Part shown: positions 1-45,011 of the stretch, piece by piece
Position numbering within the stretch: the stretch's first letter is position 1
How the letters are laid out: the number at the start of each line of letters is the position of its first letter
IMG/VR virus record: IMGVR_UViG_3300025921_000034
Span: 1-45,011 of that record
Strand: one strand, 5' to 3'
Length of the DNA stretch: 45,011 nucleotides
From: a virus
The notes under the pieces: generated by a model
What the model saw: only the letters and a program-made list of their open reading frames with translations
What the model was told of the DNA's origin: nothing
Databases searched by the model: none
Made by a program: the position numbers and the translations under genes

Positions 1-16
1 ACGATCCGGCGCTGGG
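1..16. repeat. Terminal direct repeat, left copy
   Basis: The first 16 bases, ACGATCCGGCGCTGGG, are identical to the last 16 of the window (44996-45011). Joining the two copies restores an uninterrupted leftward reading frame. The repeat is best read as the overlap left when a circular genome was linearised, not as a biological terminus, because it lies inside a coding sequence. Confidence 0.9.
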
Positions 17-173
17 CCTTGTAGTGCTCGTACGCCCAGTCGTCGAGCGCCTCGCCGTGGAAGTGGACCGCGTGCGTCATCGTCCACACCACGCGCTTGA
101 GCGTCAGCAGCCGAGCTCGGAACTCGGCGTCCGTCTCGAACCGGCGGTAGGCGAGCTTGCGGTGCGCGTTCAT
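1..173 (-). CDS. Hypothetical protein, N-terminal part (gene split by contig ends)
   Basis: Reading left from the ATG at 173 the frame stays open to base 1. If the ends are joined over the 16-bp repeat, it continues through 44995 to a TGA at 44982-44980. The whole product would be 62 residues, beginning MNAHRKLAYRRFETD and ending near RRIVWVET. It is rich in aromatic and basic residues, and I do not recognise a family. Its ATG overlaps the upstream stop (ATGA), and its own stop overlaps the next ATG in the same way, so both junctions match the rest of this operon. The gene is not truncated; only the contig is cut here. Confidence 0.75.
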   Translation of the reverse strand, partial: MNAHRKLAYRRFETDAEFRARLLTLKRVVWTMTHAVHFHGEALDDWAYEHYKAQRRI

Positions 174-499
174 CGCTTCCTCGCTCGGATGGCGGCGAGT
201 TCGCGCTCCCAGAACAGCATCTGCCGCTCGGCGAACGATTCCTCGTCGATTTCGTTGCCGAGGTCGACGCCGGGATGCGTCGCCTCGGCGGCGACCATAG
301 GAAGCGACGCAAGATCGAACACGAGCACGATCCCATCGTCGCCGGCGGCGCGCCGGGCGTTGCGCAGCAGCTTGAATGTGGACGGCTGCTTACCGCCGAC
401 GAGCCAGAAGGATCCGTCGTCAGCGTGGTCGTCGTACCGAAGCGCGAGGAATCGCGCCGCGTATCCGCGTTTTAGAAGCTCGAGCGCGACGTCGTTCAT
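170..499 (-). CDS. Hypothetical protein, 109 aa
   Basis: The ATG at 499 gives MNDVALELLKRGYAARF. It overlaps the TGA of the upstream micropeptide gene, and an AAGGA-like element lies about ten bases upstream. The frame is open much further upstream, but that extension is arginine-rich shadow sequence and was left out. The product mixes charged helical stretches with a hydrophobic strand (IVLVFDLASLPMV near residue 65) and ends in a basic tail. It has no recognised domain and no signal peptide. It belongs to the leftward operon of small overlapping genes; function unknown. Confidence 0.65.
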   Translation of the reverse strand: MNDVALELLKRGYAARFLALRYDDHADDGSFWLVGGKQPSTFKLLRNARRAAGDDGIVLVFDLASLPMVAAEATHPGVDLGNEIDEESFAERQMLFWERELAAIRARKR

Positions 500-633
500 C
501 GGAGGCTGTCCTTCCAGTGCGTGCGCCCGTCCGGCCCACGCCAGCGCAGGCCGAGCGCGACCGCGCCGCTGTCGAGCGCGCCGATCGCGAACATCCCGAG
601 GATGCGAAGGAGCACGAGCACGATGCGGATCAC
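496..633 (-). CDS. Small single-span membrane protein, 45 aa
   Basis: The GTG at 633 overlaps the stop of the upstream gene (GTGA), and the stop overlaps the next ATG (ATGA), so the frame exactly fills a 130-base space between two genes. The peptide starts MIRIVLVLLRILGMFAIGAL, a clear hydrophobic helix preceded by one Arg. A short basic tail, RWRGPDGRTHWKDSLR, follows. This is the shape of a membrane-anchored phage micropeptide, but no family is recognised. The support is the double overlap and the hydrophobic segment. Confidence 0.6.
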   Translation of the reverse strand: MIRIVLVLLRILGMFAIGALDSGAVALGLRWRGPDGRTHWKDSLR

Positions 634-1004
634 GCGGGCACCGCCGTCTCTGTGGCCGTGCGCGCGGCGAGCTCGAGCGCGAAGGCTCGCGCGTCATCCG
701 CGATCGGCTGGCAGACGTAGCTCGCTTCCTCGTTGATGTTCGGGTCGAGCGCGGCCTGGATCAGCGCCACGTGCGAGGCCTCGAACAGCCTGCGGTTCTC
801 GTCATTCGGAGGACGAACCCACGGCTTGAGCCGCCGCCGGAGCTCACTCAGGGTGTCGCGGTAGACCTTCAGCTCCGCCTCGAGGGCGGCGACGACCGCC
901 TTGGCCTCGTCCTCGGTATGGCGCCAGCACACGACCCACATCGAATGGTCGCTGCCGTCGTAGCACTCGCCGACGATGATCCAGATGACGTGCGGCGCGG
1001 TCAC
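630..1004 (-). CDS. Hypothetical protein, 124 aa
   Basis: The GTG at 1004 overlaps the upstream stop by four bases. The product begins MTAPHVIWIIVGECYDGSD with short hydrophobic strands. A strongly helical, charged middle follows (EDEAKAVVAALEAELKVYRD, roughly residues 30-60) that could form a coiled coil. The C-terminal third is alanine-rich. No catalytic motif or known domain is recognised. A start further upstream is possible because the frame stays open to 1181, but that extension is basic and out of keeping with the rest. It is one of the tightly packed leftward genes; function unknown. Confidence 0.65.
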   Translation of the reverse strand: MTAPHVIWIIVGECYDGSDHSMWVVCWRHTEDEAKAVVAALEAELKVYRDTLSELRRRLKPWVRPPNDENRRLFEASHVALIQAALDPNINEEASYVCQPIADDARAFALELAARTATETAVPA

Positions 1005-1219
1005 GAGAGCCTCGCGATCCAGCGGTAGTCGCTCCACCAGCCGGTGAGCGGCCAGATCCAGCGGAGCAGCTTCCAGCCAACCGTGACTCGCACGAGCTCG
1101 ACCTCGGCGATCAGGAATGTGCCGGTTCCGACGAACCGCGTGCGCTGCTCCGTCACGCGCGCGAGCCGGACGCCGAACCACTGCAGCACGGCGAAGTTCA
1201 GAACGCCGAGCCAGGTCAT
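1001..1219 (-). CDS. Small phage membrane protein, 72 aa
   Basis: The ATG at 1219 overlaps the stop of the upstream gene. Two hydrophobic, tryptophan-rich stretches are visible: residues 2-18 (TWLGVLNFAVLQWFGVRL) and about residues 48-62 (GWKLLRWIWPLTGWW). An RLARVTEQR segment lies between them. The arrangement recalls small conserved membrane proteins seen in many phage genomes, but I cannot name a family. It likely sits in the inner membrane with two helices or one helix and one interfacial segment. Its role in the leftward operon is unknown. Confidence 0.65.
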   Translation of the reverse strand: MTWLGVLNFAVLQWFGVRLARVTEQRTRFVGTGTFLIAEVELVRVTVGWKLLRWIWPLTGWWSDYRWIARLS

Positions 1220-1395
1220 CGTGCTGCCTTTCGCGCGCGCCGCGGGCGCTGGTCGTAGTCGACCTCGATGTCGGTCTGGTCGAAGGCCTCGCGCTCGACC
1301 GCGATCTCGCCGGGCTCGGCGCTCTCGCGGAGGTCGTACCCGTGGTCGTTCGGGTCGAGCTTCGCGCGGATGTTGCGGAGGTGGCGGGCGCTCAT
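1216..1395 (-). CDS. Hypothetical protein, 59 aa
   Basis: The ATG at 1395 overlaps the stop of the gene at 1392-1595, and the gene ends in overlap with 1001-1219. The peptide begins MSARHLRNIRAKLDPNDHG. It has an acidic middle (EIAVEREAFDQTDIEVDYD) and ends in a very basic tail (RPRRARKAAR). That polarity suggests a small nucleic-acid or protein-binding peptide, which is inference only. No domain is recognised. The longer frame upstream to 1785 is a shadow of the two genes before it. Confidence 0.55.
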   Translation of the reverse strand: MSARHLRNIRAKLDPNDHGYDLRESAEPGEIAVEREAFDQTDIEVDYDQRPRRARKAAR

Positions 1396-1595
1396 CGGGG
1401 CGCTCGCTTCGGAAGGTCGTTCGCGGCGCCGGCGAGCCGCTCGGCCAGCTTCAACGCCTGCGAACGGGTGAGGTACACGAGGGCGTTGTCGCCGGTCGCG
1501 TCGAACAGCTGCAGCGACACGTAGCGCTGGCCGTCGGCGAGCACCTCGTAGGCGCTGTCGTGGGCGCCGGGGTCGCGTTCGATGATGCGGATCAT
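1392..1595 (-). CDS. Hypothetical protein, 67 aa
   Basis: The ATG at 1595 gives MIRIIERDPGAHDSAYEVLA and overlaps the preceding stop by four bases. The sequence alternates short beta-like strands (AYEVLADGQRYVSLQLFDA, then NALVYLTRSQ) with a C-terminal helix (ALKLAERLAGAAN), suggesting a small alpha/beta fold. No family is recognised. It lies in the middle of the leftward operon; function unknown. Confidence 0.6.
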   Translation of the reverse strand: MIRIIERDPGAHDSAYEVLADGQRYVSLQLFDATGDNALVYLTRSQALKLAERLAGAANDLPKRAPR

Positions 1596-1933
1596 GCTGC
1601 CTCTGCGGTCGTGAGGTCGACCTCGTCGAACTGCGCGCGCACGATCGCAGCGGCGAGCGGCGGGCATACGCTGTTGCCGCACATGCGGATGTACAGCCCG
1701 CCCGGAGATACCGACCACCGGTGCTCGCGCGTGAACGCGTTCGCGATGGTCCAGCACCGAAGGCACTGTTTCTCGTCGGTCGCACAGCCGTCGAAGATGT
1801 CGAAGTGGGAGAGATACGAGTCGCCGGCGGCGATCAAGCACCAGCACGTGTCGCACGTGTGCTCCTTGCGCGCGCGTCCGATCATGTGGTCGCGCCAGAC
1901 CTTGGCCGCCTCGTCAAAGTCGATGTCGCACAT
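1592..1933 (-). CDS. Cys-rich zinc-binding protein with a DNA-methylase-like C-terminal tail, 113 aa
   Basis: The ATG at 1933 shares one base with the upstream stop (TGATG). Residues 1-75 hold a treble-clef-like zinc site: HTCDTCWCLIAAGDSYLS supplies a CxxC followed by an I-x3-G-x-Y turn, and a later QCLRCW supplies a second CxxC. After an ordinary linker comes GNSVCPPLAAAIVRAQ. That closely resembles the last helix of DNA cytosine-5 methyltransferases (consensus GN-x-V-x-PP-x-A-x-A-I), although no methyltransferase catalytic domain is present in the gene. It may be a remnant or a domain fusion. The zinc site is seen directly; the methylase link is inference. Confidence 0.6.
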   Translation of the reverse strand: MCDIDFDEAAKVWRDHMIGRARKEHTCDTCWCLIAAGDSYLSHFDIFDGCATDEKQCLRCWTIANAFTREHRWSVSPGGLYIRMCGNSVCPPLAAAIVRAQFDEVDLTTAEAA

Positions 1934-2241
1934 CAGCGCCTCCCTCCGCGAAGGCGCCCCGGCTTCATCCCCCGGTAGCGCGCGTTCGTCTCGTTCGTGA
2001 ACACCGCGACCGGCTGCGGCCGCGGGTCGCACACCTCGCCGGTCGCCTCCGCCACGTGGAAGCCCAGGCCGTGCAGCGCGGCGCGGACGGTGCGCTCGAC
2101 CAGCTTGCGGCCGACCTCGGCGTCGCCGCTCGAGCTCGCGCAGCCGGCGAGCGCCGCGATCAGCGTGTAGAGGTCACGGGTGAAGTTCTCGTCCGCCTGG
2201 ACCTCGGCGAGGGCGCGGTCGACGAGCTGCTTGATGGTCAC
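1933..2241 (-). CDS. Hypothetical protein, 102 aa
   Basis: The GTG at 2241 overlaps the upstream TGA (GTGA), the pattern used across this operon; a GTG one codon earlier at 2244 is an alternative. The product is mostly helical at first (TIKQLVDRALAEVQADENF, then LYTLIAALAGCASSSG). A short strand (GLGFHVAEATGEV) follows, then a basic Pro/Arg-rich end. No known domain or motif is recognised. Confidence 0.6.
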   Translation of the reverse strand: MTIKQLVDRALAEVQADENFTRDLYTLIAALAGCASSSGDAEVGRKLVERTVRAALHGLGFHVAEATGEVCDPRPQPVAVFTNETNARYRGMKPGRLRGGRR

Positions 2242-2576
2242 CACAGGATTTCGTCCTTCGTGCGGTTGATGGCCGTGGCGACGCGCACCGCGACCGATTC
2301 GTCGGATTCGTCGTCCCCGATCTGGAACGTCACGGTCATCGGCTTGCCGTTGCGCGCGATCGTGACGAACAGCTCGCCGCCGCGCGCTGGCGGCGGAGCG
2401 GCGACGGTAAAGGCGACCCCAGCCGCGTCATGTCGGAGTGCTGCTTCGGCGGAATTACCAGACAGCGACGCGGCCGGGGTCGAATCGAGATCGACCTTCG
2501 CGATCGGCGCGGTGTCGCGCGCGTCCTCGAGGTCACTGACGTCGAACGTGTGGCTCCGGTCGTTCGGGCTAGCCAC
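2238..2576 (-). CDS. Hypothetical protein, 112 aa
   Basis: The GTG at 2576 gives MASPNDRSHTFDVSDLEDAR. The first half is Asp/Ala-rich and probably flexible. From about residue 65 there is a compact beta-rich part (GELFVTIARNGKPMTVTFQI), then an acidic helix ending KDEILW. No family is recognised. It overlaps the upstream gene by eight bases and the downstream one by four. Confidence 0.6.
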   Translation of the reverse strand: MASPNDRSHTFDVSDLEDARDTAPIAKVDLDSTPAASLSGNSAEAALRHDAAGVAFTVAAPPPARGGELFVTIARNGKPMTVTFQIGDDESDESVAVRVATAINRTKDEILW

Positions 2577-2907
2577 GCGTCACCGTCCTCGGCAGGCCCG
2601 GGCGCTGCTCGAGCGCCCGCACCCGGCTGCGGGTGTCCGCGTGGACGACCGCGAGCGCGTGCACCTTGCCGATCAGCTTCGCGACGATGCCCATGCCGAT
2701 GCCGGGCGTGACGCCCAGGCGGCTCATGTCGTGGAGCTCGACCACGACGTTCTCGGCGACATCGTCGAGCGGCGTCGGCACCTGCTTGGGGCTCAGCAGC
2801 TCGCGCAGGAGCTCAGCGCTCGTGTCCCACCACCGGAACAGGTCATCGGTGGTCGGCATCTCGGGGCGGGTCGCGAGCAGCTCGCGGAGCTTGTCGGCGG
2901 CCGTCAC
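2569..2907 (-). CDS. Hypothetical helical protein, 112 aa
   Basis: The GTG at 2907 overlaps the upstream stop (GTGA). The sequence is predominantly helical: ADKLRELLATRPEMPTTDD, LRELLSPKQ, then AENVVVELHDMSRL. A glycine-rich GIGMGIVAKLIGK segment and a basic end follow. It has no signal peptide, metal site or recognised domain. Overlaps on both sides place it inside the same transcript as its neighbours. Confidence 0.6.
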   Translation of the reverse strand: MTAADKLRELLATRPEMPTTDDLFRWWDTSAELLRELLSPKQVPTPLDDVAENVVVELHDMSRLGVTPGIGMGIVAKLIGKVHALAVVHADTRSRVRALEQRPGLPRTVTRG

Positions 2908-3140
2908 GGAGCCTCCGGCGTTTCCACGCGCGCGTGGTGTGTGATGCTGGACTTGATCTCTTCAAACCGGTTGGCAATTCCGGTCATCCACTTCACTTGC
3001 AGTGGAGCCGTGGGGTCGTGCCGATGGATGTACGCAGGCGAGATGCCGACGAGATCCACCAGCCGCGTACCCTCGAACATCGTCGCGATCCAGAACGTGC
3101 CGCGTCCCGGCGGAGGTCCCTTGATCCATGCGACCTTCAA
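2904..3140 (-). CDS. Hypothetical protein, 78 aa, TTG start
   Basis: The best start is a TTG at 3140 that overlaps the stop of the excisionase-like gene as TTGA, matching the ATGA/GTGA junctions elsewhere in the operon. The product begins MKVAWIKGPPPGRGTFWIAT. A strand, LVDLVGISPAYIHRHD, follows. A segment ending VETPEAP resembles the short phage proteins that carry small beta-barrels, but no family is assigned. The TTG choice rests on the junction pattern; no strong ribosome-binding site is visible. Confidence 0.55.
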   Translation of the reverse strand: MKVAWIKGPPPGRGTFWIATMFEGTRLVDLVGISPAYIHRHDPTAPLQVKWMTGIANRFEEIKSSITHHARVETPEAP

Positions 3141-3382
3141 GACGCCACCGCCATGTCCTGCTCCGACTCGTACCTGCGCACCTCGCGCTCGCTGATGCGG
3201 TAGACGCGCTTGTCGGGCTTGAACGCCCGCAGCCGGCCCGCCTTGATCGCAGCCGACACGGTGTGGCGGTCCACGCGCCAGCGGCGCGCGAGCTCGGGAA
3301 TGGTGAAGAACACGCCGGTGTCCGTCGCCGCGGGTGCGGGCGCCGGAATCGGCTGTGCGTGGTCGATGGCCTTCTTACGCAT
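3137..3382 (-). CDS. Excisionase-like helix-turn-helix DNA-binding protein, 81 aa
   Basis: The ATG at 3382 gives MRKKAIDHAQPIPAPA, a flexible leader of about 30 residues. A winged HTH of the AlpA/Xis (HTH_17) type follows: FFTIPELARRWRVDRHTVS, then AIKAGRLRAFKPDKRVYRIS and EREVRRYE. The order helix, recognition helix, Arg/Leu-Lys strand, Tyr-Arg-Ile and Glu-helix is the usual one. Such proteins act as recombination directionality factors or small regulators. Its presence in the operon that ends in the tyrosine integrase supports an excision role, but it lies about 4 kb from the integrase gene, so regulation is an alternative. It overlaps the next upstream gene by eight bases. Confidence 0.75.
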   Translation of the reverse strand: MRKKAIDHAQPIPAPAPAATDTGVFFTIPELARRWRVDRHTVSAAIKAGRLRAFKPDKRVYRISEREVRRYESEQDMAVAS

Positions 3383-3536
3383 CAGGTCCCTTCCTCGCGT
3401 CCGCGACGCGCTGGGCGTGCGGCTCGCGATACTTCCTCGCATCGATGATCGACGTGCACCGCTGGCCGGGCTGCGCGTTGCAGATCCAGCAGTGGACCTC
3501 GATCGGATCCGGAGACGTGGTCGACTCGTCCGCCAT
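3375..3536 (-). CDS. Mini zinc-finger phage protein, 53 aa (paralogue 1)
   Basis: The ATG at 3536 gives MADESTTSPDPIEVHCWICN. The core is C-x2-C-x4-G-x2-C (CWICNAQPGQRC), followed by PHAQRVADAR, a spaced His plus basic helix. This matches the short phage zinc-finger type found in many actinophage genomes and recurs twice on the rightward strand (8401-8589 and 8742-8936). It probably binds nucleic acid or a partner protein through a Cys3His site. Its start shares one base with the stop of the 30-residue gene upstream. Confidence 0.7.
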   Translation of the reverse strand: MADESTTSPDPIEVHCWICNAQPGQRCTSIIDARKYREPHAQRVADARKGPDA

Positions 3537-3628
3537 CAGCGGCGCCTCCGCTCGACGTCCTGCCCGTGGCAGAATGCGATCGGCCACGCGAGCACGATGC
3601 CGATCACGAGCGCGTAGAACGCCGTCAC
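3536..3628 (-). CDS. Single-span membrane micropeptide, 30 aa
   Basis: The GTG at 3628 overlaps the upstream TGA (GTGA), and the TGA at 3538-3536 overlaps the next ATG (TGATG). The frame therefore fills exactly the only space between two genes. The peptide is MTAFYALVIGIVLAWPIAFC followed by a charged tail HGQDVERRRR. It has one transmembrane helix with a positive C-terminal end, which would face the cytoplasm by the positive-inside rule. It may be a regulator of a host membrane protein or a small toxin-like peptide; function unknown. The double overlap and the clean helix argue against chance. Confidence 0.6.
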   Translation of the reverse strand: MTAFYALVIGIVLAWPIAFCHGQDVERRRR

Positions 3629-4128
3629 GCCGCACCTTCGAGCTCGTCGCGGTCCCAGTCGCGCTCATCGCGCGGCGCGTACGGCGTGACCTCTGAGCGC
3701 GCGAGCATCCGCGCGAGCCGCTCGCGACCGAGCGCGGTGATCGAGTAGCGGTAGCTGCCGATTGCCTTTCCCGTGCGCGAGGTCAGCCCGTCGCGGTGCA
3801 GCCGCGAGATCACCTGGTTGTACGCGCCGATCTGGTCGTCCTGGATCTCCAGGCCCTCGTGCATCTCGTGCGAGCTCGCGCTGTCGCGCCGGCGGAGGAA
3901 CCGCAGCACGCGGACCTTGGGGGTGGCGAGCAGCTCGTCGAGTGGCACGTAGCCGCTGCCGGTCGCGTTGGCGCACAGCCGACCGATCATTCGCTTGCGA
4001 GCGGAGGCGGAGATACGGCCAGAGCGCGACGGGGCCGGGGTGTTGGGGTGAGGCGTGGCCCCGTCGCGCTCGTGAGACGGCGCGTCAGCCGAGGTGGATG
4101 GCGACGCAGCCGAAGCGGATCTCAGCAT
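3625..4128 (-). CDS. Winged-helix-like regulatory protein, 167 aa
   Basis: The ATG at 4128 follows a GGAG element and overlaps the upstream stop (ATGA). The first 40 residues are Ser/Pro/Ala-rich and likely disordered. From about residue 60 the sequence looks like a winged helix: PLDELLATPKVRVLRFLRR, EIQDDQIGAYNQVISRLHRD and a wing-like SYRYSITALGRERLARML. The last element matches the end of MarR/PadR-type domains. It is probably a DNA-binding regulator made from the leftward operon. The family assignment is tentative. Confidence 0.6.
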   Translation of the reverse strand: MLRSASAASPSTSADAPSHERDGATPHPNTPAPSRSGRISASARKRMIGRLCANATGSGYVPLDELLATPKVRVLRFLRRRDSASSHEMHEGLEIQDDQIGAYNQVISRLHRDGLTSRTGKAIGSYRYSITALGRERLARMLARSEVTPYAPRDERDWDRDELEGAA

Positions 4129-4406
4129 CAGGCAGCTCCTTGCGAGCGCACCGCGCGAGAACCGTGGCGCGCGGGCGAGCGTTTGGCGTTAGCGATCGCG
4201 TCGATTGCCAGCTCGACGCCGTGCAGGAACACGCGGTAGTGGCCGGCGAACGGATCGTTGCCGCGCGAGTTGTTGTCGCAGGCGATGAACCATTTGCGCA
4301 GCGTGCGCGCGAGGAAGAGGGCCTGCGCCGGCTTGCGCATGGCGATGAGCGTCCAGACGTCGACGACTACCTCGTGGGCTTCGGGCGGTCCTTCGAGGCG
4401 CATCAC
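4128..4406 (-). CDS. Hypothetical protein, 92 aa
   Basis: The GTG at 4406 overlaps the upstream TGA; the next codon is ATG, so 4403 is an equally good start. The product has helical segments (VDVWTLIAMRKPAQALFLAR, then TLRKWFIACDNN) and an HGVELAIDAIANAKR helix before a basic tail. No known domain is recognised. The genes on both sides overlap it by four bases or fewer. Confidence 0.6.
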   Translation of the reverse strand: MMRLEGPPEAHEVVVDVWTLIAMRKPAQALFLARTLRKWFIACDNNSRGNDPFAGHYRVFLHGVELAIDAIANAKRSPARHGSRAVRSQGAA

Positions 4407-4630
4407 TTCGCACCGTCCTTGCTCGCCGCGCGAGCGTTGATGACCTCGGCGCAGCGCCTCCGCGCTCCGGCCCGCGAGCTGCCGTGAAGATGGACGTTCG
4501 GATCGCCATCGGCAGCTAGCGCCTCATGGCATGTGGCGATGAGGTAGTGCCCGCCGATTCGATCATCGGGCCCGGCCGACGCGAGAAGCTCGCGGATCTG
4601 CTCGTCGATGATGTTGTCGGCGGTGATCAT
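4403..4630 (-). CDS. Hypothetical protein, 75 aa
   Basis: The ATG at 4630 overlaps the stop of the response regulator gene (ATGA), so it is likely translationally coupled to it. The peptide begins MITADNIIDEQIRELLASAG. It contains HYLIATCHEALAADGDPNVH and ends in a basic, helical AEVINARAASKDGAK. No family is recognised. As the gene directly after the receiver it could be a partner, but nothing in the sequence proves that. Confidence 0.6.
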   Translation of the reverse strand: MITADNIIDEQIRELLASAGPDDRIGGHYLIATCHEALAADGDPNVHLHGSSRAGARRRCAEVINARAASKDGAK

Positions 4631-5046
4631 AGAGCGCAGCCCTCGAGCGGCATGTCAACGACCGTCTTGGGCGGGTCGACTAGCGCGAGCACCGCGTCGC
4701 GCAGCTCGCGCGGCGCCACGGGCTTGACGAGGTAGCGCTCGCCGGTCGCGGCCATCAGCGCCTCCTCGCTCGACAGGAAGAGGAAGGCCGGCGGCACCCG
4801 CATCGAGCGGACGAAGTCGCGAACGTCTCCGCCGTGGCGCGAGCCCCCGAGATTCCAGTCCGACAAGCAGAGGTCGAACGCGCCGCCGGCCACGTCCGGG
4901 CAAGACAGCAGGAGGATCGCCACCTCGGCGGTTGTCGCGTGGCGGAAGTCGACCTCGCCGGCGATCGCGCGCCGCAGGAGGCGCTCGGTGCTGCGGGCGA
5001 GGACCTCGTCGTCCTCGACGATCAGAATCCGGGTTGCTGTTCCCAT
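4627..5046 (-). CDS. Stand-alone response regulator receiver-domain protein, 139 aa
   Basis: The ATG at 5046 gives MGTATRILIVEDDEVLARST, the first beta strand of a CheY-like receiver. All key residues are present: the acidic pair in VEDDE, the phosphoacceptor Asp in LCLSDWNL near residue 62, the Ser switch residue in FLFLSSEE, and the Lys-Pro of RYLVKPVAP. There is no output domain, so it would act by protein contact. It is the first gene after a perfect operator palindrome (5049-5065) that ends two bases before its start codon, and a plausible promoter overlaps that operator. A more distal start at 5082 is open but would place the operator inside the coding sequence. Phages rarely carry receiver-only proteins in the immunity region. 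Confidence 0.85.
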   Translation of the reverse strand: MGTATRILIVEDDEVLARSTERLLRRAIAGEVDFRHATTAEVAILLLSCPDVAGGAFDLCLSDWNLGGSRHGGDVRDFVRSMRVPPAFLFLSSEEALMAATGERYLVKPVAPRELRDAVLALVDPPKTVVDMPLEGCAL

Positions 5047-5048
5047 AT

Positions 5049-5065
5049 GGTTAGTCTTACTAACC
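5049..5065. promoter_or_regulatory. Operator 1, perfect 17-bp palindrome
   Basis: The site is GGTTAGT-CTT-ACTAACC, an exact inverted repeat of 7-bp half-sites around three bases. It ends two bases before the ATG of the receiver gene and covers the predicted -10 region of the leftward promoter. Three diverged copies lie at 5090-5106, 5826-5842 and 5850-5866. Repressor or Cro-like protein binding here would shut off the leftward operon. Confidence 0.8.
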
Positions 5066-5082
5066 GCGAGGCCAAAGGTCAA
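5054..5082 (-). promoter_or_regulatory. Predicted leftward promoter of the receiver gene
   Basis: On the minus strand, TTGACC (5082-5077) is followed after 17 bases by TAAGAC (5059-5054). The -35 matches the consensus well and the -10 poorly. The predicted start point falls at or within two bases of the ATG at 5046, leaving almost no leader and no ribosome-binding site. Operator 1 overlaps the -10. Confidence 0.5.
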
Positions 5083-5089
5083 GCCTCGT

Positions 5090-5106
5090 GTTTAGAAAAA
5101 CTAACC
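5090..5106. promoter_or_regulatory. Operator 2, imperfect 17-bp palindrome
   Basis: The site is GTTTAGA-AAA-ACTAACC. The right half-site is exact and the left half matches GGTTAGT at five of seven positions. It lies 41 bases centre to centre from operator 1 and just upstream of the predicted -35 on the minus strand. It overlaps the last codons of the gene at 5101-5283. Confidence 0.65.
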
Positions 5107-5283
5107 AGCTCGCGTAACACCGCTCCGCTTCACGTATTCCAGGAGGTCAGCAAACGCCTCAACGCCAGATAGATCTTCGCCGGCCGCGCGCCAGAGCCGC
5201 TTCGCGAGCTCGCGCCTCCGCGCCGCAATCCCCTTCGCGCCCGCGTGCGCGCCCTTCTTGTGTGCCGCCGCCTTCTTTTTCAC
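5101..5283 (-). CDS. Small basic protein, 60 aa
   Basis: The GTG at 5283 has a good GAGGAG ribosome-binding site about six bases upstream. The first third is Lys/Ala/His-rich (MKKKAAAHKKGAHAGAKGIA). A helical part follows with AARRRELAKRLWRAAGEDLS, then VEAFADLLEYVKRSGV. The basic leader suggests nucleic-acid binding; no family is recognised. It lies between the repressor gene and the receiver gene and shares its 3' end with operator 2. It could belong to the repressor transcript or start its own. Confidence 0.6.
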   Translation of the reverse strand: MKKKAAAHKKGAHAGAKGIAARRRELAKRLWRAAGEDLSGVEAFADLLEYVKRSGVTRAG

Positions 5284-5334
5284 CGTGAACTCCTCGGTAT
5301 CGATCGCCTAAGCGACTACGCCGTTGTGAATGAA

Positions 5335-5372
5335 GGTCCGTTCTATCGCGCGGGTATGATAGTCCGCGGACC
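5335..5372. repeat. Interrupted inverted repeat between repressor and leftward operon
   Basis: GGTCCG (5335-5340) pairs with CGGACC (5367-5372), and inside it CTATC (5343-5347) pairs with GATAG (5358-5362), leaving a ten-base loop. The CGGACC arm also lies in a local palindrome GTCCGCGGAC. It falls in the 123-base space between the repressor stop and the gene at 5101-5283. It may be an RNA attenuator, a terminator without a T tract, or a protein-binding site. Confidence 0.4.
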
Positions 5373-5406
5373 GAACGAGATCCCCATCCGGAGTCGCCGG
5401 ATCGGA

Positions 5407-5799
5407 CTAGAGATTTTTGGTGAGCAACTCGAGCATTGCGGCTGCACGCTCAAGGCCACCGTTGTCGAGCCTGGCGATAGCTGTGGCGATACGGGACACA
5501 AGCGCCTTCGTGAGCTTGATCTCCTGGTCGGCGATCTTGGCGGCCTCTGCGGCAGTGAGCTTGCGGTTCACCGCGCGCACGTAGCTGATGTATGCCGAGC
5601 GCTTGAGCGTCGGCTGCACGCCGCTTTCGATATTAGAGACGGTGCCGTGGGTGGTGTGCGCCAGGCGCGCGAAGTCGCGCGCGTTGAGGCCCATGCGCTC
5701 GCGCGCGGCCTTCCAGCTCTCGCGCTCCTTCGGCCCGATGAGGACTGGCAGGTCGGTCGCCGTCACCTCGCTCTTGGCCGGTTTCTCGCGCTCGCTCAT
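5407..5799 (-). CDS. Phage repressor-like HTH protein, 130 aa
   Basis: The ATG at 5799 gives MSEREKPAKSEVTATDLPVL; the longer upstream frame would run through the operators and the Cro-like gene. Residues 35-75 form an HTH of the lambda-repressor/XRE type: WKAARERMGLNARDFARLAH, then TTHGTVSNIESGVQP. A helical C-terminal half follows (LTAAEAAKIADQEIKLTKAL, RIATAIARLDNGGLERAA) that may serve dimerisation. There is no Ser-Lys autocleavage domain, so induction would not be by LexA-type self-cleavage. It is divergent from the Cro-like gene across a 75-base control region with two operators, which makes it the likely lysogeny repressor. Confidence 0.75.
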   Translation of the reverse strand: MSEREKPAKSEVTATDLPVLIGPKERESWKAARERMGLNARDFARLAHTTHGTVSNIESGVQPTLKRSAYISYVRAVNRKLTAAEAAKIADQEIKLTKALVSRIATAIARLDNGGLERAAAMLELLTKNL

Positions 5800-5825
5800 G
5801 GCGCGCCGATCCCAGCACGAACGAT

Positions 5826-5842
5826 GGTTAGTCACACTTGAC
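5826..5842. promoter_or_regulatory. Operator 3, imperfect 17-bp palindrome
   Basis: The site is GGTTAGT-CAC-ACTTGAC. The left half-site is exact and the right half matches at four of seven positions. It overlaps the -35 of the rightward promoter (TTGACG at 5838-5843), so occupancy would block that promoter. Confidence 0.65.
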
Positions 5843-5867
5843 GTGGACTGGTTAGTCGCGCTAGACA
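5838..5867 (+). promoter_or_regulatory. Predicted rightward promoter of the Cro-like gene
   Basis: TTGACG (5838-5843) is followed after 18 bases by TAGACA (5862-5867). The expected start point is at about 5874-5875, which is the A of the Cro-like ATG. No ribosome-binding site precedes that ATG, so the transcript may be leaderless. Operator 3 covers the -35 and operator 4 the spacer and -10. Confidence 0.55.
5850..5866. promoter_or_regulatory. Operator 4, imperfect 17-bp palindrome
   Basis: The site is GGTTAGT-CGC-GCTAGAC. The left half-site is exact and the right half matches at four of seven positions. It is centred 24 bases from operator 3, in the same orientation, and covers the rightward -10 region. 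Confidence 0.65.
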
Positions 5868-5874
5868 TGTCGGT

Positions 5875-6117
5875 ATGGAGCTTGGTGAACGCCTCGCGGC
5901 ATGGCGGAAGATCAGAGGGCTGAGCCAGGGCGACGTCGCCAAGGCACTCGGCATCACTCGCGCCGCGGTCTCCCAGTGGGAGGACACCGAAGAGTCGAAG
6001 CGAACCAGCCCCACCCAGGCACACCTCAACGCATTCGTCGCGCTCATCGGCGTCTCGCTCGCGGAGTTCCACGGCGCCGTCCCCGGTCACTCGAAGACCG
6101 CGGCGAGGGCGTCCTGA
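5875..6117 (+). CDS. Cro-like HTH transcriptional regulator, 80 aa
   Basis: The ATG at 5875 gives MELGERLAAWRKIRGLSQGD, a canonical XRE/HTH_3 domain: helix, AKALGITRAAVSQWEDTEES, then a third helix (AHLNAFVALIGVSLAEFHGA). It is first in the rightward early transcript and divergent from the repressor, the position of lambda cro. There is no ribosome-binding site before the ATG, and the predicted transcription start coincides with it, as in lambda cI leaderless mRNA. It probably binds the same operators as the repressor and helps commit to lytic growth. Confidence 0.8.
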   Translation: MELGERLAAWRKIRGLSQGDVAKALGITRAAVSQWEDTEESKRTSPTQAHLNAFVALIGVSLAEFHGAVPGHSKTAARAS

Positions 6118-6241
6118 TGTCGTGTCAGTCATCGGCTACGGCCGCGTTCGGTTACCACTCCTTCACCCTCGTTTTTTTTGCTCAGAAAATCCCGGCGAAC
6201 CGCGGCGAACATGACCGCACCGCCTTCGCCGGAGGCGTCGC

Positions 6242-6643
6242 GTGACCCAACTATCGCTCGGCTACAGCCCTGAGCATCAGGGCCGCCAGGTTTGGCAACT
6301 CGAGCTCGACTGGTGCCGTCGAGCCGTCGATGCGATCGGCCACAAGGAGGTCGCTTACGCGCTCGACGTGAAGCCGAGCACCCTGACGGACGCGCTGTGC
6401 GAACGCAAGCGCGAGGACGCCACGCCGAAGGGGATGCGTGCGGAGTGGGTCTCGGTAATCCGCCAGATGTCGAGCGACGGCATGCGCGCGGAGTATCTGC
6501 GCCTGATCTCGACTCCGCTCGGCTATGTCCCCCAGCGCGTTCGAGTGATGGACCCTATCGAGGAGCTTCGCGCGACCCGCGAGGCGATCGCCCGGCTGGC
6601 GCCGGGACTCCTCTCAGCCGTCGATAGAGAAGTCGGTCGGTAG
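6242..6643 (+). CDS. CII-like phage regulatory protein, 133 aa
   Basis: The GTG at 6242 is preceded by a GGAGG ribosome-binding site. The product begins MTQLSLGYSPEHQGRQVWQL. It has an HTH-like segment at about residues 32-55 (HKEVAYALDVKPSTLTDALC). Later it has a helical PIEELRATREAIARLAPGLL that resembles the ends of short CII-like regulators in Mu-type and Burkholderia phages. As the second gene of the rightward transcript it sits where lambda cII does. The role as activator of lysogeny functions is inference from position and the HTH. Confidence 0.65.
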   Translation: MTQLSLGYSPEHQGRQVWQLELDWCRRAVDAIGHKEVAYALDVKPSTLTDALCERKREDATPKGMRAEWVSVIRQMSSDGMRAEYLRLISTPLGYVPQRVRVMDPIEELRATREAIARLAPGLLSAVDREVGR

Positions 6644-6679
6644 CTCTCGCGGTTCTGCTGCGTCGCCATCCTGGCGAGC

Positions 6680-6714
6680 TCGGGCCGGTCGCCCGACGAC
6701 GCACGATGATTTTT
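6680..6714 (+). terminator. Possible terminator after the CII-like gene
   Basis: A six-pair stem TCGGGC-CGGTC-GCCCGA (6680-6696) follows a smaller CGCCA-TCC-TGGCG hairpin. A run of five Ts appears 13 bases later at 6710-6714. The spacing is longer than for a standard intrinsic terminator, so the call is weak. Confidence 0.3.
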
Positions 6715-6790
6715 AGAGTGGAAGATGGCGAAGCCTCGCCCAGGGGACTCCGGAGCGTGCTCGCAGGCTCGGCGTGTGCGCTAGGGCCGA

Positions 6791-6804
6791 GCGCAAATTT
6801 GCGC
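6791..6804. repeat. Perfect 14-bp palindrome
   Basis: GCGCAAATTTGCGC lies ten bases beyond the 3' end of the leftward lipoprotein gene. It could be a protein-binding site or part of a terminator for that gene. A single-mismatch copy lies inside the ParB-methyltransferase gene near 13430. Confidence 0.4.
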
Positions 6805-6813
6805 GGACAACGG

Positions 6814-7230
6814 CTAGGGCGCGACCACGCGCTCGAGCTCGCAGTCGTTCAACCACGGCACGTCGGTCAGCTCGCCTCCGGTGCAGAGCAAGAACACCTC
6901 GTCGCCGCGCTTCGTCGTGCGGATGGCCGGCGCGCCGACGTCGGTGAACCAGGCCTCGACGTGGCTGCGGCCACCCGCGGTCTGCAGCTCGAGGGACGTT
7001 CGTCCGTGCTCGCCGACGATGCCGTGCACGCGCAGCCGCTTGCCGAGCCACTTCGCGTCGGCGGCGCCGCGGTCCTTCGCGTAGAGGTCGAACAGCTCGC
7101 GTGCGGTGACTTCGATCGGCGGACCAGTGTCCGGCGCTGGCTTCGCGCCCGGCGCAGCGCGCTTGTGCTCGCGCGCCGGAGCGGGGTTATCGCAGGAGCA
7201 AAGGATCAGCGCGAGCGGCACGAATCTCAT
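6814..7230 (-). CDS. Predicted lipoprotein with tRNA_anti-like (OB-fold) domain, 138 aa
   Basis: The ATG at 7230 gives MRFVPLALILCSCDNPAPAR, a short signal peptide with a lipobox ending ILC|S or CSC|D. A Pro/Ala/Lys-rich linker follows. From about residue 40 comes a conserved block, ARELFDLYAKDRGAADAKW, then LGKRLRVHGIVGE, GDEVFLLCTGGE and a final NDCELERVV. It follows the pattern of the tRNA_anti-like family of exported small OB-fold proteins. The gene is opposite to its neighbours and isolated between early genes, as expected of a moron expressed in the lysogen. A longer start at 7272 would hide the signal peptide. The role is unknown; surface alteration of the host is possible. Confidence 0.7.
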   Translation of the reverse strand: MRFVPLALILCSCDNPAPAREHKRAAPGAKPAPDTGPPIEVTARELFDLYAKDRGAADAKWLGKRLRVHGIVGEHGRTSLELQTAGGRSHVEAWFTDVGAPAIRTTKRGDEVFLLCTGGELTDVPWLNDCELERVVAP

Positions 7231-7283
7231 CCCTCGACGGTACCGCCGATCGCCTGCAGCAAGGCGCTGCACCTGGGGGGCGC

Positions 7284-7562
7284 GTGAGCCACCCGCAGCA
7301 CATCTACGCGGAGCTCTCTACCGAGCGCTGCGACGGCCTGCGCGATGACCTCGAGGCTCGCCTCGAGCTGTGCAGCTGGGACGAGCTGAGGGTACTCGAC
7401 GTGTTGCTCAATCGCCTCGAGCTCGGCCGCGCCCGATACGGCTACCTCGACACCGCGCGCGATAAGCGCGACTGGAAGCGCGAGCGCGCCGAAGAGGGGC
7501 GTGACTGGCTCATCTACGACGCGCTCGACGAGCTCGACCGCGCAGACAAGGAACGCCGGTGA
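7284..7562 (+). CDS. Hypothetical phage protein, 92 aa, possibly MazG-like
   Basis: The GTG at 7284 follows a GGGGGG-rich stretch that may serve as ribosome-binding site. The product is almost entirely helical and charged: CDGLRDDLEARLELCSWDEL, then LDVLLNRLELGRARYGYLDT, ARDKRDWKRERAEEGRDWLI and YDALDELDRADK. The E-x2-EE-x2-D-x3-Y pattern near residues 65-80 recalls all-alpha NTP pyrophosphohydrolases and related phage proteins, but one metal-binding motif alone is weak evidence. It opens a run of small early genes joined by overlaps. Confidence 0.6.
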   Translation: MSHPQHIYAELSTERCDGLRDDLEARLELCSWDELRVLDVLLNRLELGRARYGYLDTARDKRDWKRERAEEGRDWLIYDALDELDRADKERR

Positions 7563-7792
7563 GCATCTCCCACGACAGCAAGTTCACGTTCACGTGCGAT
7601 GGCTCCTGCCAGCGCGACCAGCTGGTCGTCGACGCCAAGACGGAGCGCAATGCGATCGCGAAGGCACGGCGCGCGAACTGGAACGTGCTCCGCGTCCGCG
7701 CGCGCGGCGTGGCGCACAACAAGCGTGCGACCACCGTGCGTCGCGTGCTCTGCCCGGGCTGCGGCTGGCTCGTCGGGGTGTTCTTTCGATGA
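7559..7792 (+). CDS. Zinc-ribbon-like small protein, 77 aa
   Basis: The GTG at 7559 overlaps the preceding stop (GTGA). Residues 8-18 hold FTCDGSCQRDQ, and the C-terminus has LCPGCGWLVGVFF; together these give C-x3-C and C-x2-C ligand pairs separated by about 50 residues. The middle is a basic helix (TERNAIAKARRANWNVLRV). It is probably a small nucleic-acid-binding or adaptor protein. It ends at 7792, and no gene is called between there and 7853. Confidence 0.6.
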   Translation: MSISHDSKFTFTCDGSCQRDQLVVDAKTERNAIAKARRANWNVLRVRARGVAHNKRATTVRRVLCPGCGWLVGVFFR

Positions 7793-7852
7793 CCGCGCTC
7801 GCCCACCACAGCTCGAGCGCACAGCTCGGGCTCCTCGACTGGAAAGGATCAC

Positions 7853-8257
7853 ATGAGCATCAGGAGATTCGGTCGCGGCTACGGGATCGTGATCAGCTGC
7901 AACTGGCACAAGCACAACCCGAACGCGAAGGACTGCCCGGAGAAAATCTCGACGGCAAACCTCGACGTGAAGGCGAACCGATCGCATGCGGCGAAGCAGG
8001 GCTGGGGGCGCGGCCTGTGTCGCGGACGCAAGAGCTACGACCTCTGCCCGAAGCACATGGATTTCGAGCGCGCGAACCTGAAGAAGCAGGATGCGGAGCG
8101 CGAGGCGCGGAGGATGAAGCGCGACGAGGATCGTCGCGCGGAGAAGGCCGCCAAGAAGGCGGCTGCGGCTGCAGCGCCGAAGAAATCGCGCGCGCGCAAC
8201 GCTGTGCCGTCCGCGGAGACCGCACCCTCGGCGGACAGCGCCCCGGCGTCGCTCTGA
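7853..8257 (+). CDS. Cys/His-rich basic protein, 134 aa
   Basis: The ATG at 7853 has an AAAGGA element eight bases upstream. The first 70 residues contain several possible zinc ligands: SCNWHKHNPNAKDCPE, GRGLCRGR and DLCPKHMDFE. The rest is a long charged coil (KKQDAEREARRMKRDEDRRA) running into a Lys/Ala-rich tail like those of DNA-binding proteins in myxobacteria and actinobacteria. No family is recognised; nucleic-acid binding is likely. Confidence 0.65.
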   Translation: MSIRRFGRGYGIVISCNWHKHNPNAKDCPEKISTANLDVKANRSHAAKQGWGRGLCRGRKSYDLCPKHMDFERANLKKQDAEREARRMKRDEDRRAEKAAKKAAAAAAPKKSRARNAVPSAETAPSADSAPASL

Positions 8258-8400
8258 TCCTGCTGCCACGCTCGCCGTCGCTGTGGTGGCGCCCGTGCCT
8301 GACGCGCGCCGAGGGAAGCGAGCGCGAGCACTGCTGGTTCCTCGCGCTGTCGTCGCGCCCGTCGCTCTACTGCTGGACCTGCAAACCGGGGGTCGCGTAG
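8254..8400 (+). CDS. Possible small Cys/Trp-rich protein, 48 aa, CTG start
   Basis: This frame would fill the 143-base hole between two early genes. It ends at the TAG (8398-8400) directly before the next GTG. The only initiation codon near the expected junction is a CTG at 8254 that overlaps the upstream stop as CTGA, analogous to the ATGA/GTGA junctions nearby. The product contains SLWWRPCLTRAEGSEREHCW and YCWTCKPGVA, with a CxxC that suits a zinc site. The unusual start makes this tentative. Confidence 0.4.
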   Translation: MILLPRSPSLWWRPCLTRAEGSEREHCWFLALSSRPSLYCWTCKPGVA

Positions 8401-8589
8401 GTGGCGCGCGCGAAGAAACAGCGGACCGCCGCAACCGATCCACTGCTCAACCCGTGCACTGCGTGCGGCGTCGGAATCGGAGAGGGCTGCCGCACCGTCG
8501 GCAAGAACGGCACACCGCTGCCACGAATCACCCGCGCGACGCGGCTCGTCCACGCCGCGCGCCTCGAAGGAGTCGCCGATGCTGCGTGA
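8401..8589 (+). CDS. Mini zinc-finger phage protein, 62 aa (paralogue 2)
   Basis: The GTG at 8401 directly follows the previous stop. After a basic leader (MARAKKQRTAATDP) comes NPCTACGVGIGEGCRTVGKN, the C-x2-C-x4-G-x2-C core. RATRLVHAARLEG then supplies the His/Arg helix. It has the same layout as the genes at 3375-3536 and 8742-8936. It overlaps the next gene by 11 bases. Confidence 0.7.
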   Translation: MARAKKQRTAATDPLLNPCTACGVGIGEGCRTVGKNGTPLPRITRATRLVHAARLEGVADAA

Positions 8590-9436
8590 CCTGTTGCTCA
8601 AGCGCGTTCGCCCGGCCGTCGAGCGGACCGCGAACCAGATCGTCGACCTGCTGATCACGCGGGTCGAGACCGAGCTCGCGCTCGTACCGGAGGCGCTCGA
8701 GGTCGCGCTCTCGGCGTTCGCCTTCACCCCGGAGCCCAAGCATGCCGATTCAGATTGGCCCGATCATGATCCCGTGCCGACGGTGCCGAGCGGCGCCGGG
8801 CGAGGACTGCGAAGTGATGACCGACGAGGTCAAGGACGCTCCGATTCCGGCGATGTCGACGGGCCGAACGAGGAACAACCCGCACAAGAAGCGAGTCCGC
8901 GACGCCGCGAAGGTGAGCGAGCTCCTCGACTGGTAGCGCCGGCCGATCCACTCAAGCAGGTGCTCGGTCCGGTGCTCGCCGGGATGCTTGCTCCTCCGCA
9001 GCCGAGGCCGAGTAGCGACTACCACACCATCGAGCATCGCGACACCAAGCCCGAGAACGTGACGTCATCGGGCAAGCCGCGCCAGCGCGCGGTGATGCGC
9101 TGCTCGAAGTGCGGCAAGCTCGGCGCTCGCGCGGACGGCTGCGGCACGAGCCACGAGCCCGAACACGTGCTCACCGCGATCGAGCCTTCGCGACAGGTGC
9201 GACCGACGCCTGCCGCGGTCGCACACGCGAAGAACAACATCGCGCGGCGTGAAGCCATCAAGGCCAGCGCAGGTGGTCTGGTCGTGAAGCCATCAAGGCC
9301 AGCGCAGGTGGTCGACGACAACGCGAACGCGCGTGAGCGCTGGACCGCGGAAGAGATCGCCGAGGAGACCGAGCGCTGCGAGTTGCTGAAGCCTGACGGC
9401 TCGATGCCAGCTCTCAGCTCGAGCTGGGAGTTCTGA
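8579..9436 (+). CDS. Hypothetical protein with C-terminal zinc ribbon, 285 aa
   Basis: The ATG at 8579 gives MLRDLLLKRVRPAVERTANQ, a helical N-terminal part up to about residue 55. Residues 60-120 are low-complexity and charged, and this is where a zinc-finger gene (8742-8936) lies in another frame. The last half looks like normal protein. RCSKCGKLGARADGCGTSHE gives CxxC plus C and H ligands, and a helical end has AREAIKASAGG-like and EEIAEETERCELL elements. The gene may really be two: an N-terminal piece and a C-terminal piece starting at a GTG near 8960. I cannot exclude that. The end overlaps the replication gene (TGATG). Confidence 0.5.
   Translation: MLRDLLLKRVRPAVERTANQIVDLLITRVETELALVPEALEVALSAFAFTPEPKHADSDWPDHDPVPTVPSGAGRGLRSDDRRGQGRSDSGDVDGPNEEQPAQEASPRRREGERAPRLVAPADPLKQVLGPVLAGMLAPPQPRPSSDYHTIEHRDTKPENVTSSGKPRQRAVMRCSKCGKLGARADGCGTSHEPEHVLTAIEPSRQVRPTPAAVAHAKNNIARREAIKASAGGLVVKPSRPAQVVDDNANARERWTAEEIAEETERCELLKPDGSMPALSSSWEF
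8742..8936 (+). CDS. Mini zinc-finger phage protein, 64 aa (paralogue 3), nested gene
   Basis: The ATG at 8742 follows CGGAG at suitable spacing. The product MPIQIGPIMIPCRRCRAAPG contains the C-x2-C-x4-G-x2-C core, ending GEDCEV. A later PHKKRVRDAAKVSELLDW supplies the His and basic helix. The motif matches the two paralogues at 3375-3536 and 8401-8589 closely, so the frame is very likely translated. It lies wholly inside the longer open frame 8579-9436 in a different phase. Confidence 0.6.
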   Translation: MPIQIGPIMIPCRRCRAAPGEDCEVMTDEVKDAPIPAMSTGRTRNNPHKKRVRDAAKVSELLDW

Positions 9437-10371
9437 TGTCGACCAGGAGCGACGAGGCGATCGTGTTCGCCCAGATCGACGCGAACCTCGACTCGAACCC
9501 GAAGATCCGGAAGGCCGGCTCGCTGGGTCGTCAGGTGTTCGAGTTCCTGCTGCGCCGCAACGCACTCCGCGGATTCAACGGCTACGTGCCTGGCTCGTTC
9601 GCCGATCCGGACTACCTCGCCGACGTCCTCATGATCTCCGCGAGCGATGCGGTGACGGGTGTGACGAAGGCCGTCACCGCGCGCCTCATCGCAATCGACG
9701 ACAACGGCGACGTTCAAATCGTCGGCTGGCACGAGAGCTGGGGCAAGCGTGCGAAGTCTGGCAAGGAACGAACCAGGAAGTGGCGCGATCGCAACAAGGC
9801 GGGATCGTTAGACGACGAGACGACAGGTGACGAGCGTGACGAAACGCCGTCACGCGAGACGGTCAGTGACGAAAGTGACGCAAAGAGAGGAGAAGAGAAG
9901 AGAGATCTAAGAGATACACATTCGCACGTGCGCGTACGTCACCCGGCTGCGGGTGGCGTGGCTCGTGCGGTGTGGACGTACGGCGCGAAGCTTCGGACCG
10001 AGCTCGCCGAAGCGAACGTTTCCGTTCAGCCGTGGGCGTTGCTCGTCGGGACCGAGCACAGCGGCTGGATCGCGCTGCTCGACCGCGTCTGCGAGCAGCT
10101 CGTCGCGTCCGCGCCCGAGGCTGTGGAAAAGCTGTGCCGGAACCGCCTCGACGTCGCCGCGGCGAAAGCGCGCGACGAAGGCGACGGTCAGTGGTTCTCG
10201 TCGACCGCGCTCTTCACGCGCAAGAGCTTCGACGCGTTCGCGCACCTCGACCCCAAGCAGTTCGACCGCAAGGCGCCCAAGAAGCGCGCCGACGGGGCGC
10301 TGATCGGCTCGTCCTCGACGCCAGACAGCTACCCCGACAACCCGAACCCCCGCAGCTGGAAGGAGCTCTAG
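9436..10371 (+). CDS. Replication initiator, lambda O-like, 311 aa
   Basis: The ATG at 9436 shares one base with the upstream stop. The N-terminal 120 residues look like the winged-helix DNA-binding part of phage replication proteins: EAIVFAQIDANLDSNPKIRK, GRQVFEFLLRRNALRG, then ERTRKWRDRNKAGS, a common end of this domain. A low-complexity acidic/basic linker (residues 125-165) follows, encoded by iteron-like and purine-rich DNA. The C-terminal part has ALLVGTEHSGWIALLDRVCE and may contact the helicase loader encoded next. As in lambda, the origin may lie inside the gene. The role rests on position and the domain pattern; family name uncertain. Confidence 0.7.
   Translation: MSTRSDEAIVFAQIDANLDSNPKIRKAGSLGRQVFEFLLRRNALRGFNGYVPGSFADPDYLADVLMISASDAVTGVTKAVTARLIAIDDNGDVQIVGWHESWGKRAKSGKERTRKWRDRNKAGSLDDETTGDERDETPSRETVSDESDAKRGEEKRDLRDTHSHVRVRHPAAGGVARAVWTYGAKLRTELAEANVSVQPWALLVGTEHSGWIALLDRVCEQLVASAPEAVEKLCRNRLDVAAAKARDEGDGQWFSSTALFTRKSFDAFAHLDPKQFDRKAPKKRADGALIGSSSTPDSYPDNPNPRSWKEL
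9827..9905 (+). other. Candidate replication origin inside the initiator gene
   Basis: Four direct copies of GTGACGA/C start at 9827, 9836, 9866 and 9875; two of them read GTGACGAAA exactly. One inverted copy, CGTCAC, lies at 9848-9853. They are followed at once by a 24-base all-purine run (9882-9905) and the A/T-richer TCTAAGAGATACACA. Iterons beside an easily melted tract, encoded in the linker of an O-like protein, copy the design of lambda ori. Confidence 0.5.
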
Positions 10372-10374
10372 GGC

Positions 10375-11118
10375 ATGACGGACGACGAGTACAAGCGGAT
10401 CGGCGGGCCGGTGTCGCTCGGCGACGCGATCGCTGTCGCGGGACCCGAGCTGCCACTGCTCGGCTATTCGCCCGAGTGGTGGGAGGAGCGCGATCGCGTT
10501 ATCGCCGAAGAGCGCGCGATCGACGCCGTCCAGGAGGAGCAGCGCCGCATGAACGAGCGCGCGAACCTGCTGCGCGACGAGGAGTTCCCCGAGCTCGCGC
10601 TCGTAGCAGCGCTCGCGCCGCTCGAGGAAACCACGGCGGTCCAGATCGCGCGCCGCTTCGTGCAGGCGCGAGCACACGGCCTCCGAACCCGCGTGCTCGT
10701 GTTCGGCGGCGGCGTCGGCGTCGGTAAGACGACCGCCGCGGCGTGGATCTGCGTCAAGGCGCAGGACCCCCGCCCGGGCTTCATCCGCGTCAGCGCGCTC
10801 GAGCGGCGCGGCCGCTACGACAAGGGCCTGGACGCCTGGCTCCGTACGCGCACGTCGCTGGTGATCGACGACGTCGGCGCCGAGGTGCTGGACGGCAAGG
10901 GCGTGTTCCGCTCGCTGCTCGACGAGATTGTCGACACGTTCTACGCGAACAAGCGCACGTTGATCATGACGACAAACCTGCGCCCGAAGCAGGCGACGCC
11001 GAACGACCAACCGCAGTTCAAAGAGCGCTACGGCGAGCGCGTGTGGTCTCGCTGCAGCGAGCTCGGCGAGTGGGGCGACTGCGGCATGCGCGACCTGCGC
11101 AAGGAGCAACGCGCGTGA
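10375..11118 (+). CDS. DnaC-like helicase loader ATPase, 247 aa
   Basis: The ATG at 10375 lies three bases after the initiator stop. Walker A is at about residues 111-120 (GGGVGVGKTTAAAW), Walker B is LVIDDVGAEV near residue 164, and a sensor-1-like LIMTTNLRPKQ follows. Near the end, RYGERVWSRCSELGEW fits the arginine-finger region of DnaC/IstB AAA+ proteins. The first 80 residues are charged and may bind the replicative helicase. It probably loads host DnaB onto origin DNA together with the O-like protein encoded just before it. Confidence 0.85.
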   Translation: MTDDEYKRIGGPVSLGDAIAVAGPELPLLGYSPEWWEERDRVIAEERAIDAVQEEQRRMNERANLLRDEEFPELALVAALAPLEETTAVQIARRFVQARAHGLRTRVLVFGGGVGVGKTTAAAWICVKAQDPRPGFIRVSALERRGRYDKGLDAWLRTRTSLVIDDVGAEVLDGKGVFRSLLDEIVDTFYANKRTLIMTTNLRPKQATPNDQPQFKERYGERVWSRCSELGEWGDCGMRDLRKEQRA

Positions 11119-11534
11119 GCGACCTCGTCGACCTCATCGAGCAGGGCGTCATCGAGCGTCCGACCGATAGGGTGCGCTCGAAGAAGCCGCAGTGCTCGAA
11201 CTGCGTGAAGAACGGCGAGCAGGGCCTCAGCCACACGGCACGCAACTGCCCGCTGCTCGGCCGCGCGCCTGCAAAGCCGCGGCACGAGCGACCGAACATC
11301 ACGAAGGCCGAGCGCGCGATCCTCGAGCACGCGCTCGCCGCGACAGCGCCAGGCGGAACAGGATCGGTCGTCCCGCGTCGCGGCCAGGAGCTGCCCTACA
11401 CCCGGCTCTGGCGCCGTGGCCTGCTCGCGCACCTCGGCGAAGGTGTCGACGTCACGCTCGCGAACGAGACGCTCCCCGGAGGAGACCTATACAAGATCAC
11501 GGACGCCGGCCGCGTCGCGCTCGAGGCGAAGTGA
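11115..11534 (+). CDS. Zinc-knuckle protein, 139 aa
   Basis: The GTG at 11115 overlaps the stop of the helicase loader (GTGA); the longer frame upstream is its shadow. Residues 27-45 read QCSNCVKNGEQGLSHTARNC, a C-x2-C-x9-H-x4-C knuckle. After a Pro/Arg linker there is a helical stretch (TKAERAILEHALAATAPGG). A winged-helix-like end follows: YTRLWRRGLLAHLGEGVDVT, then LYKITDAGRVALEAK. It is likely a small nucleic-acid-binding protein of the replication cluster. No family name is assigned. Confidence 0.65.
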   Translation: MSDLVDLIEQGVIERPTDRVRSKKPQCSNCVKNGEQGLSHTARNCPLLGRAPAKPRHERPNITKAERAILEHALAATAPGGTGSVVPRRGQELPYTRLWRRGLLAHLGEGVDVTLANETLPGGDLYKITDAGRVALEAK

Positions 11535-11968
11535 AGCGCGGCAAGCCACTCAAGCGTGGAGCTCCGCTGCGTCGAAAGACGTGGATGAAGTCGCGCGGCG
11601 ACACGAAGTACCGCCGCCGCGATCGCGACTTCGACTTCATGGGCTGGGTTCGTCGTCAACCTTGCGTGTGTCGAACGCTGCCGCCGCCGGACTTCATTCG
11701 TGACCTCGCACTGCGGCTCGCAGCGCCGGAGATCGCGCGGTCGACCACGTGCTCCGGCCACATGGAAGCGGATCACGCAGGCGTGCGTGGGCTCGGTCAG
11801 AAGGCCAGCGACACCACGTGCATCCCCCTTTGTTCAGCGCACCACAAACAGCGCACAGACCACAACGGCGCGTTTCGCAACCTCACCCGCGATGAAGCCC
11901 GCGCATGGCGCGCGGCCGCGATCGACCACACGCAAGCCGCCTGGGCGGCATGGAGCAGGAACCAGTGA
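11531..11968 (+). CDS. DUF968/Ref-like HNH protein, 145 aa
   Basis: The GTG at 11531 overlaps the upstream stop and gives MKRGKPLKRGAPLRRKTWMK, a strongly basic leader. The core reads CSGHMEADHAGVRGLGQKAS, then DTTCIPLCSAHHKQRTDHNG. That is the HNH-like pattern of phage DUF968 and P1 Ref proteins, with EADH and the IPLC-x2-HH signature. Such proteins cut or process DNA during recombination, Ref with help from RecA. Cofactor-binding His and Cys residues are present. It sits in the replication-recombination cluster before the methyltransferase gene and overlaps it by four bases. Confidence 0.7.
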   Translation: MKRGKPLKRGAPLRRKTWMKSRGDTKYRRRDRDFDFMGWVRRQPCVCRTLPPPDFIRDLALRLAAPEIARSTTCSGHMEADHAGVRGLGQKASDTTCIPLCSAHHKQRTDHNGAFRNLTRDEARAWRAAAIDHTQAAWAAWSRNQ

Positions 11969-14334
11969 GCAAGACCAAGACGGCGGGCGCCCAGACTGGC
12001 GCCGCGTGCACCTCAAAGAACAACGGCGACACCTGCAAGCTCCGCGGCGAGCACGTCGTCCACTCGACGACCGCCGACGTGAAGAAGGTCGCGCAGCACC
12101 GCACGTGGCAGCTCGCCGAGGACGGCCGCGTTCACGTGATCACGTTCAACCGCGGCAAGAAGATGGCCGACTGGTTCGAGGACGCACCGCCCACCGATGG
12201 CCGGATCCAAGACGGCACTGCGCCCGTCATGAACGCCGAGCCCGAACGGTGCGACGCGAAGCGGTTCGGCTGCACCCGCTGCGTGCTGCAGTTCGGCCAC
12301 GCCGGCGATCATTTTACCGTCGGAGAGGATTCCGGCCGCGCGAGCTCGTGGGCCGGGCAGAGCGACGAGATGAACAGCTGGCAGCCGTGCAACGCGGTCA
12401 ACGACGGAATTATCTGCCGTCGCCCGGAAGAGCACGACGGTCATCACCGTGGCGTGGGTCGCGCGTCGGGGACGCTGCACGAATGGGATGACGATCTCAT
12501 TATCGTCGCCTCGTTCGCCGGCGGCGATGTCGTCGCCAGGCTGCTCGGTGACGACGAACAGCGCCCGCGCGAGCTCGACGCCGGCGCGAAGGCCGACCTC
12601 GCGAAGGTGTTTGGGGACGATGGCAAGCCGGCCAAGGCAAGGTCGCGCAAGAAGCACGTCGAGCCGGAGGTCACCGTCGAGGTCGGCCATGCATCGCTGA
12701 CGGTCAAAGTCGACGACGGCCCATCGATCGTCGTCTGGGAGGTCGGTCAACGTGTGCAGCTCGCCAAGCGTCGCCGCGGGCCTGTCGAGATCGGGAAGGT
12801 GCGCGACCTCGCCGACACCAGTCGCGGCCGGCGCGCTCTTGTTGCGTGGCCGAGCGGCGGCGAGCAGTTCGTCGACCTGGTCGAGTTGGAAGTAGCTCCG
12901 GCAGAACAGACCGCCTCGCAGGATGAAGCGGTCGCGGCGCCCGCGCCGGTGAAGTTCACCGACCTGTGCCTGAAGTGCGGACTCGCTAAGCACGCCGGGA
13001 AGTGCGCGAAGGCCGAGCAGCCCGCGGCCACGTCGGCGTACACGGCGCCAGAGCACAGGCTGGAGAAGATCGGCAGCTACGAGGTTCACCCGGCGGCGGC
13101 GCTGTTTCCGATGATCGGCGGTGCCGATCGCGAGGCGTTCATCGCAGACCTGAAGAACGGATTGCGCCGCAAGATCGTGCGGCTCAACGGCGCGATCTTG
13201 GACGGCCGCAACCGGCTTAGTGGGTGCCTCGAGCTCGGCATCGAGCCGCAGTTCCGCGAGTTCGGCTCCGAGCCCGGCGACGGCGACGATCCGATCGCGT
13301 TCGTGATCAGCGAGAACATCGCGCGGCGCCACCTCAACGAGACTCAGCGCTCGTTCGTTGGCGCCGAGCTCGTGCCGATGTACGAAGCTGCCGCGAAGGA
13401 GCGCCAGAAGCGAAAATCCGACCCTGCTAGCGCAAATGTGCGCGAACAAAACGGCAAGGCGACCGAGGCGGCGGCCCGCGCGGTGAACGTCTCCGCGCGG
13501 TCCATCGAGAACGCGCTCAAGGTGAAGCGCGACGCCGCACCCGAGGTGCTCGCCGCCGCGAAGGATCGCGGCGAGCTCAAGGTCAGCGCGGCCGCCGACC
13601 TCGCGACGCTGCCGAAGAGCAAGCAGACGGAGATCATCAAGAAGGTCGGCGGCGGCGAGATCCGAGCCGGCAAGGTCCGCTCGCTCGTTCGCCAGGAGAA
13701 CAAGCGCGACGTCGTTCGCAAGATCAATACCGGCGCCGTGCTGCCGCCGCCGCTCGGGCCGTACGGCGTCATCTATGCCGACTACCCGTGGCTCTACGAG
13801 AACAGCGACCAGCACGAGGGCTCTCGCGGTCACATCGACTACCCGCCGATGGCGCTCGACCAGGCGCAGCTCGAGGTCGCCCGACACAAGGGCCTACAGG
13901 TCAGCGACCTCACGATCATCGACCACGCCCACATGATGCAGTCGCGCGCGTCCGAGGACTGCATCCTCGCGCTGTGGACGACGAACTGGCACATCGTGAT
14001 GCAAATGCGCCAGGTCCTCGCGGCGTACGGCGCGACGCACCGCACGGTGATCACGTGGCCCAAGCCGAAGGCCGGCGTCGGCACGTGGCCGCGCGGGCAG
14101 ACCGAGCACCTCGTGATCGCTAGCTACGGCGAGCCGACTCACACGCTGAACGAGCTCACCACGCTGCTCGAGTCGTACGCGCAACGCGAGCACAGCAGGA
14201 AGCCGGACGAGGTGGCGGACCTGCTGCGCAAGCACTGCGCTGGGCCGTTCCTCGAGCTCTTCGGTCGCGAGCAGCGCGAGGGCTGGACCGTGTGGGGCGC
14301 CGAGTCGAAGAAGTTCGACCAGGAGGCCGCGTAG
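11965..14334 (+). CDS. Multi-domain zinc-module/ParB/MT-A70 DNA adenine methyltransferase, 789 aa
   Basis: The GTG at 11965 overlaps the upstream stop. Residues 1-180 hold three similar Cys-His-Trp modules, each C, C, then H-x2-3-H and a later Trp (near residues 15-47, 96-125 and 143-178). Residues 335-347 form a CLKCGLAKHAGKC knuckle. Residues 368-435 look like a ParB/Srx domain (KIGSYEVHPAAAL, AILDGRNRLSGCLELGIEP), followed by ENIARRHLNETQRS and an HTH. From residue 600 comes an MT-A70 methyltransferase: YGVIYADYPWLYEN, with DYPW replacing the usual DPPW, then HIDYPPMALDQ and GTWPRGQTEHLVIASYG. It probably makes N6-methyladenine in phage DNA. The ParB-methylase pairing is known in phages; the zinc-module N-terminus is unusual. 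Confidence 0.75.
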   Translation: MSKTKTAGAQTGAACTSKNNGDTCKLRGEHVVHSTTADVKKVAQHRTWQLAEDGRVHVITFNRGKKMADWFEDAPPTDGRIQDGTAPVMNAEPERCDAKRFGCTRCVLQFGHAGDHFTVGEDSGRASSWAGQSDEMNSWQPCNAVNDGIICRRPEEHDGHHRGVGRASGTLHEWDDDLIIVASFAGGDVVARLLGDDEQRPRELDAGAKADLAKVFGDDGKPAKARSRKKHVEPEVTVEVGHASLTVKVDDGPSIVVWEVGQRVQLAKRRRGPVEIGKVRDLADTSRGRRALVAWPSGGEQFVDLVELEVAPAEQTASQDEAVAAPAPVKFTDLCLKCGLAKHAGKCAKAEQPAATSAYTAPEHRLEKIGSYEVHPAAALFPMIGGADREAFIADLKNGLRRKIVRLNGAILDGRNRLSGCLELGIEPQFREFGSEPGDGDDPIAFVISENIARRHLNETQRSFVGAELVPMYEAAAKERQKRKSDPASANVREQNGKATEAAARAVNVSARSIENALKVKRDAAPEVLAAAKDRGELKVSAAADLATLPKSKQTEIIKKVGGGEIRAGKVRSLVRQENKRDVVRKINTGAVLPPPLGPYGVIYADYPWLYENSDQHEGSRGHIDYPPMALDQAQLEVARHKGLQVSDLTIIDHAHMMQSRASEDCILALWTTNWHIVMQMRQVLAAYGATHRTVITWPKPKAGVGTWPRGQTEHLVIASYGEPTHTLNELTTLLESYAQREHSRKPDEVADLLRKHCAGPFLELFGREQREGWTVWGAESKKFDQEAA

Positions 14335-14619
14335 GTGGCGGTCACGGCGCACGCTGTCTGCGGCGGCTGCCTGCTCGACCTCGCGAACTGCGCGTGCGCG
14401 CCGGTTGAGGAGATCGAAGGCTGGCGCGTTGTCTGCGATCACCCCGGCTGCAGGGCGTTCGTGCGCGCGCTCGACTGCGGCGATGACGACCGCACCGCGT
14501 TCGAGGCGTCGCTCGCTCTGGCCATCGCGTACGGCTGGCGCATCGCACCTGACCGCTTTATTCGCTCGCGCCGGGACCTGTGCCCGGATCACGTGGATGC
14601 CGTGGAGGACCGATGGTAA
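14335..14619 (+). CDS. Cys-rich small protein, 94 aa
   Basis: The GTG at 14335 directly follows the methyltransferase stop. The N-terminus AVCGGCLLDLANCAC has CxxC and CxC pairs, the middle has WRVVCDHPGC, and the end has RRDLCPDHVDAVEDRW. In between is a helix (EASLALAIAYGWRI). The DLCP-x-H ending is common in small phage proteins of unknown role and suggests a zinc-stabilised fold. It overlaps the next gene by seven bases. Confidence 0.6.
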   Translation: MAVTAHAVCGGCLLDLANCACAPVEEIEGWRVVCDHPGCRAFVRALDCGDDDRTAFEASLALAIAYGWRIAPDRFIRSRRDLCPDHVDAVEDRW

Positions 14620-14966
14620 TGGCGGCCGTTCCGTACCAGAAGCTCTCGATCCAGCAGAAGCGCGAGCTCGACCTGTCCAAGGTGCGCGACGCGGCGGTCC
14701 GCTGCCCGCACTGCGAGATGCAGGTCATGCCCGTCGATCTGCTCGTGCACGTCGCGCAGCGATGCGCCGGTCGCCCCGAGCCCGGTCCGGGCGCGAAGTG
14801 GATCACGCACCGCGAGGCGCTCGCGATGGGTGTCGCGCGGGCAACGCTGTCGTTCTGGGTCGAGCGCGACTTCGTGCGCGCGACCGGAGAGCGCCAGGAC
14901 CGCAAATATCTGCTGCGGGATCTCGCCCTGAAGATTGCCCAGCAGAAGGGCTTTCGTCGTCGCTAG
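14613..14966 (+). CDS. Zinc-finger/HTH small regulator, 117 aa
   Basis: The ATG at 14613 has a GGAGG site five bases upstream; an in-frame ATG at 14619 is an alternative. Residues 22-50 hold VRCPHCEMQVMPVDLLVHVA and QRC, a C-x2-C-x13-H-x3-C finger. From residue 65 an HTH of the MerR/excisionase style follows: ITHREALAMGVARATLSFWV, then FVRATGERQDRKYLLRDL. It is the last gene of the early cluster before the tail protein Z gene. It may regulate late transcription, but this is inference from position. Confidence 0.6.
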   Translation: MVMAAVPYQKLSIQQKRELDLSKVRDAAVRCPHCEMQVMPVDLLVHVAQRCAGRPEPGPGAKWITHREALAMGVARATLSFWVERDFVRATGERQDRKYLLRDLALKIAQQKGFRRR

Positions 14967-14990
14967 TTCAACTTCTTGAACGGAGCAAGC

Positions 14991-15545
14991 ATGCCTGTAA
15001 GGGTCAGCGTCCAGATCGATCGGTCACAAATCGCAGCGCTCGAAAACAGCGAGTTCAAGGCCGCGCTAAAGCGAGCCTTGCGCAAGGCTGGCGCGACCGC
15101 GCAGCGCGACATGAAGTCGGATGCGAGCAGGCGGATCCGCGCGCGGAAGGCGCTCAAGGTCCGGTACATCTCGCGCGCGCTGTCACTTGGTCGGCCGAGC
15201 GGCGGCGACGTCAGCAACTTCTCCTGGGCGCTGAACGTGTCCGGCGAGCGGGTGCCGCTGATCGCGTACCCGCTGCGTCAGACCAAGAAGGGCGTCAGCG
15301 TCCAGATCAACAAGGGCAAGCGCACCCTCATCAAGCGCTCGTTCGTCGCGACGATGAAGAGCGGGCACAAGGGCGTGTTCCAACGTAAGGGCAAGGAGCG
15401 GCTGCCTATCAAGGAGTTGCACGGCTCGCGCCCGGTCGACGCGCTGCTGCACAAGGGCGAAGCGGATGGCGTCGCGCAGCGCGGCTCGAGCTCGTTCGGC
15501 GCGACGTTCACGCGGGTGCTTCCGCTGGAGATCGGCAAGAAGTGA
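14991..15545 (+). CDS. Minor tail protein Z-like, 184 aa
   Basis: The ATG at 14991 follows CGGAG. The sequence has the features of the phage minor tail protein Z family: N-terminal AALKRALRKAGATAQRDM, SRRIRARKALKVRYISRALS, FSWALNVSGERVPLIAY and IKRSFVATMKSGHKGVFQR. The end KERLPIKELHGSRPVDAL is diagnostic. In lambda, Z lies next to U in the tail region and helps join the tail to the head. Here it is about 9 kb upstream of the tail genes and is separated from the terminase by an HNH gene and a 62-residue gene. Confidence 0.75.
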   Translation: MPVRVSVQIDRSQIAALENSEFKAALKRALRKAGATAQRDMKSDASRRIRARKALKVRYISRALSLGRPSGGDVSNFSWALNVSGERVPLIAYPLRQTKKGVSVQINKGKRTLIKRSFVATMKSGHKGVFQRKGKERLPIKELHGSRPVDALLHKGEADGVAQRGSSSFGATFTRVLPLEIGKK

Positions 15546-15730
15546 ACGACGTGAGCGCGCAGAGTCTGTTGCTGGGTCGCATCGCATGGCGATGGCGCGG
15601 ACCAATACCCAGCGATCGGACCGGCATTGATAACGGCGTTATCGTCGCTGTCTTCGAGTACAGCCTGATGATGCTGATGTCGGATGGTCACCTCGAGAAT
15701 TGGCAGACTACGCAGGTGACCGTCGAATGA
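15542..15730 (+). CDS. Hypothetical protein, 62 aa
   Basis: The GTG at 15542 overlaps the stop of the Z-like gene (GTGA), and the end overlaps the HNH gene (ATGA). The peptide begins MNDVSAQSLLLGRIAWRWRG, has a hydrophobic stretch NGVIVAVFEYSLMMLMSDG and ends QTTQVTVE. Base use here is less GC-biased than in the flanking genes and matches the HNH gene that follows, so the two may have arrived together. No family is recognised. Confidence 0.5.
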   Translation: MNDVSAQSLLLGRIAWRWRGPIPSDRTGIDNGVIVAVFEYSLMMLMSDGHLENWQTTQVTVE

Positions 15731-16863
15731 CGCGCATTGCCACGCTCAGCGATGCAGGCGCGCGGCGTTACGAGCGTCGAATGCAGGGCTACACGTATCG
15801 AGAGATAGCGGAGACAGAGGGAGTCAGCGTCGGCGCCGTGCAGGCGTCCGTGAAGTCGCATGCCGAAAGTCTCGGCCTGCAGGTGCCAGTACGCGTATTG
15901 CCACTGCTTGGCGCGTCAGAGCTCGCGCGTGAACTCGGGCTGAGCGAGGACCAGGTTGCCAGGCTGAAGGCAAAAGAAGTGATCGTAGGCAGGATCTACG
16001 GGAAGCGGATGCGGTTCGATATCGAGGCCGTCAAGGTGGCGCTCGCGTCCTACGCGGAATCCAAGAGGCCCTCGTACAAGCGCTGCACCGTGTGCGACCT
16101 CGAGCTGCCGCTCGATGCGTTCATTGCGCTCAAGCGGTCCGACAAGCGATGCAAGCCAGGACACGTGTGGACGGGCCATTCGAGCGACTGTCGCACATGC
16201 AGGAAGCTCTACAAGCGCGCGGTGCGATTCGAGGAGGCGCGCGCTGCAGGCAGGACATTCGAGCCTAGGGGCGATCGTGCCGAGCAGCGAGATCGTCGCG
16301 ACGCCATTAAGGCTGAGCGCGCAGCCATGGTGCGTGTTGCGCGGGCGATGGTGATGTTGTTCTGGGTGCTCCGCGCATTCGGCAAGCTGGCGATGACACC
16401 AGAGCAGCGCGAAGAGGAGCGCAAGTCACGAATCGCACTGATGGTTAAGCAGCAACGCGAGCGCCGTCACAACGACCCCGAGTATTGGGCCTCTCGTAAG
16501 GCCATGAAGGTTAGGCGCAAGCGAGCAATTGAAGGTACGCAGGTTGAGCCGGTCAGTTTGTTACGTGTGGCCGAGCTCGACAACTCGACCTGCTACTTAT
16601 GCGGCCGTGCCGTGCCGCAACACACGCAGGTCGTTCGTGACCAGGCGTCGCTCGAGCACGTCATCGCATTGTCGAAGGGGGGCTCGCACACATACGGCAA
16701 CGTTCGCCTCGCGCATCGTGGCTGCAACAGCTCGAAGGGAGCAAAGCCTCTGGCAACCGCCGTGCCACCGGCACCCCCACCGGGTGTCTTAGTTTCCCCT
16801 GAGGCACGCCGGCGCATTGCGGGTGGCGGAGCCGCGAGGGGCGACGATCGTAAAGGCGTTTGA
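15727..16863 (+). CDS. HNH endonuclease with N-terminal HTH, 378 aa
   Basis: The ATG at 15727 overlaps the preceding stop. Residues 15-50 hold a sigma-region-4-like HTH (YERRMQGYTYREIAETEGVS). A second HTH-like part follows (ELARELGLSEDQVARLKAK). Then come Cys-rich segments (RCTVCDLELPLDAF; CRTCRKLYKR), a long charged helix and a C-terminal HNH motif: CYLCGRAV, SLEHVIALSKGGSHTYGNV and HRGCNSSKG. It is probably a free-standing or homing-type nuclease. HNH genes next to terminase genes are common and can aid packaging. The third codon positions are visibly less GC-rich than in neighbours, suggesting later acquisition. Confidence 0.75.
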   Translation: MTRIATLSDAGARRYERRMQGYTYREIAETEGVSVGAVQASVKSHAESLGLQVPVRVLPLLGASELARELGLSEDQVARLKAKEVIVGRIYGKRMRFDIEAVKVALASYAESKRPSYKRCTVCDLELPLDAFIALKRSDKRCKPGHVWTGHSSDCRTCRKLYKRAVRFEEARAAGRTFEPRGDRAEQRDRRDAIKAERAAMVRVARAMVMLFWVLRAFGKLAMTPEQREEERKSRIALMVKQQRERRHNDPEYWASRKAMKVRRKRAIEGTQVEPVSLLRVAELDNSTCYLCGRAVPQHTQVVRDQASLEHVIALSKGGSHTYGNVRLAHRGCNSSKGAKPLATAVPPAPPPGVLVSPEARRRIAGGGAARGDDRKGV

Positions 16864-16887
16864 TCTATCGCCAGTCGCCACCGCACC

Positions 16888-17442
16888 ATGACCAGGAAGC
16901 CACAACCGACCGAGCCGGCGCCCGAGCTGATGGGGATCCGTGAGTACGCACGCCATCGCAAGGAGCGCGGGCTCGCCGGCGGCACGCACAAGGCCGTACA
17001 GGCCGCGATCCGCGACGGTCGACTCATGCGCGCGGTCCGCGATGGCAAGATCGACGCCTCGATCGCCGACAGTGAATGGCGCGCGGTCACGCTGAGCCAG
17101 CGCATCCCGCGCACCGGACCGACGGCGCCGCAGCACTGGGGCGACGACGACGAGCTGCCGCCGGGCGTCCCGAGCCTCGCCGAGTCGCGCGCGCGCCGCG
17201 AGGCCGCGGAGGCGGCGCTGTCCGAGATCGAGCTCGCGGAGAAGCGCGGCGAGCTCGTGCTCGCGAAAGACGTCGAGTCGAAGATCGTCAACGTGTTCGC
17301 GCACTGCAAGACGAAGCTGCTCGCGGTGCCCGGACGCATTCGCCAGAGCGACCCAGGGATGAGCGATGTGCAGATCGATCTGATTGAAGCTGCGATCCGC
17401 GCTGCGCTCGAGGAGCTTGCAGGCAAAGGCAACGTCAGGTGA
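16888..17442 (+). CDS. Terminase small subunit, Nu1-like, 184 aa
   Basis: The ATG at 16888 begins the packaging operon. The N-terminal half has a helical DNA-binding look: GIREYARHRKERGLAGGTHK, then AIRDGRLMRAVRDGKID. From residue 90 it matches the Nu1/DUF1441 type: SRARREAAEAALSEIELAEK, RGELVLAKDVESKIVNVFAH and CKTKLLAVPGRIRQSDPG, the usual coiled assembly region. It recognises phage DNA and recruits the large subunit, whose gene overlaps it by four bases. Confidence 0.8.
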   Translation: MTRKPQPTEPAPELMGIREYARHRKERGLAGGTHKAVQAAIRDGRLMRAVRDGKIDASIADSEWRAVTLSQRIPRTGPTAPQHWGDDDELPPGVPSLAESRARREAAEAALSEIELAEKRGELVLAKDVESKIVNVFAHCKTKLLAVPGRIRQSDPGMSDVQIDLIEAAIRAALEELAGKGNVR

Positions 17443-19478
17443 GTGCGGAGCCGACCACGATCAGCGGCGCCTTCGTGGATGTCGACGCGATCGTCGCGCG
17501 GGCGATGGGCGCGTGGCGGCCGCCGCCGCGGCTGACGCTATCGGCGTGGGCAGACGAGTACTACATGCTCAGCGCGGAGACGTCGGCCGAGCCGGGAAGG
17601 TGGAGCACGATCCCTTACCAGCGCGAGATCATGAACGCCTTTACGGATCCGAAGATCCGGATCGTCGTCGTGATGAAGTCAGCGCGGGTGGGCTATACGC
17701 TCATGCTGATGGCCGCAATCGGCTACTACATGCACCAGGATCCGACGTCGATCATGGTCGTGCAGCCGACTGTCGACGACGCGAAGGGCTGGTCGAAGGA
17801 GTCGCTCGCGCCGATGCTGCGCGACGTGCCGGTGCTCGCCGCGCTCGCGGTGCGCGACGTCGAAGAGAAGAGCAAGGGCAGCAAGAAGAAGGACGGCTCA
17901 GACACGCTGCAGCTCAAGACATTCCCGGGCGGCGTGCTCTCCGTCGTCGGAGCGAACAGCGGCACCGGTTTTCGCCGCGTCAGCCGGCGCGTCGTCGGCT
18001 TCGACGAGGTCGATGCGTATCCGCCGTCCGCCGGTGACGAAGGCGACCAGATCAGCCTCGGCATGAAGCGCTCGGAAGCGTTCCACAACCGCAAGGCCAT
18101 CCTCGGATCGACGCCGTTGATCGCGGGCTCCTCGCGCATCGAGGACCAGTTCCTCGCGGGCGATCAGCGCCGCTACCACGTGCCGTGCCCCACGTGTGGC
18201 TACAAGGACTTCCTCGTGTTCGATCGCGAGGCGGCACGCGGCCATCGCATGCGCTGGGACGATGACGCACCGGAGGATGCCTACTTCGAATGCCGCGGCA
18301 ACGGCTGCCGGATCGAGCACAAGGATAAGCGCTGGATGGTCGAGCGCGGCGAATGGATCCCAGACAACCCCGGCGCCGCGACGAGGAGCTACCACCTTTG
18401 GTCGGCGCTCAGCTACTCGCCGAACGCGACATGGGCGAACATCGTCGCGGAGTTCCTCGCCGCGAAGAAGGATCCGGACAAGCTCAAGACGTTCGTAAAC
18501 ACCACGCTCGGCGAGACGTGGAAGGAGAAGGGCGAGGCGCCGGAATGGGAGCGTCTGTATCAGCGCCGCGAGACCTACGCGATCGGCTCTGTTCCGGACG
18601 GCGTGCTCGTGCTGACGTGCGGCGTCGACGTCCAGAAGGACCGCCTGATGTTCGAGGTTGTCGGCTGGGCGGCGAACAAAGAGAACTGGTCGATCGATGC
18701 GGGCATCATCTGGGGTGACACCTCGCTGCCGTCGACATGGACCAAGCTCGACGAGCTGCTCGCGCGGCCATTCCTCGGTCACGACGGCGCGATTCACACG
18801 ATCTCGCTGATGGCCGTGGACTCAGGTTACAACACGCAGGTCGTCTACGGATGGGCGCGTCGCAAGCCGATGTCACAGGTGATCGCGACGAAGGGAACGT
18901 CCGGCGCGCACGCGCTGGTCGGAAAGGCGTCTCCTGTCGAGGTGACGGCGAACGGCAGGACGCTGCGGCGCGGCTACAAGGTCTGGCCGATCGGCGTCGA
19001 TATCGCGAAGGCGGAGCTCTACGGCTGGCTCCGGCTGCAAGTCGACGACGGTGAGATTCCGCCCGGCTTCTGTCACTTCCCGGAGCATTCCGAGGAGTTC
19101 TTCAAGCAGCTGACGGCCGAGCACCTGGTCACCGCGACCGACAAGAAGCATCGGCAGCGTCGTGAGTGGCACGTGCTGCCGAATCGCGAGAACCACTATC
19201 TCGACTGTCGCGTGATGGCGCGTGTCGCGGCCGCAGTGCTCGGCATCGACCGTCTCGCGAACGGGTCGCGGCCTCGTTCGCCGGCGCCGGCTGCAGCCGC
19301 GGATGGAGCTTCGGCCCAACTCGCGCCGGCACTGGCGCCTGTAGCGCCGCCGAGCTCGCCGCCGTCTCCGAACGAGCCGCCGACGTCTGCGGATCCTCCG
19401 GCGCCGGCGCGCACAGGGTTCTGGAAGAAACCCGGAGGCGCGCCGCGGCGAGGCAACTGGTTCAGCAAGCGGCGTTGA
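17439..19478 (+). CDS. Terminase large subunit, lambda gpA family, 679 aa
   Basis: The GTG at 17439 overlaps the small-subunit stop. The N-terminal ATPase shows gpA-family features: LTLSAWADEYYMLSAETSAE, GRWSTIPYQREIMNAF and a Walker-A-like VVVMKSARVGYTLML. GANSGTGFRRVSRRVVGFDE carries the Walker B acid. A zinc-like CPTCGYKDF and a later CRGNGC follow. The nuclease half starts near residue 385 (VLTCGVDVQKDRLMFEVVGW) and includes MAVDSGYNTQVVYGW. The last 60 residues are Pro/Ala-rich and probably flexible. It cuts and pumps DNA into proheads. Confidence 0.92.
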   Translation: MSAEPTTISGAFVDVDAIVARAMGAWRPPPRLTLSAWADEYYMLSAETSAEPGRWSTIPYQREIMNAFTDPKIRIVVVMKSARVGYTLMLMAAIGYYMHQDPTSIMVVQPTVDDAKGWSKESLAPMLRDVPVLAALAVRDVEEKSKGSKKKDGSDTLQLKTFPGGVLSVVGANSGTGFRRVSRRVVGFDEVDAYPPSAGDEGDQISLGMKRSEAFHNRKAILGSTPLIAGSSRIEDQFLAGDQRRYHVPCPTCGYKDFLVFDREAARGHRMRWDDDAPEDAYFECRGNGCRIEHKDKRWMVERGEWIPDNPGAATRSYHLWSALSYSPNATWANIVAEFLAAKKDPDKLKTFVNTTLGETWKEKGEAPEWERLYQRRETYAIGSVPDGVLVLTCGVDVQKDRLMFEVVGWAANKENWSIDAGIIWGDTSLPSTWTKLDELLARPFLGHDGAIHTISLMAVDSGYNTQVVYGWARRKPMSQVIATKGTSGAHALVGKASPVEVTANGRTLRRGYKVWPIGVDIAKAELYGWLRLQVDDGEIPPGFCHFPEHSEEFFKQLTAEHLVTATDKKHRQRREWHVLPNRENHYLDCRVMARVAAAVLGIDRLANGSRPRSPAPAAAADGASAQLAPALAPVAPPSSPPSPNEPPTSADPPAPARTGFWKKPGGAPRRGNWFSKRR

Positions 19479-19488
19479 CGTCGGCGCC

Positions 19489-19629
19489 TTACTCCAACCA
19501 CGCCGGCTCCGCGTCGTCCGGAGCGGTGAAGCGCGCCACGGTGTCCTCCGGGCGCACGGTTTCGATGTCGCGCGCGATCTCGTAGAGCTCGTGCATGCAG
19601 CCGACTTCGATGATTCGGTAGTCATCCAT
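19489..19629 (-). CDS. Possible small leftward protein, 46 aa
   Basis: In the 223-base space between the terminase and gpW genes only the minus strand carries a plausible frame. From the ATG at 19629 it reads MDDYRIIEVGCMHELYEIAR, then DIETVRPEDTVARFTAPDDA. The composition is normal and acidic, unlike the arginine-rich shadows common here. No ribosome-binding site is visible, and the frame is open further upstream. It lies against the direction of the late genes, so it may be a moron or spurious. Confidence 0.35.
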   Translation of the reverse strand: MDDYRIIEVGCMHELYEIARDIETVRPEDTVARFTAPDDAEPAWLE

Positions 19630-19664
19630 GTCGCCGGCGCGTGCGAGCGGCGTGCCGTGCTTCG

Positions 19665-19690
19665 TTGACAGGTCGCGCGACGCGTGATCC
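19665..19690 (+). promoter_or_regulatory. Late element 1, TTGAC-N14-GTGATCC
   Basis: TTGAC at 19665-19669 is followed by 14 bases and then GTGATCC at 19684-19690, eleven bases before the gpW ATG at 19702. It is one of five copies with nearly fixed spacing upstream of late genes, and is proposed as a late promoter or activator site. Confidence 0.65.
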
Positions 19691-19701
19691 GTCCGAGGTG
19701 G

Positions 19702-19944
19702 ATGGCATGGACGCAAGCTGATGCCGACGCGGTGCAGGCCGCGGTGATCGCGCTCGCGTCCGGCACTCGAGCGACCATGGTGTCGTTTACGGGACCGCCT
19801 GCGCGCCAGGTGCAGTACGCCGTCGCCGAGCTGCCGCAACTTCGAGCGTTGTTGGCGGAAATTCAGCGCGCTTTGGCCAAAACGGCCACGTTTCGCCGGG
19901 TTTCTTTCAGCAAAGGATTCGATCCGCCGAGGGGTTCGGGATGA
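19702..19944 (+). CDS. Head-tail joining protein gpW-like, 80 aa
   Basis: The ATG at 19702 follows GAGG; the GTG at 19684 is part of the late element and was not chosen. The sequence MAWTQADADAVQAAVIALAS, then GTRATMVSFTGPPARQVQYA and ELPQLRALLAEIQRALA matches the gpW pattern. That pattern is a helix with an aromatic start, a beta hairpin around a Gly/Arg segment, and a second helix. Length and position between terminase and portal agree with lambda W. It completes the filled head before tail joining. The last 20 residues are a basic tail. Confidence 0.8.
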   Translation: MAWTQADADAVQAAVIALASGTRATMVSFTGPPARQVQYAVAELPQLRALLAEIQRALAKTATFRRVSFSKGFDPPRGSG

Positions 19945-21512
19945 GCAAGGCGATCGCAATCCGCATGGCCGGGCAGCAGCTCACGCGCTGGGACCGCGTG
20001 CTACTGACGCTGTTCCCGAAGTGGGGAGCGCAGCGCGTTCGCGCGCGCCTCGCACGCCACTACGAGGCCGCCCAGGGCGGTCGCCGGACCGACGGATGGC
20101 GCCGCAGCGCTAGCGACGCGAACGTCGCTAACCGCCCGGCGCTCGCCGCGCTGCGCGAGCTCTCGCGCGATCTGCGCCGCAACAACGGCTGGGCGAAGCG
20201 CGGCATCCAGGCCGTCGTCAACAACACCGTCGGCTGGGGAATCATGCCGAAGGCAAAGCCGCACCGCTCGTCGGCTCGCATGGAGGCGGCGATCGAGCTT
20301 TTCAACGACTGGGCGGACTCGACCGCGTGCGACTACGACGGACGGCTCACGTTCTACGGCCTGCAGCGTCTCGTGATGGAGACCGTCGCGGAGTCCGGCG
20401 AGTGCCTCGTCGTGCGGCAGCCCGCGGCTTCCGCGGATGGCCTCGCGATTCCGATGCGGCTGCACGTGCTCGAGCCCGACTACCTCGACATGAACCGCAA
20501 CGGCTTCATCGGCGAGAGCGGTGGGCCGACCTACAACGGCGTCGAGTTCGACAAGTTCGGCCGGCGGACCGCGTACTGGCTGTTCACCGAGCACCCGGGC
20601 GGGCTGCGGCTGCAGACGACGCAGTTCTATTCGATCCGCGTTCCGGCCGAGCGCGTGATCCACGTGTATCGCGTCGATCGGCCGGGTCAGATCCGCGGTG
20701 TGCCGTGGTTGGCGTCCGCGATCTCGCGCCTGAAGGACTACGACGACTTCGAGGACGCCGAGCTCATGCAGCAGAAGGTTGCGGCGTGCTTCGGCGCGTT
20801 CGTCACCGACATGGAAAGCGCGGCGCCGGCGCTCGGGCAGGAAGGCGTCGATTCGCAGGGCAACGCGATCGAGTCGCTCGAGCCCGGTCACATCGAGTAC
20901 CTGCCGCCAGGCAAGACGGTGACGTTCGCGACGCCCCCGTCGCCGCAAGGTGGGTCGCTCTCGACGCGCACGCTGCGACGTATCGCCGTCAGCCTCGGCA
21001 TCACGTACGAGGAGCTGACGGGGGATTACTCCCAGGTCAACTTCAGCTCGGCGCGCATGGCGCGGATCTCCGAGTGGCAGAACGTCTGCGAGTGGCGCGA
21101 GCACATGCTCATCCCGCAGCTCTGCCAGGGCGTGTGGAACTGGGCGATGGCCCTCGCGGCCGCGATGAACGACTGGCCGGCGGTCCCCGGCGCGACATGG
21201 TCGGCTCCTCCGATGCCGATGCTCGAGCCCGACAAGGAAGGCCTCGCGTACCAGCGCCTGATCCGCAACGGCCTCATGACGTGGCCGCAAGTGATCCGCG
21301 AGCTTGGCTACGACCCGCGCGAGCAGATGCAGGAGATCGCGGACACGAACAAGGCGCTCGACGACGCCGGCGTCGTGCTCGACTTCGACCCGCGGCAGAT
21401 GACGCAAGCGGGACAGGTCCAGGCCGCACCGTCGGAGTCGGAAGCCTCCGGCGAGACCTCGACGGATGCCGCCGACGCCGCAGACACGGGTGCTAGCTCG
21501 ACCGCGCACTGA
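19941..21512 (+). CDS. Portal protein, lambda gpB family, 523 aa
   Basis: The ATG at 19941 overlaps the gpW stop. Family features are clear: RELSRDLRRNNGWAKRGIQA near residue 75, VVNNTVGWGIMPKAKP, then FYGLQRLVMETVAESGECLV. Later come ERVIHVYRVDRPGQIRGVPW and LAGDY-like TGDYSQVNFSSARMARISEW around residue 355. It forms the dodecameric ring through which DNA enters and leaves the head. The C-terminal 45 residues are Ala/Asp/Ser-rich. Length is normal for the family. Confidence 0.92.
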   Translation: MSKAIAIRMAGQQLTRWDRVLLTLFPKWGAQRVRARLARHYEAAQGGRRTDGWRRSASDANVANRPALAALRELSRDLRRNNGWAKRGIQAVVNNTVGWGIMPKAKPHRSSARMEAAIELFNDWADSTACDYDGRLTFYGLQRLVMETVAESGECLVVRQPAASADGLAIPMRLHVLEPDYLDMNRNGFIGESGGPTYNGVEFDKFGRRTAYWLFTEHPGGLRLQTTQFYSIRVPAERVIHVYRVDRPGQIRGVPWLASAISRLKDYDDFEDAELMQQKVAACFGAFVTDMESAAPALGQEGVDSQGNAIESLEPGHIEYLPPGKTVTFATPPSPQGGSLSTRTLRRIAVSLGITYEELTGDYSQVNFSSARMARISEWQNVCEWREHMLIPQLCQGVWNWAMALAAAMNDWPAVPGATWSAPPMPMLEPDKEGLAYQRLIRNGLMTWPQVIRELGYDPREQMQEIADTNKALDDAGVVLDFDPRQMTQAGQVQAAPSESEASGETSTDAADAADTGASSTAH

Positions 21513-21523
21513 TCGCTCGCCAC

Positions 21524-21549
21524 TTGACGGCGTGAAATCGCCGTGATCC
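21524..21549 (+). promoter_or_regulatory. Late element 2, TTGAC-N14-GTGATCC
   Basis: TTGAC at 21524-21528 and GTGATCC at 21543-21549 lie in the 47-base gap after the portal gene, ten bases before the ATG of the protease-capsid gene. The spacing is the same as in copies 1, 3 and 5. Confidence 0.65.
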
Positions 21550-21559
21550 TGACCTCGAC

Positions 21560-23578
21560 ATGGCAGGGCAGAACAAGCGCGGAGCCACACGGGATGTCCC
21601 GCTGCTCGATCTGCGCGCGACGTTCGAACCTGCGACGTTGAACGTCGACAAGCGCACCGTCGATCTGGTGTGGACGACTGGCGCGGCGGTCTTGCGCGGC
21701 GGCCTCTGGTCCGACCCGTACTACGAAGAGCTGTCGCTCGACCCGAAGCACGTGCGCATGGAGCGACTGCAGAGCGGCGCGGCGCCGCTTCTCAACTCGC
21801 ACAGCAGCTACGACGTTTCCGACGTGCTCGGAGTGGTCGAGACCGCGAGCCTCGGCAAGAAGAACGGGACTGCGACCGTTCGTTTCGCAAAGGGCCCCGT
21901 CGGCGACGACGTGCTCGCGAAGGTGCAGGACGGAATCCTGCGCAACGTCTCGGTCGGCTACCGGACCTACGAGATGCAGCAGGTGAAGGGCGGCGACGGA
22001 ACGATCGCGCGCTTCATGGCGACCGACTGGGAGCCCTACGAGATTTCGCTTGTTCCGATCGGTGCCGATGCTGGCGCCGTTACTCGGTCCGCTACGGGGA
22101 CGACCCCGTGCGTTTTCATTCAGGAGAGAGCCATGGAGAACGAGAACCCGTCCCCGACCACCGCGCCGGCCGTTGCGCCGACGACCACCGCGCCGGCGAC
22201 GGCGTCCTCCGAGCAGCTCCGCGCCGTCGAGCGCGCAGCTGAAACCCGCGCCGTCGAGCGCGTGCTGGGCATCCAGCGCCGCGGCGCTGCACTCGGCCAG
22301 ACGGCCGAGCAGATCCAGCAGGCGATCGCGAGCGGTGAATCGCTCGCCGAGTTTACCGCTCGCGCAGTCGACGAGCGTGCGGCAAAGGACACGCTGCCGC
22401 TCAAGCCGAGCGGCGACGTGCACATCCAGGGCGGCGAGGACCGTCGCGACAAGCTCGCGCGCGGCATGGGCGCATGGCTGATCCAGCGATCGGGTCAGCA
22501 GCAGCTGATCGCCGCCGGCGCAGAGAAGGCGCCGCATCTCGTCGCGAAGGGCGACACCGACCCCGGCGAGTTCCGGGGCATGACGCTCGTGGATATGGCG
22601 CGCGCTTCGCTCGAGGCGGCCAACATCCGGACCGCCGGCATGAGCCGCAACGACCTCGTCGGCAAGGCGCTGACGATGCGTTCGGCTGTCGCGTCGACCA
22701 GCGACTTCCCGAACATCCTCGAGAACATCCTCTACAAGGTGTTGCTCGCGCAGTACGCGATCACGCCGGACACGTGGAAGCAGTTCTGCAAGATCGGCAG
22801 CGTCTCGGATTTCCGGACGAACAAGCGCTACCGCCTCGGCACGTTCGGCTCGCTTAGCGCGCTGAACGAGCTCGGCGAGTTCACGAACAAGTCGATCCCC
22901 GATGCCGAGAAGCAGTCGCTGACCGCTTCGACGAAGGGCAACATCATTGGCATCTCGCGCCAGGCGATCATCAACGACGACATGGGTGCGTTCGACACCC
23001 TCGCCGCGATGCTCGGCCGCGCTGCGGCGCTCTCGCAGGAGGTCGACGTCTACGCCCTGCTCGCGCAGAACGCGGGCCTCGGCCCGACGATGACGGACGG
23101 CAACACGCTGTTCCACGCCTCACACAACAACCTGACGACCGGTGCGGCCATCGGCTCGGCAGCCATCGACGCTGACCGCGTGGCGATGGGTTCGCAGAAG
23201 GATCCCTCGGGCAACGAGGTCCTCGCGCTCATCCCGGCAGTGCTCGTCCTGCCGATCGGTCTCGGCGGCACGGCTCGCCAGATCAACAACGGCCAGTACG
23301 ACTTCGATGTTACGTCGAAGTTCCAGATCCCGAACCGCGTCGGCGGCCTGTTCAAGGCGATCATCGACACGCCGCGCATCACCGGCACGCGCCGCTACCT
23401 GTTCGCCGATCCTGGCGTCGCGCCGACCATCGAGGTCGCCTACGTCGAGGGCCAGGCGCAGCCGTTCATGGACCAGCACCTCGGATTCCGCACCGACGGC
23501 ATCGAGTGGAAGGTCCGCATGGACTACGGCGTCGCGGCGATCGACTTCCGCGGAGCGGTTACCAACGCCGGCGTCTAG
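21560..23578 (+). CDS. Prohead protease-major capsid protein fusion, 672 aa
   Basis: The ATG at 21560 opens an HK97-type (S78/U35) protease domain of about 185 residues. LLNSHSSYDVSDVLGVV carries the His, ILRNVSVGYRTYEM the Ser, and WEPYEISLVPIGADAGA the final strand. A Pro/Thr/Ala-rich stretch and a coiled scaffold-like region follow (EQLRAVERAAETRAVERVLG). From about residue 330 comes the capsid part (TASTKGNIIGISRQAIINDD, NTLFHASHNNL, TRRYLFADPGV). Such fusions are known in Mu-like and other phages. A strong internal start at 22133 lies in frame. The full product supplies protease, and cleavage would free mature capsid protein. Confidence 0.88.
   Translation: MAGQNKRGATRDVPLLDLRATFEPATLNVDKRTVDLVWTTGAAVLRGGLWSDPYYEELSLDPKHVRMERLQSGAAPLLNSHSSYDVSDVLGVVETASLGKKNGTATVRFAKGPVGDDVLAKVQDGILRNVSVGYRTYEMQQVKGGDGTIARFMATDWEPYEISLVPIGADAGAVTRSATGTTPCVFIQERAMENENPSPTTAPAVAPTTTAPATASSEQLRAVERAAETRAVERVLGIQRRGAALGQTAEQIQQAIASGESLAEFTARAVDERAAKDTLPLKPSGDVHIQGGEDRRDKLARGMGAWLIQRSGQQQLIAAGAEKAPHLVAKGDTDPGEFRGMTLVDMARASLEAANIRTAGMSRNDLVGKALTMRSAVASTSDFPNILENILYKVLLAQYAITPDTWKQFCKIGSVSDFRTNKRYRLGTFGSLSALNELGEFTNKSIPDAEKQSLTASTKGNIIGISRQAIINDDMGAFDTLAAMLGRAAALSQEVDVYALLAQNAGLGPTMTDGNTLFHASHNNLTTGAAIGSAAIDADRVAMGSQKDPSGNEVLALIPAVLVLPIGLGGTARQINNGQYDFDVTSKFQIPNRVGGLFKAIIDTPRITGTRRYLFADPGVAPTIEVAYVEGQAQPFMDQHLGFRTDGIEWKVRMDYGVAAIDFRGAVTNAGV
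22133..23578 (+). CDS. Predicted internal-start product: scaffold-capsid protein, 481 aa
   Basis: An in-frame ATG at 22133 (codon 192 of the fusion) is preceded by AGGAG at 22122-22126 with ideal six-base spacing, a better site than that of the full-length gene. Translation from here gives MENENPSPTTAPAVAPT, the delta/scaffold region and the capsid domain without protease. It would let the phage make many capsid subunits and few protease copies, as lambda does with C and Nu3. This is inferred from the ribosome-binding site. Confidence 0.55.
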   Translation: MENENPSPTTAPAVAPTTTAPATASSEQLRAVERAAETRAVERVLGIQRRGAALGQTAEQIQQAIASGESLAEFTARAVDERAAKDTLPLKPSGDVHIQGGEDRRDKLARGMGAWLIQRSGQQQLIAAGAEKAPHLVAKGDTDPGEFRGMTLVDMARASLEAANIRTAGMSRNDLVGKALTMRSAVASTSDFPNILENILYKVLLAQYAITPDTWKQFCKIGSVSDFRTNKRYRLGTFGSLSALNELGEFTNKSIPDAEKQSLTASTKGNIIGISRQAIINDDMGAFDTLAAMLGRAAALSQEVDVYALLAQNAGLGPTMTDGNTLFHASHNNLTTGAAIGSAAIDADRVAMGSQKDPSGNEVLALIPAVLVLPIGLGGTARQINNGQYDFDVTSKFQIPNRVGGLFKAIIDTPRITGTRRYLFADPGVAPTIEVAYVEGQAQPFMDQHLGFRTDGIEWKVRMDYGVAAIDFRGAVTNAGV

Positions 23579-23612
23579 TCGCTGACGAACCCAGCGAGCT
23601 CTTCGAGCTCGA

Positions 23613-23642
23613 AGCCCCCTGAGCTTGAACAGCCAGGGGGCT
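23613..23642 (+). terminator. Hairpin after the capsid gene
   Basis: AGCCCCCTG (23613-23621) pairs perfectly with CAGGGGGCT (23634-23642) around a 12-base loop AGCTTGAACAGC. No T tract follows, and GGGGCGTCAGGAG leads directly into the next ribosome-binding site. A near copy sits after the sheath gene at 26984-27012. It is more likely an mRNA stabiliser or partial attenuator than a full terminator. Confidence 0.6.
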
Positions 23643-23663
23643 GGGGCGTCAGGAGAGACGACG

Positions 23664-24017
23664 ATGAACAACTTTCTTCAGCCCGGCATCAACCAGGAAT
23701 ACACCGCGCCCGGCGGCGGCGTCGTCAGTGGCACCCCCGTCCTGATCGGCGGCCTCGTCGTGATCCCGCTCGTGTCGGCAGCGGCCGGCGTGCGCTTCAA
23801 CGGCGAAGTCGAGGGCGTGTACACGCTGCCCAAGACCGCCGGCTCGGCATGGACCGAAGGTCAGGTCCTGTACTTCGACAGCGCGACCACGAGCTTCACC
23901 ACGGCCGCGTCCGCGACCGCGCGCCGCGCGGGTATCGCGAACGCTGCGGCGTTGAGCGCGGCCACGACCGGCCAGGTCTACCTGCTCAACGTCGGCGCAG
24001 CTGTCAACGTCGCCTAG
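23664..24017 (+). CDS. DUF2190-like capsid decoration protein, 117 aa
   Basis: The ATG at 23664 follows AGGAGAG. The product MNNFLQPGINQEYTAPGGGV, then VVSGTPVLIGGLVVIPLVSA and GVYTLPKTAGSAWTEGQVLY matches DUF2190. Members are small beta-rich proteins next to capsid genes that form cement or decoration trimers. Ala/Thr-rich repeats and a hydrophobic end fit this. It follows the capsid gene after an intergenic hairpin, so its expression may be tuned relative to capsid. Confidence 0.8.
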   Translation: MNNFLQPGINQEYTAPGGGVVSGTPVLIGGLVVIPLVSAAAGVRFNGEVEGVYTLPKTAGSAWTEGQVLYFDSATTSFTTAASATARRAGIANAAALSAATTGQVYLLNVGAAVNVA

Positions 24018-24025
24018 GGCCCGCC

Positions 24026-24385
24026 ATGGGCTTCGCCGAGCTCGTCGCTGCGGCCGATCGTGCCGCGCAGGCTATGCTCGGTGGCGAGCCGGTGACGTAC
24101 GCGCCCGAGTCGGTCGGCTTGCCGGTCCAGCTCGGCGCGCCGCTAGGCGTTCAGCCGGTCACGATCACCGGCATGTTCGACTCGCAGTTCGTGCTCGCCG
24201 AAGGCGATGCGCATGCAGGTGTCGAGGCCGCGGGTCCCGCGGTGTTCTTCCGCGTCGAGGACCTGCCGGCCGATCCGGAGACGGACAACCCGACGATCAC
24301 GATCCGCGGCGTGGACTACAGCGTGACGTTTCGCAAGCCGGACGGCATGGGCGGCATCGTCCTCGGGCTGCGCACGATCGTCTGA
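24026..24385 (+). CDS. Head-tail joining protein, FII-like, 119 aa
   Basis: The ATG at 24026 begins MGFAELVAAADRAAQAMLGG. The rest is beta-rich: EPVTYAPESVGLPVQLGAPL, GMFDSQFVLAEGDAHAGVEA, and the end TITIRGVDYSVTFRKPDGMG followed by GIVLGLRTIV. Length (lambda FII is 117 residues), the final strand pattern and the place between decoration protein and tail terminator fit an FII-type head completion protein. It would plug the portal and form the tail docking site. Confidence 0.65.
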   Translation: MGFAELVAAADRAAQAMLGGEPVTYAPESVGLPVQLGAPLGVQPVTITGMFDSQFVLAEGDAHAGVEAAGPAVFFRVEDLPADPETDNPTITIRGVDYSVTFRKPDGMGGIVLGLRTIV

Positions 24386-24388
24386 GCC

Positions 24389-24414
24389 TTGACGTCGCGA
24401 TCACGTCGTGATCC
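24389..24414 (+). promoter_or_regulatory. Late element 3, TTGAC-N14-GTGATCC
   Basis: TTGAC at 24389-24393 and GTGATCC at 24408-24414 lie in the 40-base gap before the tail terminator gene. The chosen ATG at 24426 is 11 bases downstream. The spacer also contains CGCGATCACG, a local dyad. Confidence 0.65.
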
Positions 24415-24425
24415 TGACGGCGTTG

Positions 24426-25238
24426 ATGGCGCACCCGCGCAAGCTCCTTCGCCAGGCCGTGATCGCGCTGCTCGCTGCAGCGCCCACGTCAGCGGGGCCG
24501 CGCGTGTCGAGCTCGCGTGTCGACCCGTATCGCGAGAACGAGCTGCCGGCGATCTCGGTGTTCACGTTTCACGAGGACACGGACGCGGATTCTGCGGAGA
24601 CCGCGCCGATCGTGCTCACCCGCGTCGCGAAGGTCGAGATTGCCGCGTGGGTCCGCGACACGAAGGCGTTGCCCGCAGCCGAGGCGATGGACGACATCGC
24701 GGAGCAAATCGAGGCCGCGATGGCCTCCGACTACTACCTGTCGACGCCCGTGGCGGTCACCGCAGTGAATCACGCGACCGGCGCGATCACTGCCCCCGCG
24801 CACGGGCTCGAGACGGGCGACCCCTGCATCATCCGCGCGGGACAGAGCGGCGTGCTGCCGAGCGGTGCGCCGACGTTCGAATGCTTCGCCGTCGTCATCG
24901 ACGATGACACGCTGCAGCTGGCGAAGTCGCTGAGCGATGCGCTCAACGGCCGCGTCGCGACGTTCAGCGACAACGGGACGCTGCCGCTCCAGATCCGCAA
25001 GGACGCGGTCGTCGAGCAGCTGCTCGAGAGCACCGACTGCGAGCTCGCCGCGCTCGACGGCAAGAGCGACCCGCTCGTCGGCATCATCGTGCTGACGTAC
25101 TCCGTCAAGTACCGGACTTGTCCGGCGACCGTCGCGACGCCGAACGACTTCCTGACGGCAGACGTCAAGCAGCAGCTCGTCGGCGGCGTGGTCGACACGC
25201 AGGTCGTCGAGGACACCATCACCGTGAGGAGCCCATGA
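24426..25238 (+). CDS. Tail terminator-like protein with inserted beta module, 270 aa
   Basis: The ATG at 24426 gives MAHPRKLLRQAVIALLAAAP; a GTG at 24408 is part of the late element. The N-terminal 105 residues (ENELPAISVFTFHEDTDADS, VAKVEIAAWVRD) and the C-terminal part (STDCELAALDGKSDPLVGII, TYSVKYRT) fit the gpU-type tail terminator fold. Between them, from about residue 110 to 190, lies an extra beta-rich module with AHGLETGD and NGTLPLQI. A similar module begins the fibre-like protein at 36969-37871. Many gpU proteins are about 130 residues, so the insertion explains the length. Confidence 0.65.
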   Translation: MAHPRKLLRQAVIALLAAAPTSAGPRVSSSRVDPYRENELPAISVFTFHEDTDADSAETAPIVLTRVAKVEIAAWVRDTKALPAAEAMDDIAEQIEAAMASDYYLSTPVAVTAVNHATGAITAPAHGLETGDPCIIRAGQSGVLPSGAPTFECFAVVIDDDTLQLAKSLSDALNGRVATFSDNGTLPLQIRKDAVVEQLLESTDCELAALDGKSDPLVGIIVLTYSVKYRTCPATVATPNDFLTADVKQQLVGGVVDTQVVEDTITVRSP

Positions 25239-25474
25239 GAGTGAAGCCCGTCAATCCCGACAACGCTGTCGGGCTCATCGATCCGCAGACCATGCGGTCG
25301 CCGTTCCTCGACCCGATGACGGGCGAGCCGCTCGAGAGCGCGGACGTTCCGGACAACACGTTCTGGAACCGCCGCCTCATCGCCGGCGAAATCGCGCGCT
25401 GCGCGGAGCCGACCACGAGCACGCCGACCGGCCGTGAGCCCGTCGCGCCGCTCACCACGCGGAGCCAGGGGTAA
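25235..25474 (+). CDS. DUF2635-like small tail protein, 79 aa
   Basis: The ATG at 25235 overlaps the upstream stop. The sequence MRVKPVNPDNAVGLIDPQTM, then SADVPDNTFWNRRLIAGEIA follows the DUF2635 pattern: V-K-P at the start, an Asp-Pro, and a final V-P-x2-x-x-W-x-R-R-L. This family is the gene directly before the sheath in Mu-like tails. The Thr/Pro-rich end is probably flexible. Its exact job in tail assembly is unknown. Confidence 0.75.
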   Translation: MRVKPVNPDNAVGLIDPQTMRSPFLDPMTGEPLESADVPDNTFWNRRLIAGEIARCAEPTTSTPTGREPVAPLTTRSQG

Positions 25475-25477
25475 GCC

Positions 25478-26962
25478 ATGTCGATCAGCTTCAATCAGGT
25501 TCCATCGAACATCCGCATCCCGTTCTTCGCGGCGGAGTTCGACTCCTCGAAGGCCCAGCAGGGCCCGTCGCTGCTGACCTATAAGGGCCTCATCATCGGC
25601 CAGAAGCTCGCGAGCGGCACGTTCACCGCGGACACCGTCGTGAAGGTGTCGAGCCTCGACCAGGTCATTCTCGGCGCAGGCCGCGGCTCGATGCTGCATC
25701 GCCAGTACCTCGCATGGATCGCGGTCAACAAGACGACCGAGGTGTGGATGGGCGTCCTCGCCGACAACGGCGCCGGCGTCGCCGCGACCGGCACGATCGT
25801 CGTCAACTCGGCGGCGACCGGCGCGGGCACGATCCAGCTCTACCTCGGCGGCGTGCTCGTCTCCGTCGGCGTGAACAGCGGCGACCTGTCGACCGCGATC
25901 GCGACCAACATCGCGGCCGCGATCAACGCGCTGCCGGACCTTCCGGTGACCGCGACCGTGTCGACGTCGACGGTCACGCTGACGTATCGCCACAAGGGAC
26001 TCACCGGCAACACGTACGACGTCCGCACGAACTACCGCGACGGCGACGCGCTCCCTGCGGGCGTGACGCTGACGATCACGGCGATGGGCGCGGTGGTTGC
26101 CGGCACGACGGCACCGTCGACGACGAACTTGATCGCGGCGATGGTAAGCATGTGGTTCCACATCTGGACCCACCCGTACACCGACGCGGCCACGCTGACC
26201 GCGCTCGAGACCGAGCTCGCGACGCGCAACGGCCCGATGCGCCAGCAGCAGGGCCTCGCGATCACGTCCGCATCCGGGTCGTTCTCGACGCTCTCGGCGC
26301 TTGGCGTCAGCCGCAACAGCCCGCACTCGGTCATCGTGGCGCAGACCGGCCACACGCCGCTCACGCCTCCGATGGAGTTCGCCGCGGAGACCGCCGGGCT
26401 CGTCGCGCTGTACGGCGCCGCGGACCCGGGCCGTCCGTTCCAGACACTCGCGTACTCGCGCGCCCTGCCGACGCCCGAGACCGACCAGTGGGACCCGAGC
26501 ACGGAGCGGAACCTGCTCCTGTACACGGGCATCGCCACCACGAAGCGCGCCGCTGGCGGCGTCGTGCAGATCGACCGCCTGATCACGACGTACGAGACGA
26601 GCTCGAGCGGCGCGTCCGATACGGCGTACCTCGATGCGACGACGCTGCTGACGCTGATGTACCTGCGCTACAGCTTCAAGGTTCGCATCCAGAACAAGTA
26701 CCCGCGCCACAAGCTGGCCGACGATGGCAGCCGGTTCGGCTCGGGGCAGGCGGTGATCACCCCCTCGATCGGCAAGGCCGAGGCGGTCGGCTGGTTCGGC
26801 GACATGCTCGAGCTCGGCCTCGTGGAGGACCTCGCGCAGTTCAAGCGAGACCTCGTGTGCGCGCGCAGCTCGACGGATCCGAACCGCCTCGAGTGGCTGC
26901 TGCCGCCGAACCTGATCAACCAGTTCATCGTCGGAGCGGCGCAGATCCAGTTCCTGCTGTAG
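25478..26962 (+). CDS. Contractile tail sheath protein, Mu gpL-like, 494 aa
   Basis: The ATG at 25478 starts MSISFNQVPSNIRIPFFAAE, the conserved sheath N-terminus. Further features are GPSLLTYKGLIIGQKLASG, a long beta-domain in the middle, and QQGLAITSASGSFSTL. Later come NSPHSVIVAQTGHTPLTPPM and the C-terminal VVQIDRLITTYETSSSG with YLDATTLLTLMYLRYSFKVR. The final LVCARSSTDPNRLEWLLPPN and LINQFIVGAAQIQFLL are typical of Mu-type sheaths. It contracts to drive the tube through the envelope. Confidence 0.93.
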   Translation: MSISFNQVPSNIRIPFFAAEFDSSKAQQGPSLLTYKGLIIGQKLASGTFTADTVVKVSSLDQVILGAGRGSMLHRQYLAWIAVNKTTEVWMGVLADNGAGVAATGTIVVNSAATGAGTIQLYLGGVLVSVGVNSGDLSTAIATNIAAAINALPDLPVTATVSTSTVTLTYRHKGLTGNTYDVRTNYRDGDALPAGVTLTITAMGAVVAGTTAPSTTNLIAAMVSMWFHIWTHPYTDAATLTALETELATRNGPMRQQQGLAITSASGSFSTLSALGVSRNSPHSVIVAQTGHTPLTPPMEFAAETAGLVALYGAADPGRPFQTLAYSRALPTPETDQWDPSTERNLLLYTGIATTKRAAGGVVQIDRLITTYETSSSGASDTAYLDATTLLTLMYLRYSFKVRIQNKYPRHKLADDGSRFGSGQAVITPSIGKAEAVGWFGDMLELGLVEDLAQFKRDLVCARSSTDPNRLEWLLPPNLINQFIVGAAQIQFLL

Positions 26963-26983
26963 CTGAGCGTGCCCCCTGCACGT

Positions 26984-27012
26984 GGCCCCTGAGCGCTGAA
27001 ACGCCAGGGGCC
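26984..27012 (+). terminator. Hairpin after the sheath gene
   Basis: GGCCCCTG (26984-26991) pairs with CAGGGGCC (27005-27012) around the 13-base loop AGCGCTGAAACGC. Loop and flank resemble the hairpin after the capsid gene, including the following GGCGTCAG. No T tract is present. It lies ahead of the tail-tube gene. Confidence 0.6.
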
Positions 27013-27032
27013 TAAGGCGTCAGAGGACCACC

Positions 27033-27398
27033 ATGGCCAACGAACGACGGGCAGGACTCATCCAGTTCCAGGTGAACGGCGAGATGTACGACGCCAAGGG
27101 CGAGTACAGCTACGAGCTCAGCGGCGTCAAGCGCGAGACGATCGTCGGCGCCGACGGCGTGCACGGCTACAAGGAGACCCCGAAGGCTGGGTACATCGAG
27201 GGCTCGATCACCGATCGCGGCTCGCTCGACGTCGCCGCGATGGTCGCGCTCACCGATGCGACCGTCATCCTGAAGCTCTCGAACGGCAAGTCGATTGTCG
27301 GCAGCAACAGCTGGTTCGCCGGCGATGGCAAGGCGTCGACCAGCGAGTCGCAGATCGACGTCCGCTTCGAAGGCAAGAACGTTCAGGAGATCAGCTGA
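27033..27398 (+). CDS. Tail tube protein, Mu gpM-like, 121 aa
   Basis: The ATG at 27033 follows AGAGGACC. The product MANERRAGLIQFQVNGEMYD, then AKGEYSYELSGVKRETIVGA, GVHGYKETPKAGYIEGSITD and KSTSESQIDVRFEG-like elements fits the Mu-type tube family of about 118 residues. Its position between sheath and chaperone is standard. It forms the inner tube hexamers. Confidence 0.88.
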   Translation: MANERRAGLIQFQVNGEMYDAKGEYSYELSGVKRETIVGADGVHGYKETPKAGYIEGSITDRGSLDVAAMVALTDATVILKLSNGKSIVGSNSWFAGDGKASTSESQIDVRFEGKNVQEIS

Positions 27399-27703
27399 TG
27401 GCGGAGGACGCGAAGGCCGCAGCGCCGATGGAGTGGCCGCACACGGTCAAGCTCGAGCGGCCGGTCGAGTTCGCGGGCGATACCATCTCGTCGCTCACGT
27501 TCCAGCGCGGCAAGCTCAAGTTCCTTCGGGGCATGACGCTCGAGCGCACGCCGACCGTGGACGAGGCGGTGCTGATCGCCTCGCGCCTGTGCGGCCAGCC
27601 GGTCCAGGTCATCGAGGAGCTCGAGGGCAAGGACGCCGGGGAGGCTGTGGCGGTCGCCCTGGCTTTTTTCGCGAGGTGCCTCGGGACTACCGAGAGCACC
27701 TAG
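27398..27703 (+). CDS. Tail assembly chaperone, zero-frame product, Mu gp41-like, 101 aa
   Basis: The ATG at 27398 overlaps the tube stop. The product MAEDAKAAAPMEWPHTVKLE, then LERPVEFAGDTISSLTFQRG and RTPTVDEAVLIASRLCGQPV resembles the gp41-type chaperones that coat the tape measure during tail assembly. Near the end the coding sequence passes T-TTT-TTC at 27664-27670 and stops at 27701-27703. The last 11 residues after the slip site are unlike the family end, as expected when a fraction of ribosomes shift frame. Confidence 0.8.
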   Translation: MAEDAKAAAPMEWPHTVKLERPVEFAGDTISSLTFQRGKLKFLRGMTLERTPTVDEAVLIASRLCGQPVQVIEELEGKDAGEAVAVALAFFARCLGTTEST

Positions 27704-27813
27704 CCGCGCTCGCATCCCGCGGCGTGCAGCCATCTGAGCTCCTCGCGTTCGACGTCGAGGACCTGCGGTTCTGGGTCGAGAGCTTCCATCTGCTGAACAA
27801 GTCCCGTGGCTGA
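27398..27813 (+). CDS. Tail assembly chaperone, -1 frameshift fusion, about 138 aa
   Basis: If ribosomes slip back one base on T-TTT-TTC (27664-27670), reading continues as FFREVPRDYREHLAALASRG. It then runs on through GVQPSELLAFDVEDLRFWVE to the TGA at 27811-27813. The downstream frame has no independent start, normal protein composition, and overlaps the tape-measure start. A frameshifted chaperone pair between tube and tape measure is conserved across long-tailed phages, so the function follows from position. Confidence 0.75.
27664..27670 (+). promoter_or_regulatory. Programmed -1 frameshift slippery site
   Basis: In the zero frame, codons GCT-TTT-TTC give the canonical heptamer T-TTT-TTC (X-XXY-YYZ). 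The -1 frame opened by the slip stays open for 143 bases. A homopolymer run of six Ts is rare in this GC-rich genome, and it lies exactly at the chaperone junction. Confidence 0.75.
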
Positions 27814-29413
27814 CTCCAAGCAAACATCGCTCTCGATCGTGATCCGGACCGTCGATGACGCGACGGCTCGGATAAAGGCGATCAACGCGCAGCTGGACGC
27901 GATCAACAAGCCGACAAAGGACCTCAAGAAGGCGTTCAGCGAGCTCGCGGAGAAGAGTGGCCTGGACAAGGTCGCCAGCGGGGTCAAGGGTGTGGGCAGG
28001 GCCGTCGGCGATCTTCTGTCGAAGGCAGCAAGGATCGGCGGCGTCATCGCCGGCGGCGCGGCGCTCGCCGTGCACGAGCTGTTCGGCCTGGTGCAGCAGT
28101 TCGACGACCTGGGCGACGAGGCGGAGCGGCTCGGCGTCAGCGTCGACTTCCTCGCCCAGATGAAGTATGCGGCGGCAAAGGCCGGCGTGCCGGTCGATGC
28201 GCTCGACGAAGGCCTCAAGACGTTCAGCCAGAACATCGGCCAGGCGACGACGCACACCGGCCGGATGTACAAGTTCCTCACCCTCGTCAGCCCAGCGCTG
28301 CGCGACCAGGTGGTGAAGGCGAAGAGCAGCGCCGAGGCGTTCGACCTCGTCGCGAACGCGATCGCGAAGCTGCCCGATCCGATGCGGCGCGCGGCGCTCG
28401 CACAGAAGGTGTTCGGTGACTCCGATCTCGGCGCGCTACTCGCGAAGGGCGGGAAAGGCGTCAAGGCGCTGCGCGATCGCTATCTCGAGCTCGCCGGCTC
28501 GCAGCAGGAGGCGGCCGACAAGGCGGGCGCGGTCGATGACTCGCTGCACGACCTGCACGCGACCGAGGACGGGCTCAAGGCGGCGATCGTCACGGGCTTC
28601 GGGCCGGCGCTCAAGCAGCTGGTTGACGAGCTCGCGGCGTGGTTCAAGGAGAACCGCGGGCGCGTCGCGGAATGGGCGAAGGATTTCGGGGAGAAGCTCC
28701 CAGCCGCAGTCCACCGGGTGGCGGATGCCGTCCAGAGCGCGATCGCGACGGTGCGCGGCCTCGTTGCGGACTTCGGCGGCCTGAAGAACGTCGCGATCGG
28801 TGCGGTCGCGATCCTCGCCGGGCCGCTGATCAAGGCCGTGGTCGAGCTCGGCATCGCGCTCGCCACCGCAGGCCTGCGCGCGGTCGCGCTCGCGAAGGGC
28901 ATCGGCAGCATCCCGGCGACGACCGCCGGCGGCGCGGCGGCAGGCGCCGCGGGCAGCACGCTTCCGCGCGCGGCCGCGGTCGGCGGTGGCAGCAGCGTGC
29001 TCGGCAGCGTCGTGCTGCCGTTCGCCGCGGGCATCGCGATCAGCCACTACGGCGAGAAGTACATCGGGCACGAGGGGCTCGCGTCGAAGATCGCGCGCAT
29101 CCAGGCCGAGCACGGCGATACCTCGGCATCCGACTACATCGACCGCAACTACGACGCGGGGCCGTCGCCGCTCGAGCTCGTGCAGCGCGGCCTCGACAGC
29201 TACCGCGACGCGAACAACAGCCGCGGCTCGCTCGGCTCGTCGTTCGGCGGCGGCGCCGGCGGCGGGCTGGTCGGCCCGGTCAAGATCCAGGGCGACAACA
29301 AGATCAAGGTTGAGTTCGTCGGTGCGCCGCGCGGCACGCGCGTCACCGCCGACCCGAAGAACACCGACGACGTCGACCTGTCGATCGGCTACCTGCTGGC
29401 CGGAGGTGCGTGA
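27806..29413 (+). CDS. Tape measure protein, 535 aa
   Basis: The GTG at 27806 overlaps the end of the frameshifted chaperone. The N-terminal part is helical (IVIRTVDDATARIKAINAQL, KDLKKAFSELAEKSGLDKVA). A hydrophobic stretch around residues 70-95 includes GGVIAGGAALAVHELFGLV. A second hydrophobic region near 330-410 has AVAILAGPLIKAVVELGIAL and Gly/Ala repeats. The end is glycine-rich. It sets tail length; 535 residues suggests a short tail. An ERLGVSVDFLAQMKYAA segment matches tape-measure domains of Mu-like phages. Confidence 0.82.
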   Translation: MADSKQTSLSIVIRTVDDATARIKAINAQLDAINKPTKDLKKAFSELAEKSGLDKVASGVKGVGRAVGDLLSKAARIGGVIAGGAALAVHELFGLVQQFDDLGDEAERLGVSVDFLAQMKYAAAKAGVPVDALDEGLKTFSQNIGQATTHTGRMYKFLTLVSPALRDQVVKAKSSAEAFDLVANAIAKLPDPMRRAALAQKVFGDSDLGALLAKGGKGVKALRDRYLELAGSQQEAADKAGAVDDSLHDLHATEDGLKAAIVTGFGPALKQLVDELAAWFKENRGRVAEWAKDFGEKLPAAVHRVADAVQSAIATVRGLVADFGGLKNVAIGAVAILAGPLIKAVVELGIALATAGLRAVALAKGIGSIPATTAGGAAAGAAGSTLPRAAAVGGGSSVLGSVVLPFAAGIAISHYGEKYIGHEGLASKIARIQAEHGDTSASDYIDRNYDAGPSPLELVQRGLDSYRDANNSRGSLGSSFGGGAGGGLVGPVKIQGDNKIKVEFVGAPRGTRVTADPKNTDDVDLSIGYLLAGGA

Positions 29414-30639
29414 TGGCGTGGAGCGACGGGCTGCGCCGCGTCACCATGGCCGACGGCCGCAAGCTGATCGGTGCGTCGTTCCGCGGCGTGCCGTTCTACG
29501 TGGACACGTCCGATCGCGCGGGCGGCCGCCGCACGGTCAAACACGAGTACCCGTTCCGCGATGCGCCGTTCTACGAGGACCTCGGCCGCGCCGCGCGCAC
29601 GTTCCGGATTGATGGCTACGTCATCGGCGACGACTACCTCGCCCAGCGCGACGCCCTGATCTCCGCATGCGAGGACGAAGAGGGCCCGGGCGAGCTGATC
29701 CACCCGTACCACGGCACGCGCAGCGCGATCTGCGCGCAGATGGCGGTCCAGGAGACCCGCAGCGAGGGTCGCTACGCGAAGTTCTCGCTCGAGTTCTGCG
29801 AGACGCCGGCGCAGGCGCCGCAGCCGAGCACGGTCGTCGACGCGTCCGACCAGGTCTCGACCGCAGCTGACGCCGCGAACGTCGCGACCGATGCCGAGCT
29901 CGTGGCGCAGTACAGCTCGAGCGGCCTGCCGTCGTTCGCGCTCGCGTCGTGCGAGACCGCGATCAAGAACGCGATCGCCGCGATGAAGGACCAGCTCGCG
30001 CCGGTGATCAGCGCCACGCAGGAAGCGGCCGAGCTGAACAGCCAGGCGTCCATCATCACCGCGGAGGCCGCGTCGCTCGTCCGGACGCCGGGCGCCATCC
30101 TCGGCGCGTTCCGCGACGCGCTGACGGCGCTCGCGACGACCGTGATCGACGCCCCGCTCGCCGTCCTGAACGCGCTCACCGAAGCGTACAGCGCCGACCT
30201 CGGACCGCTGACCACGGCGACCACGTCGACGCGCGCGAAGGAGCTCGCGAACCAGACAGCGCTGCAGAACGGCCTTCGCCGCGTGTTCGCGATCGAGGCC
30301 GCGCGGCTCGCGCCGACCGTCACCTACGTGTCACTCGACGAGGCGACGGCAACGCGCGATGCGATCGCCGCGCAGCTCGACGAGCAAGCGGGTCTCGCCG
30401 ACGACACCGCGTACCCGGCGCTCGTCGACCTCCGCGCCCAGCTGATGCGCGCGGTCCCCGGCGGCGCCGCGCTCGCGTCAATCGTCACGGTCTCACGCCC
30501 GGTCCCCATCCCGTCGCTGCTGCTGACCTACCAGCTCTACGGCTCGGTCGACCTCGAGGCCGACGTCCTCGCGCGGAACCCGGACGTGAAGCACCCGGGG
30601 TTCGTCGCGGGCGACCTGAAGGTGCTCAGCGATGGCTGA
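29413..30639 (+). CDS. DNA circularisation/tail protein, Mu gpN-like, 408 aa
   Basis: The ATG at 29413 has GGAGG six bases upstream, and a GTG at 29410 is an alternative. The first 130 residues fit the DNA circulation family: GLRRVTMADGRKLIGASFRG, VPFYVDTSDRAGGRR, HEYPFRDAPFYEDLGRAART and LIHPYHGTRSA. The rest is a long Ala-rich helical region (QVSTAADAANVATDAELVAQ). In Mu, N is a baseplate or tail component at this exact place between tape measure and P. The name reflects an early idea about DNA ends and is not evidence for that function here. Confidence 0.85.
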   Translation: MAWSDGLRRVTMADGRKLIGASFRGVPFYVDTSDRAGGRRTVKHEYPFRDAPFYEDLGRAARTFRIDGYVIGDDYLAQRDALISACEDEEGPGELIHPYHGTRSAICAQMAVQETRSEGRYAKFSLEFCETPAQAPQPSTVVDASDQVSTAADAANVATDAELVAQYSSSGLPSFALASCETAIKNAIAAMKDQLAPVISATQEAAELNSQASIITAEAASLVRTPGAILGAFRDALTALATTVIDAPLAVLNALTEAYSADLGPLTTATTSTRAKELANQTALQNGLRRVFAIEAARLAPTVTYVSLDEATATRDAIAAQLDEQAGLADDTAYPALVDLRAQLMRAVPGGAALASIVTVSRPVPIPSLLLTYQLYGSVDLEADVLARNPDVKHPGFVAGDLKVLSDG

Positions 30640-31747
30640 CGAGCGCGACCTGTTCCTAGTCGTGAAGGGCGTGCGCTATCCCGGCTGGGAGTCCATCCGG
30701 GTGACGCGCTCGATCGAGGGGCTAACCGGCTCGTTCTCGCTCGGCGTCTCCGACAAATGGGGCGACCGTGCGCCGTGGCCGATCGTGGAGGGCGACGCTT
30801 GCCGCGTCGAGATCGGGAACGGCACCAGCGCCGAGCTCGTCACCGTGATCGACGGCTACGTCGACAAGCGATCGCTGTCGTGCGATGCGAGCTCGAGGTC
30901 GCTCACGTACGAAGGTCGTGATCGAGCTGCCGACCTCGTCGACTGCTCGGTGCTCGTCCCGGACTCGGGCAGCAAGGGCAACAAGTGGACGTATCGGAAT
31001 GTCGACATCGCAGCATTCGCGCGCGCGATCGCGACGCCGCACGGCATCAAGGTCTCGGTCCAGTCAGGGCTCGTGCTCAAGAAGGACCCGCTGCTGACCG
31101 CTCACCCCGGCGAGACCGGCTTTGAAGCGATCAAGCGCGCGGCTGGCTCGTCCGGCGTGATCGTCATCAGCGACGGCGAGGGCGGCATCCTGATCACGCG
31201 AGCGGGCACGACGCACGCCGCGTCGCTGGTCGAGGGTGAGAACCTGAAGGCCGGCAAGGTCGACTACGACGCGACCGACCGGTTCTATCGCTACCTGATC
31301 TCGTCGCAGCCGCCCGGCACCGATGACGCTTATGGTGAGGCGACGCGCGTACAGGCGCAGGCTACCGATCCGAACGTCAACCGCCAGAACCGCGTCATCC
31401 TCATCCGACCCGACAAGGGCTACGACGCGAAGGCGGCGAAGGCTCGCGCGGACTGGGAGGCCCGCATCCGTGCCGCGAAGGCCGCGGTGGTCTCGGCGAC
31501 GGTGCAGGGCTGGCGCCAGCCGAACGGCAAGCTGTGGGCCGTCAACGAGCTGACGTGGGTGCAGGCGCCGCGGATGCTCGGTGTCGACGGCGACATGCTC
31601 ATCTCGCAGGTCGAGTTCTCTGTCGGCGACAGCGGTACGGTCACGCAGCTTCACCTCGTGCGACCCGACGCGTTCACGCCGGAGCCACAGAACGCGGTGG
31701 TCGCAGGCGACGGCGCGTGGAAAGAGCTCGCGAAGGGCGGACTCTGA
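30632..31747 (+). CDS. Baseplate hub protein, Mu gpP-like, 371 aa
   Basis: The ATG at 30632 overlaps gpN by eight bases. The N-terminus has VVKGVRYPGWESIRVTRSIE and GSFSLGVSDKWGDRAPWPIV. Then come DGYVDKRSLSCDASSRSLTY, EGRDRAADLVDCSVL and a C-terminal SATVQGWRQPNGKLWAVNEL. These match the gpP/gpD-type hub family that forms the trimer at the base of the tube, with the spike attached below. Order N-P-V agrees with Mu. Confidence 0.87.
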   Translation: MADERDLFLVVKGVRYPGWESIRVTRSIEGLTGSFSLGVSDKWGDRAPWPIVEGDACRVEIGNGTSAELVTVIDGYVDKRSLSCDASSRSLTYEGRDRAADLVDCSVLVPDSGSKGNKWTYRNVDIAAFARAIATPHGIKVSVQSGLVLKKDPLLTAHPGETGFEAIKRAAGSSGVIVISDGEGGILITRAGTTHAASLVEGENLKAGKVDYDATDRFYRYLISSQPPGTDDAYGEATRVQAQATDPNVNRQNRVILIRPDKGYDAKAAKARADWEARIRAAKAAVVSATVQGWRQPNGKLWAVNELTWVQAPRMLGVDGDMLISQVEFSVGDSGTVTQLHLVRPDAFTPEPQNAVVAGDGAWKELAKGGL

Positions 31748-32355
31748 TGGCGAGCAAGGACCTGCTGACACAGCTCGAGCATCTGTTGCGGCCGCTCCGC
31801 AACAGCGTGCGGAACATGGTCGCACGCGGCGTCGTCCAGCTCGTAAACGATGGGCTGAAGCTGCAGAAGCTCCAGCTCGGCGCGCTCGCCAACCAGGATG
31901 TCGACAACTCGGAGCACTTCCAGCCCTACGGGTTCTCGAGCGTGCCGATCGAGGGCGCCGAACACCTGACGTTGTTTCCGAGCGGCGACGGCGGGCACCC
32001 GATCACGTTGGCTGTCACCGACCGCCGCTACCGCCCCACCGGCGGGAAGAGCGGAGAGGTCTGCATGTACACCGACGAGGGTGACGTCATCCGCCTCGGT
32101 CGCGGGCACATCGTCTCGCTCGAGACGAGCGGCGAGGTGCGGCTCGGCAGTGCGACCGCAAGCGAGGGGGCGATCAAGGGCGACCAGCGGAACACCGCGG
32201 AGCAGACCTTCCTGACGGCGCTGAACACGTACATCGTCGCGATCAAGCCAGTCGCTGACCCGACGAACGTAGGGACGAGCACGCTGTCCACGGCGATCGG
32301 CGTGTTCAAGACGGCGGTCGCGGCCGCGGTCTCGACGAAGGTGAAGGTCGAGTAG
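31747..32355 (+). CDS. Baseplate assembly/spike protein V, Mu gp45-like, 202 aa
   Basis: The ATG at 31747 overlaps the hub stop. The N-terminal helical part (LLRPLRNSVRNMVARGVVQL) leads to an OB-like beta domain: LQLGALANQDVDNSEHFQPY, HLTLFPSGDGGHPITLAVTD and YTDEGDVIRLGRGHIVSLE. The last third is Ala/Thr-rich. It should form the trimeric spike that pierces the membrane. A stem-loop and a late element follow it, so it probably ends a transcription unit. Confidence 0.85.
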   Translation: MASKDLLTQLEHLLRPLRNSVRNMVARGVVQLVNDGLKLQKLQLGALANQDVDNSEHFQPYGFSSVPIEGAEHLTLFPSGDGGHPITLAVTDRRYRPTGGKSGEVCMYTDEGDVIRLGRGHIVSLETSGEVRLGSATASEGAIKGDQRNTAEQTFLTALNTYIVAIKPVADPTNVGTSTLSTAIGVFKTAVAAAVSTKVKVE

Positions 32356-32359
32356 CACC

Positions 32360-32389
32360 CCGAGGTAGCGCACATCTGCGCTACCTCGG
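32360..32389 (+). terminator. Strong 13-bp stem-loop after the spike gene
   Basis: CCGAGGTAGCGCA (32360-32372) pairs perfectly with TGCGCTACCTCGG (32377-32389) around a four-base loop CATC. It is the longest perfect stem seen in the window. No T tract follows, as is common in GC-rich genomes. It sits four bases after the gp45/V stop and 26 bases before late element 4, so it marks a transcription boundary. Confidence 0.7.
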
Positions 32390-32414
32390 CCTCCGCGGCC
32401 GCTCCGCCGATGGC

Positions 32415-32441
32415 TTGACAGCCCCGCGCAGCGCGTGATCC
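32415..32441 (+). promoter_or_regulatory. Late element 4, TTGAC-N15-GTGATCC
   Basis: TTGAC at 32415-32419 and GTGATCC at 32435-32441 are separated by 15 bases, one more than in the other copies. The gp47/J start codon at 32452 lies ten bases downstream. The element directly follows the strong stem-loop, so it looks like a terminator-promoter junction. Confidence 0.65.
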
Positions 32442-32451
32442 CTGAGGGTGG

Positions 32452-33537
32452 GTGCCGTTCGCGCGCCCGACCCTCGCCGAGCTAGTCACCCGCATCAAGG
32501 GCGACCTGCGCGGACGCCTCGAGCTCGACGGCTCGCTGGTGCGTCGAGCGATGGCGGACGTGCTCGCGACCGTCTGGGCCGGCGCCGTTCACACGATCTA
32601 CGGCTTCCAGGACTGGCTCGCGAAACAGCTGTTTGGCGACACGTCCGACGAGGAAATGCTCATCCGCCAGGCGGGGCTGTACGGCATCACGCTGGTGCCT
32701 GCGGTGTTCGCGACCGGCACGGCGACGGTCTACGGCACGATCGGCGCGGTCGTCGCCGCGAACACGGTGCTGCGGCTAGACGAGGTCACCTCGTACCTCG
32801 TCACCTCGAGCCAGACGCTCGTCCTCGACGGCCTGACCGGCAGGGGCAAGGCGACGCTGCCGATCGAGGCCGCGCTCGCGGGCGCTCTCGCGAACATCCC
32901 CGCGACGACCACGCTGACCTTCGAGAGCCCGGTCACGGGCGTCGACTCGACGGCCACGGTCGACGCCGACATCACGAACGGCGTCGACGAGGAGACGATC
33001 GACTCGCTCCGCGCGCGCTACCTGCTTCGCCTGCGCGAGCCGCCCGAGGGCGGCGCCGACCAGGACTACGAGGCGTGGGCGCTCGCGGTGCCAGGCGTCA
33101 CGCGCACGTGGGTCTACCCGAACGAGAACGGACTCGGCACGGTCGTCGTGCGGTTCGTTCGCGATAACGATGTCGGCTCCATTTTCCCGGACGCTGGCGA
33201 GGTAGCCGCGGTGCAGGCTGCCGAGGACGCTCAGAGGCCAATCACGGCGGCGGTGACCGCCGTGGCCCCGACGAACCTCGCGGTCGCGTTCACCATCCAC
33301 CTCGTCCCGGACACGACCGACACGCGCGCGGCTGTGCTCGCCGAGCTCGGCGACCTGCTGACGCGCGTTGCGGAGCCGGGCGACGGCGCTGGGCGCGGCA
33401 CGGTGCTGCTCTCTGCGATCCGCACCGCGGTTGGAACCGCCGAGGGCGTCGCCGACTACGTGGTGAGCGTGCCGGCGGCGGACGTCGTGCCCGGTCTCGG
33501 CCAGCTCGCGACGGTGGGGACGCCCACGTGGGTCTGA
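32452..33537 (+). CDS. Baseplate wedge protein J, Mu gp47-like, 361 aa
   Basis: The GTG at 32452 gives MPFARPTLAELVTRIKGDLR. Baseplate J features include AVHTIYGFQDWLAKQLFGDT, EEMLIRQAGLYGITLVPAVF and a Val-rich middle. Then come DEETIDSLRARYLLRLREPP, GGADQDYEAWALAVPGVTRT and VYPNENGLGTVVVRFV. Length is normal. It forms the outer baseplate wedge. The usual gp46 gene precedes it in Mu; here gp46 is found much later (36444-36968), so the order is rearranged. Confidence 0.88.
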   Translation: MPFARPTLAELVTRIKGDLRGRLELDGSLVRRAMADVLATVWAGAVHTIYGFQDWLAKQLFGDTSDEEMLIRQAGLYGITLVPAVFATGTATVYGTIGAVVAANTVLRLDEVTSYLVTSSQTLVLDGLTGRGKATLPIEAALAGALANIPATTTLTFESPVTGVDSTATVDADITNGVDEETIDSLRARYLLRLREPPEGGADQDYEAWALAVPGVTRTWVYPNENGLGTVVVRFVRDNDVGSIFPDAGEVAAVQAAEDAQRPITAAVTAVAPTNLAVAFTIHLVPDTTDTRAAVLAELGDLLTRVAEPGDGAGRGTVLLSAIRTAVGTAEGVADYVVSVPAADVVPGLGQLATVGTPTWV

Positions 33538-33555
33538 TTCTGAACGGAGAGCCGC

Positions 33556-34098
33556 ATGTCTAACTTCGTCGACGACGATCTCGATCTCCCCAACAGCCCG
33601 AAGGTGGACGCGGTCGCGCCGCCTGTCGGCGTGCCGGCGACCGAGCAGTTCGCTGCGGCGGACCACCAGGCGATTCGCCAGGCGCTGCTCGACATCAAGA
33701 ACCAGCACGTAGGGCCGTCGGCGACCAACGCGGATGGCGTCATCATCCCGCCCGGCGCGCCGTGCCGCTACTCGGGCGCGACGTCGATCGCGCGCGCGAA
33801 GGCGGACGCCGCCGCGAATGCCGAGGTCGACGGGCTCGCGCTGGCCCAGCTCGCGATTGCGGGTGCGGGCAAGCTGCGAGTGGCCGGCATCCACACGCTC
33901 GCCACCGCGCTTTGGGACGCGGTCACCGGGCAGACCGGCGGCCTCACGCCGAACACCGTCTACTACCTCGACCCGTCGAACGCCGGAAAGCTCACCACGA
34001 CCGCGCCGACGACGGCAGGCCAGCAGGTCGTGCGCATCGGGCGCGCGATCAACTCCACCCAGATGCGGCTGCTGATCCAGCCGCCGATCGGACTCTAG
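33556..34098 (+). CDS. Fibre-associated structural protein, 180 aa
   Basis: The ATG at 33556 follows ACGGAGAG. After an acidic start (MSNFVDDDLDLPNSPKVDAV) there is AADHQAIRQALLDIKNQHV, typical of the helical start of some fibre genes. The beta-rich end (GGLTPNTVYYLDPSNAGKLT, then QQVVRIGRAINSTQMRLLIQ) is the common small-structural-protein fold also used in decoration and fibre proteins. Its location between J and the large fibre-like gene suggests a fibre or baseplate accessory. Confidence 0.6.
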   Translation: MSNFVDDDLDLPNSPKVDAVAPPVGVPATEQFAAADHQAIRQALLDIKNQHVGPSATNADGVIIPPGAPCRYSGATSIARAKADAAANAEVDGLALAQLAIAGAGKLRVAGIHTLATALWDAVTGQTGGLTPNTVYYLDPSNAGKLTTTAPTTAGQQVVRIGRAINSTQMRLLIQPPIGL

Positions 34099-34100
34099 CC

Positions 34101-35645
34101 ATGCTGCCAGCGCTCCTTCGCCGCTCCCTCTCTCGCCGCGCTGTCGTCGCCGGTGTCGTCGTGTTGATGGCGCTCTCCGCGGGCGTCACGTGGCAGCTCT
34201 TCCACGGCGCCGATATCGACCTCAGCATCATGACGCCGGCCGCGCACCGGCCGCTGGTCGCCGTCAACGGCAAGGTCCAGCGCGTGCCGAGCGGCGACTA
34301 CCTCGATCCGACCGTCCTCGTCGACACGACGGGCTGCTCGGACACGAACGTGATCAAGTGGAACGCGAGCCTGACGAAGTTCGCGTGTGGAGCCGGCGGC
34401 ACCGGGGGCGGCATCACGAACACCGCGCCGGCGCTGACCGTGCCCGTGTCCGATGGCACGAACGTCGGCTCGAGCGGCATCAAGGACGACAGCTCGATCG
34501 TCTCGCTGCCGGCGCGCAAGCTCCAAATCGGCACCGTTCCCGTCCCCTCCGCCAATCAGGTTTGGATCCAGCCGCAGACCGGCACGACGACGACGCAAGC
34601 GTGGATCCAGGAGGACGATACCGGCCACGTCGGCTCCGCCGGCATCAACGAATCGATCAACCTCGTCCTGCGGAACTTCACCGGTCACGCGATGGGGACC
34701 GGCGGAACCGCCTCAGCCGGCAGCCTCGATATCAACGTGAACGCGAGCAAGACGTCGGGCACGGGCACGCTGACGACGTACGGCATCCTCAGCAACGCGC
34801 AGGGCGGCGATCAGAACTACGCGTTCTGGTCGACGGCCGGCGACATCTCGATGAGCACCAGCAACAGCGCGGCGCTTGGCGCGACATCCGTGACCACGCT
34901 CAGCGCGAGCGGCGCGACCGTCGACTTCTCGGGCGTGTCGACGTCGGTCGACATCGGAACGAAGGTCAAGCCGTTCAAGGTTCCGGGCTCCACTTCGTCG
35001 AACCCGCACGTCGAGCTTGGGACGAACACGAACGACCAGTTCCAGCTGACGATGAAGAACACCGTCGCGGCGAACAGCTTCGCGGGCGTCGAGGTCGCAG
35101 GCGACACCACGGTGCAGGCGAACATTCGGCCGGGATATGTGCTTTATCGCGGCGCCGGCGGCGGCATCGGCGGCAGCGTGGAGGGCGGAATCACTATCGC
35201 CTCCGGCGGCGGCTTCCCGTTCGCGCAGTCCACCGCAAATAGCGTCGGCGTGTTCGCGGAGAGCGGCCAGGCGCTGATGTTCGGCGCGGACTCGGGCTTC
35301 AACGCGAGCATGAGCATCGCTGGCGACGCCACCGGCGACGTGATTCTCATGCCAGGCGCCCCTGGCATCTCGGGGCACCTGCGCGCGCAGGGCGCGGCAG
35401 TGACGCTGACGAACGCGACTTGCAGCAGCAGCACGTGCAACGATATCGCAGGGACGATCACGACGACCAGCACGACCGCGACGGTCACGTTCAACAAGAC
35501 GTACACCGGCGCGAACGACGCGACCTGCATCATCCTTCCGCAGGGCACCGCGACGATGCCGGTGTGCACGGAGTCGGCGACGGCGATCACCTGCACGACG
35601 GTGATCAACGCGACCAAGTACAACTACCAGTGCGTGGGGCACTGA
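34101..35645 (+). CDS. Tail fibre-like protein with N-terminal membrane segment, 514 aa
   Basis: The ATG at 34101 gives MLPALLRRSLSRRAVVAGVV, then VLMALSAGVTWQLFHG, a classic basic-then-hydrophobic signal anchor of about 20 residues. The rest is Gly/Ser/Thr-rich beta sequence (GGGITNTAPALTVPVSDGTN, SINLVLRNFTGHAMGTGGTA) with a final domain containing AAVTLTNATCSSSTCNDIAG and ATVTFNKTYTGANDATCIIL. That fits tail-fibre C-termini with Cys pairs. A membrane segment is unexpected for a virion fibre. It could be a lysogen surface protein or a fibre that uses the segment for assembly. The longer frame upstream is a shadow. Confidence 0.6.
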   Translation: MLPALLRRSLSRRAVVAGVVVLMALSAGVTWQLFHGADIDLSIMTPAAHRPLVAVNGKVQRVPSGDYLDPTVLVDTTGCSDTNVIKWNASLTKFACGAGGTGGGITNTAPALTVPVSDGTNVGSSGIKDDSSIVSLPARKLQIGTVPVPSANQVWIQPQTGTTTTQAWIQEDDTGHVGSAGINESINLVLRNFTGHAMGTGGTASAGSLDINVNASKTSGTGTLTTYGILSNAQGGDQNYAFWSTAGDISMSTSNSAALGATSVTTLSASGATVDFSGVSTSVDIGTKVKPFKVPGSTSSNPHVELGTNTNDQFQLTMKNTVAANSFAGVEVAGDTTVQANIRPGYVLYRGAGGGIGGSVEGGITIASGGGFPFAQSTANSVGVFAESGQALMFGADSGFNASMSIAGDATGDVILMPGAPGISGHLRAQGAAVTLTNATCSSSTCNDIAGTITTTSTTATVTFNKTYTGANDATCIILPQGTATMPVCTESATAITCTTVINATKYNYQCVGH

Positions 35646-35815
35646 TGCGGAGCGAGCGCACCTGGTTCGCGATCGCCGTGCTCGTCGCCGCGACCTTGCT
35701 CGTCGCGCTCGGCAAGCTGCCCGGCGCCGACTGGGCGAAGCTCGTCATGGTCATCGCGGGCGTGCTGATGCACGACGCTGCGCTCGCCGCGCCGGCGCCG
35801 GAGGCGGCTCCGTAG
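35645..35815 (+). CDS. Two-helix membrane protein, holin-like, 56 aa
   Basis: The ATG at 35645 shares one base with the preceding stop. The peptide has one clear hydrophobic helix (WFAIAVLVAATLLVALGKL) and a second (WAKLVMVIAGVLMHDAALAA) joined by a short PGAD turn, then a Pro/Ala end. Size and two-span layout fit class II holins. However, it lies between fibre and gp48 genes, far from the endolysin, so a structural or regulatory membrane role is possible. Confidence 0.55.
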   Translation: MRSERTWFAIAVLVAATLLVALGKLPGADWAKLVMVIAGVLMHDAALAAPAPEAAP

Positions 35816-35824
35816 CCGACGCCC

Positions 35825-36442
35825 GTGCCGCTGCTGCCATTCATCCTCGCAGGACCGCTCGGCGACGACGCGCCGAACGCGTACACGCGCATGATGATGG
35901 CGCTGCTGCCGCCCGGGAAGGTGTGGCGGCTGATCGATGGCTCGTGGCTGCACTCGCTGTTCGCCGGCCTCGCGGACGAGCTCGGGCGCTTCGACCAGCG
36001 CAGCGAGGACCTGCTCGACGAGGCCATTCCGTCGTCCGCGAGCGAGCTGCTGCCCGAGTACGAGCGCGAGCTCGCGCTGCCGTCGACCGGCACCGATGAC
36101 GAACGGCGCGCGCGGATCGTGGCGCGGACGGTGGCGCGGCAACGCTACCGTCCGGTGGACTTCCAGAACGCGCTCGCCGCCATCCTCGGCGTCGCGCCGG
36201 CCTCGGTTGTCGTGATCGAGCGCTCGCACGCGTTCGCAGTGTCGATCGGCGACGTGCGCGAGATCTACAGGTTCTTCATCTATCGGGACCCGACGCTGCC
36301 GGGCACGTACTCGGTCGCCGACGCGCAGGCGCTCGTCGACCAGATCAAGCCGTCGCACACGCTCGGCCAGGTGATCGAGAGCGTCAACTTCCTCTGCGAC
36401 GATCCGCACTCGCTGTGCGATCGCGACCTGTTGGGGGCCTGA
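35825..36442 (+). CDS. Tail protein I, Mu gp48-like (DUF2313), 205 aa
   Basis: The GTG at 35825 gives MPLLPFILAGPLGDDAPNAY. It has MALLPPGKVWRLIDGSWLHS, the family's LLP-x-G-x-x-W motif, and DELGRFDQRSEDLLDEAIPS. Then come ELLPEYERELALPS and YRPVDFQNALAAILGV. The family is the inner wedge/tail-tip protein that precedes fibres in Mu. The C-terminal CDDPHSLCDRD is a local variation. Confidence 0.83.
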   Translation: MPLLPFILAGPLGDDAPNAYTRMMMALLPPGKVWRLIDGSWLHSLFAGLADELGRFDQRSEDLLDEAIPSSASELLPEYERELALPSTGTDDERRARIVARTVARQRYRPVDFQNALAAILGVAPASVVVIERSHAFAVSIGDVREIYRFFIYRDPTLPGTYSVADAQALVDQIKPSHTLGQVIESVNFLCDDPHSLCDRDLLGA

Positions 36443-36443
36443 C

Positions 36444-36968
36444 GTGGCGAGCTCGAGCGCACTCGGCCTCGGCGACATCGCCCTCGTCTGGGACAACCAG
36501 CAGGGCAACGCGGACGTGTACATCCTCGACGGCGATGTCGCGAGCGAGCGCGGGCTCGCGACCGCGGTCCTGCTGTCGCTGTTCACAGACCGGCGCGCGA
36601 ATAACGACGACGTCCCGCCGAGCGGCGACGCGACGGACCGGCGCGGCTGGTGGGGTGACCAGTTCCTCGAGGACGGCGGCGACCTCTACGGCTCGCGGCT
36701 GTGGCTGCTCGACCGCTCCACGCTGAGCAACGAGACCGTGCTGCGCGCGACCGAGTACGCGAAGGAAGCGCTGCAATGGATGGTCGACGATAAGGTCGTC
36801 TCCACGATCGGCGTCGTCGCGACGCGGCCGTCGAAGGCCGACGCAGCAACGCTCGGCTTTGCCATCGGCAACGGGCTCGTGATCCAGGTCGAGCTGCAGC
36901 GTCCAGGCAAGGACGCGGTCTCGTTCCGGTTCGCGCACGTCTGGGACCACGTGCAGGAGGACATCTAG
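36444..36968 (+). CDS. Baseplate protein gp46-like, 174 aa
   Basis: The GTG at 36444 starts one base after the gp48 stop. GDIALVWDNQQGNADVYILD, GLATAVLLSLFTDRRAN and DRRGWWGDQFLEDGGDLYGS carry the family's GWWGD-x-F signature. LWLLDRSTLSNETVLRATEY, then AKEALQWMVDDKVVSTIGV follows. It is a GPW/gp25-like wedge part. In Mu, gp46 lies before gp47; here it follows gp48. Confidence 0.88.
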   Translation: MASSSALGLGDIALVWDNQQGNADVYILDGDVASERGLATAVLLSLFTDRRANNDDVPPSGDATDRRGWWGDQFLEDGGDLYGSRLWLLDRSTLSNETVLRATEYAKEALQWMVDDKVVSTIGVVATRPSKADAATLGFAIGNGLVIQVELQRPGKDAVSFRFAHVWDHVQEDI

Positions 36969-37871
36969 ATGGGCGCTCTAACTGTTGCCTCCGTCGACAA
37001 TACGACGGACACGATCCAGGTCATCGCGCACGGCCTCAACACCGGCGACGGGCCTGGCGCGTTCTTCGTCGGCGTCGGCGGCGTCATCCCGACTGGACTC
37101 ACCGCGGCAGCGGACACGTGGGTGATCCGCGTCGATGCCGACCACTTCAAGGTTGCGTCGTCGAGCGCGAATGCTCTCTCGAACACTCCGATTAACATCA
37201 CGGCCAATGGTACGCTGCCGCTGACCTACGGCATCGGCCTGCCGTATCGCCGCGCGCGCACGTACGCGGCGCTGCAGCAGGTGAAGAGCGCGGACCTCGA
37301 CGCGCTCCAGGACGACGATTCGGCGCTGTACGCCTTCCTTACGGGGCAGCCTCAGACGGTCTACAGCGGGCTGGTGCTCGCGAGCGGACAGCACGCTCAG
37401 GTCCAAGGCGCTGGCATGTACAAGCGCGGGACGCGCGTGCGGCACATGCAGGGCAACGCCGGCATTCTGATCACCGCCCCGACCGCTGGCACGCAGTACT
37501 ACAGCTCGATCGGCGCGTTCGCGTTCAAATCGAGCTTCCCAGACACCGCTCGATGGGCGCTGGTCCTCGAGGAAGGGGAGCAGCTGCAGAGCGTGCGCGC
37601 CTACGTGTCGAACGGCGCGACAGACGTGCTCACGATGAAGCTCTTCAAGAGCACACAGGTCGTCGGCTCTGCTGTCGCCGGCGAGACGCAGATCGGCACC
37701 ACGCAGACGAGCTCGAACCACACGAACGTTTTGGAGCAGCTCGCAATCACGGGCCTGACTGAGAACATCGGGAGCGGCGTCACGTGGTACTCGGTGGAGC
37801 TCGCTTGCACGGCGTTCGCGAACGCCCCGAAGTGCTACGGCATCGACTACACCACGATCGTCGGCCCCTAG
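36969..37871 (+). CDS. Fibre-like protein with shared beta module, 300 aa
   Basis: The ATG at 36969 directly follows the gp46 stop. Residues 1-90 form a beta module with IAHGLNTGD, VIRVDADHFKVASSSANALS and NGTLPLTYG that resembles the insert of the tail terminator at 24426. The middle is ordinary fibre sequence (QPQTVYSGLVLASGQHAQVQ), and the end (ALVLEEGEQLQSVRAYVSNG) is a jelly-roll-like carbohydrate-binding pattern. It probably recognises the host surface. It ends in a CTAG shared with the convergent lipoprotein gene. Confidence 0.6.
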   Translation: MGALTVASVDNTTDTIQVIAHGLNTGDGPGAFFVGVGGVIPTGLTAAADTWVIRVDADHFKVASSSANALSNTPINITANGTLPLTYGIGLPYRRARTYAALQQVKSADLDALQDDDSALYAFLTGQPQTVYSGLVLASGQHAQVQGAGMYKRGTRVRHMQGNAGILITAPTAGTQYYSSIGAFAFKSSFPDTARWALVLEEGEQLQSVRAYVSNGATDVLTMKLFKSTQVVGSAVAGETQIGTTQTSSNHTNVLEQLAITGLTENIGSGVTWYSVELACTAFANAPKCYGIDYTTIVGP

Positions 37872-38170
37872 TTGCAGGGCCAGGTCTGCGCTGCGTCGGT
37901 CGCGACGCAGCAGCAGTAGTCGCCGCGCCCGGTCACATCGGCGCAGCGAAGACCGGCGTCCGGCATCTCACCTGCCGGGTTTCTGCCGTCGCTGCATGTG
38001 TACGACAGCGTCGGTCCGGAGCCGAGGTCCGGGCACGAGCGAGCCGCGTCGACCGCGCAAGTCGGCGCCGGCGCGTCCGGCACCGCATCGACTGCCGCGT
38101 CCGGCATCTCGCGCGCGTCGTCGCTGCCACCGCACCCCATCAACGCCACCGCCACTAGCAGATTTCGCAT
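37868..38170 (-). CDS. Predicted lipoprotein, myxobacterial type, 100 aa
   Basis: The ATG at 38170 gives MRNLLVAVALMGCGGSDDAR, a short signal with a LMG|C lipobox. It continues with EMPDAAVDAVPDAPAPTCAV, the Asp-Ala-Pro linker seen in many myxobacterial lipoproteins. A Cys-rich domain (RSCPDLGSGPTLSYTCSDGR, then YCCCVATDA) follows, so disulphides are likely. The gene is opposite to the late genes and shares its stop bases with the fibre gene (CTAG). It is probably a moron expressed in the lysogen, perhaps for surface exclusion. The function is inferred from position only. Confidence 0.7.
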   Translation of the reverse strand: MRNLLVAVALMGCGGSDDAREMPDAAVDAVPDAPAPTCAVDAARSCPDLGSGPTLSYTCSDGRNPAGEMPDAGLRCADVTGRGDYCCCVATDAAQTWPCN

Positions 38171-38231
38171 TTCACCATCCTGCGCCTTCCGTCTGACGAT
38201 TCAAGGTGTCGCCGGGGTAGGAATGCGCGCG

Positions 38232-38253
38232 AGGCGGATCGCCGCGATTCCGC
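38232..38253. repeat. Inverted repeat upstream of the lysis cassette
   Basis: GGCGGATCG pairs with CGATTCCGCC through a three-base loop and one bulged T. It lies between the divergent lipoprotein gene and late element 5, so it may insulate the two transcripts or bind a regulator. No T tract accompanies it. Confidence 0.35.
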
Positions 38254-38282
38254 CGGTGTGCCGGTGACGCAAATTGCTGCAC

Positions 38283-38308
38283 TTGACGGTCCGGAGGGGC
38301 CGTGATCC
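38283..38308 (+). promoter_or_regulatory. Late element 5, TTGAC-N14-GTGATCC
   Basis: TTGAC at 38283-38287 and GTGATCC at 38302-38308 are 14 bases apart and lie 12 bases before the ATG of the first lysis-cassette gene (38321). This copy follows the only divergent gene pair of the late region, so it must drive the cassette if it is a promoter. Confidence 0.65.
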
Positions 38309-38320
38309 AGCCAGGTGTGG

Positions 38321-38818
38321 ATGGCCGACGAGTCCACGAAGCCCGCAAGGCGTGCGCCCGTGTTCGGGCCTCGCAACGAGGATCGCCGGGCGAAGTCCGA
38401 GCCGCGCGCTGGCGCCGTCGAGTACGTCTGCGACGACGTCACCGGCAAGTACGAAGGCGAGGAGCTCGCGATCGCGCGATCGCGGCGCCCGACCGACACG
38501 CGAATCGCGCGCCTCGAGGACAAGCACGATGCGCTGGTCGCTGTCGTCGGCGAGATGGGGCAGGCGCTTGGGCGCGTCGAGGGCAAGCTGGACGTCCTGC
38601 CGCAGCTCGTCGATGCGGTGAAGGACGCCAGCGATCGCGCGCAACAACGCGAACACGTCACGTTCACCGCGCAGGTCGAGGTCGACAAGGCCGCGAAGCT
38701 TGACGTCATCGACGCGCGCCGCCAGCGCCGCCAGCTCGTGCTCAAGGTCGTAGGCCTGCTCGGCGCCGGCGGTGTCGTCGCAGAGGTCGCCCACTGGCTG
38801 ATCGGAAAGGCGAGCTGA
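38321..38818 (+). CDS. Coiled-coil membrane protein, 165 aa
   Basis: The ATG at 38321 gives MADESTKPARRAPVFGPRNE; a GTG at 38315 is possible. A basic N-terminal part is followed by a heptad-like region (ARLEDKHDALVAVVGEMGQA, LGRVEGKLDVLPQLVDAVKD). A C-terminal hydrophobic helix QLVLKVVGLLGAGGVVAEVA follows, so it is likely anchored by its tail in the inner membrane. It is first in the lysis cassette and could be a holin partner or spanin-like component. No family is recognised. Confidence 0.6.
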   Translation: MADESTKPARRAPVFGPRNEDRRAKSEPRAGAVEYVCDDVTGKYEGEELAIARSRRPTDTRIARLEDKHDALVAVVGEMGQALGRVEGKLDVLPQLVDAVKDASDRAQQREHVTFTAQVEVDKAAKLDVIDARRQRRQLVLKVVGLLGAGGVVAEVAHWLIGKAS

Positions 38819-39249
38819 TGTCTGGCCCGCGTGACCTCCATCTATCGCAACCGCTGCGCGCGGTCGATCAGATGCACCGTGAGCCCGACCCAAACCTCGA
38901 GGCCGAGGCGGAAGCCCGCACCGCTGCGAAGATCGAGGCCGATCGTGAGCAAGCCCGGATGCGCGACCAGCTGCTCGCCTTCGAGGTCAAGCTCGTCGGC
39001 GACCGCGTCCAGCGTCAGACCAACGAGATCCGCACGCTCATCGATATCGAGCGCCGCCGCGAGGCCATCGAGGCCGAGCAGCTCGTCGAGCTCCGCTCGA
39101 TGAAGGCCGCGATGCTCGACCTCGCGAAGCCCGATGCCACGCAGGAGGCGCTCCTCGCCGGCGTGCGCGATCTCCGCGACCTCTTCGTTTCCGCCGTCGA
39201 CGCGCTGCAGGCGCTCGTGTCGATGAAATCCAACGGTCACGCCCACTGA
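38818..39249 (+). CDS. Coiled-coil protein, 143 aa
   Basis: The ATG at 38818 shares one base with the preceding stop. It is soluble and heptad-rich throughout: NLEAEAEARTAAKIEADREQ, LLAFEVKLVGDRVQRQTNEI and IDIERRREAIEAEQLVELRS. The ending VSMKSNGHAH is short. There is no signal or membrane segment. It may pair with the upstream coiled-coil membrane protein. Function unknown. Confidence 0.6.
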   Translation: MSGPRDLHLSQPLRAVDQMHREPDPNLEAEAEARTAAKIEADREQARMRDQLLAFEVKLVGDRVQRQTNEIRTLIDIERRREAIEAEQLVELRSMKAAMLDLAKPDATQEALLAGVRDLRDLFVSAVDALQALVSMKSNGHAH

Positions 39250-39259
39250 AAGGGGCCCA

Positions 39260-40075
39260 ATGCTCGCAGCAATCCTCTCGAGTCCTGTCCTGTTCGTCGT
39301 TCTGGCATTCCTGCTAACCGCCGGCAGCTGGCTCTACACCGCCACCCGCGGGCTCAAATTCGGCGGCATCGCCTCGCTCGCGCGCGCGATCGCGGACCAG
39401 GCGGTCGAGCACGCGCTGATGGGCGCGACCGGCATCCTCGACGGAATCACGCCGCAAAATGCCGCGGACAAGCTCGACGGCTGGGTCTGGGCCGAGCTCG
39501 GGAAGCACGGCATCGCGAAGAACGCCGCGCTCGACATGCTGATCAAACCTGCGATCGCCGATGCGGCCGCGCGCGTGCTCGCCGGGCTGCGCGAGCGGTT
39601 CGCCGCGGAGGAGCAGTCGGTCGTCGGGCCGCCGCTCGTCAAGGCGCCGCAGGCAGGCCGCGCCAGCGTCGGAATGCTGCTCGTGCTCGTGTCGCTCGCG
39701 GGCCTCGCTGTCGGGTGTGCATGGCTCAAGGGCGAGAGCAAGCAGGTCGTCTCGGACGTCGTCGACTGCACGAAGGCGAACGCCGCGAACGCCATCAAGG
39801 AGTTCGGTCCGGTGCTCGATTCGCTGATCATCTACGCGACCGGCGGCAACGGCACGGTGAACGGCGACGCGATCACGTCCGCCGCGAAGAACTTCGGCAA
39901 GGAGGTCGGTGGCTGCGTGCTCGCCGATGCGGTAGCGCGCGCGCTCAAGCCGGCGGCAACCGGCTCGGCTGCCCCGAAGAGCTCGCCGCTGGTGTCCGAC
40001 CCGGACTCGCTGCGGCGCGCGCTCGCGGAGGCCCAGCCTGGCGTCCGCTTCCACACCGCGAGCGGCGATCTGTGA
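39260..40075 (+). CDS. Membrane protein with internal lipobox-like segment, 271 aa
   Basis: The ATG at 39260 follows AAAGGGG. An N-terminal helix, SSPVLFVVLAFLLTAGSWLY, is followed by a helical soluble part. At about residues 138-155 there is a second hydrophobic run, MLLVLVSLAGLAVGCAWLKG, that reads like a lipoprotein signal (LAVG|C). The remainder (SKQVVSDVVDCTKANAANAI) is soluble. Either one protein spans the membrane twice, or an internal start at 39674 also yields a lipoprotein. The first reading is simpler, as no good ribosome-binding site precedes 39674. Confidence 0.55.
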   Translation: MLAAILSSPVLFVVLAFLLTAGSWLYTATRGLKFGGIASLARAIADQAVEHALMGATGILDGITPQNAADKLDGWVWAELGKHGIAKNAALDMLIKPAIADAAARVLAGLRERFAAEEQSVVGPPLVKAPQAGRASVGMLLVLVSLAGLAVGCAWLKGESKQVVSDVVDCTKANAANAIKEFGPVLDSLIIYATGGNGTVNGDAITSAAKNFGKEVGGCVLADAVARALKPAATGSAAPKSSPLVSDPDSLRRALAEAQPGVRFHTASGDL

Positions 40076-40362
40076 ACGAGCGAGAGCGACAGAGCAGCCG
40101 CCACCTCTACGAGGAACACCTCGCAGAGATGAGCGAAGGCGCGCCTCTGCGACTCGCGAGCATGCGCGTGCTCGGCGATATCGCAACGGTCGACGAGGTG
40201 CTCGCCGTGGCCAAGTGGGAGCTGAGCGAGGCGCTGTTTTCGCTGCCGCCGTCGGCGCCCGACACGCGGCCAGCTGACTCCGAACACGCATCGTGTTGCG
40301 TCATGCGCGCGAAGGCGATGTTGCGCCAACTCGAGAGGCTGCTCACGAAGGTGAGGCCATGA
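40072..40362 (+). CDS. Hypothetical protein, 96 aa
   Basis: The GTG at 40072 overlaps the upstream stop (GTGA). It is charged and helical: ERERQSSRHLYEEHLAEMSE, then DIATVDEVLAVAKWELSEAL. A paired SCCV and a basic end AKAMLRQLERLLTKVRP follow. No membrane segment or known domain is recognised. It lies inside the lysis/accessory cassette and overlaps the next small gene by four bases. Confidence 0.6.
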   Translation: MNERERQSSRHLYEEHLAEMSEGAPLRLASMRVLGDIATVDEVLAVAKWELSEALFSLPPSAPDTRPADSEHASCCVMRAKAMLRQLERLLTKVRP

Positions 40363-40454
40363 GGTCGCTCGTCGAGCTCTGCACGGTCGTCATCGTGGCG
40401 GCCGGCGCGACCGGCCTCTTCATCGCGATCCTGGGATGGCTGTTCTTCGCCTGA
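40359..40454 (+). CDS. Single-span membrane micropeptide, 31 aa
   Basis: The ATG at 40359 overlaps the upstream stop (ATGA). The peptide MRSLVELCTVVIVAAGATGL, then FIAILGWLFFA is almost wholly hydrophobic, with one Arg and one Glu near the start. It could be a pinholin-like or regulatory peptide near the endolysin, but its single span and position are the only evidence. Confidence 0.55.
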   Translation: MRSLVELCTVVIVAAGATGLFIAILGWLFFA

Positions 40455-40464
40455 AAGGTCGACC

Positions 40465-40599
40465 ATGAGCAAAGTCTGCCCGCTCTGCAAGAAGGCTCGC
40501 CCGGCGGTCAAAGACGCGGCGGGACGCGTCGTCATCCTGCCGCACGCCGTCGACGGCAAGGAGCGGAAGTTCGGCGAGACCTGCGGGGCGAAGCGATGA
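40465..40599 (+). CDS. Small zinc-ribbon-like protein, 44 aa
   Basis: The ATG at 40465 follows AAAGG. The product MSKVCPLCKKARPAVKDAAG has a CxxC at the start and GETCGAKR at the end, with LPHAV in the middle, so a Cys3His site is possible. It overlaps the next gene by four bases. No family is recognised. Confidence 0.55.
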   Translation: MSKVCPLCKKARPAVKDAAGRVVILPHAVDGKERKFGETCGAKR

Positions 40600-40958
40600 G
40601 CGGGCGCAAGCACCGGCTCGTCGACTGCGATCCGTCGTGGGCAACCGCGAACGATTGCACCTGCTACGTGATCTTCGATTGCCCCGAAGGCCACGCCGAC
40701 TGCAAGCACGCGATCCCATTCCGTCAGTCGCTCGAGGGCAAGGTGGCCGAGCAGGCCGGCGCGATGTGGGACCGCGGCGGCGACACGTTCGAGACGCTCA
40801 CCCTGTCGCCTTCGATCCGCCGCATCCAGCGGTATCCGAATCGCGAGGCGGCGATCGCTGCCGGCTGCATCGCCGAACACCTCGACGACTCGTACTACTG
40901 CGCGCTGCACATCTTCATCAAGAACGGCGCGATCGAGTTCTGCGGAGATTCGAAGTGA
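40596..40958 (+). CDS. DUF6527-like small Cys-rich protein, 120 aa
   Basis: The ATG at 40596 overlaps the upstream stop. CYVIFDCPEGHADCKHAIPF carries Cys and His ligands. Further on are TFETLTLSPSIRRIQRYP and an ending CALHIFIKNGAIEFCGDSK. The TLSPS and HIFI-x-NG elements are shared by a widespread family of short phage proteins (DUF6527, some mislabelled ammonia monooxygenase). Metal binding is likely; function unknown. It overlaps the endolysin gene by four bases. Confidence 0.6.
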   Translation: MSGRKHRLVDCDPSWATANDCTCYVIFDCPEGHADCKHAIPFRQSLEGKVAEQAGAMWDRGGDTFETLTLSPSIRRIQRYPNREAAIAAGCIAEHLDDSYYCALHIFIKNGAIEFCGDSK

Positions 40959-41737
40959 GCGGCCTGCTGCTCGACGGCGAGCTCGTGCTCGTCCCCGGCG
41001 TCACGATCATCAACCCGACCGACGCCGACTGGGTCCACCTGTCGCCCGGCGACTGTCGGCCGCGGCGCAACCGTCCGCAGCAGATCATCCTGCACAAGAC
41101 GATCGCGGACGACCCGGAGAAAGTCCTTGCGGGCGCAGGCAACGCCGGCGGCGCCGAGCGCACCGCGCGCTACTGGGCCGGCGACCCGAACCACAGCGGC
41201 GCGCAGGGCGTCACTGGGCACGACGGCGTGTTCGCGTGCCTCTGCGACATGGTGCAGATGGAGGCCTATCACGCCACCGTCTCGAACCTGTACTCGATCG
41301 GCATCGAGACGTGCGAGCTGCCCGGTGGCGGCGTCTACCAGGCCGCGCTCGACACGACGGTCGCGATCACGCTCGCGCTGGTCGAGCACCTCGGCATCCA
41401 GCTCCAGGTGCAGAGCACGTACAACGGCCACCCGCTCAAGCGGATGGCGACCGACGGCGGCCGCGACATGGTCGGCGTGTTCGGGCACCGCAACAACACG
41501 GAGAGCCGCGGGCGCTGGGACCCCGGCGACCTGCTGTTCGACATGCTGCGCGCGCACGGCGCCGAGGCATTCGACTTCGACAAGGGCCAGGACCGGGTGG
41601 TCTGGGCGCAGCGCCAGGAGATGCTCAACAGCAAGGGCTACAAGCTCGCGGTCGACGGTATCCCGGGACCGGCCACGGTCGCCGCGCTGAAGAGCGAAGG
41701 CTACCGCGGCGGCGTCTGGGCGCTCGGCAAGTCCTAG
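40955..41737 (+). CDS. Endolysin: N-acetylmuramoyl-L-alanine amidase, 260 aa
   Basis: The GTG at 40955 overlaps the upstream stop; the longer frame upstream is a shadow. An amidase_2 domain covers about residues 40-190: PQQIILHKTIAD gives the first His, EAYHATVSNLYSIGIETCEL the middle, and GVFGHRNNTESRGRWDPGDL the last His and Asp. A C-terminal peptidoglycan-binding domain follows (RQEMLNSKGYKLAVDGIPGP, ATVAALKSEGY). No signal peptide is present, so a holin is needed. It ends in a CTAG shared with a convergent gene. Confidence 0.85.
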   Translation: MSGLLLDGELVLVPGVTIINPTDADWVHLSPGDCRPRRNRPQQIILHKTIADDPEKVLAGAGNAGGAERTARYWAGDPNHSGAQGVTGHDGVFACLCDMVQMEAYHATVSNLYSIGIETCELPGGGVYQAALDTTVAITLALVEHLGIQLQVQSTYNGHPLKRMATDGGRDMVGVFGHRNNTESRGRWDPGDLLFDMLRAHGAEAFDFDKGQDRVVWAQRQEMLNSKGYKLAVDGIPGPATVAALKSEGYRGGVWALGKS

Positions 41738-41976
41738 CGACCGAGCAGCGCGGCGCGCCGGCGCTCAAGCTGCGAGAGCGCGGAGGCGATGTGGCCCTGC
41801 GCGCTCGGCGTCGGTCGTCCGGTCGTGGTCGTCTCGAGCGGCTCGGTCGGTCGCGAAGCCGACTTGAGCGCCGCGATCCGCGCGTCCAGGTCGCGGACCT
41901 CTTCATCGGTGGTCATCGCCGCCACCGTACCAGCCAGGCCCTCGGCGTGCTTCTCATCCTGCGCGGTCCACGACAT
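41734..41976 (-). CDS. Hypothetical protein, 80 aa, convergent with the endolysin
   Basis: The ATG at 41976 gives MSWTAQDEKHAEGLAGTVAA. Two charged helices (EEVRDLDARIAALKSASRPT; IASALSQLERRRAALLGR) flank a Thr/Pro-rich hinge, so it may be a short coiled coil. Its stop codon shares CTAG with the endolysin stop, the same arrangement as at 37868. No family is recognised. Confidence 0.55.
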   Translation of the reverse strand: MSWTAQDEKHAEGLAGTVAAMTTDEEVRDLDARIAALKSASRPTEPLETTTTGRPTPSAQGHIASALSQLERRRAALLGR

Positions 41977-42026
41977 CAGGCCACGGTCGCACGCAACCCT
42001 GACAGCGACCGGCCGACAACACGGGC

Positions 42027-42182
42027 ATGCGACGAGCTCGGCGCCAGACCTTGGACACCGCGACGTTCACGATCACGCTCACCGGCGGAGACCTCACGCG
42101 GTGGAAGTCGGCCGCCGATCGACGCGGCATTTCGCTCGAGCTGCTCGTGCTTCGCGCGGTGGAGCGCGAGCTCGCGGGATAG
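42027..42182 (+). CDS. Ribbon-helix-helix regulator, 51 aa
   Basis: The ATG at 42027 gives MRRARRQTLDTATFTITLTG. The pattern is that of Arc/MetJ-type proteins: a basic arm, a beta strand (TATFTITLTG), helix A (DLTRWKSAADRRG), and helix B (SLELLVLRAVERELAG). Such dimers insert the strand into the DNA major groove. It is placed just before the candidate att region and opposite to the integrase operon, so it could control late or integration genes. It is too short for many gene finders. Confidence 0.65.
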   Translation: MRRARRQTLDTATFTITLTGGDLTRWKSAADRRGISLELLVLRAVERELAG

Positions 42183-42439
42183 GCGAGTTTTGGCAGATAG
42201 GTGGCAGTCATTCGCACCCGCACCCTCCAAACGTTGGACATCGCACGCCATGCGTTACCAGTGCCTCGGCGCCGTATTCAGAGCGGCCGTCCGACGGCAT
42301 ATCCAACGCCTGCGCGGACATGCGACGCCGTTTGCGCGGTGATTCGGTGAGTGGTGGTTCAATTCAACCACCTATCGTCGATAGGCGTTCCAACCACGCG
42401 GAAGAGATCGGGATTCGGCGACCGTCCGCAGCGTCCGGA
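42183..42439. other. Intergenic region, candidate attP
   Basis: This 257-base gap separates the rightward RHH gene from the leftward integrase operon, and I see no coding frame with normal composition in it. It holds TCCAA-ACG-TTGGA (42226-42238) and two adjoining palindromes at 42353-42385. A TTCAATTC loop resembles a tRNA T-loop. CCAAC-type words recur near 42227, 42303 and 42391, which could be arm sites. No second copy of a core can be checked without the host. Confidence 0.4.
42353..42385. repeat. Two adjoining palindromes in the candidate att region
   Basis: GGTGGTT-CAATTC-AACCACC (42353-42372) is a seven-pair stem. It overlaps by two bases CCTATCG-T-CGATAGG (42371-42385), a near-perfect 15-bp palindrome. 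They could be a crossover core, a bidirectional terminator or a regulator site. Confidence 0.6.
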
Positions 42440-43159
42440 TTAGCGGCTTGGTCGCCCGTTGGCGGCCGGTTCGGCGAGCTCCGGATGGACGGGCTCGAGG
42501 CGCTCGAAGATGGCTTGGCGGAGCTCGTCGATCATCGCCCCGAGCGAATGCTCGGTTAGCTTCCGACCCAGGTGCCGCGCGAACAGTGGCTCGAGGATCG
42601 CGAGGACTCCGGGCCTGTAGCATTCCGGGACGACGCACTCGAACCACGTCGCCGCTTCGATGCTACCTGGGCGGGCGTGGTTGATCCTGATCAGCTTGGT
42701 CATGATCCAGCGATCGAACGCGAACGTACGGAACCTCTCGAGGCTCTCGCTCGGCTTGATGTTCGCGCGGACGAACGGCTCGACGTCTGGCTTGCCGGCC
42801 GCGTACCACGCTTCCATCACGCGCCTCTGATCGGCGCTGCCGACAGGCTCGCAGGCGCCAAGCTCGGCGAGCGGACGCCACGCGGATAGGAAGAGGTTCG
42901 AGGACGCGACGAGGCCGTCCATCGCCGCGTTGAGCGCTGACGGCTCCGCCGCCTCCTCGCCCTCCTCGCTGACTTCAGGGCTGCCCTCCTGGCCGGCAAC
43001 GTACGCGTTGTGGAGCTCGACTGCGATGCGCTCGCGCAGGGCGTCGAGTTCCTCGTTGTGGACGGTCAGACGACCTCCGAACGCGTCGTCGTACAGGCTC
43101 GCCAGCGTGCTCTCGATGGCCTCATCGGCGACGTTCGCCCAGTCGGTGCGGTTGCTCAT
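42440..43159 (-). CDS. Hypothetical protein downstream of integrase, 239 aa
   Basis: The ATG at 43159 overlaps the integrase stop (ATGA). The sequence is acidic and helical at first (MSNRTDWANVADEAIESTLA, EELDALRERIAVELHNAYVA). Later it has RFRTFAFDRWIMTKLIRINH, ATWFECVVPECYRPGVLAIL and SLGAMIDELRQAIFERLEPV. There is no HTH or nuclease motif that I recognise. As the last gene of the long leftward operon it could modulate integration or be an accessory gene. Confidence 0.65.
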   Translation of the reverse strand: MSNRTDWANVADEAIESTLASLYDDAFGGRLTVHNEELDALRERIAVELHNAYVAGQEGSPEVSEEGEEAAEPSALNAAMDGLVASSNLFLSAWRPLAELGACEPVGSADQRRVMEAWYAAGKPDVEPFVRANIKPSESLERFRTFAFDRWIMTKLIRINHARPGSIEAATWFECVVPECYRPGVLAILEPLFARHLGRKLTEHSLGAMIDELRQAIFERLEPVHPELAEPAANGRPSR

Positions 43160-44298
43160 TCGTCTCCTGAGGGTAGCATCGGCGCCAGGGCTGGCTGAAC
43201 GAGCGGGATGTCGAGCGTCGCGACCGCGGCGTGCTGCGCGAAGCCCTGGGCAAGGTGAGCGTAGCGCTCGGTCTGCCGCACCGAGGCGTGGCCGAGCAGC
43301 TCCGCGATCGCGGACAGCGCCACGCCGCGCATGACGAGCCAGCTCGCGTACGTGTGGCGGAGCGTGTGCCAGGTGACCTCGTCATCGAGCCCCGCGGCTT
43401 TCGCGATCCGCCCCATCGCCGTGGCGCAGTTGCTCTCGCTCCGCGTGGTGTAGCGGGCGCGCCCGCGCCATGACGGCGACCCTGGAAAGACCCAGTGCTG
43501 CGACTTCTTCCGCGCCGCCTGAGCAAACCAGGGCGCCAGCGCGGCTCTCGCGTCCGGCGTGAGCGGCACGAGTCGAGGCCGGTTGCCCTTCGGCGAGTTC
43601 GGGTCCATGTCGGGACGCCCTGGGTCGGTGCGTCGCACGTTGATCAGCGCGCGGTCCCAGTCGACATCGCCCCACTGCAGGCCGCGGAGCTCGCCGATGC
43701 GGAGCCCGGTCCGCAGGCCGATCAGGACCATCGTGTACCAGTCGAGCGCATCCGACCGCTGGTGCTCCTTCGAGGACTCGAGCAGCGCCAGGGCCTCGGG
43801 CTCGCTGAGGAACCGCGGGTGGTCCTTCGGGACCTTCATCAACTTGACCTTCGGCACGCTGTCGAGGATCTCGAGCTCGGTCGCAGCGTAGGACAGGATC
43901 CGGACCGCGACGCCGAGGCGCGTGTTGACGGTACGCGGCTCGGCGCGGCCGGCGATCCAGGTCATCTTCAACTCCTCGAGCTCGGCTCGACGCATTTCGT
44001 CGAGCCGAAGCTTGCCGACGTGGGGCTCGATGTGCAGGCGGCAGATCGTCTCGTGGAGCTCGTACGTCAGCGGCTTCGTGTGCACTCGCTGGTACTCCAG
44101 GAACCGCTTGAGGAAGTCCTTGACCGTCGGCATCACGCCGGTGAACCGACGGGACATCAGGTTGTCGAGGCGGTCGCGCTCGAGCTGCTGCGCGGCCTTC
44201 TTCGTGTTCGCGCCCTTCGGCGATGACCCGCTGTAACGCTTGCCCTTGAAGGCGAAGCGGTAGCGCCAGCGGCCGGACGGATCTTCGAACGCAGGCAT
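43156..44298 (-). CDS. int: Tyrosine integrase, 380 aa
   Basis: The ATG at 44298 gives MPAFEDPSGRWRYRFAFKGK, an arm-type N-terminal domain. A core-binding SAM-like domain follows (DFLKRFLEYQRVHTKPLTYE). The catalytic domain has GLRTGLRIGELRGLQWGDVD for the first Arg, WHTLRHTYASWLV for His-x-x-Arg, ELLGHASVRQTERYAHL for the second His, and Tyr as nucleophile. All motifs are in place, so it should be active. The start overlaps the upstream stop (ATGA). Integration and excision at attP probably use it together with the excisionase-like protein at 3137-3382. Confidence 0.93.
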   Translation of the reverse strand: MPAFEDPSGRWRYRFAFKGKRYSGSSPKGANTKKAAQQLERDRLDNLMSRRFTGVMPTVKDFLKRFLEYQRVHTKPLTYELHETICRLHIEPHVGKLRLDEMRRAELEELKMTWIAGRAEPRTVNTRLGVAVRILSYAATELEILDSVPKVKLMKVPKDHPRFLSEPEALALLESSKEHQRSDALDWYTMVLIGLRTGLRIGELRGLQWGDVDWDRALINVRRTDPGRPDMDPNSPKGNRPRLVPLTPDARAALAPWFAQAARKKSQHWVFPGSPSWRGRARYTTRSESNCATAMGRIAKAAGLDDEVTWHTLRHTYASWLVMRGVALSAIAELLGHASVRQTERYAHLAQGFAQHAAVATLDIPLVQPALAPMLPSGDE

Positions 44299-44669
44299 CA
44301 GCGGGACTCCTTGTGGACCGCACGGCAGGACTCGCAGCGCCTGTAGCGCTCGCCGGTCCGTGGGTTGATCAGCGGCTCAGCGTGCGCCTCCCCGTACTCG
44401 TTGATGCAGCGACCGGCGGCCGTCATCTTCGAGCGGTGGCTCGCCTGGTGCTTCGCAACGCGCGCGCGGCGTGCTCTCTTCTGCTGGTAGGTCTCGACGG
44501 CCGGCCCTTCCTCGCTCGGGCGGCGGCCGCGGCGCGGATACCCGAGCAGGTCTAGACGCTGGCCGACCGCTCGGTGTGTCACGCCGAGCAGCTCCGCGGC
44601 TCGCTTCGTCGACCAGGTCGAGCGGTACGCCTCGATAGCCTGGGCGTCGTCGAACTTGCGCGGCCTCAC
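44298..44669 (-). CDS. HTH/zinc-like protein, 123 aa
   Basis: The GTG at 44669 overlaps the upstream stop (GTGA); a longer frame to 44741 is less likely. Residues 5-40 form an HTH (DDAQAIEAYRSTWSTKRAAE, then LLGVTHRAVGQRLDLLGY). A basic middle follows. The C-terminal GRCINEYGEAHAEPLINPRT and RRCESCRAVHKESR give Cys and His ligands of a small zinc site. It probably binds DNA and sits directly before the integrase gene, so it may regulate integration. Confidence 0.65.
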   Translation of the reverse strand: MRPRKFDDAQAIEAYRSTWSTKRAAELLGVTHRAVGQRLDLLGYPRRGRRPSEEGPAVETYQQKRARRARVAKHQASHRSKMTAAGRCINEYGEAHAEPLINPRTGERYRRCESCRAVHKESR

Positions 44670-44983
44670 TTCGGCCTCCCAGGCTCGCCCGTGAGCCAGC
44701 TGACGCCCGCGTTGAAGCAGGCGAGGTAGTAGACGTTCCACTCGTTGCGGCGCGCCTGGATCTGGTCCCGCTCCTCACGAAGGAGCTCTATCTGCCCATC
44801 GAGAGCGGCAACAGTCGCGTCCCGCGTGGGTGAAGCTGGCTGCTGCCGCTGGTGATGTACGACAGTCTGGTAGCTCATGATCATCTGCTCGACCTTGTGC
44901 GCAGCGCCGATCAGGGCGCCATTGCTGAGGTATCGGCGCTCATCCGACGAGAGAGCGGCAATCCACCCAGGGGTCGCGATCAT
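44666..44983 (-). CDS. Helical protein, 105 aa
   Basis: The ATG at 44983 follows GGTGGAG and gives MIATPGWIAALSSDERRYLS. A helical middle (GALIGAAHKVEQMIMSYQTV) and a second helix (TVAALDGQIELLREERDQIQ) suggest a coiled coil. The end, NVYYLACFNAGVSWLTG, is aromatic. No known domain is recognised. Its start overlaps the stop of the gene that crosses the join. Confidence 0.6.
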   Translation of the reverse strand: MIATPGWIAALSSDERRYLSNGALIGAAHKVEQMIMSYQTVVHHQRQQPASPTRDATVAALDGQIELLREERDQIQARRNEWNVYYLACFNAGVSWLTGEPGRPK

Positions 44984-45011
44984 GTCTCCACCCACACGAT
45001 CCGGCGCTGGG
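44980..45011 (-). CDS. C-terminal end of the gene split by the contig ends
   Basis: Read leftward, this stretch encodes the last ten codons (RRIVWVET region) and TGA of the 62-residue protein whose start is at 173. The TGA overlaps the ATG of the 44666-44983 gene (ATGA). The join is exact when the terminal 16-base repeat is counted once. Confidence 0.75.
   Translation of the reverse strand, partial: QRRIVWVET
44996..45011. repeat. Terminal direct repeat, right copy
   Basis: These 16 bases equal bases 1-16. See the left copy: the pair is the overlap of a circular or circularly permuted genome. Confidence 0.9.

Follow-up and report, generated by a model that had tools for sequence, protein, structure and literature searches.

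Genomic context and domain organization

The window, that is the whole stretch of DNA analyzed, is a 45,011-base IMG/VR virus record with a G+C content of 68%. By gene content it is a contractile-tailed phage, with genes for terminase, portal, head protease, tail sheath, tape measure and baseplate; megablast of its bases 1-25000 against the phage collection gave zero matches. The gene considered here and its features are the following.

11965..14334, + strand: ParB-MT-A70 gene, 789 amino acids, GTG start, stop codon included
12007..12108, + strand: Cys-His-Trp module 1, residues 15-48 (C15-C24-H30-H33-W48), by the fitted pattern
12250..12351, + strand: Cys-His-Trp module 2, residues 96-129 (C96(-C103)-C106-H112-H116-W129), by pattern and independent HMM
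12388..12486, + strand: Cys-His-Trp module 3, residues 142-174 (C142-C151-H157-H161-W174), by pattern, independent HMM and model
12967..13005, + strand: CX2CX4HX3C motif, residues 335-347 (C335-C338-H343-C347), from sequence
13072..13374, + strand: ParB-like NTPase fold, about residues 370-470, by PHROGs and family-profile matches
13405..13728, + strand: ParB-type helical/HTH part, about residues 481-588, by the Spo0J 1vz0 profile match and model helices
13762..14304, + strand: MT-A70 domain, residues 600-780, by Pfam, model, fold and profile
13780..13791, + strand: motif IV DYPW, D606-Y607-P608-W609, from sequence
13885..13935, + strand: 17-residue insertion relative to the closest relative, L365, residues 641-657, by alignment and model
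14188..14205, + strand: EHSRKP, residues 742-747, conserved MT-A70 stretch, by alignment

The frame is open from the GTG at 11965 to the stop codon ending at 14334. An alternative in-frame ATG 5' of this codon would give a protein of 809 residues; the GTG is favored as start because it shares a 4-base overlap with the TGA (11966-11968) of the preceding ORF. The domain order proposed by an earlier, sequence-only reading, all within one 789-residue product, was recovered from ORF, Pfam, PHROGs and sequence analyses.

The 5' flank of the gene has an ORF weakly matching replication initiation, a DnaC-like helicase loader and then an HNH-type ORF. By eye, the same HNH-type ORF adjoins the 5' side of the ParB-MT-A70 genes of both the window (11192-11968) and the viral locus L132 (L132:3127-3735), which suggests that this gene order is conserved between the two. 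The upstream ORF at 10743-11534 carries a knuckle-like CxxC...H...C stretch (CSNCVKNGEQGLSHTARNC), and a small Cys-rich ORF at 14335-14619, for which there was no Pfam match, lies directly 3' of the ParB-MT-A70 gene.

N-terminal Cys-His-Trp modules

Three modules of the N-terminal region fit C-x8/9-C-x5-H-x2/3-H-x12/14-W; the first, which is without H-x-G-x-H, is the most divergent copy. When residues 1-330 were shuffled 100,000 times, the pattern occurred once in 5 shuffles and twice in none; it had been fitted to the same three copies. An independent HMM, built on 42 non-redundant copies from other phages with the window excluded, gave 12.6 bits for copy 2 and 14.2 for copy 3, compared with a best score of 7.9 in 2,000 shuffles; copy 1, which it did not report, is supported by the pattern derived from all three.

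A stricter pattern with GHxGxH, scanned as DNA in IMG/VR, gave 73 stretches; at 67 loci the motif lay in an open frame. A control pattern in which Cys and His were swapped and the spacings left unchanged gave 11 stretches, 5 of them in an open frame. A bias also appears outside the positions fixed by the pattern: of 49 unique copies, 39 have R or L two residues beyond the second Cys. Several modules can occur in one protein; L357, for example, has four HMM domains. On these sequence grounds the three repeats noticed earlier are a real recurring phage module, found by pattern also at the N-terminus of L365. Each copy would probably bind one zinc.

No named family for the module was found in the libraries searched. 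Five module-bearing stretches had no Pfam match above cut-off and weak PHROGs matches, nearly all of function unknown; among ten longer module-bearing proteins, one was of Prim-Pol/AAA type, one HAD (RNA-repair type), two weakly primase-like and six had no match. At L297:1260-4151 the module lies between Prim-Pol and AAA domains in a 964-residue open frame. L324 and L341, the two with weak resemblance to primase domains, are probably chance pattern matches and were set aside. A model of module 3 (residues 133-180) reached pLDDT 78 and pTM 0.51; no PDB structure was matched at E 0.001 by Foldseek, and profile matches were at E 0.8 or worse. A 33-position profile had no match in three cellular genomes, a result uninformative as to distribution, and tblastn of the window N-terminus against the phage collection returned a single unrelated match. 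A literature search, weak since such motifs are variously written, found no description of the module.

Downstream of the modules, the CX2CX4HX3C motif called a zinc knuckle by the sequence-only reading is present as described. The classical CCHC zinc knuckle is CX2CX4HX4C; the window motif is one residue short of this spacing, and the alignment to L365 contains no counterpart. The fusion ORF of L145 has a Cys-rich segment of another type (CSRCGQTKPLDDF...CKAC) ahead of its ParB part; judging from it, other ParB-MT-A70 fusions may carry other zinc-like modules.

ParB-like part

The ParB-like domain was confirmed by several profile comparisons, while single-sequence Pfam did not detect ParB in the window protein. 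Residues 411-580 match the ParB-like phrog_4715 (E 7.5e-11), and phrog_21315 is matched across the ParB and MT parts (residues 362-783, E 3.7e-41). Viral and cellular fusions were aligned in 51 rows, and the profile of this alignment matched Spo0J, Noc and ParB, besides METTL3 and MTA1; E values with the ParB family were 1.7e-6 for 1vz0 (Spo0J), 2.1e-6 for 7ng0, 4.1e-4 for 7bnr and 9.3e-4 for 6t1f. The 1vz0 match spans profile positions 14-189, i.e. the NTPase fold and the helical part that follows. We take LDGRNR (412-417) to be box II-like and SENIARRHLNE (449-459) box III-like. The 51-row alignment shows no variation at the DG-NR residues, and the HSxKP and DG-NR signature is present in 81 of 81 counted loci. 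In the fold comparison the 50 rows listed contain no ParB structure, being filled by the MT domain.

Excerpts of PMC12704722 describe NTP binding by some of the ParB folds that are fused to methyltransferases. A different activity for this part, that of a nicking nuclease in a nick-and-mark enzyme that acts in early replication or attacks host DNA, has a precedent in Bacillus cereus Bce_0392, a ParB domain joined to an adenine methylase that nicks DNA nonspecifically (PMC5512222, in part). The window protein, however, matches Spo0J and Noc with their NTPase fold and HTH; nuclease activity is not a property that sequence can reveal, and we regard this explanation as very improbable.

MT-A70 domain

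The MT-A70 assignment was well founded: the PF05063 score of 60.2 bits exceeds the cut-off of 23.9. Residues 353-789 were modeled with a mean pLDDT of 84.0 and a pTM of 0.78; the MT half of the model resembles METTL3 (9rry_A: Z 16.6, rmsd 2.9, 159 aligned) and MTA1, a DNA enzyme (9u9e_A: Z 16.3, rmsd 3.0, 165 aligned). The motif-IV Asp and HS-KP are invariant across the 51-row alignment, and the window retains Asp606, Trp609, HSRKP and ELFGR. Five of 29 conserved MT columns are changed in the window, the third most of 51 rows; the other 50 rows have 0 to 6 changed, two of them more than five. The insertion at residues 641-657, partly modeled at low confidence, adjoins the active-site loop.

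METTL3 being among the closest folds, the protein might be an adenine methyltransferase of rRNA, tRNA or mRNA tuning host translation or lysogeny, with zinc modules that bind RNA. A prophage MT-A70 acts on 16S rRNA and needs a partner protein, as described in the available part of PMC10810198. The ParB and HTH parts point instead to DNA, and the best profile match is the DNA enzyme MTA1; an RNA substrate appears rather unlikely.

Variability of motif IV

It is common practice to judge an MT-A70 enzyme active or dead by its DPPW signature. The canonical m6A signature is given as (N/D)PP(Y/F/W) in passages of PMC3814359, and the DYPW at 606-609, correctly read before in place of DPPW, has only one of its two prolines. 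Motif IV was tallied in viral fusions. A first scan used ParB motifs and was blind to motif IV; among the best 80 of its 320 confirmed viral loci, 79 contain HSxKP, with DPPW in 47, DPEW in 23, DFEW in 3, DPAT in 2, and DPAW, DNPW, DCEW and DCPW once each. A second scan with the nearest relatives of the window yielded 42 loci, of which 28 (L365-L392) were new; ParB and HSxKP were both present in 11 of these new loci (DPPW 5, DPEW 3, DFEW 1, DIDW 1, DIPR 1). In the resulting 90 loci, 79 from the best 80 of 320 and 11 from the second scan, DPPW is found in 52 and another motif in 38 (26 DPEW); in all 90 the motif begins with Asp, in 87 it ends with Trp, and DYPW occurs in none. The viral set includes near-copies, six pairs being identical; L208, without HSxKP, was left out of the tally. 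L204 has DPPW. L188 and L197 (DPAT) and L392 (DIPR) are ParB-MT-A70 proteins lacking the motif-IV aromatic too.

Outside the tally, DYPW is present in L001, a solo viral MT-A70, DFEW in a Bradyrhizobium phage fusion, DAPW in L383 and DFPW in L266 from Xanthobacter. The pattern YADYPWxY was found in four IMG/VR stretches, one in an MT-A70 (L010, on the contig of L001) and three not, compared with at least 120 matches for its DPPW counterpart. DYPW was considered as the mark of a subfamily and rejected, as L001 is far from the window in the tree and only one of the four stretches is MT-A70. On this sequence survey DYPW is rare, and motif IV is loose in the ParB-MT-A70 family, so that the change is not exceptional.

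Excerpts of PMC3814359 indicate that in DNA m6A enzymes the contact of the first proline is made by its main-chain carbonyl, so that another residue can serve there, and that the KsgA/Erm class has Leu, Ile or Val at that place and dimethylates. ErmE has AIPY, PikR1 has NVPF and is reported to monomethylate (PMC6787224, in part), and human DIMT1 is active with NLPY (PMC8463865, in part). These cases make a non-proline second residue compatible with activity, and a changed product possible, not implied.

Phylogenetic position and closest relative

In the MT-domain tree the sister of the window is L365 (100/93), followed by L132 (100/99), with motifs DPPW and DNPW, respectively. The change to DYPW is thus most simply private to the window branch; a single earlier loss of proline with a return to proline in L365 would be the less simple alternative. 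Across the 100 rows, position 2 is other than proline in 13, needing nine changes, at least seven of them forced by well-supported branches; position 3 is non-proline in 33 rows, with five changes, at least three forced. The trees omit one member of each of the six identical pairs, L208, L369, L392 and loci without HSxKP, and include 11 hand-picked loci of the 78 genome_contigs loci L214-L291. In alignments A4 and A5, about 50 of the 80 viral loci were hand-picked for diversity; L156 and L183, with a stop in the match, were dropped.

L365 (IMG/VR contig 3300043610_000036) is, like the window, a ParB-MT-A70 fusion and the closest relative found, with 44% identity over window residues 368-784 and 59% over the MT tree columns. 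The two share the same YENSDQHEGSRGHI stretch after motif IV, whereas L365 lacks the 17-residue insertion. Its N-terminus is shorter than that of the window, its 555-residue open frame reaching the contig edge, and contains one copy of the module by a loose pattern (C-x9-C-x4-GHxGxH-x12-W), scored at 7.5 bits by the module HMM, and a second, Trp-less one by eye. The N-terminal regions align with 33% identity over 43 columns (E 0.023, in a two-sequence comparison). Modules joined to ParB-MT-A70 may therefore be, on modest evidence, an architecture common to both proteins. Because L365 has modules and yet DPPW, modules and DYPW are unlinked. By eye, a similar accessory region lies at different ends of other ParB-MT-A70 proteins: C-terminal in L161 and L375, N-terminal in L213.

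The special functional meaning earlier suggested for DYPW is not established, given the DPPW of L365 with an almost identical stretch after the motif, the 38 departures from DPPW among the 90 loci (best 80 of 320 plus second scan), and the active KsgA/Erm/DIMT1 enzymes with non-proline second residues in the partial sources above. Loss of the first proline could still change the product, e.g. to N6,N6-dimethyladenine as in KsgA/Erm with (A/S/N)(L/I/V)P(Y/F); its replacement has been tied to re-binding of monomethylated adenine (PMC3814359, in part), and position 2 has changed repeatedly in the tree. PikR1, with NVPF, is nevertheless reported to monomethylate, Tyr is bulkier than Leu, Ile or Val, and the sister protein is DPPW, all of which make a changed product extremely unlikely here.

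An impaired MT-A70 or a pseudoenzyme, with DYPW and the insertion as signs of relaxed constraint, deserves more weight, although we consider it unlikely. The protein would then be a ParB/zinc DNA-binding scaffold, or would act together with a partner from host or phage, in the manner of METTL14 and METTL3. The window branch is longer than that of L365 (0.75 and 0.33), the five changed columns and the insertion agree with relaxation, and relatives with DPAT (two) and DIPR (one) have lost more of motif IV. Against this, Asp606, Trp609, HSRKP and ELFGR are retained, the frame is intact, and PF05063 detects no second MT-A70 in the record, which may be incomplete.

Proposed function

The best explanation as a whole, to which we give about even chances, is a phage N6-adenine methyltransferase of the ParB-MT-A70 fusion kind that is placed on DNA. 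Architecture, homology and the retained Asp and Trp are read directly from the protein; activity, nucleotide and zinc binding, DNA as substrate and biological role are what we infer. The ParB-like part would bind a nucleotide and, with the HTH part, load on DNA under NTP control, holding the C-terminal MT-A70 domain there for adenine methylation in cis. The N6 protons would be accepted by Asp606 and by the main-chain carbonyl of residue 607, and Trp609 would pack on the base, as other m6A enzymes do it; the N-terminal modules would probably contribute further contacts, to DNA or to a partner. Marking of phage DNA, during replication or against restriction, would be the likely role.

This explanation is supported by the PF05063 score above cut-off, phrog_21315, the METTL3 and MTA1 folds, the Spo0J/Noc/ParB profile matches, the invariant signature residues, the replication and HNH neighbors and the L365 architecture. 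The accessible part of PMC7556043 reports a phage MT-A70 that is specific for GATC in DNA. Against it stand the five changed MT columns, the insertion near the active site, the rRNA-directed phage MT-A70 of PMC10810198 (in part), the lack of evident repeated parS-like palindromes in the window, and GATC, which is not depleted there (397 observed, 412.6 expected), a weakly informative count.

A broader reading, in which an unnamed portable zinc module is a phage targeting unit on DNA enzymes and an MT-A70 group repeatedly rebuilds motif IV (DYPW, DNPW, DFEW, DPEW, DIDW), altering product or substrate, e.g. to N6,N6-dimethyladenine, seems distinctly improbable in its joint form. The family-wide looseness of motif IV and the unnamed module, tied together by the window gene and L365, are nonetheless more interesting than DYPW itself. 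A DPPW rule would fail the 38 of 90 loci (best 80 of 320 plus second scan), all of which keep the Asp, and these loci thus offer a natural series for asking about the role of the two prolines. A name for the module, which is found in many phage proteins and has none in the libraries searched, would help in annotating small zinc-like phage proteins.

Comparison with known systems

METTL3 and Tetrahymena MTA1 have an MT-A70 fold like that of the window protein, and no ParB part was seen in the matches. Motif IV is DPPW in METTL3 and also, by alignment, in MTA1, unlike the DYPW of the window. The KsgA/Erm/DIMT1 dimethyltransferases resemble it in having an active enzyme with a non-proline second residue in motif IV, as far as the partial sources go; they differ in belonging to another family, with a small hydrophobic residue rather than Tyr and with Tyr/Phe rather than Trp.

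Other counterparts are the fusions of the ParB-CTPase fold to methyltransferases. In the available portion of PMC12704722, MT-A70 is named for archaea, and the phage examples are N6_N4 and Methyltransf_23, unlike the architecture found here. The phage ParB-MT-A70 fusions (phrog_21315; L132-L211; Bradyrhizobium phage ppBeUSDA76-1 WAX24331.1) have, as does the window protein, the ParB fold, an HTH-like part and MT-A70 in one chain; WAX24331.1 has DFEW in place of DYPW, and in the fusions examined, L365 excepted, no Cys-His-Trp modules were found. As judged from sequence, the parts are of known kinds, the core is a known phage ParB-MT-A70 fusion, and its combination with the modules is unusual.

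What the first reader, a model, noticed from the sequence alone, without database searches (positions are those of the whole stretch)
19665..38308. Five-copy late element TTGAC-N14/15-GTGATCC directly before late gene starts
The same two-block motif occurs at 19665-19690, 21524-21549, 24389-24414, 32415-32441 and 38283-38308. Spacing is 14, 14, 14, 15 and 14. The start codon follows after 11, 10, 11, 10 and 12 bases. All five lie in the few real gaps between late genes (gpW, protease-capsid, tail terminator, gp47/J and lysis cassette). GTGATCC does not fit a normal -10, and the distance is short for sigma-70. It may be a promoter for a phage-modified or alternative sigma factor, or an activator site. 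With a normal offset the transcripts would be nearly leaderless.
Basis: partly seen in the sequence, partly recalled or inferred. Interest (0 to 1): 0.78.

Follow-up and report, generated by a model that had tools for sequence, protein, structure and literature searches.

The report
Leaderless phage late promoters, candidate regulator
Five copies of a two-part DNA signal in this phage are very probably the switches for its late (virus-building) genes; they place the RNA start almost exactly on the gene's first codon, use an unusual second half in place of the standard one, and occur together with one small zinc-binding DNA-binding protein that is the best candidate for throwing the switch.

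Summary
TTGAC-N14/15-GTGATCC occurs exactly five times (expected 0.01), all on the + strand, each 10-12 bases before a late-gene start. A matrix trained on other phages finds the same five at 26-32 bits; the next hit is 11.8. The element recurs before orthologous genes in at least seven related phages (69 unique sites, 59 with a start codon 34-39 bases after the first T, mode 37).

Best reading: late promoters with ordinary RNA-polymerase geometry and leaderless starts. TTGACA is the -35; TGATCC is an extended -10 (TGn) plus the first three -10 bases, with the usual 17-bp spacer. Relatives without GTGATCC carry TAG/TAC/TAT in that slot, and this phage's two early promoters carry TAAGAC/TAGACA with the same leaderless geometry. 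Motif genes lack Shine-Dalgarno sequences (2/39 versus 92/165).

The late class differs from the early class mainly by TCC for TAn, so something must read it. One gene, 14619-14966 (zinc knuckle plus MerR-type winged helix), accompanies the motif in seven phages and is absent from four relatives lacking it. Searching with that protein found a new phage, which carried six sites. The regulator link is correlative; no transcript start has been mapped. Host unknown.

The parts
19665..19690 (+). late promoter 1 (TTGACA...GTGATCC), 11 bases before gpW start 19702
21524..21549 (+). late promoter 2, 10 bases before capsid-protease start 21560
   Evidence: orthologous site in L014, L015, L155, L160, L161, L171 and variants in others
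24389..24414 (+). late promoter 3, 11 bases before tail terminator start 24426
   Evidence: orthologous site L014:4569
32415..32441 (+). late promoter 4 (one extra spacer base), 10 bases before gp47/J start 32452 (GTG)
   Evidence: like sites before 358-360-aa reading frames in G007 and G001
38283..38308 (+). late promoter 5, 12 bases before ATG 38321
19702..19944 (+). gpW-type head-tail adaptor, first gene of late unit 1 (portal 19941-21512 follows)
21560..23578 (+). capsid-protease fusion, first gene of late unit 2
24426..25238 (+). tail terminator, first gene of late unit 3 (sheath 25478-26962 follows)
32452..33537 (+). baseplate wedge gp47/J, first gene of late unit 4
38321..38818 (+). unknown protein, first gene of late unit 5 (amidase endolysin, C-terminal part 40955-41737, downstream)
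14619..14966 (+). candidate late regulator, 115 aa: CPxC-x11-H-x4-C zinc knuckle plus MerR-type winged helix-turn-helix; start preceded by GGAGG
5838..5874 (+). early rightward leaderless promoter TTGACG-N18-TAGACA-N7-ATG (contrast class)
5875..6117 (+). small HTH repressor-like protein (phrog_8) behind the early rightward promoter
5047..5082 (-). early leftward leaderless promoter TTGACC-N17-TAAGAC-N7-ATG (contrast class), before gene 5046-4627

Best explanation
The five elements are the promoters of five late transcription units. RNA polymerase holoenzyme sits on them in the ordinary sigma-70-family register: TTGACA/G is the -35 contact; the T-G of GTGATCC is the extended -10; TCC fills -12 to -10 where TAn stands in ordinary promoters; RNA starts on, or up to about three bases before, the A/G of the start codon. 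The first gene of each unit is therefore translated from a leaderless or near-leaderless mRNA, while later genes of the unit mostly use Shine-Dalgarno sequences. The phage's early promoters share the -35 and the leaderless geometry but have a TA-type -10. Because C at -11 is expected to be nearly dead for a primary sigma factor, the TGATCC class needs a late-specific reader. The most likely one is the phage protein 14619-14966, made from the preceding operon, which binds CGTGATCC in the -17 to -10 region and/or sigma region 2 and switches the late units on. Shown by sequence: the sites, the geometry, the conservation, the lack of Shine-Dalgarno sequences, the co-occurrence with the regulator. 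My confidence is about 0.85 for 'late promoter with leaderless geometry' and about 0.55 for the regulator step; the figure below is for the statement as a whole.
For: Sites. Conservation at orthologous starts. TTGAC-to-start distance sharply peaked: 13 of the pooled hits at 37 versus 0-4 at other offsets, none at 37 on the reverse strand; over 69 unique sites, 59 have a start at 34-39 with mode 37. Slot equivalence with canonical -10s: TGATAGAGG (L164), TTAGGAC (L151), GTACGGG and GTATCTC (L008) at the same 17-bp spacing. Twenty leaderless TTGA[C/T]-N16-18-TAnnnn-N4-9-ATG sites in this phage group versus 0-2 in shuffles, including two in this window, both overlapped by a GTTAGT operator repeat found only there. 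Shine-Dalgarno 4-mer in the last 14 bases: motif genes 2/39, other genes 92/165; last 11 bases 2/39 versus 59/165. Regulator: present in W, G007, G001, G014, G033 and absent from G002, G003, G015, G017, the only non-structural window gene so distributed; the search by regulator found G033, which then showed six sites; the search by motif found two further phages that carry the regulator. In the capsid tree carriers and non-carriers are intermingled, e.g. G014 beside G002, yet promoter type follows the genome, not the capsid gene. Fold: residues 54-115 resemble MerR-type winged helices (CvkR, CarH, SoxR, BldC, GlnR; Z 4.6-5.3).
Against: No transcript end, binding or expression data exist for any of these phages. 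Sheath and gp47 trees group the carriers together, so part of the regulator-motif association may be shared descent. A 77-aa gene (25241-25474) in the structural block has nearly the same distribution. The regulator model has moderate confidence (pLDDT 72, pTM 0.43) and no significant Foldseek or Pfam hit. Four variants keep ATCC but lose TG (L006, L149, L153, L017), so a strict extended -10 reading is not universal. L153 has a GGAGG between the element and ATG, which a leaderless start would waste. The energy-based Shine-Dalgarno contrast vanishes if only the last 10-11 bases are compared.
Confidence: 0.62

Rival explanations
1. A host alternative (for example ECF-type) sigma factor, not a phage protein, recognises TTGAC-N18-TCC; the regulator gene is an unrelated passenger (for example an excisionase-like or accessory protein).
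For: The two conserved blocks are the only conserved sequence, with no extra operator in the eight bases upstream or in the spacer, as for a sigma factor read alone. Distance from -35 AC to the TC of the -10 block (18) resembles that of sigma-E-type promoters (own knowledge). Lambda Xis and a transposon excisionase appear among weak fold matches of the regulator.
Against: Relatives in the same gene positions use plain TA-type -10s, so the promoter slot switches between readers; the regulator tracks the switch in both search directions. The regulator gene lies before the late block, not beside the integrase.
Confidence: 0.2
2. Ordinary primary-sigma promoters with an extended -10 and a poor -10 hexamer; no special reader, late timing comes from read-through, copy number or antitermination.
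For: The -35 is consensus, spacing is 17 bp, TG is at the extended -10 position. Variants drift towards TA in relatives.
Against: C at -11 and C at -10 are conserved at about 98% and 92% over 54 sites (the first of these columns was restricted to C or T by the search pattern), whereas drift of a weak -10 would scatter; early promoters of the same genomes keep TA.
Confidence: 0.12
3. An RNA-level translation element: GTGATCC pairs with GGATCAC just 5' of the anti-Shine-Dalgarno sequence of 16S rRNA, as an unusual ribosome-binding site.
For: Perfect 7-base complementarity to the conserved 16S 3' region (own knowledge of that sequence); the element keeps a fixed distance to the start codon; motif genes have no other Shine-Dalgarno sequence.
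Against: The aligned spacing to the start codon would be 16-18 bases instead of about 7; TTGAC 14 bases upstream is unexplained; ATCC-only and TA-type variants break the pairing; no Rfam family.
Confidence: 0.04
4. Chance recurrence or a shared coding or repeat feature.
For: None found.
Against: 0.01 expected versus 5 observed; spacers are dissimilar between copies; conserved at orthologous positions in phages whose capsids are 39-71% identical.
Confidence: 0.002

Closest known systems
Leaderless sigma-70-type promoters of actinobacteria (Mycobacterium; Shell et al. 2015, PMC4633059)
   Same: Start codon (ATG or GTG) at the transcript start and no need of a Shine-Dalgarno sequence; the -10 lies some 6-8 bases before the start codon (own knowledge).
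   Different: TA-type -10 there; here the late class has TCC in the -10 slot and a consensus TTGAC -35.
Middle/late promoters of Thermus phages phiYS40 and P23-45 (own knowledge; P23-45 extended -10 class noted in PMC7403470)
   Same: Phage temporal class set apart by a different promoter class, extended -10 type (P23-45) and mostly leaderless late transcripts (phiYS40).
   Different: Those lack a -35 and use a sigma-A-like -10, with gp39 displacing sigma-4 (P23-45). Here the -35 is kept and the -10 is changed.
T4 late (gp55) and SPO1 gp28 phage sigma promoters (own knowledge)
   Same: A phage-specific -10 block marks late or middle genes.
   Different: No sigma-like protein was found among the genes scanned; the candidate reader is a 115-aa zinc-knuckle winged-helix protein.
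P2 Ogr / P4 Delta late activators (own knowledge)
   Same: Small zinc-binding phage protein that would turn on several late operons.
   Different: Cys-Cys-His-Cys knuckle plus winged helix rather than the Ogr CX2CX22CX4C module; conserved DNA lies at -35/-10, not as a dyad near -55.
MerR-family spacer-binding activators (SoxR, BmrR) and BldC
   Same: Winged-helix fold similarity, Z about 4-5.
   Different: MerR promoters have a 19-20-bp spacer and a dyad in it; here the spacer is 17 bp and unconserved.

Membership tests
sigma-70-type -35/-10 promoter | -35 element near TTGACA | tested here: met
   sixth base A/G 94%; TTGAC at the fixed distance also in relatives picked by gene position and not by GTGATCC
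sigma-70-type -35/-10 promoter | -10 hexamer TAnnnT, above all A at -11 | tested here: not met
   TCC at -12 to -10 in all five window copies and 92-98% of sites; met in relatives L008, L151, L164 and in the early promoters of this window
sigma-70-type -35/-10 promoter | 17 +/- 1 bp spacer | tested here: met
   T of TCC lies 17 bp (18 in promoter 4) after TTGACR, same slot as TAG/TAC/TAT in relatives
extended -10 promoter | TG one base before the -10 hexamer (TGn) | tested here: met
   all five window copies; lost in the L006, L149, L153 and L017 variants
leaderless gene | start codon at transcript +1 (to +5) | not testable with these tools
   geometry predicts it (first T to start codon 36-38 bases); needs 5'-end mapping
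leaderless gene | no Shine-Dalgarno sequence | tested here: met
   2/39 motif genes have one versus 92/165 others
sigma-54 promoter | GG-N10-GC at -24/-12 | tested here: not met
   conserved columns show no such element
Ogr/Delta activator family | CX2CX22CX4C zinc module | tested here: not met
   alignment shows CX2C-x11-H-x4-C
MerR superfamily (DNA-binding domain) | winged helix-turn-helix of MerR type | tested here: inconclusive
   model resembles CvkR, CarH, SoxR, BldC at Z 4.8-5.3 but Pfam MerR only E=0.08-0.11
Shine-Dalgarno element | pairing with the 16S 3' end at about 7-base spacing | tested here: not met
   GTGATCC complementary, but aligned spacing 16-18 bases (positions)

The most novel reading that the evidence does not exclude
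A phage family has a late class of leaderless promoters made by changing only the -10 block (TAn to TCC, in a CGTGATCC box) while the host -35 is kept, and a 115-aa zinc-knuckle/winged-helix protein re-aims the -10 recognition of host RNA polymerase to that box: the mirror image of T4 sigma appropriation, which replaces the -35 reader.
Probability: 0.3. Interest if true: 0.78.

Novelty: new variant of a known kind. Interest (0 to 1): 0.62.

Why it matters
It gives an uncultured phage family a concrete, testable late-gene switch: the DNA element, the predicted transcript start to within a few bases, and a single candidate protein. If the protein re-directs -10 recognition, it would be a small and new way for a phage to take over RNA polymerase. 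It also shows a clean split inside one genome between leaderless first genes and Shine-Dalgarno-led inner genes, useful for predicting start codons and operon heads in such phages.

Tried and rejected
Spacer hairpin or RNA structure: by eye the spacers of the copies share no common stem, and there is no Rfam match. Shine-Dalgarno reading of GTGATCC: spacing wrong. GATC methylation switch: GATC is not rare (397 versus 413 expected) and variants lacking GATC exist. Gene 14991-15545, first suspected as regulator because it is 58-71% conserved, is a neck/tail-completion protein (phrog_27). Host search: best capsid relatives in 84,980 species genomes are 44% identical at most by best segment, and 379 genomes of the phylum of a Myxococcales genome gave only distant capsids without a convincing element, so the host stays unknown. 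Portal as query in viral contigs found nothing. No tRNA in the window. A literature search for GTGATCC with phage and promoter listed no paper on such an element among the eight shown of 544, which is weak evidence of novelty; the phiYS40 and P23-45 papers are not in the library.
Full report
OBSERVATION. The window is a whole virus record of 45,011 bp. The exact pattern gives five hits on the + strand and none on the other; 0.01 are expected. A position matrix trained on 50 sites of other phages picks the same five at 25.7-32.0 bits, with nothing else above 11.8 and null genomes reaching at most 14.7. They precede gpW, capsid-protease, tail terminator, gp47/J and an unknown gene that heads the block ending with an amidase.

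CONSERVATION. Relatives found by capsid or terminase carry the element before the same kinds of gene: L014, L015 (G007), L016, L155, L160, L161 (G014), L162, L169, L171. Sixty-nine unique sites were collected; 59 have an ATG or GTG start 34-39 bases after the first T (35: 6, 36: 16, 37: 25, 38: 10), and the end of GTGATCC lies 9-12 bases before it in 58 of the 59. The set was gathered with the motif, so the TTGAC and TGAT columns are conserved by construction; the flanking C-G before TGAT (87%, 92%), the second C after it (92%), the T next (74%) and A/G after TTGAC (94%) are largely free results, and part of the TGAC stretch further down comes from the search pattern.

GEOMETRY. An unbiased look at capsid starts (also 21) shows the same register with different -10 blocks: GTGATCC or close forms, TCATCC, TAATCC, GCATCC, ATATCC, and also plain TA-type blocks TGATAGAGG, TTAGGAC and GTACGGG at the same 17-bp distance from TTGAC. 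T at the first position of the slot is nearly constant. This places TGATCC at -15 to -10: extended -10 plus T-12 C-11 C-10. With ordinary spacing to +1, RNA begins at or up to about three bases before the start codon.

LEADERLESS TRANSLATION. Genes behind the element lack a Shine-Dalgarno 4-mer in 37 of 39 cases; among 165 other confident genes of the same phages 92 have one in the last 14 bases. Binding energies agree over 17 and 14 bases but not over the last 10-11, where there is little room. Independently, TTGA[C/T]-N16-18-TAnnnn-N4-9-ATG occurs 20 times in the group against 0-2 in shuffles. Two of these are the divergent early promoters of this window, each covered by a GTTAGT/ACTAAC repeat that occurs nowhere else; one drives a small HTH repressor-like gene. 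So one genome has two promoter classes with the same -35 and the same leaderless geometry: early TA-type, late TCC-type. Known support for leaderless ATG/GTG starts: PMC4633059.

REGULATOR. Comparing complete or near-complete genomes, 14619-14966 is the only non-structural gene of this window present in all five first-found carriers (W, G007, G001, G014, G033) and absent from four relatives without the element (G002, G003, G015, G017). One small gene in the structural block (25241-25474) behaves alike. The protein has a CPxC...H...C knuckle and a C-terminal winged helix, modelled with moderate confidence; residues 54-115 match MerR-type DNA-binding domains at Z about 5, Pfam gives nothing significant. 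Prediction one way: a search with the protein found a new phage, G033, which has six TTGAC-N14-GTGATC sites. Prediction the other way: a collection scan with an extended DNA pattern found two more phages with start-linked sites in which the held DNA contains the protein (L272, L277), while the pattern hits without a start codon (L260, L261, L264, L270, L278, L283), and L259 with only a TTG, look like chance matches and showed no regulator in the DNA held. W, G007 and G014 have GGAGG before the regulator start, and P43610 (L272) has GGAGG too, so it is a leadered gene of the preceding operon. Several other short contigs with sites do not reach far enough to show whether they carry the gene, and G016 ends near the expected place, so it is undecided.

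CONFOUNDING. Carriers group together in sheath and gp47 trees, so common descent explains part of the association. In capsid and TerL trees carriers and non-carriers mix; the G014 capsid is closest to that of G002, yet G014 has GTGATCC and G002 has GGTGACA in front of it. That favours the promoter being adapted to the genome's reader.

MECHANISM AND LIMITS. Shown from sequence: sites, register, conservation, two promoter classes, lack of Shine-Dalgarno sequences, co-occurrence. Inferred: start of RNA, that CC at -11/-10 prevents use by the primary sigma factor, that the 115-aa protein reads the box or remodels sigma region 2. No spacer dyad and no conserved block just upstream of -35 argue against a classical activator site close by; the region near -55 was not examined. 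A host alternative sigma factor remains the main rival. The host is unknown.

VERDICT. A real, conserved late-promoter class with leaderless geometry; new variant of a known kind, with a testable candidate regulator.

Noticed in passing
5050-5105 and 5827-5856: Operator-like GGTTAGTC/GACTAACC repeats (five half-sites) lie only at the two divergent early promoters, a likely lysogeny switch with leaderless genes on both sides.
   Followed up: partly
11905-14334: Large ParB-like plus MT-A70 methyltransferase fusion protein.
   Followed up: no
15727-16863: HNH endonuclease/endonuclease VII-like gene that also matches a terminase small subunit family (residues 63-200), directly before the true terminase small subunit; perhaps a homing-type insertion that copied the recognition domain.
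   Followed up: no
14991-15545: Neck/tail-completion protein lying before the terminase genes, away from the other neck genes, yet among the best conserved proteins (58-71%).
   Followed up: partly
1-45011: TTGAC is skewed between strands: 13 on + and 34 on -.
   Followed up: no
4627-5046 (-): Gene behind the early leftward promoter weakly resembles a response-regulator receiver domain (Pfam E 8e-7, just under cut-off).
   Followed up: no
L153:5189-5230: A variant capsid promoter TTGACA-N14-TAATCC followed by GGAGGAG before ATG: may be an intermediate between leaderless and leadered starts.
   Followed up: no
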